From a virus, in IMG/VR virus record IMGVR_UViG_3300017992_000083, positions 1 to 24,013 of that record: DNA of 24,013 nucleotides. One strand, given 5' to 3'. Shown here piece after piece: positions 1 through 24,013 of this stretch (the first letter of the stretch is position 1; each line of letters starts with the position of its first letter). The notes beneath the pieces were generated by a model, which made no database searches, was not told where the DNA came from, and saw only the letters and a list, made by a program, of their open reading frames with translations. The position numbers were made by a program, and so were the translations under genes.

Positions 1-378
1 CCGAGGGACGCCTACACCCGCAAGGTCATCTCCCCCAGGTACGAGCCGGAGATGAGCGAGGCCCCCAAGACGGCGGAACTCTACGACGAGGTAAAGACGA
101 AGGAACTCCAGGGGGCCATCCGCGCTGCCGACCTGGACAAGGACACGGAGGCGTTCCTCCTGGCCGCTGCCACCCGCCACACGCAGTTCCATTACGCCAA
201 CATCGCGGAGTTCTATGCCCATGCCTCCCCCGAGGTCCAGAGGCTGATGGAGGCTTCCGCCCTGGTCATCATCGACTTCGCCGACGCCATCCAACAGGGG
301 TACGTCAAGTTCACCGAGACGATGGCCAGCCTCGCCACGCTGGACGATGAGGAGGAGGAGGCCGAAGGTGCCGCGTGA
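1..378 (+). CDS. C-terminal part of an unrecognised phage protein (5' end outside window)
   Basis: The frame is open from base 1, so the ATG at 52 is probably internal and the gene likely begins upstream. At least 125 residues are visible. The tail is mainly helical in appearance: a segment around RHTQFHYANIAEFYAHAS, then EVQRLMEASALVIIDF, ending in an acidic run of Asp and Glu. The phrasing looks like a conserved protein rather than a random reading frame, but I cannot name the family. No catalytic motif is visible in this part. The codons for the acidic tail also form the ribosome site of the next gene, which overlaps it by 11 bases, so the two are probably translationally coupled. It may share a role with the downstream DNA-modification-type glycosyltransferase, but that is inference from position only. 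Confidence 0.7.
   Translation, partial: PRDAYTRKVISPRYEPEMSEAPKTAELYDEVKTKELQGAIRAADLDKDTEAFLLAAATRHTQFHYANIAEFYAHASPEVQRLMEASALVIIDFADAIQQGYVKFTETMASLATLDDEEEEAEGAA
350..360 (+). promoter_or_regulatory. Strong ribosome binding site that decides the start of the next gene
   Basis: A purine run AGGAGGAGGAG lies 7 bases before the GTG at 368. It encodes the acidic tail of the preceding protein in another frame. This favours GTG 368 over the in-frame ATG at 347, which overlaps the run itself and would add seven residues, mostly arginines. Confidence 0.6.
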
Positions 379-1267
379 CCCCTCCAACTACGCGGTGTTC
401 ATCCTGACCCACGGTCGCCCTGACAACGTGGTGACCGTAAAGACGCTCAAGCGTCACGGGTACACCGGTCGGCTCTACCTCCTCCTGGACGATGAGGACG
501 AGACGGTGGACCAGTACCGGGCCCGCTTCGGAGATGAGGCGTGCATCGTGTTCGACAAGGCGAAGGTCGCGGAGCGCCTGGACACCATGGACCAGTCCCC
601 AGACCGGAGGGCCATCCTCTACGCCCGCCACGCGGTGTTCGACGCGGCGCGGGACCTGGGGCTCGACTACTTCGTCCAGTTGGATGACGACTACCCCTCC
701 CTCCTCCACCGGTTCCGGGAGACGGACCCGTCAGGGCAGAAGGAGGACTGGGAGTTGCGGAAGTACCGGGCCCGCAACGTCCAGGACATGAACGGGGTGT
801 TCGGGGCCCTCATCCAACTCCTAGAGGGCACCGGGGCCCTGACCGTGGCGATGGGTCAGGGCGGCGAGATGATTGGAGGAACGGCCAGCCACCTCTCGCG
901 CCTGGGTTGGAAGCGGAAGGCGATGAACTCCTACGTCTGCCGGACGGACCGCCCTATCGGCTTCCAGGGCCGGATGAACGAGGACGTGACCGCCTACTGC
1001 CTCCTGGGGTCCAGGGGCGACCTGTTCATGACCGTCAGCCAAGTCATCATCACGCAACTCCCGACCCAGCAGACCGAGGGAGGCATGAGCGAGGCCTACC
1101 TGGACTCCGGCACCTACGTCAAGTCGTTCTACACGGTCATGGCGTGCCCGTCGTTCGTGTCCATCCGGTCCATCGGTCGGCAGTACCGGCGCATCCATCA
1201 CCACATCGACTGGCGCTACGCCGTGCCGAAGATACTCGCCCCGGAGGTCCGCAAAGATGGGCCGTAG
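368..1267 (+). CDS. TET-associated-type glycosyltransferase (TAGT/GREB-like), putative DNA hypermodification enzyme
   Basis: This 299-residue protein has a GT-A type layout. The N-terminal strand contains FILTHGRPDN (residues 11-20). A second block ends in a metal-binding-like FVQLDDD (D106-D108). The C-terminal half carries GGEMIGG, KAMNSYVCRTDRP, a MNEDV acid pair (E205, D206) and YLDSGTYVKSFY. I recognise this arrangement as that of phage TET-associated glycosyltransferases. Members of that family are proposed or shown to add sugars to oxidised 5-methylpyrimidines in DNA. No TET/JBP oxygenase is visible, but the window starts just upstream. The start is taken as GTG 368 because of the purine-rich site at 350-360; ATG 347 is the alternative. 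The 3' end overlaps the small terminase by 11 bases. The family call rests on recalled motifs, not a search, and the substrate is inferred. Confidence 0.7.
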   Translation: MPRDPSNYAVFILTHGRPDNVVTVKTLKRHGYTGRLYLLLDDEDETVDQYRARFGDEACIVFDKAKVAERLDTMDQSPDRRAILYARHAVFDAARDLGLDYFVQLDDDYPSLLHRFRETDPSGQKEDWELRKYRARNVQDMNGVFGALIQLLEGTGALTVAMGQGGEMIGGTASHLSRLGWKRKAMNSYVCRTDRPIGFQGRMNEDVTAYCLLGSRGDLFMTVSQVIITQLPTQQTEGGMSEAYLDSGTYVKSFYTVMACPSFVSIRSIGRQYRRIHHHIDWRYAVPKILAPEVRKDGP

Positions 1268-1736
1268 GGGTCCGGCCCCGGCCCCGGTCGCGCAGAAGCT
1301 GCGCCAGGGGGAGACGCGGACCAGCCGACTCAACCACGGGGAACCGTTCCCCAGGTCACGCCCTCCAACCATGCCGAAGGGGCTGACCCCTGGGGCGAAG
1401 GCGGTATGGCGTCACGTCCTCCAGGAGATGCCCGAGGGGGTCATCCTCCACGCCGACCGGGACGCCCTCCGGTGCTACGTCGAGGCCGTGGACCGGTACA
1501 ACCAGTACGCGGCAGACCTGACCGCGACGGGGGCCCTGGTCCGAGGGGCCCGGAACGGCGACATCATCGCCTCCCCTCTCAATCGGCTGATGCGTGAGGA
1601 GCGGAACGCTGTCAAGGAGTGGGCCCGAGAGTTGGGCTTGACCCCATCCGCTCGGGCGAACCTCTCCCTGGACCCCTCCCACGATGGTTCCCTCTCCGAG
1701 GCCGGGAGGCCTGGGCTCCGTGTCGTCGGCGGATGA
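1257..1736 (+). CDS. terS: Terminase small subunit, P27 family
   Basis: This 159-residue protein should recognise phage DNA and hand it to the large terminase at the start of packaging. The N-terminus MGRRGPAPAP is the hallmark of the P27-type small terminase family. A helical core follows, with LTPGAKAVWRHV (about residues 42-53) and a long helix around DALRCYVEAVDRYNQYAADL. A region with SPLNRLMREERNAVKEWARELGLTPSAR then matches the usual C-terminal pattern of the family. The length is normal. The start codon lies inside the end of the preceding glycosyltransferase gene, and the stop overlaps the large terminase start, so the three are probably co-translated. The immediate large-terminase neighbour supports the call. 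Confidence 0.9.
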   Translation: MGRRGPAPAPVAQKLRQGETRTSRLNHGEPFPRSRPPTMPKGLTPGAKAVWRHVLQEMPEGVILHADRDALRCYVEAVDRYNQYAADLTATGALVRGARNGDIIASPLNRLMREERNAVKEWARELGLTPSARANLSLDPSHDGSLSEAGRPGLRVVGG

Positions 1737-3261
1737 GCGGCGACCCGGATGGGGCGAGGACTTTGAGTGGTGGGCTGCCAACAAGTTGCGGCACACGAAG
1801 GGTCGCTGGGCCGGTCAACCGGTGGCCCTGGAGGGATGGCAGCGTGACTTCTGGGACGAGGCCCTGGAGGTCGGGCCCGATGGTCGGCGCATCTATCAGG
1901 AGGTCGGGCTAGGCCTCCCCCGCAAGAACGGGAAGTCCACGATGGCAGCGGCCATGGGCCTGTACGGTCTGGTCGGGACCGAGGAGAACGAGCCCGAGGT
2001 CTACGTCGGTGCCGGCGCACAGCAGCAGGCCGGTATCGTCATGTCGCAGTCCCTCCGAATGGCGCGGCGCTCCCCGGCCCTGGGGCCCCTGGTCAAAGTC
2101 CTCAAGTACACGGTGGAGGGGGTACGGAACGGGGGCATCATGCGGGCCCTCTCCAGCGATGGAGGCCTCCAGCACGGGCTGAACCCCTCGCTGTCCATCA
2201 TCGACGAGGTTCACGCCCACAAGAACGCGGACCTGTTCACGGCCCTCACGACCGGCACCGGGGCCCGAGAGGAGCCGCTGACCGTGTGGATTACCACGGC
2301 AGGCCTGGACGAGGACAACCTCCTCCGGGACCTCTACGGGCAGATGTCCTCCGGGACCGGGGAACTGGACCGGAGCGACCCCTACCTGACCCGATACCGG
2401 GACCGGGACAACGGCATCCTGGTCTACTGGTACGGGGCCCCAGACAACGCGGACATCGAGGACCCGAAGGTGTGGCTCGGCGTCAACCCGGCCTCCTGGT
2501 TGACCGAGGATGTCCTCCGACGCGAGTTCGGGAAACTGAAGCAGAAGGGACGGCTGCTGGAATGGCGCATCTATCACCTGAACCAGATTCGTGGGTCACA
2601 GGAGACATGGCTGCCGGACGGGACCTGGGCAGCGTGCGGGCGCGATGAGGAGGACGAGCGCGACCCGTACCACGGGCTCGATGAGGCCCTACCGGTCGGG
2701 GTCGGTATCGAGAAGGCCCCGGCATCTCAACTGGCCGCCTTCGTCGTTGCACAGCGGCGAGACGATGGCATGGTCGTCCGGGTCCGGCACTTCCGGCCTC
2801 ACATGGGCGACCGCATCGCCATCCCGGAGATGCTGGAAGAGGCCCGATACCTCTACGGTCGGTTCCCGGCTGCGATGGTCCGGGACCCAAAGACGAAGCG
2901 CCTCCTCCCCGGCCCTGCGTTCGCGTTCGACCCCTACAACTTCCGGGAGTCAGCCGAGGTCCTGGAGTCCGAGGGGCTGAACATGGTGACGATGGGGCAG
3001 ACGGCGAGTACGATGGGCCCTGCGTCCACGATGACGTACGACTTGGTGACCTCTGGCAGACTGGTGCATGACGGGGATGCCCTCCTCGCCAAGCATGTCG
3101 ATGACTCGGAGGCCCGACTGACGGAACGAGGCATGATGGTCGTCAAGGGAAAGACGCGGCTCAACACCTCCGCTATCGCTCTGGTCATGGCCGTCCAGGT
3201 CGCCAACGTTGACCCGCCCAAGCCATACGTCCGCAAGGGACGAACACCACGAGGCTTCTGA
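1720..3261 (+). CDS. terL: Terminase large subunit (packaging ATPase and nuclease)
   Basis: This protein drives DNA into the prohead and cuts the concatemer. Counting from GTG 1720 it has 513 residues. The ATPase half shows the Walker A-like LPRKNGKST (K72, S73), Walker B LSIIDE (D162, E163) and the coupling motif TTAG near T192. The RNase H-like nuclease half shows the expected strands but unusual acids: GVGIEKAPASQ carries E331 where Asp is usual, FAFDPYN keeps D404, and RLNTSAIAL has Asn/Thr where the last Asp normally sits. ATG 1684 is an alternative start, but it has no ribosome site, whereas GGGAGG at 1704-1709 precedes GTG 1720. The gene overlaps the small terminase by 17 bases. The family call is secure; the nuclease-site reading is by eye. 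Confidence 0.93.
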   Translation: MSSADERRPGWGEDFEWWAANKLRHTKGRWAGQPVALEGWQRDFWDEALEVGPDGRRIYQEVGLGLPRKNGKSTMAAAMGLYGLVGTEENEPEVYVGAGAQQQAGIVMSQSLRMARRSPALGPLVKVLKYTVEGVRNGGIMRALSSDGGLQHGLNPSLSIIDEVHAHKNADLFTALTTGTGAREEPLTVWITTAGLDEDNLLRDLYGQMSSGTGELDRSDPYLTRYRDRDNGILVYWYGAPDNADIEDPKVWLGVNPASWLTEDVLRREFGKLKQKGRLLEWRIYHLNQIRGSQETWLPDGTWAACGRDEEDERDPYHGLDEALPVGVGIEKAPASQLAAFVVAQRRDDGMVVRVRHFRPHMGDRIAIPEMLEEARYLYGRFPAAMVRDPKTKRLLPGPAFAFDPYNFRESAEVLESEGLNMVTMGQTASTMGPASTMTYDLVTSGRLVHDGDALLAKHVDDSEARLTERGMMVVKGKTRLNTSAIALVMAVQVANVDPPKPYVRKGRTPRGF

Positions 3262-3262
3262 G

Positions 3263-4786
3263 ATGACGATGCAGGATGTCCTATCGGGCCGGGTCGAGTC
3301 CACGGTCCAGGTCGGGCCCCTAGACTCCTCCCTCCCCCAGGGGTCGTACCAGTACGTGGCCCCTCCGGTCTACAACTCCGCGTTCATGGAGAAGGCCGAG
3401 ACGGGGACGGCTGCGTGGTGGCTCCGTCGCCTCCTCCAGGACCTAGACACCCGCTCCCTCATCCTCCGTACCTGGGATGACTACTACGAGGGGAACCAGC
3501 CGCTCGCCTTCGCCTCCGAGAAGTTCCGGGAGGCGTTCGGGGGCCGGTTCCGGGCGTTCACCTCCAACTTCTGCTCGCTCGTCGTGGACGGCACCAGGGA
3601 GCGCATGGAGGTCACGAACTTCGACTTCGGTTCCAAGCGTCGGAACGCTCGGGCCTGGAGCCTTTGGCAGAAGGCGAAGATGGACAGCCGCTCACAGATG
3701 GCCCATACGGAGGCCCTGGTCAAGTCCATCGCCTATGTCCTCGTCAATCCCCGGCCCCTGGGGCAGGCCCCTCTCATCACCGTCGAGGACGCTTACGACA
3801 CCATCACGTTCCCGGACCCCCAGGACCCGTCGCGCCAACTGGCAGGCCTCAAGCGGTACGTGGACCTGGAGGGCCACCTCGTCGTGTTCCTGTACCTCCC
3901 GGACGCCGTGTATGCGCTCCGCTCGACGCAGCGATGGTCCAGGACCCAGGTACAGGAGGGCATGACCCTGGCACCGCTGCCTGGGCTTCCCTTCCCCCAG
4001 CGGAACGACCTGGGCGAGGTCCCCCTCATCCCTCTCGTGAACCGGCCCCGGCTCAACGGCCAGGGGAAGTCCGAGGTGGGCCCGGTGATGTCCAACCAGG
4101 ACGCCATCAACAAGTACAGGGCCGACGCCCTCATCGCCGCCGAGTTCGGAGCGTTCCGGCAGCGGTGGGCGACCGGGCTCGACATCCCCGAGGACCCCGA
4201 GACGGGGCACCCTATCGAGCCGTTCAAGTCGGCGGTTGACCGGTTGTGGGTCGTGCCGCCCCCTGACCCCGAGGACCCCAGCCCCACGGAGACGAAGTTC
4301 GGGGAGTTCTCACAGACCGACCTGGGGCCATATCAGGCGATGATTGAGTCCGAGGTCGGGGCCATGGCGTCTATCTCACGGATGCCGTATCACTACCTCC
4401 TGGGGCAGCCCCAGGCTGTGCCGCCATCCGGCGAGTCGCTCAAGTCGAGCGAGGCCGGACTCATCTCCAAGGTCCGCACGCAACTCATCCACTTCGGGGA
4501 GGGATGGGAACAGGTCATGCGACTTGCGCTCATCGCGTCGGGCGATACCAGGGCGCGCGACCAGGAGGCGGTGACCAACTGGCGCGACCCCGAGACGAGG
4601 AACGATGCAGCCCGTACCGATGCGACCGTCAAGGCGTTCGACGCGGGGCTCATCGACCGCAACGAGGGCCGGGTGTCCCTGGGCTATCCCGAGGTGGACG
4701 AGCCCGAGGAACCCCCGACCCCCCAGACAGAACCGGCACCAGCCCAGGACGGGCAGGACGAGCCGTTGACACCACCGGAGGGATAG
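3263..4786 (+). CDS. Portal protein, SPP1 gp6-like
   Basis: This 507-residue protein should form the dodecameric ring at the head vertex through which DNA enters and leaves. Typical portal segments are present: WWLRRLLQDLDTR and YYEGNQPLAF near the N-terminus, SNFCSLVVDGTRERMEV, a middle region with LIPLVNRPRLNGQGKSEV, and the helical part SEVGAMASISRMPYHYLLG. The C-terminal tail is rich in Pro, Glu and Gln, as is common. The start is taken at ATG 3263, one base after the terminase stop, with GAGG at 3251-3254 as ribosome site. The frame extends back to a TTG at 3209 inside the terminase gene, but no ribosome site supports that. Length and position directly after the large terminase are standard. 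Confidence 0.93.
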   Translation: MTMQDVLSGRVESTVQVGPLDSSLPQGSYQYVAPPVYNSAFMEKAETGTAAWWLRRLLQDLDTRSLILRTWDDYYEGNQPLAFASEKFREAFGGRFRAFTSNFCSLVVDGTRERMEVTNFDFGSKRRNARAWSLWQKAKMDSRSQMAHTEALVKSIAYVLVNPRPLGQAPLITVEDAYDTITFPDPQDPSRQLAGLKRYVDLEGHLVVFLYLPDAVYALRSTQRWSRTQVQEGMTLAPLPGLPFPQRNDLGEVPLIPLVNRPRLNGQGKSEVGPVMSNQDAINKYRADALIAAEFGAFRQRWATGLDIPEDPETGHPIEPFKSAVDRLWVVPPPDPEDPSPTETKFGEFSQTDLGPYQAMIESEVGAMASISRMPYHYLLGQPQAVPPSGESLKSSEAGLISKVRTQLIHFGEGWEQVMRLALIASGDTRARDQEAVTNWRDPETRNDAARTDATVKAFDAGLIDRNEGRVSLGYPEVDEPEEPPTPQTEPAPAQDGQDEPLTPPEG

Positions 4787-4792
4787 GACAAC

Positions 4793-5368
4793 ATGACGAG
4801 CGAAACGGGCGACGCGACCGCTCAGGGAGCGGCCACGGAGCAGGCCCAGGGGGCCACCTCTGACGACCAGGGAACCGCGCAGGGCGCGACCCAGGGAGGC
4901 GAGGACACCGTAGAGGCCCTGCGTTCGCGCATCGCCGCGCTGGAGAAGGACAACCACTCCTACCGCGAGGAGAAGCGCAAGCGCGAGGAAGCCGAGGCTC
5001 AGAAGTCCGAGGGCGAGAAGTCCGAGGTCGAGAAGTTGACGGCGAAACTGTCAGGCCTGGAGTCCACGCTAGCGGAGCGTGAGCGAAAGACGCAGGAGCA
5101 GTCCCTGCGTCTAGCATCGGTCACCGAAGCGACCCGCCTGGGCTTCCGTAACCCGGACATCGCCTACCGGCTCCTGGACCAGTCAAAGGTCGAGCGGGAC
5201 AAGGATGGGGAACCGTCCAACGTCGGCGCTCTCCTGGAAGCCATCGCCAAGGACAACGACTACCTCATCTCCGCGCCCGACTTCGGGGGCGGGAAGCGAG
5301 GGGCCTCAGCCGCCAAGGGCAACGACATGAACGACATCATCCGACGCGCCGCAGGCGTGAGCGGCTAA
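4793..5368 (+). CDS. Head scaffolding protein
   Basis: This 191-residue, highly charged protein sits between portal and major capsid, the standard place for a scaffold. The first 38 or so residues are a low-complexity Ala, Gln, Gly and Thr segment. A long coiled-coil-like helix follows, beginning DTVEALRSRIAALEKDN and continuing through Glu/Lys repeats to about residue 105. The C-terminal third holds ATRLGFRNPDIAYRLLD and DNDYLI, a pattern I associate with phage scaffold proteins of Gram-positive hosts. It should guide capsid shell assembly and then leave the prohead. No separate maturation protease gene is seen nearby, so the scaffold may exit without cleavage. The start ATG is preceded by GGAGGGATAGG. 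Confidence 0.85.
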   Translation: MTSETGDATAQGAATEQAQGATSDDQGTAQGATQGGEDTVEALRSRIAALEKDNHSYREEKRKREEAEAQKSEGEKSEVEKLTAKLSGLESTLAERERKTQEQSLRLASVTEATRLGFRNPDIAYRLLDQSKVERDKDGEPSNVGALLEAIAKDNDYLISAPDFGGGKRGASAAKGNDMNDIIRRAAGVSG

Positions 5369-5390
5369 GCCCTGAGAGGAGGTTCGCCCC

Positions 5391-6341
5391 ATGGCGACCT
5401 ACGACTCCCTGGTCAGCAGGACCGACGCAGCCGGGCTCATCCCGGTCGAGTATGCGTCTGGGGTCATCGACTCCATGACGTACTCCAGCGTGGCCCTGGG
5501 GACCTTCCGCCGCGTGACGATGCCACGCGCCCAGACCGAGGTGCCGGTTCTGTCCGTCCTCCCTTCCGCCTACTGGGTCGGGGAGAGCGACACCGGCCTC
5601 AAGCAGACGAGCGAGCAGAACTGGGAGAACGTCACCCTGTATGCCCGCGAGTTGGCGGTCATCATCCCTATCCCGGAGGCCGTGGTCGCGGACAGCACCA
5701 TCGACCTGTGGGCCGAGATTACGCCGCGTATCGCGGAGGCGTTCGGTCAGAAGATTGACGCCGCCACGCTGTTCGGCACCAACGCTCCGACCGCGTGGCC
5801 GGATGACATCGTTACCGACGCTATCAGCGCAGACAACGAGTACATCATCGGCACCGTGTCCGGGGACCTTCTGGACGTTGACATCAGCAACGCCATGCAG
5901 AAGGTGGAGGACGACGGCTTCGATGTGAACGTCGCCTATGCGCGGCGCAACATCCGTGGTCGGCTTCGCAGCCTCCGCGCTACCGATGACAAGCCCATCT
6001 TCGCCCAGGCCCTCACGACCGACGGCATCGACGCCATCTACGGCAACGACCTCCGGTACGTGAGCAACGGTGCCTGGGATGACACCTACGCGATGATTGT
6101 GGGCGACCGCAACGCCGCCATCCTTGGTGTCCGCCAGGACATCAACTACCGCATCTTCACCGAGGGCGTCATCTCAGACGGCTCCGGTGACGTGCAACTG
6201 AACCTCATGCAGCAGGACGCCATCGCGCTCCGCGCCACCATGCGTGTCGCGTTCGCGGTCGCCAACCCTGTCAACCGAGTCCAGGAGACGGCCTCCAGCC
6301 GCTTCCCGTTCGCGGTCCTGACTGAGGACCCCGGCTCGTAA
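5391..6341 (+). CDS. Major capsid protein, HK97 fold
   Basis: This 316-residue protein forms the icosahedral shell. The N-terminus has TDAAGLIPVEYASGVIDSM, matching the start of the mature HK97-type domain. FRRVTMPRAQTEVPVL and AYWVGESDTGLKQTS then match the E-loop region. ELAVIIPIPEAVVADS and the spine-helix segment ITPRIAEAFGQKIDAATLFG follow. The C-terminal part, with NLMQQDAIALRATMRVAFAVANPVNR, is the usual P-domain and A-domain end. No long cleavable N-terminal delta domain is present, which fits a separate scaffold gene. A strong GAGAGGAGG ribosome site lies 9 bases before the ATG, consistent with high expression. The gene is followed by a GC-rich hairpin at 6354-6377. Confidence 0.95.
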   Translation: MATYDSLVSRTDAAGLIPVEYASGVIDSMTYSSVALGTFRRVTMPRAQTEVPVLSVLPSAYWVGESDTGLKQTSEQNWENVTLYARELAVIIPIPEAVVADSTIDLWAEITPRIAEAFGQKIDAATLFGTNAPTAWPDDIVTDAISADNEYIIGTVSGDLLDVDISNAMQKVEDDGFDVNVAYARRNIRGRLRSLRATDDKPIFAQALTTDGIDAIYGNDLRYVSNGAWDDTYAMIVGDRNAAILGVRQDINYRIFTEGVISDGSGDVQLNLMQQDAIALRATMRVAFAVANPVNRVQETASSRFPFAVLTEDPGS

Positions 6342-6353
6342 GAGCGGGACACC

Positions 6354-6377
6354 TGGGGGCCCCTTAGCGGGCCCCCA
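6354..6377 (+). terminator. GC-rich hairpin after the capsid gene, possible terminator or attenuator
   Basis: A perfect 9-base inverted repeat, TGGGGGCCC and GGGCCCCCA, is separated by a 6-base loop. It sits in the 56-base gap between the capsid and connector genes. There is no T-run after it, so it is not a canonical intrinsic terminator. It could stop some transcription, or protect the 3' end of the abundant capsid message. Confidence 0.5.
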
Positions 6378-6397
6378 CTTCATACCGGGAGGAACGC

Positions 6398-6961
6398 ATG
6401 TCCGTCTTGTCCGTAGATGAGGCCCGCGCCCTCATCACGACCTCGCTCTCCGACGCTGACCTACAGGACGTCATCGACCGCGAGGAGTCATGGCTCACCC
6501 GCAAGGTCGGGCCCCTGACCGGCGAGCGGACTCAGTTCTTCGTCCCCGAGGACGGCGATGAGGTCCTGCGCCTGACCCGCCACACCTCAGCCGTCAGCAT
6601 CGAGGACGATGACGGGGCCTACTCCAGCGCCTCCCTCCGAGGCTGGAGTGATGTGGTCCCCTCCTCCTCCGACGCCTGGACCGGACAGGTAGAGGTCACC
6701 TACACCCCAGACGACGAGGATGAAGTCAAGCGGGCCGTCCTCCTCCTGGTCCGGCTCCAGGTCAACGCCAGCGCCTACGCGGCCGAGAGTGCCGGGGGCT
6801 TCTCGGCGCAGACCGACTTCGGCGCACAGAAGGACCTCCGTTACAACGCCTGGAAGTCCCTCCTCCGGCCCTCGGTCCCCAACACGACGCGGCTGACCTC
6901 CGCTGTGCCGGCAGGGGGGTACACCATCGGTCCGGTCGCTACCGAGGCCGTCGCTTCGTGA
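6398..6961 (+). CDS. Head-tail connector (adaptor) protein, HK97 gp6-like
   Basis: This 187-residue protein lies immediately after the capsid gene, the usual place of the first head-completion adaptor, which binds under the portal. The N-terminal half has the helical pattern VDEARALITTSLSDADLQDV and REESWLTRKVG. A beta-rich middle with DGDEVLRLTRHTSAVSI follows, and then a helix DEVKRAVLLLVRLQVNASAY. That is the common adaptor layout of short helices around a beta insertion. GGGAGGA precedes the ATG. The stop overlaps the start of the dehydratase gene by one base (TGATG), so an unrelated sugar enzyme is tightly coupled to a structural gene. The family call comes from pattern and position. Confidence 0.75.
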   Translation: MSVLSVDEARALITTSLSDADLQDVIDREESWLTRKVGPLTGERTQFFVPEDGDEVLRLTRHTSAVSIEDDDGAYSSASLRGWSDVVPSSSDAWTGQVEVTYTPDDEDEVKRAVLLLVRLQVNASAYAAESAGGFSAQTDFGAQKDLRYNAWKSLLRPSVPNTTRLTSAVPAGGYTIGPVATEAVAS

Positions 6962-7917
6962 TGAGCGCGGGGAGGGTCGTTATCACCGGGGGCACCGGTT
7001 CCCTGGGCACCCACATCATCGCCACCGCCGAGCGCGAGCGGTGGGACACCGAGTTCGTGGTCTACAGCCGGGACGAAGCCAAGCAGGCCCGTATGCGCGA
7101 GCGGTGGCCCTGGCACCGGTACGTCATCGGAGACATCCGGGACCGGGCCTACTTGGCCCACACCTTCCGGGGGGCGTCCCTGGTCATCCACGCGGCTGCC
7201 CTCAAGCGTGTGCCGGAGGCCGAGAGGCAGACGAAGGAACTGGTCGAGACGAACGTAGACGGGTCACTCAACGTGGCCCTGGCAGCCCTGGAGGCCCACG
7301 TACCGGAGGTCGTCGGCATCTCCACCGATAAGGCGACCACGCCGGTATCCGCCTATGGTCAGAGCAAGGCCCTCATGGAGCGCCTGTGGCAGGCCTTCGC
7401 CATGGAGGGCCGGGGCACCGACTTCCACCTCGTCCGGTATGGGAACGTCCTCGCCTCCAACGGCTCCGTCATCCCCCTGTGGCGCAAGCAGGCCGAAGCC
7501 GGGGGCCCCATCACCGTGACCTTCCCCGAGATGACCCGCTACTGGCTGACCCTAGACGACGCCGTTGGTCTGGTGTTCGGCAGTCTCGAGTTGGAACCTG
7601 GGGAAGTCCTCATCCCTGCCGCTCCGGCCTCCACGATGGCCGACCTTGCCGAGGCCGTGGCCCCTGGGGTCCAGCAGCAGTCCATCGGGTCCAGGGGCGG
7701 GGAGCGGATGCACGAGTACCTTGTCGCCCCTGAGGAGGGGCCCTACGTCAGGCCTGCCGGTCCCGGATGGGCCCTGCGCTCCCTGGCTCTGTCACCACGG
7801 GCCGCTATGCCCGAGGGATGGGCCTACCGGTCAGACGGTGCGCGGCGGCTGTCTCCGGCTGACCTGGGCGCGGTCATCGCCCTCCTGGACGAAGGGAAGG
7901 AAGTCCGGCTCCTATGA
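6961..7917 (+). CDS. UDP-GlcNAc 4,6-dehydratase-like nucleotide-sugar enzyme (PseB/FlaA1/CapD type)
   Basis: This 318-residue protein is a short-chain dehydrogenase-type nucleotide-sugar enzyme of the polysaccharide-biosynthesis family. Such enzymes turn an NDP-hexose, usually UDP-GlcNAc, into a 4-keto-6-deoxy sugar using bound NADP. The sequence shows the cofactor loop TGGTGSLG (residues 9-16) and HAAALKRVPEAE. The catalytic STDKATTP is at residue 121 onward, with the YGQSK pair Y132 and K136. Family blocks RYGNVLASNGSVIPLW, PEMTRYWLTLDDAV and GSRGGERMHEYL also follow in order. It looks complete and active. GTG 6958 is an alternative start. It sits between head-tail joining genes and is followed by two glycosyltransferases, so it probably supplies their sugar donor. 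No aminotransferase or later pathway enzyme is visible; host enzymes may finish the sugar. Confidence 0.88.
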   Translation: MSAGRVVITGGTGSLGTHIIATAERERWDTEFVVYSRDEAKQARMRERWPWHRYVIGDIRDRAYLAHTFRGASLVIHAAALKRVPEAERQTKELVETNVDGSLNVALAALEAHVPEVVGISTDKATTPVSAYGQSKALMERLWQAFAMEGRGTDFHLVRYGNVLASNGSVIPLWRKQAEAGGPITVTFPEMTRYWLTLDDAVGLVFGSLELEPGEVLIPAAPASTMADLAEAVAPGVQQQSIGSRGGERMHEYLVAPEEGPYVRPAGPGWALRSLALSPRAAMPEGWAYRSDGARRLSPADLGAVIALLDEGKEVRLL

Positions 7918-8003
7918 CTCTCCCTCCGCTGAAACTGCCGAAGCACGAAGCCGTGGCGTCTGCCATCCGGGCTGCGAACTACCTCTACGAGTGGGCACCG
8001 TGA
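7914..8003 (+). CDS. 29-residue micro-ORF coupled between two sugar genes
   Basis: A 29-residue reading frame starts at an ATG overlapping the dehydratase stop (ATGA). Its own stop overlaps the GTG start of the next glycosyltransferase (GTGA). It begins MTLPPLKLPKHEAVAS and ends in ANYLYEWAP, with an amphipathic helix-like middle and no membrane segment. AAGGAAG lies upstream as a possible ribosome site. The exact four-base overlaps on both sides suggest a real translated gene. It may instead be only a coupling relay that carries ribosomes to the GTG start, which lacks a good ribosome site. No family is recognised. Confidence 0.55.
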   Translation: MTLPPLKLPKHEAVASAIRAANYLYEWAP

Positions 8004-9982
8004 GCGTTCCGAAGGTCCTGCACCACATCTGGCTCGGCCCCCGAGATGTCCCGGACGAATGGCTGGGGGCCTGGAGGGACATGCACCCAGACTGGGAGCA
8101 GTTCCTCTGGTCAGAGGACACCATCGAGTCCCTGAGGAACCTCCCGAAAGGCGCATGGCGCGAGCGCCTGGAGGCCCAATGCTGGCACGGGGCCGCTGAC
8201 ATCGCACGGCTCGCCATCCTCCAGGAGGTCGGGGGCGTCTACGTGGACATCGACTCCAAGCCCCTCCGCTCGTTCGATGGGGCCCCGTTCATGGAGGCCG
8301 ACGCCTTCGCCGCGTACGAGCCGGTCGCCTCGCTCCCTGGTCGAGTGGCGAATGGCACCATCGGGTCCGAGCCCAGGGGCCATGTCGTCGGGACGGCCCT
8401 GGACCTCCTCTACAACCTGAGGACCTACGACCCGCCCTGGGATACCACGGGGGGCACCCTCCTCACGGCTGCGTTCCTCGTCCACCACAGGTGCTGTGAC
8501 AGCCGCGTCCTCCCGGCGCGGACGTTCTACCCCAAGACGGCCAGCGGTCGCCCGGTCCCTGGTCGGGAGGCCCCCTATTGCGAACACTTCTGGGCCTCCA
8601 CCAACTCCACCTATGCACCGCGCACGGTCGTCCTGGTCCCCCGCCGCGCCGATGGGGGACACCGGGACAGGGCCTGGGCATACGTCGAGGAGTGGTGGCG
8701 CTCCCTGGGGTACGAGGTCCACGTGGGGGAGGACCCCGGCCCTGGTCGCTTCAATGCCGCAGCCGCCCGGAACCGAGCAGCGCAGGCTGCGGGGACCTGG
8801 GACGTTGCCATCTTCGCTGATGCCGATACGGTCCCGGCAGACGCCGAGGTCATCCGGTCCGGGGTCGAGCGAGCCCATAAGACGCAGCGGTTCGTCCGGC
8901 CCTACCAGGACTACACCCAACTGAGCGAGGAGGAGACGGCTGCCGTTCTCGCCGGGGGCCCTCTCCAGGGCGGCAAGACGCTCCCCTCCAACGTCCCCGA
9001 GGGAGGCCTCGCCATCGTCCCCAGGTCCCTGTACGAAGCGGTCGGGGGATACGATGAGCGGTTCGTCGGATGGGGCTGGGAGGACACCGCCTTTGCCCAT
9101 GCCTGCCGGGTCATCCGGGGCCTGACCCAGACGAAGGGTCAGGTGTTCCACCTCTGGCACCCAATCTCGTCGGACCGGAACACCAGCGACCCCCAGTTCC
9201 TAGCGAACCGCCGCCTGGGGCAGCAATACGTCAGGACCCGCAACCGCCAGAAGATGCGGCTACTCCTGTCCGAGCGGACCGCAAAGGTCCAGTCAGGTGT
9301 CCCAGGTCAAGTACGGGTCGGGCTGGTCGTCACGGCGAATGGACGCCGTTCGCACCTCCAGGACATGATGAAGTCCGTTCGGGAGTTCGTGGCCCCGGCC
9401 CCGGTGGCGACCCTCATCTGTGACGACTCCGGCGACCCGGACATGGCCGAATGGCTGCGGGCGACCTACCCCGAGGCGACCATCGACGCACACCCACACC
9501 TGGGGCATGGGCCCGCCATCGCCCGCGCCTGGAACGAGGCGAGGTCCCTCCCGGTGGAGTGGGTCCTGTGGATGGAGGAGGACATGCTCTGGACCTCCAG
9601 CATCGACCTGGGGGAGGTCGTCCAGGTCATCGCCCAGGCGGGCGTGCAGCAGATGGCATTCCTCCGTAACAGCCACTTCCCGGAGGAGGTCGCAGCCGGT
9701 CCCCATCAACTGAGCCGCTTCGACCCGGACCTGTTCATCCCCGAGACGACCGATGGGCACCCCTGGCTCAGGCACCGCCAGTTCTACACGCTCAACCCCA
9801 ACGTCGCCCCCATCTCCACGCTCCAGCACAACCGGTGGCCCCCATCCACGAACAGCGAACACCGGTTCAGCCGGAGGCTGTTCCGCAACGAGGAGGCCTC
9901 GGTCGGGATGTGGGGGACCCTGGACGCCGAGCCCCAGGTCATCCATGCCGGCATCGGCCCCAGGACCGGGACGGGGTACTGA
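8000..9982 (+). CDS. Three-domain glycosyltransferase (GT32-like plus two GT-A domains)
   Basis: This 660-residue protein seems to fuse three sugar-transfer domains. Residues 1 to about 205 resemble the GT32/Gly_transf_sug family: KVLHHIWLGP at the start, then CWHGAADIARLAILQEVGGV with metal-binding D83-I-D85. Residues about 207-430 resemble a GT2/GT27-type domain, with RFNAAAARNRAA, DADT (D274, D276) and the GGYDERF...WGWED pair E361, D362. Residues about 438-660 begin VRVGLVVTANGRR and carry an acidic EED (E526-D528) in a GT2-like context. The frame runs back to 7565, but that part overlaps the dehydratase. GTG 8000 (or 7991) gives the natural KVLHHIW N-terminus. It probably builds a short glycan from the neighbouring enzyme's product. 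The acceptor is unknown: a virion protein is likely, and modified DNA is possible. Confidence 0.85.
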   Translation: MSVPKVLHHIWLGPRDVPDEWLGAWRDMHPDWEQFLWSEDTIESLRNLPKGAWRERLEAQCWHGAADIARLAILQEVGGVYVDIDSKPLRSFDGAPFMEADAFAAYEPVASLPGRVANGTIGSEPRGHVVGTALDLLYNLRTYDPPWDTTGGTLLTAAFLVHHRCCDSRVLPARTFYPKTASGRPVPGREAPYCEHFWASTNSTYAPRTVVLVPRRADGGHRDRAWAYVEEWWRSLGYEVHVGEDPGPGRFNAAAARNRAAQAAGTWDVAIFADADTVPADAEVIRSGVERAHKTQRFVRPYQDYTQLSEEETAAVLAGGPLQGGKTLPSNVPEGGLAIVPRSLYEAVGGYDERFVGWGWEDTAFAHACRVIRGLTQTKGQVFHLWHPISSDRNTSDPQFLANRRLGQQYVRTRNRQKMRLLLSERTAKVQSGVPGQVRVGLVVTANGRRSHLQDMMKSVREFVAPAPVATLICDDSGDPDMAEWLRATYPEATIDAHPHLGHGPAIARAWNEARSLPVEWVLWMEEDMLWTSSIDLGEVVQVIAQAGVQQMAFLRNSHFPEEVAAGPHQLSRFDPDLFIPETTDGHPWLRHRQFYTLNPNVAPISTLQHNRWPPSTNSEHRFSRRLFRNEEASVGMWGTLDAEPQVIHAGIGPRTGTGY

Positions 9983-10956
9983 TGAGGCTCGACTTCTACG
10001 CGACCCAGGAGGGCTACGCTCACCATCTCATCCCCGTGTGGCAGGCCCTCCCCCAGGAGGTCCGGGGTACGTTCTTCGGCCACACGGTCAACTTCGTCCG
10101 GTGGCTCCAGGGCCGAGGGGTCGTCGGGGCCCAGCAGCACGAGCGCACCGGCAACCCGGTCCTGACCGCTGGCGTGATGGACTACCGGAGGGCCGGGAAA
10201 CGCGGCCCTGCCGCTCAGGCCTACATGGAGCATGGCTGCGGCCAGTCCTACGCAGGCGACCAACGAATGTCCCGGCACGGCGCGTACGCGGGAGGGGATG
10301 GGCGCGATGGATGCTCCCTCATCCTGGCACCTAATGCGTTCGCCGCCGCGCGGTGGGCCGAGCGTTACCCAGAGACGCCGGTCCACGTTATCGGGGCGGC
10401 CCGTGTCCTCCCCCCTCCCGAGGATGCGGGCCGTCCTCTCCTGGTCGTGTCGTTCCATTGGAGCGGGGCCCAGGTCCCCGAGATGCGTAACGGCTTCTCC
10501 CACTACGCGGATTACCTGGGGGCCCTCCGGCAGGAGGTTCCCCTCGCCCTCCACGCACACCCCAGGGCCCGTGATGGCATCCGGGCCTGGGCGCACCGAT
10601 TGGGCATCACGTTCATCTCGGACGTGGAGGAGGTCGCCCGCCGAGCGACCGTCTACGCGGTGGACAACTCCTCGACCCTCTGGGAACTCGGGCGGACCCG
10701 ACCGACCATCGCCCTCAACATCCCGGCGTACCGTCGAGACGTGGACCACGGCCTCCGCTTCTGGGCGCAAGCCGGGGTCCAGGTAGACGGTGGGGAGGAA
10801 CTCATCCAGGTCGCCCGAAGGCTGGTCAACGGCGGTGAGTCAGACGCCGAAAGAGCGGCCCGAGAGGCCCGAGTCAGGGCCGTTATCCCCCGCCTGGACG
10901 GCGCTCAGACAGCGGCTACAATCCTGTCAGACTGGCTGCGAAACGCGTTCGCGTAG
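9982..10956 (+). CDS. GT-B-fold glycosyl or glycerophosphate transferase-like protein
   Basis: This 324-residue protein starts at the ATG sharing one base with the previous stop (TGATG). The N-terminal half begins MRLDFYATQEGYAHHLIPVW and includes YMEHGCGQSYAG, resembling the acceptor half of CDP-glycerol glycerophosphotransferase-like and related GT-B enzymes. The C-terminal half has PLLVVSFHWSG, PLALHAHPRARDG and the donor-site-like VYAVDNSSTLWELGRTRP, a hallmark of these enzymes. It is shorter than the usual TagF proteins and has no membrane segment. As the last sugar gene of the cassette, it may add a terminal or linking residue to the glycan made upstream. Family level is moderately sure; the substrate is unknown. 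The frame extends upstream to 9835 inside the preceding gene without support. Confidence 0.72.
   Translation: MRLDFYATQEGYAHHLIPVWQALPQEVRGTFFGHTVNFVRWLQGRGVVGAQQHERTGNPVLTAGVMDYRRAGKRGPAAQAYMEHGCGQSYAGDQRMSRHGAYAGGDGRDGCSLILAPNAFAAARWAERYPETPVHVIGAARVLPPPEDAGRPLLVVSFHWSGAQVPEMRNGFSHYADYLGALRQEVPLALHAHPRARDGIRAWAHRLGITFISDVEEVARRATVYAVDNSSTLWELGRTRPTIALNIPAYRRDVDHGLRFWAQAGVQVDGGEELIQVARRLVNGGESDAERAAREARVRAVIPRLDGAQTAATILSDWLRNAFA
10895..10922 (+). promoter_or_regulatory. Possible promoter for the genes after the sugar cassette
   Basis: TACAAT at 10917-10922 matches a -10 box well and stands out in this GC-rich DNA. TGGACG at 10895-10900, 16 bases before it, is a weak -35 match. Transcription from here would start inside the end of the GT-B gene and serve the TTG-start ORF and the tail genes. 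Support is from motif only. Confidence 0.3.
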
Positions 10957-10965
10957 GAGGCCGAC

Positions 10966-11115
10966 TTGAGTACTCCGTCCGTTCTGGGCCGTCCAGGGTT
11001 TGCCAGAAGCCCGTATCGTAGTAGCGACGACTTCTGGGGGCGGGGTGTAAAGCGGTTCATTCCTGAGACACCCGCCCAGCCACATATCGTTCTAGACGGG
11101 GAGACGGGAAGGTGA
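10966..11115 (+). CDS. 49-residue small protein with TTG start, between sugar and head-closure genes
   Basis: A TTG lies 5 bases after the strong ribosome site GTAGGAGG at 10953-10960. The frame runs 49 codons and its stop overlaps the GTG start of the head-closure gene (GTGA). The product begins MSTPSVLGRPGFARSP, contains DDFWGRGVKRFIPET and ends IVLDGETGR. It has no signal or membrane segment and is fairly basic. The spacing and coupled stop argue that it is expressed. Its position suggests a small virion or assembly protein, but no family is recognised. It would be missed by gene finders that ignore TTG or short frames. A hairpin at 11038-11077 lies within it. Confidence 0.6.
   Translation: MSTPSVLGRPGFARSPYRSSDDFWGRGVKRFIPETPAQPHIVLDGETGR
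11038..11077 (+). other. Imperfect GC-rich hairpin inside the 49-residue ORF
   Basis: GGGCGGGGTGT at 11038-11048 pairs with ACACCCGCCC at 11068-11077, forming ten pairs with one bulged G and a 19-base loop. It lies about 35 bases before the GTG of the head-closure gene. It could affect translation or transcript ends, but there is no T-run and it may be chance in GC-rich DNA. Confidence 0.3.
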
Positions 11116-11435
11116 GTGGGTACTGGGAGCGGGTCACCGTCGAGGACCCGACTGAGGAGCGAACGGACACCGGGGCCGTCACTTACACCTGGGCTACCCA
11201 TCTAGCCGACGCCGAGGCTAGGGTCCTTCCCCTGGACATCAGCGAGCGCGATGAGGACTGGGCTCGACCGGAGGAGGACGCCTACGAGGTCCAGTTCCGA
11301 GGGGCCAGTCTGGGCCTCCGGCCACGGATGCGAGTCGTGGTCGGCTCGGATTACTACGACATCCGGCGCATCCTGGAACCTCCCCCCTTCGGGACCCCCA
11401 CGACCGTCGCCTGGACCGTGAGGCATACGCCATGA
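11112..11435 (+). CDS. Head closure (head-tail joining, stopper) protein
   Basis: This 107-residue protein begins at GTG 11112, overlapping the preceding small ORF. It matches the pattern of the phage head-tail joining family: SGYWERVTVEDPTEERTDTGAV at the start, AEARVLPLDISERDE in the middle, then YEVQFRGASLGLRPRMRVVVG and SDYYDIRRILEPP. The small beta-barrel-like product should bind beneath the adaptor and close the channel after packaging. The stop overlaps the next start (ATGA). In most phages this gene follows the adaptor directly; here about 4 kb of sugar genes and two small ORFs intervene. Confidence 0.82.
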   Translation: MSGYWERVTVEDPTEERTDTGAVTYTWATHLADAEARVLPLDISERDEDWARPEEDAYEVQFRGASLGLRPRMRVVVGSDYYDIRRILEPPPFGTPTTVAWTVRHTP

Positions 11436-11845
11436 CCACGACCATTCTCGGGCTAAAGCAGCTGCGCCGGAACATCGACCAGACGAGCCGTGACCTCATG
11501 GAGGCCGAGGACCCGGCACAGATGGCAGCGGGGGAGGTCATCCGCGATAAGTGGCGGGCCCTGGTCCCCGTCCTGGAGGGCAACTACCGGGACGCCCTGG
11601 CCGTCCAATGGCTGGGCAAGAAGGGGGCAGCGGTGGGCACCTCCTGGCTCGGTAGCGTCGAGAGGAACGAGCAGCCGGTCCTCTATGCCTCCCGCCTGGA
11701 GTTCGGTGACAGCGAGATGCCGGCACAACCATCGGCCCGTCCGGCCCTGGAGCAGTCCAGGGGTCCGGCCACCGATGCAGCCGCCGATGAGTTCCGGTCC
11801 GTCATCCGAGGGACCCGACGCCGGAGGACACAGCCAATCCGATGA
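11432..11845 (+). CDS. Neck/tail-completion protein, HK97 gp10-like
   Basis: This 137-residue protein has the HK97 gp10-like pattern. A helical N-terminus LGLKQLRRNIDQ leads to a segment with AAGEVIRDKWRALVPVLEGNYRDAL. A strand block VGTSWLGSVERNEQPVLYASRLEFGDSEMPAQP then contains the characteristic glycine-rich turn before PSARPALEQS. The C-terminus is a basic Arg-rich tail. It should act at the head-tail junction or in tail completion. It is coupled on both sides by ATGA overlaps with the head-closure and tail-terminator genes, the canonical order of these small proteins. Confidence 0.82.
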   Translation: MTTTILGLKQLRRNIDQTSRDLMEAEDPAQMAAGEVIRDKWRALVPVLEGNYRDALAVQWLGKKGAAVGTSWLGSVERNEQPVLYASRLEFGDSEMPAQPSARPALEQSRGPATDAAADEFRSVIRGTRRRRTQPIR

Positions 11846-12234
11846 GCCTAGACGCCGCGATGTTCGATTACCTGTCCGGGGTCCTCTCAATCGGGGACCG
11901 TATCTACCCCATGGGGAAGCGACCCCAGGAGGGGGAACTCCCGGCCCTGACCTACTCGCTTGTGTCTGGGCCCACTTCGCACTACTCTCACAGCGGTCCT
12001 TCCGACCACATGGTGTCCTACCAGTTCGACTGCTGGGCTGAGGACGCGGATGATGCGATGGACCTCGCCACGGAACTCCAGGACGCCCTAGATGGCTACC
12101 GGGGGACCTGGGGGGACTACCGTATCGGGTCCGTATTCTTGTCGGTCGTCCTGGACGACTACGAAACCAGGACCCGGCTGTACCGCAGGCTGCGGCAGGC
12201 CGAGGTCCACTACTCAGACCCGGTAGGGTCGTAG
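11842..12234 (+). CDS. Tail terminator protein (DUF3168-like)
   Basis: This 130-residue protein fits the tail completion or terminator family that caps the tail tube. It starts SLDAAMFDYLSGVLSIGDRIYPM, a helix followed by a short strand. LPALTYSLVSGPTSHYSHSG is a family-like block. VSYQFDCWAEDADDAMDLATELQDALDGYRG is typical of DUF3168, and IGSVFLSVVLDDYETRTRLYRR ends the fold. Position between the gp10-like gene and the tail tube gene agrees. Coupling with the upstream gene is by ATGA. A strong ribosome site for the next gene overlaps its end. Confidence 0.85.
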   Translation: MSLDAAMFDYLSGVLSIGDRIYPMGKRPQEGELPALTYSLVSGPTSHYSHSGPSDHMVSYQFDCWAEDADDAMDLATELQDALDGYRGTWGDYRIGSVFLSVVLDDYETRTRLYRRLRQAEVHYSDPVGS

Positions 12235-12252
12235 CGCAGGAGGTTCCAGCCA

Positions 12253-12663
12253 ATGGCTGCCACCAATGCGGTCGCCTCATACGGGGCGACTGTCACCATC
12301 GACGCCCAGGACATCCAGGAGGTCGGGGACATCTCGGGCCTGGAACTCAGTACCGACCTGGACGAGGTTACGCACCACGGTTCCCCCGATGGGGTCGAGG
12401 AGCGCATCCCCACTATCAAGCGGCTGGGGGACCTCTCGTTCCCGATGGCCGTCGTATCCTCCGATGCCGGACAGCAGGACCTGTTCGCCGCGTGGGAGGC
12501 CCGGAGCGAACACGCATTCGTCGTGACGCTCCAGTCGGGCATCACGCAGACCTTCCAGGGGTACGTGACGGGCTTCAGCCTGTCGAGCCCCGTGGCCGGT
12601 CACGATATGGCCGACGTGACCATCAGCCCGAAGTCGGCACCGACGCTGGCGTTCGGCTCGTAA
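12253..12663 (+). CDS. Major tail (tube) protein
   Basis: This 136-residue protein is the likely tail tube subunit. It is beta-rich, starting AATNAVASYGATVTIDAQ and DIQEVGDISGLELSTD. THHGSPDGVEERIPTIKRLGD is the loop and strand pattern common to phage tail tube proteins, and TFQGYVTGFSLSSPVAGHDMADVTI is the usual closing block. It is among the shorter members of the family and has no added Ig-like domain. AGGAGG lies 8 bases before the ATG, consistent with high expression. It sits directly before the tail assembly chaperones, as expected. Confidence 0.85.
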   Translation: MAATNAVASYGATVTIDAQDIQEVGDISGLELSTDLDEVTHHGSPDGVEERIPTIKRLGDLSFPMAVVSSDAGQQDLFAAWEARSEHAFVVTLQSGITQTFQGYVTGFSLSSPVAGHDMADVTISPKSAPTLAFGS

Positions 12664-12682
12664 CGGGAGGACAACCCACACC

Positions 12683-13147
12683 ATGACTGTCGAAGCGGGA
12701 GGGGGCGTGCCCTACCTGGGACCGCCTAGCCTCGACGAACTCCTGACTCTGAGGACCGATTACGAAGACGTACCGGTCCCCGAGTTGGGGGGTAAGGTCA
12801 TCCGCCTGTTCGCCCTCTCAGGGGTCGCTAGGGTCCGGCTCGTGTCCGAGGTCCGGCGAACCCTGAGGGAGGCAGGCATCGACCCGGAGACATTCAGTAA
12901 GGACACCGAGGTCCCCGATGAGGTGGCCGTCGCGTTCGCGGAACGTCTACAGCAGCACCACGGGCGCGTCGTGGCCGCGTCCATGGGATACCCCGAGGAG
13001 GAGTGGGACGCCCTGGCATCCCTCCTCCCCGATGATGTCATCGAGCCATTGTTTGAAGTCGCGTCCCGCCTCTCCGGCATGGGGAACCAGGAGGAGGAGC
13101 AGGAGCGCCTACCAGAGACGAGGAACGACGCTTCTGGTTCCGACTGA
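12683..13147 (+). CDS. Tail assembly chaperone, short (G-like) product
   Basis: This 154-residue protein sits between tail tube and tape measure, the place of the lambda G/T-like chaperones that keep the tape measure soluble and recruit tube subunits. It opens with PSLDELLTLRTDYEDVPVPELGGKVIRLFAL and a helical middle LVSEVRRTLREAGID. An acidic helical C-terminal part includes YPEEEWDALASLLPDDVIEPLFEVASRL. The normal stop is at 13145-13147. A slippery sequence at 13081-13087, near the 3' end, lets a fraction of ribosomes move to the -1 frame and make the long product. The ribosome site GGGAGG is 13 bases from the ATG, which is long. Confidence 0.85.
   Translation: MTVEAGGGVPYLGPPSLDELLTLRTDYEDVPVPELGGKVIRLFALSGVARVRLVSEVRRTLREAGIDPETFSKDTEVPDEVAVAFAERLQQHHGRVVAASMGYPEEEWDALASLLPDDVIEPLFEVASRLSGMGNQEEEQERLPETRNDASGSD
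13081..13087 (+). promoter_or_regulatory. -1 frameshift (slippery) site in the tail chaperone gene
   Basis: In the chaperone frame the codons read ATG GGG AAC, giving GGGGAAC. After a -1 slip the P-site codon still reads GGG. The -1 frame is closed by stops up to 13056 and open from 13057 to 13488, so any slip must occur in this short interval. This is the only good repetitive heptamer there. Confidence 0.65.
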
Positions 13148-13488
13148 CCCTCGCGCTGGGGTATCGCTCCGTGGAGGAGTGCCAGCGAGGGGTCAGCAGC
13201 CGGGAGTTCATGGAGTGGATGGTGTTTGACCAGTTCGAACCCATCGGGACCCGGACGACCCCTGACCTTCTGTCGCTCCTCATCTCGCAGTACATGAACG
13301 TCCACCGGAAACAGGGAAGCCGGGTGTGGTTGCCACAGGACATCCTGGGCGACCCGTCCCTCCCCCCGAGGCTATCGGCCCAGGAGGAGGCTCACCGTAC
13401 CGGAGCCATCGCAGCCGACTACCGCCGCCTACGGGCGGAACGGCTTGCTAGCATGGAGAAGGTCAAGTCAGGCGATAGCGAGGAGTAG
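13087..13488 (+). CDS. Downstream (T-like) part of the tail assembly chaperone, made by -1 frameshift
   Basis: This frame continues the chaperone after a -1 shift, giving a fusion of about 268 residues from 12683 to 13488. It reads PGGGAGAPTRDEERRFWFRL and then TLALGYRSVEECQRGVSSREFMEWMVFD, the pattern of the T extension found after G-type chaperones. A helical region LLSLLISQYMNVHRKQG follows, and the end is charged. The ATG at 13171 is internal to the conserved part and lacks a role of its own. The short and long forms normally act together on the tape measure, and the long form is needed in smaller amounts. The product's end lies 5 bases before the tape measure start. Confidence 0.75.
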   Translation, partial: PGGGAGAPTRDEERRFWFRLTLALGYRSVEECQRGVSSREFMEWMVFDQFEPIGTRTTPDLLSLLISQYMNVHRKQGSRVWLPQDILGDPSLPPRLSAQEEAHRTGAIAADYRRLRAERLASMEKVKSGDSEE

Positions 13489-13493
13489 CGGCG

Positions 13494-16055
13494 GTGGCAG
13501 ACGGCATCCTGGGCAAACTCCGCATCCTCGTTGACGCTGACACCACGAAGGCGCAGCGTGCGCTCAAGTCCTTTGGCGGTCGGGCCCAACTGGCCGGTGC
13601 TGCCATCGGGGCCGGTATCGGCGCGGCCGCAGCCGGGGCCCTCAAGATTGGGGACGAGTACAAGGCTGCCACCAACGCCATCCGTGTCGGGACCGGTGAC
13701 ATCGGGGCCGACCTCGCCATGGTGGAGGACTCGTTCAAGTCCGTAGCCGGTCGGGTCCCCCAGGACCTCGCCACGGTGTCCCAGGCGGTCGCAGACGTGC
13801 GGACCAGGACCGGCCTTGCCGGGGATGACCTGGAGGCCCTGTCCGAGTCCTTCCTGGACATGGGCAGGCTCCTCAACGTTGACGTGGGGACGGCCATCGA
13901 CAAGGTGACCCGGCTCTACGGTGACTGGTCGGTCGCCTCCGAGGACCAACTGGCGACGAACGACCTCCTCCTCCGGGCCTCGCAGGCGACCGGCATGAGC
14001 GTGGACGCCCTGGCTGAGTCGATGGTCCAGTTCGGCGCTCCCCTCCGTAACCTGGGCTACGACATGGTGGATGCCGTGGCGATGCTCTCCAAGTGGGAGA
14101 AGGAGGGCGTGAACACGACCCTCGCCCTGGGCGGCCTCAAGATTGCGCTAGGCGAGTTTGCGAAGGAGGGCATCGACGCCAAGGAGGGTACGGAACAACT
14201 CTTTGAGGCAATCAAGAACACCGACGACGTGGCGAAGGCGATGGCCCTGGGCGTCTCCAAGTTCGGCAGCCGCGCCGGTCCCGATATGGTCGCGGCCATC
14301 CGAGAGGGCCGTTTCGAGTTCGATGACTTCGCGGACTCCCTGGAGAGCGGGGAGGAGACAATCGCAGGCCTCGCAGCCGAGACGAACACCTTTGCCGATG
14401 ACTTCCGGGGCATGGTCAACCGCGTCAAGGTCGGCATCGGGCCCCTGACCGATGGGTTCGCCGGCATCGCGGACGCGATGGGCAACGCCATCTTCCTCCT
14501 GCCAGCCCTGGGCGGCGCCCTGGGGAAGGGAGTGGCGAAGATGCTCACCTCATCCGCTGTGACCGGGGCAGCCGCTAAGGGCGGGGCCCTCATCGGTCGA
14601 GCGGTCGGCATGGCGATGATGGGTGCCCAGGGCATCACCGGGGTCGTCCGAGGGTCGGCTGCCTGGGGCAAGATGGGGACCTTCGCCGGAGGGAAGTTCG
14701 GCAAGGCGTTCGGTATCGCGGCGGCTGCGGCGATGGCCCTCATCATCCTCGCTGAGATACAGGAACTCATCCGGGTCCGAGATGCCAACTTCGCCCAGGC
14801 AGCGAAGGTGGACGATGACTTCGCCAACTGGCTGAAGGGGTCCCCATCTCAGCAGGAGGCTGAGGAGGCCCTGGCGAACCTCCGCAAGTACGTCAAGGAA
14901 GTCGATGGTGTGGCCGGTGCCATCGACAGCATCGGGGACCTGGGCGAGGGCAACATCCTCGGGTCGGGCCTGGAGTTCATATTCGGCTCCAACCCCTCCG
15001 AGGTCGTCAACAACCAGATACGGGCCCTGGAGCAGTACATCGCCTCCGGCAAGGCCTCCCTCGCTGCGACGGTCAGCGAGCCCATCGACGCGGACCCCGA
15101 CCTGGACATCGCCTCGTCCATCCGAGAGGACTTCCGGCTGGCGAGCGCCGAGGTCGGCAAGGGCTTCGGGAACATCAAGCAGGCACTCCAGAATCCGCCA
15201 CAGATGATTAGCAAGGGCGACCGGCTGGAGAATATGGCCGCTCGCATGAAGAAGATTGTCGCCAATATCCGCAAGGCGACCGAGGTCGGGGACCCCATGG
15301 CCCAGCGGTACTGGGAGCGGGCCCGCGCCAAGCAGCAGGGGCAGATTGAGAAGCTGCGGGCGAAGAACGTGGCGTCCTCCAAGGCGATTGCGAAGGCCTA
15401 CAAGGGGGCCGGGGACGAGACAGCGAAGGCCTGGAATAAGACGGCCAACAAGGCGAAGGCCTCAGCGCAGAAGCAGAAGGCTGCCCAGGCAGCCCAGGCG
15501 AAGGCGGCTCGCCAGAAGATGACCGCCGAGGCCTCGGCTGCGGCGACCGAGTCCATCACCGAACTCGACCGCATCGGCAACCACGTCAGCGGCCAGTCGC
15601 TGTTCTCCGATGGCTCGAACCTCATGGCGACCCTGGCGGATGGCATCGTGGCCGGGTCAGCCTACGTCACCGCTGCCGTGGATAGGGTCCTCGCTGAGGT
15701 CCGCGCCCGGACCCAGGGCCAGTCGCCTCCCCCGAAGGGGCCCCTGTCCGACATCGACACCGGGGGCCGCAAGGTCATGGAGGCGTGGCTCGGCGGCGCA
15801 GACAGCCTCGTTCGCTCCGCTGCCGGGGTCGGGGACCGGTTGGCCGGGGCCCTGGCTCCAGCGGGCGCTATGGCTGGCATGGCAGCGTCCATGGCCCCGG
15901 CAGGGGCTGGAGGTGGAGGCGTCACCATCCAAGTCGGCACCCTCATCGCTGACGACAAGGGCATCGACCAACTGGCGAAGCGCATCGAGCGCCGGACCGG
16001 GATGCGCGACCGCAAGCGTCGGCGCGACTGGCCGGGCTCCAAGGTCCGGGACTAG
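13494..16055 (+). CDS. Tail tape measure protein
   Basis: This 853-residue protein sets tail length and is the longest structural gene but one. It starts at GTG 13494 with GAGGAG 8 bases upstream. The N-terminal segment LAGAAIGAGIGAAAAGAL is hydrophobic. Residues about 50-320 fit the TP901-type tail tape measure core, with EDSFKSVAGRVPQDLATVSQAV and LRASQATGMSVDALAESM. Further hydrophobic stretches near residues 320-430 include FGIAAAAAMALIILAEI. The C-terminal third is Lys/Ala-rich coiled-coil-like, and SPPPKGPLSDIDTGG is a typical end motif. At about 0.15 nm per residue the tail would be near 130 nm. No lytic peptidase or transglycosylase domain is evident. Confidence 0.93.
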   Translation: MADGILGKLRILVDADTTKAQRALKSFGGRAQLAGAAIGAGIGAAAAGALKIGDEYKAATNAIRVGTGDIGADLAMVEDSFKSVAGRVPQDLATVSQAVADVRTRTGLAGDDLEALSESFLDMGRLLNVDVGTAIDKVTRLYGDWSVASEDQLATNDLLLRASQATGMSVDALAESMVQFGAPLRNLGYDMVDAVAMLSKWEKEGVNTTLALGGLKIALGEFAKEGIDAKEGTEQLFEAIKNTDDVAKAMALGVSKFGSRAGPDMVAAIREGRFEFDDFADSLESGEETIAGLAAETNTFADDFRGMVNRVKVGIGPLTDGFAGIADAMGNAIFLLPALGGALGKGVAKMLTSSAVTGAAAKGGALIGRAVGMAMMGAQGITGVVRGSAAWGKMGTFAGGKFGKAFGIAAAAAMALIILAEIQELIRVRDANFAQAAKVDDDFANWLKGSPSQQEAEEALANLRKYVKEVDGVAGAIDSIGDLGEGNILGSGLEFIFGSNPSEVVNNQIRALEQYIASGKASLAATVSEPIDADPDLDIASSIREDFRLASAEVGKGFGNIKQALQNPPQMISKGDRLENMAARMKKIVANIRKATEVGDPMAQRYWERARAKQQGQIEKLRAKNVASSKAIAKAYKGAGDETAKAWNKTANKAKASAQKQKAAQAAQAKAARQKMTAEASAAATESITELDRIGNHVSGQSLFSDGSNLMATLADGIVAGSAYVTAAVDRVLAEVRARTQGQSPPPKGPLSDIDTGGRKVMEAWLGGADSLVRSAAGVGDRLAGALAPAGAMAGMAASMAPAGAGGGGVTIQVGTLIADDKGIDQLAKRIERRTGMRDRKRRRDWPGSKVRD

Positions 16056-18731
16056 ATGACCGCCTACGTAGGCCCCTCTCGGGGCGGCTGGCAATTCCGG
16101 TGCGTCCCCAGGTCGGGGGATGCGTTCGACTTCTACCCCACGCTGGAGAGCATCGAGATTACGGACGCCCGACCGGAGGACGCGGCGACCTTCTCATGCG
16201 AGGTCGTGGACGAGAACAACACCCTGGTGTTCCAGGTAGAGGACAAGGTCTGGGTCAAGTTCGATGGCATCCGCGTGTTCGCCGGTCACATCAAGCGGCG
16301 GGGCCGGGGTCAGGAGTCCGAGGTCGGGCCCCGCACGTTCCTCCTGGAGGCCCAGGACTACACGGCCAAACTGGACGACTCGGTCATCACGCGCAAGAAG
16401 GACCGCAAGCGGGAGACGATACGCAAGCGCCTCCGCTGGGTGTACAAGCACCTCAACTTCGGCATGGACCTGGACCTCTCCGGGGTCCCGACCGATGAGT
16501 ACGTGGAACCGGCCAACTACCACGGGCAGACGTGCCTGGAGGCTTTCGAGTCCATCGCCTCCGACCGGTCCCTGTTCATGGATGTGGACTTCGATGACGA
16601 CGAGGACGGGTCCCCGACGCTCTCGTTCTTCCGCACCATCACGGCGGTGGCTCAGTTCGACCTGGACAACAGCGCCCCCGACTTCTCAGACACCTACCCC
16701 TACCGCGAGTTCGTGGACTTCGATGACTCCCAGGACCTCGCCACGATGGTCTACGTCATCCCTGAGAAGGAAGCCGAGGCGAAGTGGTCGTATGACGCGA
16801 CCCAGAAGGCCCTGTACGGGTGGCAGCAGTCATCCCTGACGGATACCTCCCTCAAGGGGCCGAAGGGGGCCCGACGCATCGGCGGGAAGTTCCTCTCCGA
16901 GTTCGACCAGCCCCTGACGGATGGCAACTGCGTGGTCCATGAGCCGGGCCTGAGGACCGGGGCGAAGGTCCATATCGTCAACGCCCTCTGGGGCCTGGAC
17001 TACGACCGATACATCACGTCCGTGGTGACCACGGCTGTTGACCCCCACGACGATGCCGGGGATGCCTACCTCCGCTCGTACATCGAGTTCTCCGACCGGC
17101 GCAAGGTCCACCGCCGACCATCCCGGCCCATCCGGGGGGACATCGCGGTCCCGACCGACCCCGAGCCGACCCTGGACGACTGGCCGACCATCGCCCCGCC
17201 GACGCAATCGGATGGGGACCCCATCACGCTCGTCCTGGCAGGAACCATGACGCACAGCCGGGACCATTGGGATGTCTCCAACTACCAGGACCCCTACTGG
17301 ACCTCCCTCCTGGGCAAGACGGGCAGCCAATGGCTCCGCTCTCATCTCAACGGCTACCAGTCGTGGGTCGGCAAGGTGTCCTGGTCAACGTGCGGCGGCC
17401 TCAACAACCACTTCGGGGGCTTCTCCGAGAACGAGGTGTGGATGCGCTGCCTGATGCCGGCTATCCCCTCGGGGGCCGCTGGCATCGAGTTCGATATGCC
17501 CATCTCCAACAGCCTCGGTGGCGTCCAGGGGCCGGGATACGCCGAGGTCGGAGCGGTCGAGATTGTGGCGAGCGCAGCACAGCCCACAACGATGCGTGAG
17601 GGAACGGCAGTGGGCCTGGGGTATCGGAACAGCACCGTTACCGTCACGGTCCCTGCGGACCTCCTCCCGGCTGAGGGGGATTACCTGTACGTCGGCTACC
17701 GGACCTCCTGGCACGCCTCCACCGTCTCCAACCCCTACGCCCATGCCTGCGGCTTCAACTGGCCGTTCATGTCGAACTCCTACCAGAAGGACCAGGGCGG
17801 CATCGAGTACCTGGGGCAGTCGGGACGCATCCGGGTCGGGGCCACATCAATCACGGGCGTCTGGAAGGTCTGGGACGGGACCGAGCCCGTCCTGGGGACC
17901 ACGCCCCAGGGCCACACCATCAACGATGCGGGGTACTCCGGCGAGGCCGACGCCTGGAGCATGGGCCCCGATGGCATCTCGGTCATCGCTGACTCCCCCT
18001 CCAGCAAGGGCATCTACCTCGTCGGGGCCAACGAGGACGTGGACGAGCCGTTCGCCCCCTGGTCCGATGGGACCTACGCGGCGAAGGTCTACTTCACCGT
18101 GACGGCGGATGGGTCCACCTCTGACGCAGGCCTTCGCAACGTCCAACTCACCGCGACCTCAGACGCGGAGGAGAGCATCGGCACCGTCCACCTCGGGGAC
18201 GGGACCCACGCCGAGGGCGTCAGCGTGGCCGGACCCTCGGGCGAATCCTTCCAAGCCCTGGACCTGACCAACGGGGAGCGGATGGTCGCCATGTTCGACA
18301 CCCGGAACGGGGACACCATCCGGGGCAAGATATGGCTGGAGTCAGAGGGGGAGCCTACCGAGTGGGTCGTGTTCTCCGACCTGACCGAGACAGAGGACAT
18401 CAACGAGCGCCTGACCCTCTGGCTGAGGGCCGGGAACGACGGGACCGAGCAGGGCGTCACCGTCCACAAGGTCGAGACGTTCGACGGGGCGGCTGCCGGT
18501 CAGCGGGTGACCGGTCACTTCATCGGCCATGCCAGCGGCTACGAAAAGTCGTTCTACACCCCGGACAAGTACAAGGCCGGGACCCTCAAGGTGTTCGTAA
18601 ACGGGAAGTTGACCCCGACCCAATCAGAGGATGGAGATGCCGCGTCGTTCCAGCTAGACTGGTGGCCGACCGAGGGCAGCGCCATCGTTGTCGAGTACAC
18701 GGCGGCAGGAGGCACCGAGACGGATGACTGA
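16056..18731 (+). CDS. Large tail-tip protein (baseplate hub/Tal-like) with C-terminal beta-sandwich region
   Basis: This 891-residue protein directly abuts the tape measure stop. The first 370 residues or so look like a tail-tip hub: GGWQFRCVPRSGDAFDFYPTL, ITDARPEDAATFSCEV, an oligonucleotide-fold-like block VWVKFDGIRVFAGHIK and the segment ETIRKRLRWVYKHLNFG. After a Pro-rich linker (DPEPTLDDWPTIAPP) there are extended beta-rich regions that may bind carbohydrate. The last 60 residues, with KAGTLKVFVNGKLTP and AIVVEYTAAGG, are a fibre-type module seen at many phage tail tips. It probably combines hub and host contact. No separate distal tail protein gene precedes it. The stop overlaps the next gene by 8 bases. 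Confidence 0.75.
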   Translation: MTAYVGPSRGGWQFRCVPRSGDAFDFYPTLESIEITDARPEDAATFSCEVVDENNTLVFQVEDKVWVKFDGIRVFAGHIKRRGRGQESEVGPRTFLLEAQDYTAKLDDSVITRKKDRKRETIRKRLRWVYKHLNFGMDLDLSGVPTDEYVEPANYHGQTCLEAFESIASDRSLFMDVDFDDDEDGSPTLSFFRTITAVAQFDLDNSAPDFSDTYPYREFVDFDDSQDLATMVYVIPEKEAEAKWSYDATQKALYGWQQSSLTDTSLKGPKGARRIGGKFLSEFDQPLTDGNCVVHEPGLRTGAKVHIVNALWGLDYDRYITSVVTTAVDPHDDAGDAYLRSYIEFSDRRKVHRRPSRPIRGDIAVPTDPEPTLDDWPTIAPPTQSDGDPITLVLAGTMTHSRDHWDVSNYQDPYWTSLLGKTGSQWLRSHLNGYQSWVGKVSWSTCGGLNNHFGGFSENEVWMRCLMPAIPSGAAGIEFDMPISNSLGGVQGPGYAEVGAVEIVASAAQPTTMREGTAVGLGYRNSTVTVTVPADLLPAEGDYLYVGYRTSWHASTVSNPYAHACGFNWPFMSNSYQKDQGGIEYLGQSGRIRVGATSITGVWKVWDGTEPVLGTTPQGHTINDAGYSGEADAWSMGPDGISVIADSPSSKGIYLVGANEDVDEPFAPWSDGTYAAKVYFTVTADGSTSDAGLRNVQLTATSDAEESIGTVHLGDGTHAEGVSVAGPSGESFQALDLTNGERMVAMFDTRNGDTIRGKIWLESEGEPTEWVVFSDLTETEDINERLTLWLRAGNDGTEQGVTVHKVETFDGAAAGQRVTGHFIGHASGYEKSFYTPDKYKAGTLKVFVNGKLTPTQSEDGDAASFQLDWWPTEGSAIVVEYTAAGGTETDD

Positions 18732-19170
18732 CCAGTTGTACCAGGGCGGCTACTACGCCGTCGTGAACGGCCTTCTCGCCGGGTCCCCCGATGTCCGGCT
18801 CAAGTTGGTCACCGCCGACTTCTCATACGACCCGGACGACATCTACCTCCAGGACGGGACCCTCGGGGAGTTCGATGGCATCGGCTACCAGGAGATTGAT
18901 TGCCAGAACGTCTCGTTCGCCTATGACGCGGCCGAGGATGAGTACCAGTTGACCTTCGATGCCGATGAGTTCAATGCCTCCGGGGGGACCGTGACCCCAG
19001 GCAGCCAGGACGCCACCGGCATCGCCATCTACCTCTACGTGGACGGAGGGGCCGGGGACATCCTCATCGGCTACACGGACAGCGGTGGCTTCCCGTTCAA
19101 CGCGGCCAACACCGAGATTCTGTACACGCCCCACGCAGACGGGATGCTCGTCCTCCGACAGGCCGCATAA
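18724..19170 (+). CDS. Small tail-tip-associated protein of unknown function
   Basis: This 148-residue protein begins at ATG 18724, ten bases after AGGAGG and overlapping the tail-tip gene by 8 bases. It reads TDQLYQGGYYAVVNGLLAG, SPDVRLKLVTADFSYDPDD and IGYQEIDCQNVSFAYD, and ends ILYTPHADGMLVLRQAA. It is acidic, with alternating beta strands, no membrane segment and no signal. It seems to be a virion protein of the tail tip or fibre, judging from its place between the hub and the fibres. I cannot assign a family. The frame extends back to a TTG at 18688 without support. Confidence 0.65.
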   Translation: MTDQLYQGGYYAVVNGLLAGSPDVRLKLVTADFSYDPDDIYLQDGTLGEFDGIGYQEIDCQNVSFAYDAAEDEYQLTFDADEFNASGGTVTPGSQDATGIAIYLYVDGGAGDILIGYTDSGGFPFNAANTEILYTPHADGMLVLRQAA

Positions 19171-19182
19171 GGGGACCGCCCC

Positions 19183-20226
19183 ATGATTGGCTACGAGGGA
19201 TACGGGAGTGCGACCGCCACGAAGTCGGGCGGGACCGGGACGACCCCGGCCCTGACCATCCCGGCCAACGCTACCGGCGCGGTCGTCATCTTCGACACGG
19301 GCGATGACTCGGGCCCTGAGGCCTCCGATACGGTCACCTTCGGAGGGGAGGCCTGCACAAACGTCGCGTTCGACACCTCCAATGGGGCGGTCACCTCGGG
19401 CGGTGGCATCTGGTGGTGCCCAGACATCAGGGGCCGCGCTGATGATGTGGTCCGCTACTACTCCTCCAACGGGGGTAACGTCGGGGTCCGGGTCGTCTAC
19501 TTCTCGGCCAACGTCCCCCTGCTCCGGGACGTGAACGCCTACACGTCCAAGTACAACGGCGGCAACTCGTGGCGCTACCAGAACAGCGATGCCTCCCTCC
19601 CGGTGGAGGGGGCGAACCAACTGGCCGTCGTCTTCGCCTACCAGTACAGCGGCAACTTCAACAACTCGGTCGGCTCAGCGGGCCTGCTCCAGGGCGGCGG
19701 CACGAAGGGCCTGACCGCCGACCTCGGCGGCGCGGACGAGGCCGTGAGCGCGGGGCTCTACACCTCGGGCGGGTCCTTCTGGGGTTGGTATCTCGGTCTG
19801 ACCGTCTACGAGTCCGTGGTCATCCGCAACGTGGCCCCTGACCCCCTGACCCCGGTACTGGACCTCAACCCTGGGGCTATCGCGTTCCAGGGTGCCCAGG
19901 CGTTCTACGGGTCCCCCATGAGGGCGATGGAGTTGTCCCTCAATCCGGGACGCATCGGCTCCCAGGCGAAGCGACAGGTGGCCCTGGTCGGGCCCGACGC
20001 GGCCTCCTACCGCTTCACGCCCGAGATGACCCAGGGCGGCAACGAGGGGGACCTCCTGACCCAGCACGCCAACCGCCCCGCGACTTGGGAAGCGGTGGAC
20101 AGCCATGTACACTCGCGTCGATGGGTCCCGATGGTGTTCCGCCCGGACCCGGTAGCGGACCCCGACGACTGGCAGATACTTCATGACGACGATGGCTCCG
20201 TGATGATGACTTGGGTGGAGGACTGA
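19183..20226 (+). CDS. Tail fibre/receptor-binding candidate with a glycine-rich beta domain
   Basis: This 347-residue protein has an N-terminal domain of about 215 residues rich in Gly, Ser, Thr and aromatics. It contains TPALTIPANATGAVVIF, TVTFGGEACTNV, GGGIWWCPD and FWGWYLGLTVYES, resembling the beta-sandwich fibre domains that occur as tip modules in many phages. The same arrangement recurs in the gene at 21727, suggesting duplication. The C-terminal part, with LDLNPGAIAFQGAQAFYGSP, QAKRQVALVGPDAA and a Trp-rich end DDWQILHDDDGSVMMTWVED, is distinct and may mediate attachment to the tail. Role in host binding is inferred from fold type and place. Confidence 0.6.
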   Translation: MIGYEGYGSATATKSGGTGTTPALTIPANATGAVVIFDTGDDSGPEASDTVTFGGEACTNVAFDTSNGAVTSGGGIWWCPDIRGRADDVVRYYSSNGGNVGVRVVYFSANVPLLRDVNAYTSKYNGGNSWRYQNSDASLPVEGANQLAVVFAYQYSGNFNNSVGSAGLLQGGGTKGLTADLGGADEAVSAGLYTSGGSFWGWYLGLTVYESVVIRNVAPDPLTPVLDLNPGAIAFQGAQAFYGSPMRAMELSLNPGRIGSQAKRQVALVGPDAASYRFTPEMTQGGNEGDLLTQHANRPATWEAVDSHVHSRRWVPMVFRPDPVADPDDWQILHDDDGSVMMTWVED

Positions 20227-20227
20227 C

Positions 20228-21727
20228 ATGGCCGGTAGGCTTCGCGACTGGTTCCAGGAGGGGCTGTACTCGGCCATCCCCGCAGCCACGGCTGTCGATG
20301 AGGGGGCCCTCTACTACGCGACCGACACAGACATCCTGTACCGGTCCGATGGTGCGACCTGGACGGCCATCTCCTCGGCGGCGTCACAGATTGCGACCCA
20401 CGAGGCCGATACCTCCTCAGCCCATACCGCTGAGGGCATCGACATCGTTGACTCGGGGGCCCTCTATACGGCCACGAACGTCGAGGCCGCTCTCGCTGAG
20501 GTAGCGGGGGACCTGGGGGCCCTGGAACTCAACGACCTTGCCGATGTCGCGGCGGGGGCTCCAAGCGACCAGGACCTACTGACCTGGGACGATTACCTGG
20601 GGGCCTGGGTGCCTCAAGCCGGGTCCGTAGTGGCCGCCCTGGACGACCTCACGGACGTAGACACGTACGGGGTCACCGATGGGCAGGCCCTGGTCTACGA
20701 CGATTACCTGGGGGAATGGGTCCCCGGCACCGTGGCCGCTGGCAGCGTGGCCCTGGACGACCTGACCGATGTGGACACCTACGGGGTCACCGATGGGGAG
20801 GTCCTGACCTACGACGACTACCTGGGCGAATGGGTGCCAGCCGCAAGCGCAGGCGGGGCTGGGCCTCCATTCCCGACGAAGTTGGGCGTGGTCCTGGACG
20901 CTCCGGCAGCGAGCGACCAAGTGGACATCATCGTCCCGTTTGACTGCACCATCACGGGCGTCACCCTACTGGCCGACCAGTCGGGCGACATCGTGGTGGA
21001 CATCTGGAAGGACTCCTACGGGAACCATCCCCCGACCGATGCGGACTCCATCACGGCCTCCGCTCCCCCGACCCTCTCGACCGCTGCCAAGTCGCAGGAC
21101 ACGACCCTGACCGGCTGGACGACTTCGCTGACCTCAGGGGATGTCCTTCGCTTCAACGTAGACTCGGCGGCGACCGTGACCCGCGTGACCCTCATGCTGG
21201 ACGTAGAGGCCGACACTCCCGGTGACATCGCTACCGGGACGACCTTCCCCACCTCCCCGACCACAGGCCAGCGGTATCGGCGCTCGGACCTCGACTACGA
21301 GGTCTACTTCTACGACGGGACGCGGTGGCTGAGCGAGGCTATCTATAGCATCGTCCTAGCACCAGCCGACGTAGCCCCACAGAACACGACCAACACAGGC
21401 GGCTTCTTGCGCGGTCATGTGCCGTGGGACGTGTCGTCCATCTACGCCATGAAGTGGCGTGGCCTGCTCTACGTCAACACCACCAACGATGGCTCTAACT
21501 ATGTGACGGTGGCCCTACGCTCGATGACGAGCTATAGCACCATCGCATCGGTTGACTCGTCTGCGGACTCCCCATCGTCGGTCATCCCCATCAACGAGGA
21601 CTTGGATACCGTGCTGACGGTCGGCATCGGCAACGTCGAGGGTCTGGACTGTCTCGTTACGCCGACTGGCTCACCGGGGAATGTGCGACTGACGGGCGAG
21701 GTCACGTACCGCAAGGTCGCCACCTGA
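20228..21727 (+). CDS. Tail fibre protein with three tandem repeats
   Basis: This 499-residue fibre protein begins one base after the previous stop. The N-terminal segment includes EGLYSAIPAATAVDEGALYYATDTD and the fibre-typical HEADTSSAHTAEGIDIVDSGALYTATNVEAALAEV. Three tandem repeats follow, with unit LDDLTDVDTYGVTDG and YDDYLGEWVP, at residues about 101-204. A beta-rich domain starting PFPTKLGVVLDAPAASDQVD comes next. The C-terminal part contains FPTSPTTGQRYRRSDLDYE and VYFYDGTRWLSEAIY, then a final block with HVPWDVSSIYAMKWRG that is likely the receptor-contacting end. It overlaps the next gene by one base (TGATG). Its modular character is usual for host-range genes. Confidence 0.75.
   Translation: MAGRLRDWFQEGLYSAIPAATAVDEGALYYATDTDILYRSDGATWTAISSAASQIATHEADTSSAHTAEGIDIVDSGALYTATNVEAALAEVAGDLGALELNDLADVAAGAPSDQDLLTWDDYLGAWVPQAGSVVAALDDLTDVDTYGVTDGQALVYDDYLGEWVPGTVAAGSVALDDLTDVDTYGVTDGEVLTYDDYLGEWVPAASAGGAGPPFPTKLGVVLDAPAASDQVDIIVPFDCTITGVTLLADQSGDIVVDIWKDSYGNHPPTDADSITASAPPTLSTAAKSQDTTLTGWTTSLTSGDVLRFNVDSAATVTRVTLMLDVEADTPGDIATGTTFPTSPTTGQRYRRSDLDYEVYFYDGTRWLSEAIYSIVLAPADVAPQNTTNTGGFLRGHVPWDVSSIYAMKWRGLLYVNTTNDGSNYVTVALRSMTSYSTIASVDSSADSPSSVIPINEDLDTVLTVGIGNVEGLDCLVTPTGSPGNVRLTGEVTYRKVAT
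20528..20839 (+). repeat. Three tandem 29-residue coding repeats with spacers in the tail fibre
   Basis: Repeat units lie at 20528-20614, 20639-20725 and 20753-20839, with starts 111 and 114 bases apart. Units two and three are nearly identical in protein sequence (LDDLTDVDTYGVTDG, then YDDYLGEWVP); unit one is more diverged. DNA identity between units two and three is high but with synonymous changes, so the duplication is not brand new. Confidence 0.85.
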
Positions 21728-22440
21728 TGCCTACCCTGAACGGCATCGAGTACGGCATCCAATCCCTAGAGGATGTCGCTGCCGGCACCAAGGCGATGAC
21801 CATCCCCGAGGGGGCCACGTCAGCCATCATCGGCATCGTCGGAACGGGTGACCCCACGGGCGTCCTGACCATCGGAGGTGTCAGCGTTCCCTCGCGCATC
21901 GCGGAGGAGCATTACGGTCGCCTGGGCTGCATCTACAGCCTCTACTCGGGCTTGGAGGCCCGGACCGATGACAACATGACGATGTCGGGCTTCTCTGGCA
22001 CCTTGCAGATATTCGCCTGCTTCCTCTGCGCTGACGGTTCCGGGGCCCATGGCGGGAACACCGAGTACACCGGCTGGGCCGACTGGCAGACCGTCTCCAC
22101 GACCATCGGGGACGCTCATGCCGGGGCGGTCTATCAGGTCGGGGGCGTCCTTGCCATCGGGGAGGCCTCGCTCGGCCACTACACCACGCTGTTTGGCCCA
22201 TCCCCAGGCACCGGGGCCTCCTCCTCCGGGGCCGAGTTCGTCCACGTCGGGCAGGGCGGGGCCTACGACACGGGCGGTGCGCTCGGCGTGTTCGTCCAGG
22301 GGCCGGGAGAGGACGACATCAACATGGGCTTCGCCTACGGGTCATCCACAGCGACTCGCTTCTGGGTCGCCACGGCGGGCTGGGTCGGGGGCCCGGCTTC
22401 CTCGGGTCGGCGTAAGGTCCCCTCAATCCTGGTGCTGTAA
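21727..22440 (+). CDS. Second tail fibre/receptor-binding candidate, apparent paralogue of the 19183 protein
   Basis: This 237-residue protein shares the order of blocks with the N-terminal domain of the 19183 product: TKAMTIPEGATSAIIGI against PALTIPANATGAVVIF, VLTIGGVSV against TVTFGGEAC, and similar Gly/Ser-rich strands afterwards. It lacks the C-terminal attachment part of its relative. It ends the structural block and starts one base within the preceding fibre gene, so it may be a fibre tip, an adhesin or a fibre chaperone. Identity is low by eye, so a common fold rather than a recent copy is implied. The next 40 bases are non-coding. Confidence 0.55.
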   Translation: MPTLNGIEYGIQSLEDVAAGTKAMTIPEGATSAIIGIVGTGDPTGVLTIGGVSVPSRIAEEHYGRLGCIYSLYSGLEARTDDNMTMSGFSGTLQIFACFLCADGSGAHGGNTEYTGWADWQTVSTTIGDAHAGAVYQVGGVLAIGEASLGHYTTLFGPSPGTGASSSGAEFVHVGQGGAYDTGGALGVFVQGPGEDDINMGFAYGSSTATRFWVATAGWVGGPASSGRRKVPSILVL

Positions 22441-22467
22441 GCAGAACTGCGGATTGCGTAGAACGGG

Positions 22468-22473
22468 TAGCAT
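22468..22473 (+). promoter_or_regulatory. Candidate -10 box for a leaderless lysis-region transcript
   Basis: TAGCAT fits the TANNNT form of high-GC bacterial -10 boxes and ends 7 bases before the ATG at 22481, which lacks a well-placed ribosome site. No good -35 box is seen. It lies in the only clear non-coding gap of this part. Confidence 0.35.
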
Positions 22474-22480
22474 GTAGGTC

Positions 22481-22588
22481 ATGGAAGTCCTGACGTTCCT
22501 CCTGGGCTTCATCGCTGGAGGGCTGTTCGTCGCTACCGGCACGGAATGGGCCGTGCGGGGGGTCGCGCACCGCTGGGTCCGGCGCTAG
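22481..22588 (+). CDS. 35-residue single-span membrane protein
   Basis: A short frame after the fibre genes encodes MEVLTFLLGFIAGGLFVATG and a basic tail ending AHRWVRR. One membrane segment covers residues about 4-20; the positive end would be cytoplasmic. Its stop lies 9 bases before the next ATG. It sits at the head of a row of membrane proteins before a probable lysin, so a role in lysis (small holin, antiholin or holin helper) is possible. The ribosome site is weak, which fits a leaderless transcript from the TAGCAT box. It is too short for family recognition. Confidence 0.5.
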   Translation: MEVLTFLLGFIAGGLFVATGTEWAVRGVAHRWVRR

Positions 22589-22591
22589 ACT
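22586..22591 (+). promoter_or_regulatory. Candidate -10 box before the second membrane protein
   Basis: TAGACT includes the stop codon of the 35-residue gene and ends 6 bases before the ATG at 22598. The gap to the ATG mirrors that of the box at 22468, and no purine-rich ribosome site precedes the ATG except CGGGG at 22592-22596, which is close. Confidence 0.3.
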
Positions 22592-22597
22592 CGGGGC

Positions 22598-22837
22598 ATG
22601 TCTCCCGAGGGTCCCCGCCGAGATGACGAGCGCGAACTCCAAGAACTCCTACGGCTTGCCGCTGGGGCTGTGTTCTCGTTCGCGTTCCTCCTCATCGTCA
22701 TCGTCGTCCTCATCTCCGAGGTCGTCCAGGACCGGGACCTGGACACCGCTCTCCTCCTGGGCCTGGGCACGTCCGCGCTCACCGCAGCGACGGCGATGTT
22801 CGGGGTCCAGGTCGTACTAGGACGCCGCAATGATTGA
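22598..22837 (+). CDS. Small membrane protein, holin candidate
   Basis: This 79-residue protein has a charged N-terminus (EGPRRDDERELQELLRL), a strongly hydrophobic span at residues about 21-43 (VFSFAFLLIVIVVLISEVV) and a second span at about 50-73 (ALLLGLGTSALTAATAMFG). It ends in GRRND. Two spans, small size and charged ends fit class II holins, which open the inner membrane at lysis time. Neighbouring membrane protein genes and a peptidase downstream support this. The gene overlaps the next by 8 bases. A structural membrane role cannot be excluded. Confidence 0.55.
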   Translation: MSPEGPRRDDERELQELLRLAAGAVFSFAFLLIVIVVLISEVVQDRDLDTALLLGLGTSALTAATAMFGVQVVLGRRND

Positions 22838-23153
22838 CCTGCCCACGGACCGCGACATCTCCCTCGCGCTCAGCATCGCCTTGTTCGGCGTGGTCGTGGT
22901 CGGGGTCCTGGTATCCCGACGCCTCAACGGGAGCGCGACACCACCGCTCAAGTACGGCCTTGCGGCGCTCCTGACCATGGCAGCGTTGCGCCTCTACTCG
23001 GCCTCCTCCTACCTCTGGGGGTCCACCGCTCAGGACCTGGGCATCTTCCCGTTCCTCCGCTTCGGGGTCATCGCGCTGCTGACCCTGGCACTCATCCTCA
23101 GCCTCGCCCTGGTCGCCTTCTATGCTCGACGCCTCCCCCCGAAGCACCACTAG
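22830..23153 (+). CDS. Three-span membrane protein, holin or holin partner candidate
   Basis: This 107-residue protein has three predicted membrane spans at residues about 10-28 (ISLALSIALFGVVVVGVLV), 41-60 and 78-101 (FLRFGVIALLTLALILSLAL). It ends in a basic RRLPPKHH tail. The layout resembles class I holins with three helices. It overlaps the previous membrane protein gene by 8 bases, so the pair may form a holin and antiholin or a two-part holin. It lies 9 bases before the peptidase gene, whose ribosome site follows its stop at once. The assignment depends on topology and context. Confidence 0.55.
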   Translation: MIDLPTDRDISLALSIALFGVVVVGVLVSRRLNGSATPPLKYGLAALLTMAALRLYSASSYLWGSTAQDLGIFPFLRFGVIALLTLALILSLALVAFYARRLPPKHH

Positions 23154-23162
23154 GAGGGCCCT

Positions 23163-23963
23163 ATGTACTGGCCGCGCCACCGTCCCCAACTCACCGGCAT
23201 CTCGACCGCCTCCGTGGACTGCGGGGTTCGCTCGACTCAGATGGGGCTCGACGCCCTGACCGAGGGCCGCGTCATCCGCAGCGTTCCGACCATCCGGGAC
23301 ATCGGAGGGATGGGGGACGGGCCCACGAACTACTACGAATGGGACGAGGTGTTCGATGAACTAGGGGGCCGGACCCTCGGCTTCTCTGGTCAGAAGTCGA
23401 ACGACTGGGATGCGGCGAAGGCCCACCTCCGCAACGATGGCTGGGTCATCCTCGCCGTGGACTACGGGGTGTACCGGAGGTCCATGCAAGCCAAGTCCGG
23501 CAGCCTCACGTTCGACGGGTACCACGCAATCCTGTTCGGAGGGGACCGGAAGCCCGACAACGTCCGACTCACGAGGTCGTTCGATAGCCTCCTGGATGGT
23601 CGCTACCGGGGATGTCCTGACGGTCCGGTCTGGGTCCCTCATTGGAAGGTCCGGGGCGCGGCCACGAAGGTCGGGGACCGGGAGGGCCTGCCTGGGGGCA
23701 TCTTCGCTGTCCTCCTCCAACCCGATGCCGTCGTGGAACCTGGGGACCCTGGCGCACCGCTACCGGTCCCGCCCGCGTTCCTCTCCCTCCCGGACATCCT
23801 CTCGGACCTCTCGGAGGTCGTCGGGATGACCAGCGAGCCGGATGTCCAGGACCGCGTAGGGCAGACCGTAGACAGCCTCCGGCTCCTCCTGGGCCTCCAG
23901 GGGAACCCCGAGGCGGATGCAGCCACGCCGGTCGCTGCCGGCATCAACGTCACGGAGGGTTAG
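23163..23963 (+). CDS. Cysteine peptidase-like protein (C39-like), endolysin candidate
   Basis: This 266-residue protein has a C39-like/papain-fold pattern: a catalytic-type ASVDCGVRSTQ (C20), FDGYHAILFGGD (H121) and a following SFDS (D141) that could complete a Cys-His-Asp triad. Such domains form the peptidase part of several phage lysins and cut peptidoglycan stem or cross-bridge peptides. The C-terminal 90 residues have a Pro-rich linker PGAPLPVPPAFLSLP followed by a Leu-rich helical region, with no known wall-binding repeat recognised. A strong AGGAGG site precedes the ATG. Context after holin-like genes supports lysis. It could instead be a virion-associated peptidase. Confidence 0.55.
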   Translation: MYWPRHRPQLTGISTASVDCGVRSTQMGLDALTEGRVIRSVPTIRDIGGMGDGPTNYYEWDEVFDELGGRTLGFSGQKSNDWDAAKAHLRNDGWVILAVDYGVYRRSMQAKSGSLTFDGYHAILFGGDRKPDNVRLTRSFDSLLDGRYRGCPDGPVWVPHWKVRGAATKVGDREGLPGGIFAVLLQPDAVVEPGDPGAPLPVPPAFLSLPDILSDLSEVVGMTSEPDVQDRVGQTVDSLRLLLGLQGNPEADAATPVAAGINVTEG

Positions 23964-24013
23964 ATGGAGTCCACGTACCGAGGGGTCAGCATCCGGGGAT
24001 GGCTGGCCCTCTA
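23964..24013 (+). CDS. Start of a further gene, cut by the window end
   Basis: An ATG follows the previous stop directly, with GGAGG at 23954-23958 as ribosome site. Sixteen codons are visible (MESTYRGVSIRGWLAL). Too little remains to identify it; the context is the lysis region. Confidence 0.6.
   Translation, partial: MESTYRGVSIRGWLAL

Follow-up and report, generated by a model that had tools for sequence, protein, structure and literature searches.

The stretch of DNA analysed here (hereafter the window) is a 24,013-base IMG/VR virus contig, IMGVR_UViG_3300017992_000083, with a GC content of 66.6%. It is a siphovirus-like structural module and probably not a complete genome; a megablast search of the window against annotated phages gave no match. 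Every gene called with confidence is on the plus strand, a Shine-Dalgarno-like sequence was found at 18 of 20 starts, and the proteome is only moderately acidic. The gene order runs from the C-terminus of a ParB-like protein through TAGT, the small and large terminase subunits, portal, scaffold, HK97-type capsid and head-tail genes to the major tail protein, the tape measure, tail genes and then genes without a family match. An epimerase-glycosyltransferase cassette interrupts the head-tail genes. The main genes are as follows:

1-378, plus strand: ParB-like protein, C-terminal part, truncated by the window start (tblastn match of 44-64% with the C-terminal regions of the ParB-like genes that immediately precede TAGT in other phages)
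371-1267, plus strand: TAGT (TET-associated glycosyltransferase), putative DNA-base glycosyltransferase (Pfam PF20691, E 3.7e-34; PHROG 842, beta-glucosyl-HMC-alpha-glucosyltransferase, E 2.1e-63)
1257-1736, plus strand: terminase small subunit (PF05119, phrog_83)
1684-3261, plus strand: terminase large subunit (phrog_9, E 1.5e-81; PF03354/PF20441)
3209-4786, plus strand: portal protein, start codon uncertain (phrog_104, E 3.9e-100)
4793-5368, plus strand: scaffolding protein (PF06810, E 9e-13)
5391-6341, plus strand: HK97-type major capsid protein (PF05065, E 7.1e-23; phrog_10)
6958-7917, plus strand: sugar cassette, NAD-dependent nucleotide-sugar epimerase/dehydratase (PF02719, E 1.7e-71; GATC 0 versus 3.6 expected)
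8000-9982, plus strand: sugar cassette, glycosyltransferase(s), start uncertain (PF04488, PF02709; phrog_1721; GATC 0 versus 7.5 expected)
9982-10956, plus strand: sugar cassette, third gene, no family match (same position in L014-L016, 47-56%; GATC 0 versus 3.4 expected)
13494-16055, plus strand: tape measure protein, from position, translation and a 42% match to an L015 ORF between the tail chaperone and tail genes (GATC 0 versus 19.1 expected)

The ParB-TAGT pair stands just upstream of the terminase in the window and in several other phages. A full-length ParB-like version is present in L016 (111-896), and the ParB-like reference in the Haloarcula hispanica tailed virus HHTV-2 (L006, 11128-11937) bears the Pfam domain ParB_N. 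On the basis of its family matches, TAGT is a putative glycosyltransferase of DNA bases; in T6-like phages, a TAGT is held likely to add the second glucose (PMC13390438). A search of solved structures with the TAGT alignment returned no meaningful match, and a literature search for ParB plus glycosyltransferase found no paper.

Absence of GATC and shortage of AGCT

Two tetramers stand out in the window:

1-24013, both strands: GATC-free stretch, the entire contig (0 observed versus 74-147 expected, depending on the null)
1297-1300 (first copy; others at 11460, 15352, 18652 and 21530), no strand assigned: AGCT, all five copies (5 observed versus 52-63 expected)

An earlier note, made by eye from the letters, had claimed that no GATC occurs in these 24 kb, although about 70 would be expected by chance at about 66% GC. 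The exact count on both strands agreed, with zero copies against 73.9 expected from the base composition at the computed 66.6% GC. Expectation rose to 109.2 under a maximal-order Markov model and to 147 under a first-order one (dinucleotide shuffles: mean 146, sd 9.7), and it was 120.8 (sd 8.6) in a synonymous codon shuffle that preserved every protein and the overall codon usage. The comparison with Markov models and with all other tetramers, which the note had proposed as a check, showed that no other of the 256 tetramers, and no other of 2,943 words of 4-7 bases, was as strongly depleted as GATC. Other palindromes that the note had listed as present (GTAC, CTAG, TCGA and GGCC) were all near expectation, CTAG occurring 25 times against 31 expected. 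The loss extends to every gene: per-gene expectations ranged from 0.6 to 19.1 and the observed count was always 0, with the tape measure showing the largest deficit of any single gene.

The codons reveal how the sites were avoided. After a codon ending in G, isoleucine was written ATT 20 times, ATA 7 times and ATC never (27/27 ATT/ATA), whereas after C it was ATC in 238 of 240 cases, and in 269 of 271 after C, T or A. Aspartate preceding C was encoded by GAC 132 times and by GAT never, whereas before G both codons were used (142 GAC and 103 GAT). Both patterns had been described in the note, which had seen ATT or ATA after G and ATC after C, and GAC before C with GAT before other bases, and the exact counts reproduce them. 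Codon choice thus switches exactly at the positions where GATC would form.

The earlier note had mentioned neither the shortage of AGCT (5 copies against 52 in the Markov model or 63 in the codon shuffle) nor that of longer palindromes. The 6-bp palindromes containing neither GATC nor AGCT totalled 143 versus 341 expected (0.42), and control hexamers with the same core and non-palindromic ends reached 1.22 of expectation; CCCGGG, CCGCGG, GTCGAC, TCCGGA and AGCGCT were at zero in the window. CGNCG and similar words were considered as avoided sites and set aside, because their depletion in the codon shuffle weakens under the Markov null.

GATC and AGCT in related phages

Syntenic relatives were found by using the capsid and terminase of the window. 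Two near-identical fragments of the window phage, L003 and L004, came from other metagenomes. Among phages with 59-72% identical terminases, whose GC content is 67-72% throughout, GATC and AGCT have been lost independently, as is evident from the observed/expected counts:

Window: GATC 0/109, AGCT 5/52
L013: GATC 0/34, AGCT 85/68
L014: GATC 0/28, AGCT 78/59
L015: GATC 133/162, AGCT 1/33
L016: GATC 0/78, AGCT 1/47
L180: GATC 43/70, AGCT 0/39
L017, L018 and L019: both normal

The capsid tree joins L015 to L016 (96/94) and the window to L013/L014 (90/93); compared with the GATC and AGCT status of these phages, such pairings mean that neither loss fits one unreversed event. It should be noted that these forks are not resolved in the portal tree. 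Since relatives of the same GC content differ in GATC and AGCT, neither composition nor a clade-wide phage enzymology can explain the loss. One metagenome (3300028895) yielded both L004 and L014, two different GATC-free phages of one clade, one with AGCT and one without.

We also compared orthologous sites in amino-acid contexts identical to those of the window. None of the 37 GATC sites of L015 was kept in the window, although retention over all 4-mers was 50% (binomial 7e-12), and none of the 16 sites of L017 was kept against a baseline all-4-mer retention of 50-53%. Between L017 and L015, both of which bear GATC, 15 of 24 sites were kept. Typical replacements from L015 to the window were GGGATC to GGCATC, AAGATC to AAGATT and GATCTC to GACCTG, and in the same orthologue comparison GATC was likewise totally replaced in L013 and L016. 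Neighbouring words, such as CATC, GATG and GACC, showed normal retention.

The sugar cassette (6958-10956) also lacks GATC, against about 14.5 expected in the codon shuffle. The note had already seen this absence and had suggested that the block either shared the pressure on its phage or came from a similar phage. Glycosyltransferase genes occupy the cassette position in L014, L015 and L016 as well, and their GATC and AGCT status tracks the rest of each contig; the first suggestion holds, in that the status of the cassette follows its contig and the block shares the pressure on its phage. The remark was half right; only the epimerase is peculiar to the window phage when compared with L014-L016. 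Among the relatives in which the region is known (L014, L015 and L016), a sugar block is found at the same place between head-tail genes, with differing content.

The ParB-TAGT pair and palindrome loss in a wider survey

A scan for TAGT yielded 80 loci (L099-L178), and a ParB-like neighbour was present at 77 of 85 TAGT loci with room upstream. After dereplication, each contig was surveyed over at most 10 kb for tetramer palindromes with at least 12 expected copies; the random viral contigs used for comparison had been drawn by means of a pair of arbitrary 14-mers. At least one near-absent tetramer palindrome was found in 41 of 66 TAGT contigs but in only 29 of 132 random contigs (Fisher 4.6e-8) and in 3 of 50 contigs carrying a different phage glycosyltransferase. 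The excess over random contigs had the same direction in every GC class, and it persisted after the TAGT set was thinned to <50% protein identity (9/16). Considering only contigs with enough expected sites, GATC itself was lost in 24 of 65 TAGT contigs, 10 of 131 random contigs (∼8%) and 2 of 50 with the other glycosyltransferase. Within the terminase clade of the window, AGCT was avoided in all four TAGT carriers, and any avoidance was seen in 3 of 18 phages without TAGT (Fisher 0.005, kinship uncorrected). Integrase genes, present in 4 of 50 TAGT contigs and 8 of 50 mostly longer contigs, were not clearly rarer in the former. The survey was devised after seeing the data, its contigs are fragments, so that absence of TAGT is a weak observation, and lifestyle and host guild were unmatched.

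Several carriers have lost many sites at once. Four or five tetramer palindromes, including AGCT, CGCG, GGCC and TCGA, are missing together from the TAGT contigs L101, L111 and L112, and the wholly absent 6-bp palindromes (at least 6 expected) number fourteen in HHTV-2 and fifteen in Nocardia phage NTR1 (L005).

The link between ParB-TAGT and purging, whether causal or ecological, is a statistical lead with survey value. Tentatively, and with considerable doubt, the pair might be functionally tied to the purging, in that a putative glycosylation would blunt most enzymes and the 4-bp sites left unprotected would be erased; alternatively, it might mark a guild of phages that face many restriction systems. 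In either form, the association between TAGT and purging is the new element here and was less expected than the loss of GATC itself.

Probable cause of the loss and comparison with known systems

The loss of GATC is total over the 24,013-base contig, it took a synonymous route, and the two losses segregate independently among relatives. Losses that concern particular palindromes only, proceed by synonymous change and come and go among relatives bear the mark of sequence-specific cleavage by the host. GATC is recognised by Type II enzymes of DpnII, MboI and Sau3AI specificity, and AGCT by AluI. We consider it likely, with a probability of about 0.8, that host attack on unmodified GATC, most likely by Type II restriction, together with a separate AGCT-specific pressure, purged this lineage. 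On this view, hosts met by the phage lineage would cleave unmodified GATC or attack it in some other way, most likely by means of a restriction-modification system of DpnII/MboI/Sau3AI-type specificity. Genomes bearing GATC would be destroyed on entry, and mutations removing the site would be fixed, overwhelmingly synonymous ones: ATC to ATT or ATA after G, a G-ending to a C-ending codon before ATC, and GAT to GAC before C. The same lineage would have been under two further pressures, a separate one of AluI-type specificity against AGCT and a weaker one against 6-bp palindromes. The earlier note had proposed selection against GATC by a restriction or methyl-directed system of the host, and this view gains support from the synonymous replacement, the differing status of same-GC relatives and the fact that GATC is a known Type II target. 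A restriction enzyme of the host as the agent, like its type, is what we infer, since the searches yielded neither the host nor the enzyme.

Searches for candidate hosts and enzymes gave a mixed picture. The best prophage matches to the capsid were mostly from Actinomycetota at ∼37-46% identity; these kin point to Actinomycetota as the host group, and at such identity those genomes are not the hosts themselves. The note had suggested looking for GATC-specific systems in candidate hosts, and they do occur in the phylum with the nearest prophage capsids: DpnII-family proteins in 6 of 396 genomes and MutH/Sau3AI-family proteins in 16 of 396, several of the latter with two MutH-like stretches as in Sau3AI. 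One protein of these families (DpnII or MutH/Sau3AI) adjoins an ORF with a DPPY methyltransferase motif. However, no DpnII-family protein was found in the 14 genomes holding the nearest capsid kin. Terminase matches to Streptomyces phages were rejected as close kin, being only ∼31% identical and normal in GATC. In the Streptomyces phages TG1, phiC31 and phiBT1 (L010, L011 and L012), GATC is normal and GGCC is at about half of expectation (155-176 versus 316-356).

Host defences of another type deserve consideration, since in the sequence the trace of Type II restriction would look no different from that of GATC phosphorothioation or of a Type IV enzyme that attacks GATC methylated by the host. 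A GATC phosphorothioation-based antiviral system has been cited for archaea (PMC7230728), and the ParB-TAGT cassette of the phage is a hint that its hosts engage heavily in DNA-modification warfare. Nevertheless, AGCT was purged likewise and 6-bp palindromes are broadly short, a pattern that several Type II systems together usually leave, and a purge driven by a Dnd-type phosphorothioate or other non-classical GATC-directed defence seems rather unlikely.

Could the phage itself be responsible? The frequent lack of tetramer palindromes in TAGT carriers compared with controls might suggest that its own ParB-TAGT DNA modification directly causes the loss of particular tetramers. However, L013 is GATC-free though no TAGT lies in the 4.5 kb upstream of its terminase, and GATC is normal in the TAGT carriers L061 and NTR1 and mildly low in L180 and L181. 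On the basis of L013, L061 and NTR1, loss of GATC neither requires TAGT nor follows from its presence, and a direct effect is improbable. Still less credible is a phage-encoded GATC-cutting nuclease that is aimed at the host chromosome and whose own site is avoided: the contig is only part of a genome, so that such a gene might lie outside it, but Pfam and PHROG showed no GATC-type nuclease in the window, inspection by eye of the ORFs upstream of the terminase in GATC-free L013 revealed VRR-NUC-like and HNH-like ORFs and no obvious GATC nuclease, and separate GATC and AGCT nucleases would be needed in the right relatives.

Two further explanations have a negligible probability. Mutational or codon-usage bias without selection, or a general scarcity of AT-containing tetramers, might be thought of at 66.6% GC, where AT-rich tetramers are rare, but nulls with the actual composition, dinucleotides, trinucleotides and codons still predict 74-147 sites, same-GC relatives have normal GATC, and the orthologue test, in which CATC, GATG and GACC were kept at normal rates, refutes it. 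An artefact, whereby digestion with a GATC enzyme preceded sequencing and only GATC-free pieces were assembled, has no direct support, even though L014 and L004 from one metagenome are both GATC-free; fragment selection cannot yield 24 kb without GATC by chance (0 of 109 expected) and could not produce synonymous replacements, so that the codon evidence refutes an artefact, and the window phage is also GATC-free in two further metagenome records (L003 and L004).

If host cleavage of GATC is accepted as the cause, complete loss of a tetramer provides a direct reading of the host defences met by a metagenomic phage, and close relatives whose GATC and AGCT status varies independently offer a clean comparison for dating the pressure and guessing hosts. 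The ParB-TAGT tie, if causal, would connect two strategies against restriction that are commonly regarded as alternatives; isolated phages, among them HHTV-2 of Haloarcula and NTR1 of Nocardia, make it testable.

Purging of GATC is a known way of evading bacterial DNA-cutting enzymes. Considering the losses documented in haloviruses and phages, and the random contigs without GATC in our survey, the phenomenon is of a known kind and the novelty of the loss itself is low. The closest parallel is the HF1 group of haloviruses (HF1, HF2, HRTV-7 and others), in which GATC is totally absent and, in HRTV-7, AGCT is also gone, a loss that was attributed to sequence-specific host defence (PMC7230728). 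They resemble the window in the loss of GATC, HRTV-7 also in that of AGCT, and further in moderately low TGCA and CATG (PMC7230728), but they lack CTAG as well, which the window retains, and they infect haloarchaea, whereas the window has mostly actinobacterial capsid kin and Shine-Dalgarno-like starts. Hardycor1 is without AGCT, CTAG and TGCA (PMC7911831). HHTV-2 (NC_021340) shares with the window the loss of GATC and AGCT (in HHTV-2, 0 of each in 50 kb), a GC content of 67% and the ParB-TAGT pair; it differs in having no structural gene that matches the window by tblastn, in the loss of CTAG (2 versus 86) and in its archaeal host. In spite of these shared losses, a haloarchaeal host is less likely for the window, given that actinobacterial prophages make up most of its capsid kin and that Shine-Dalgarno-like sequences accompany most of its genes.

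Among archaeal tailed viruses, those with a Dam methylase keep GATC, and those without the methylase have purged it (PMC8651126). The phiCh1-like viruses meet the same target with the alternative solution, a Dam-type methyltransferase (PMC8651126), whereas MethyltransfD12 (PF02086) and N6/N4 methyltransferase (PF01555) had no match in 11 related contigs or in the scanned window proteins. Finally, a survey that included 46 bacteriophages of hosts encoding GATC enzymes found observed/expected GATC to be <1 in every one of them (PMC6286503). The window shares with this general restriction-site avoidance that Type II palindromes are avoided, but in this contig the loss is complete, and it can be traced from relative to relative, some having gained and others lost the avoidance.
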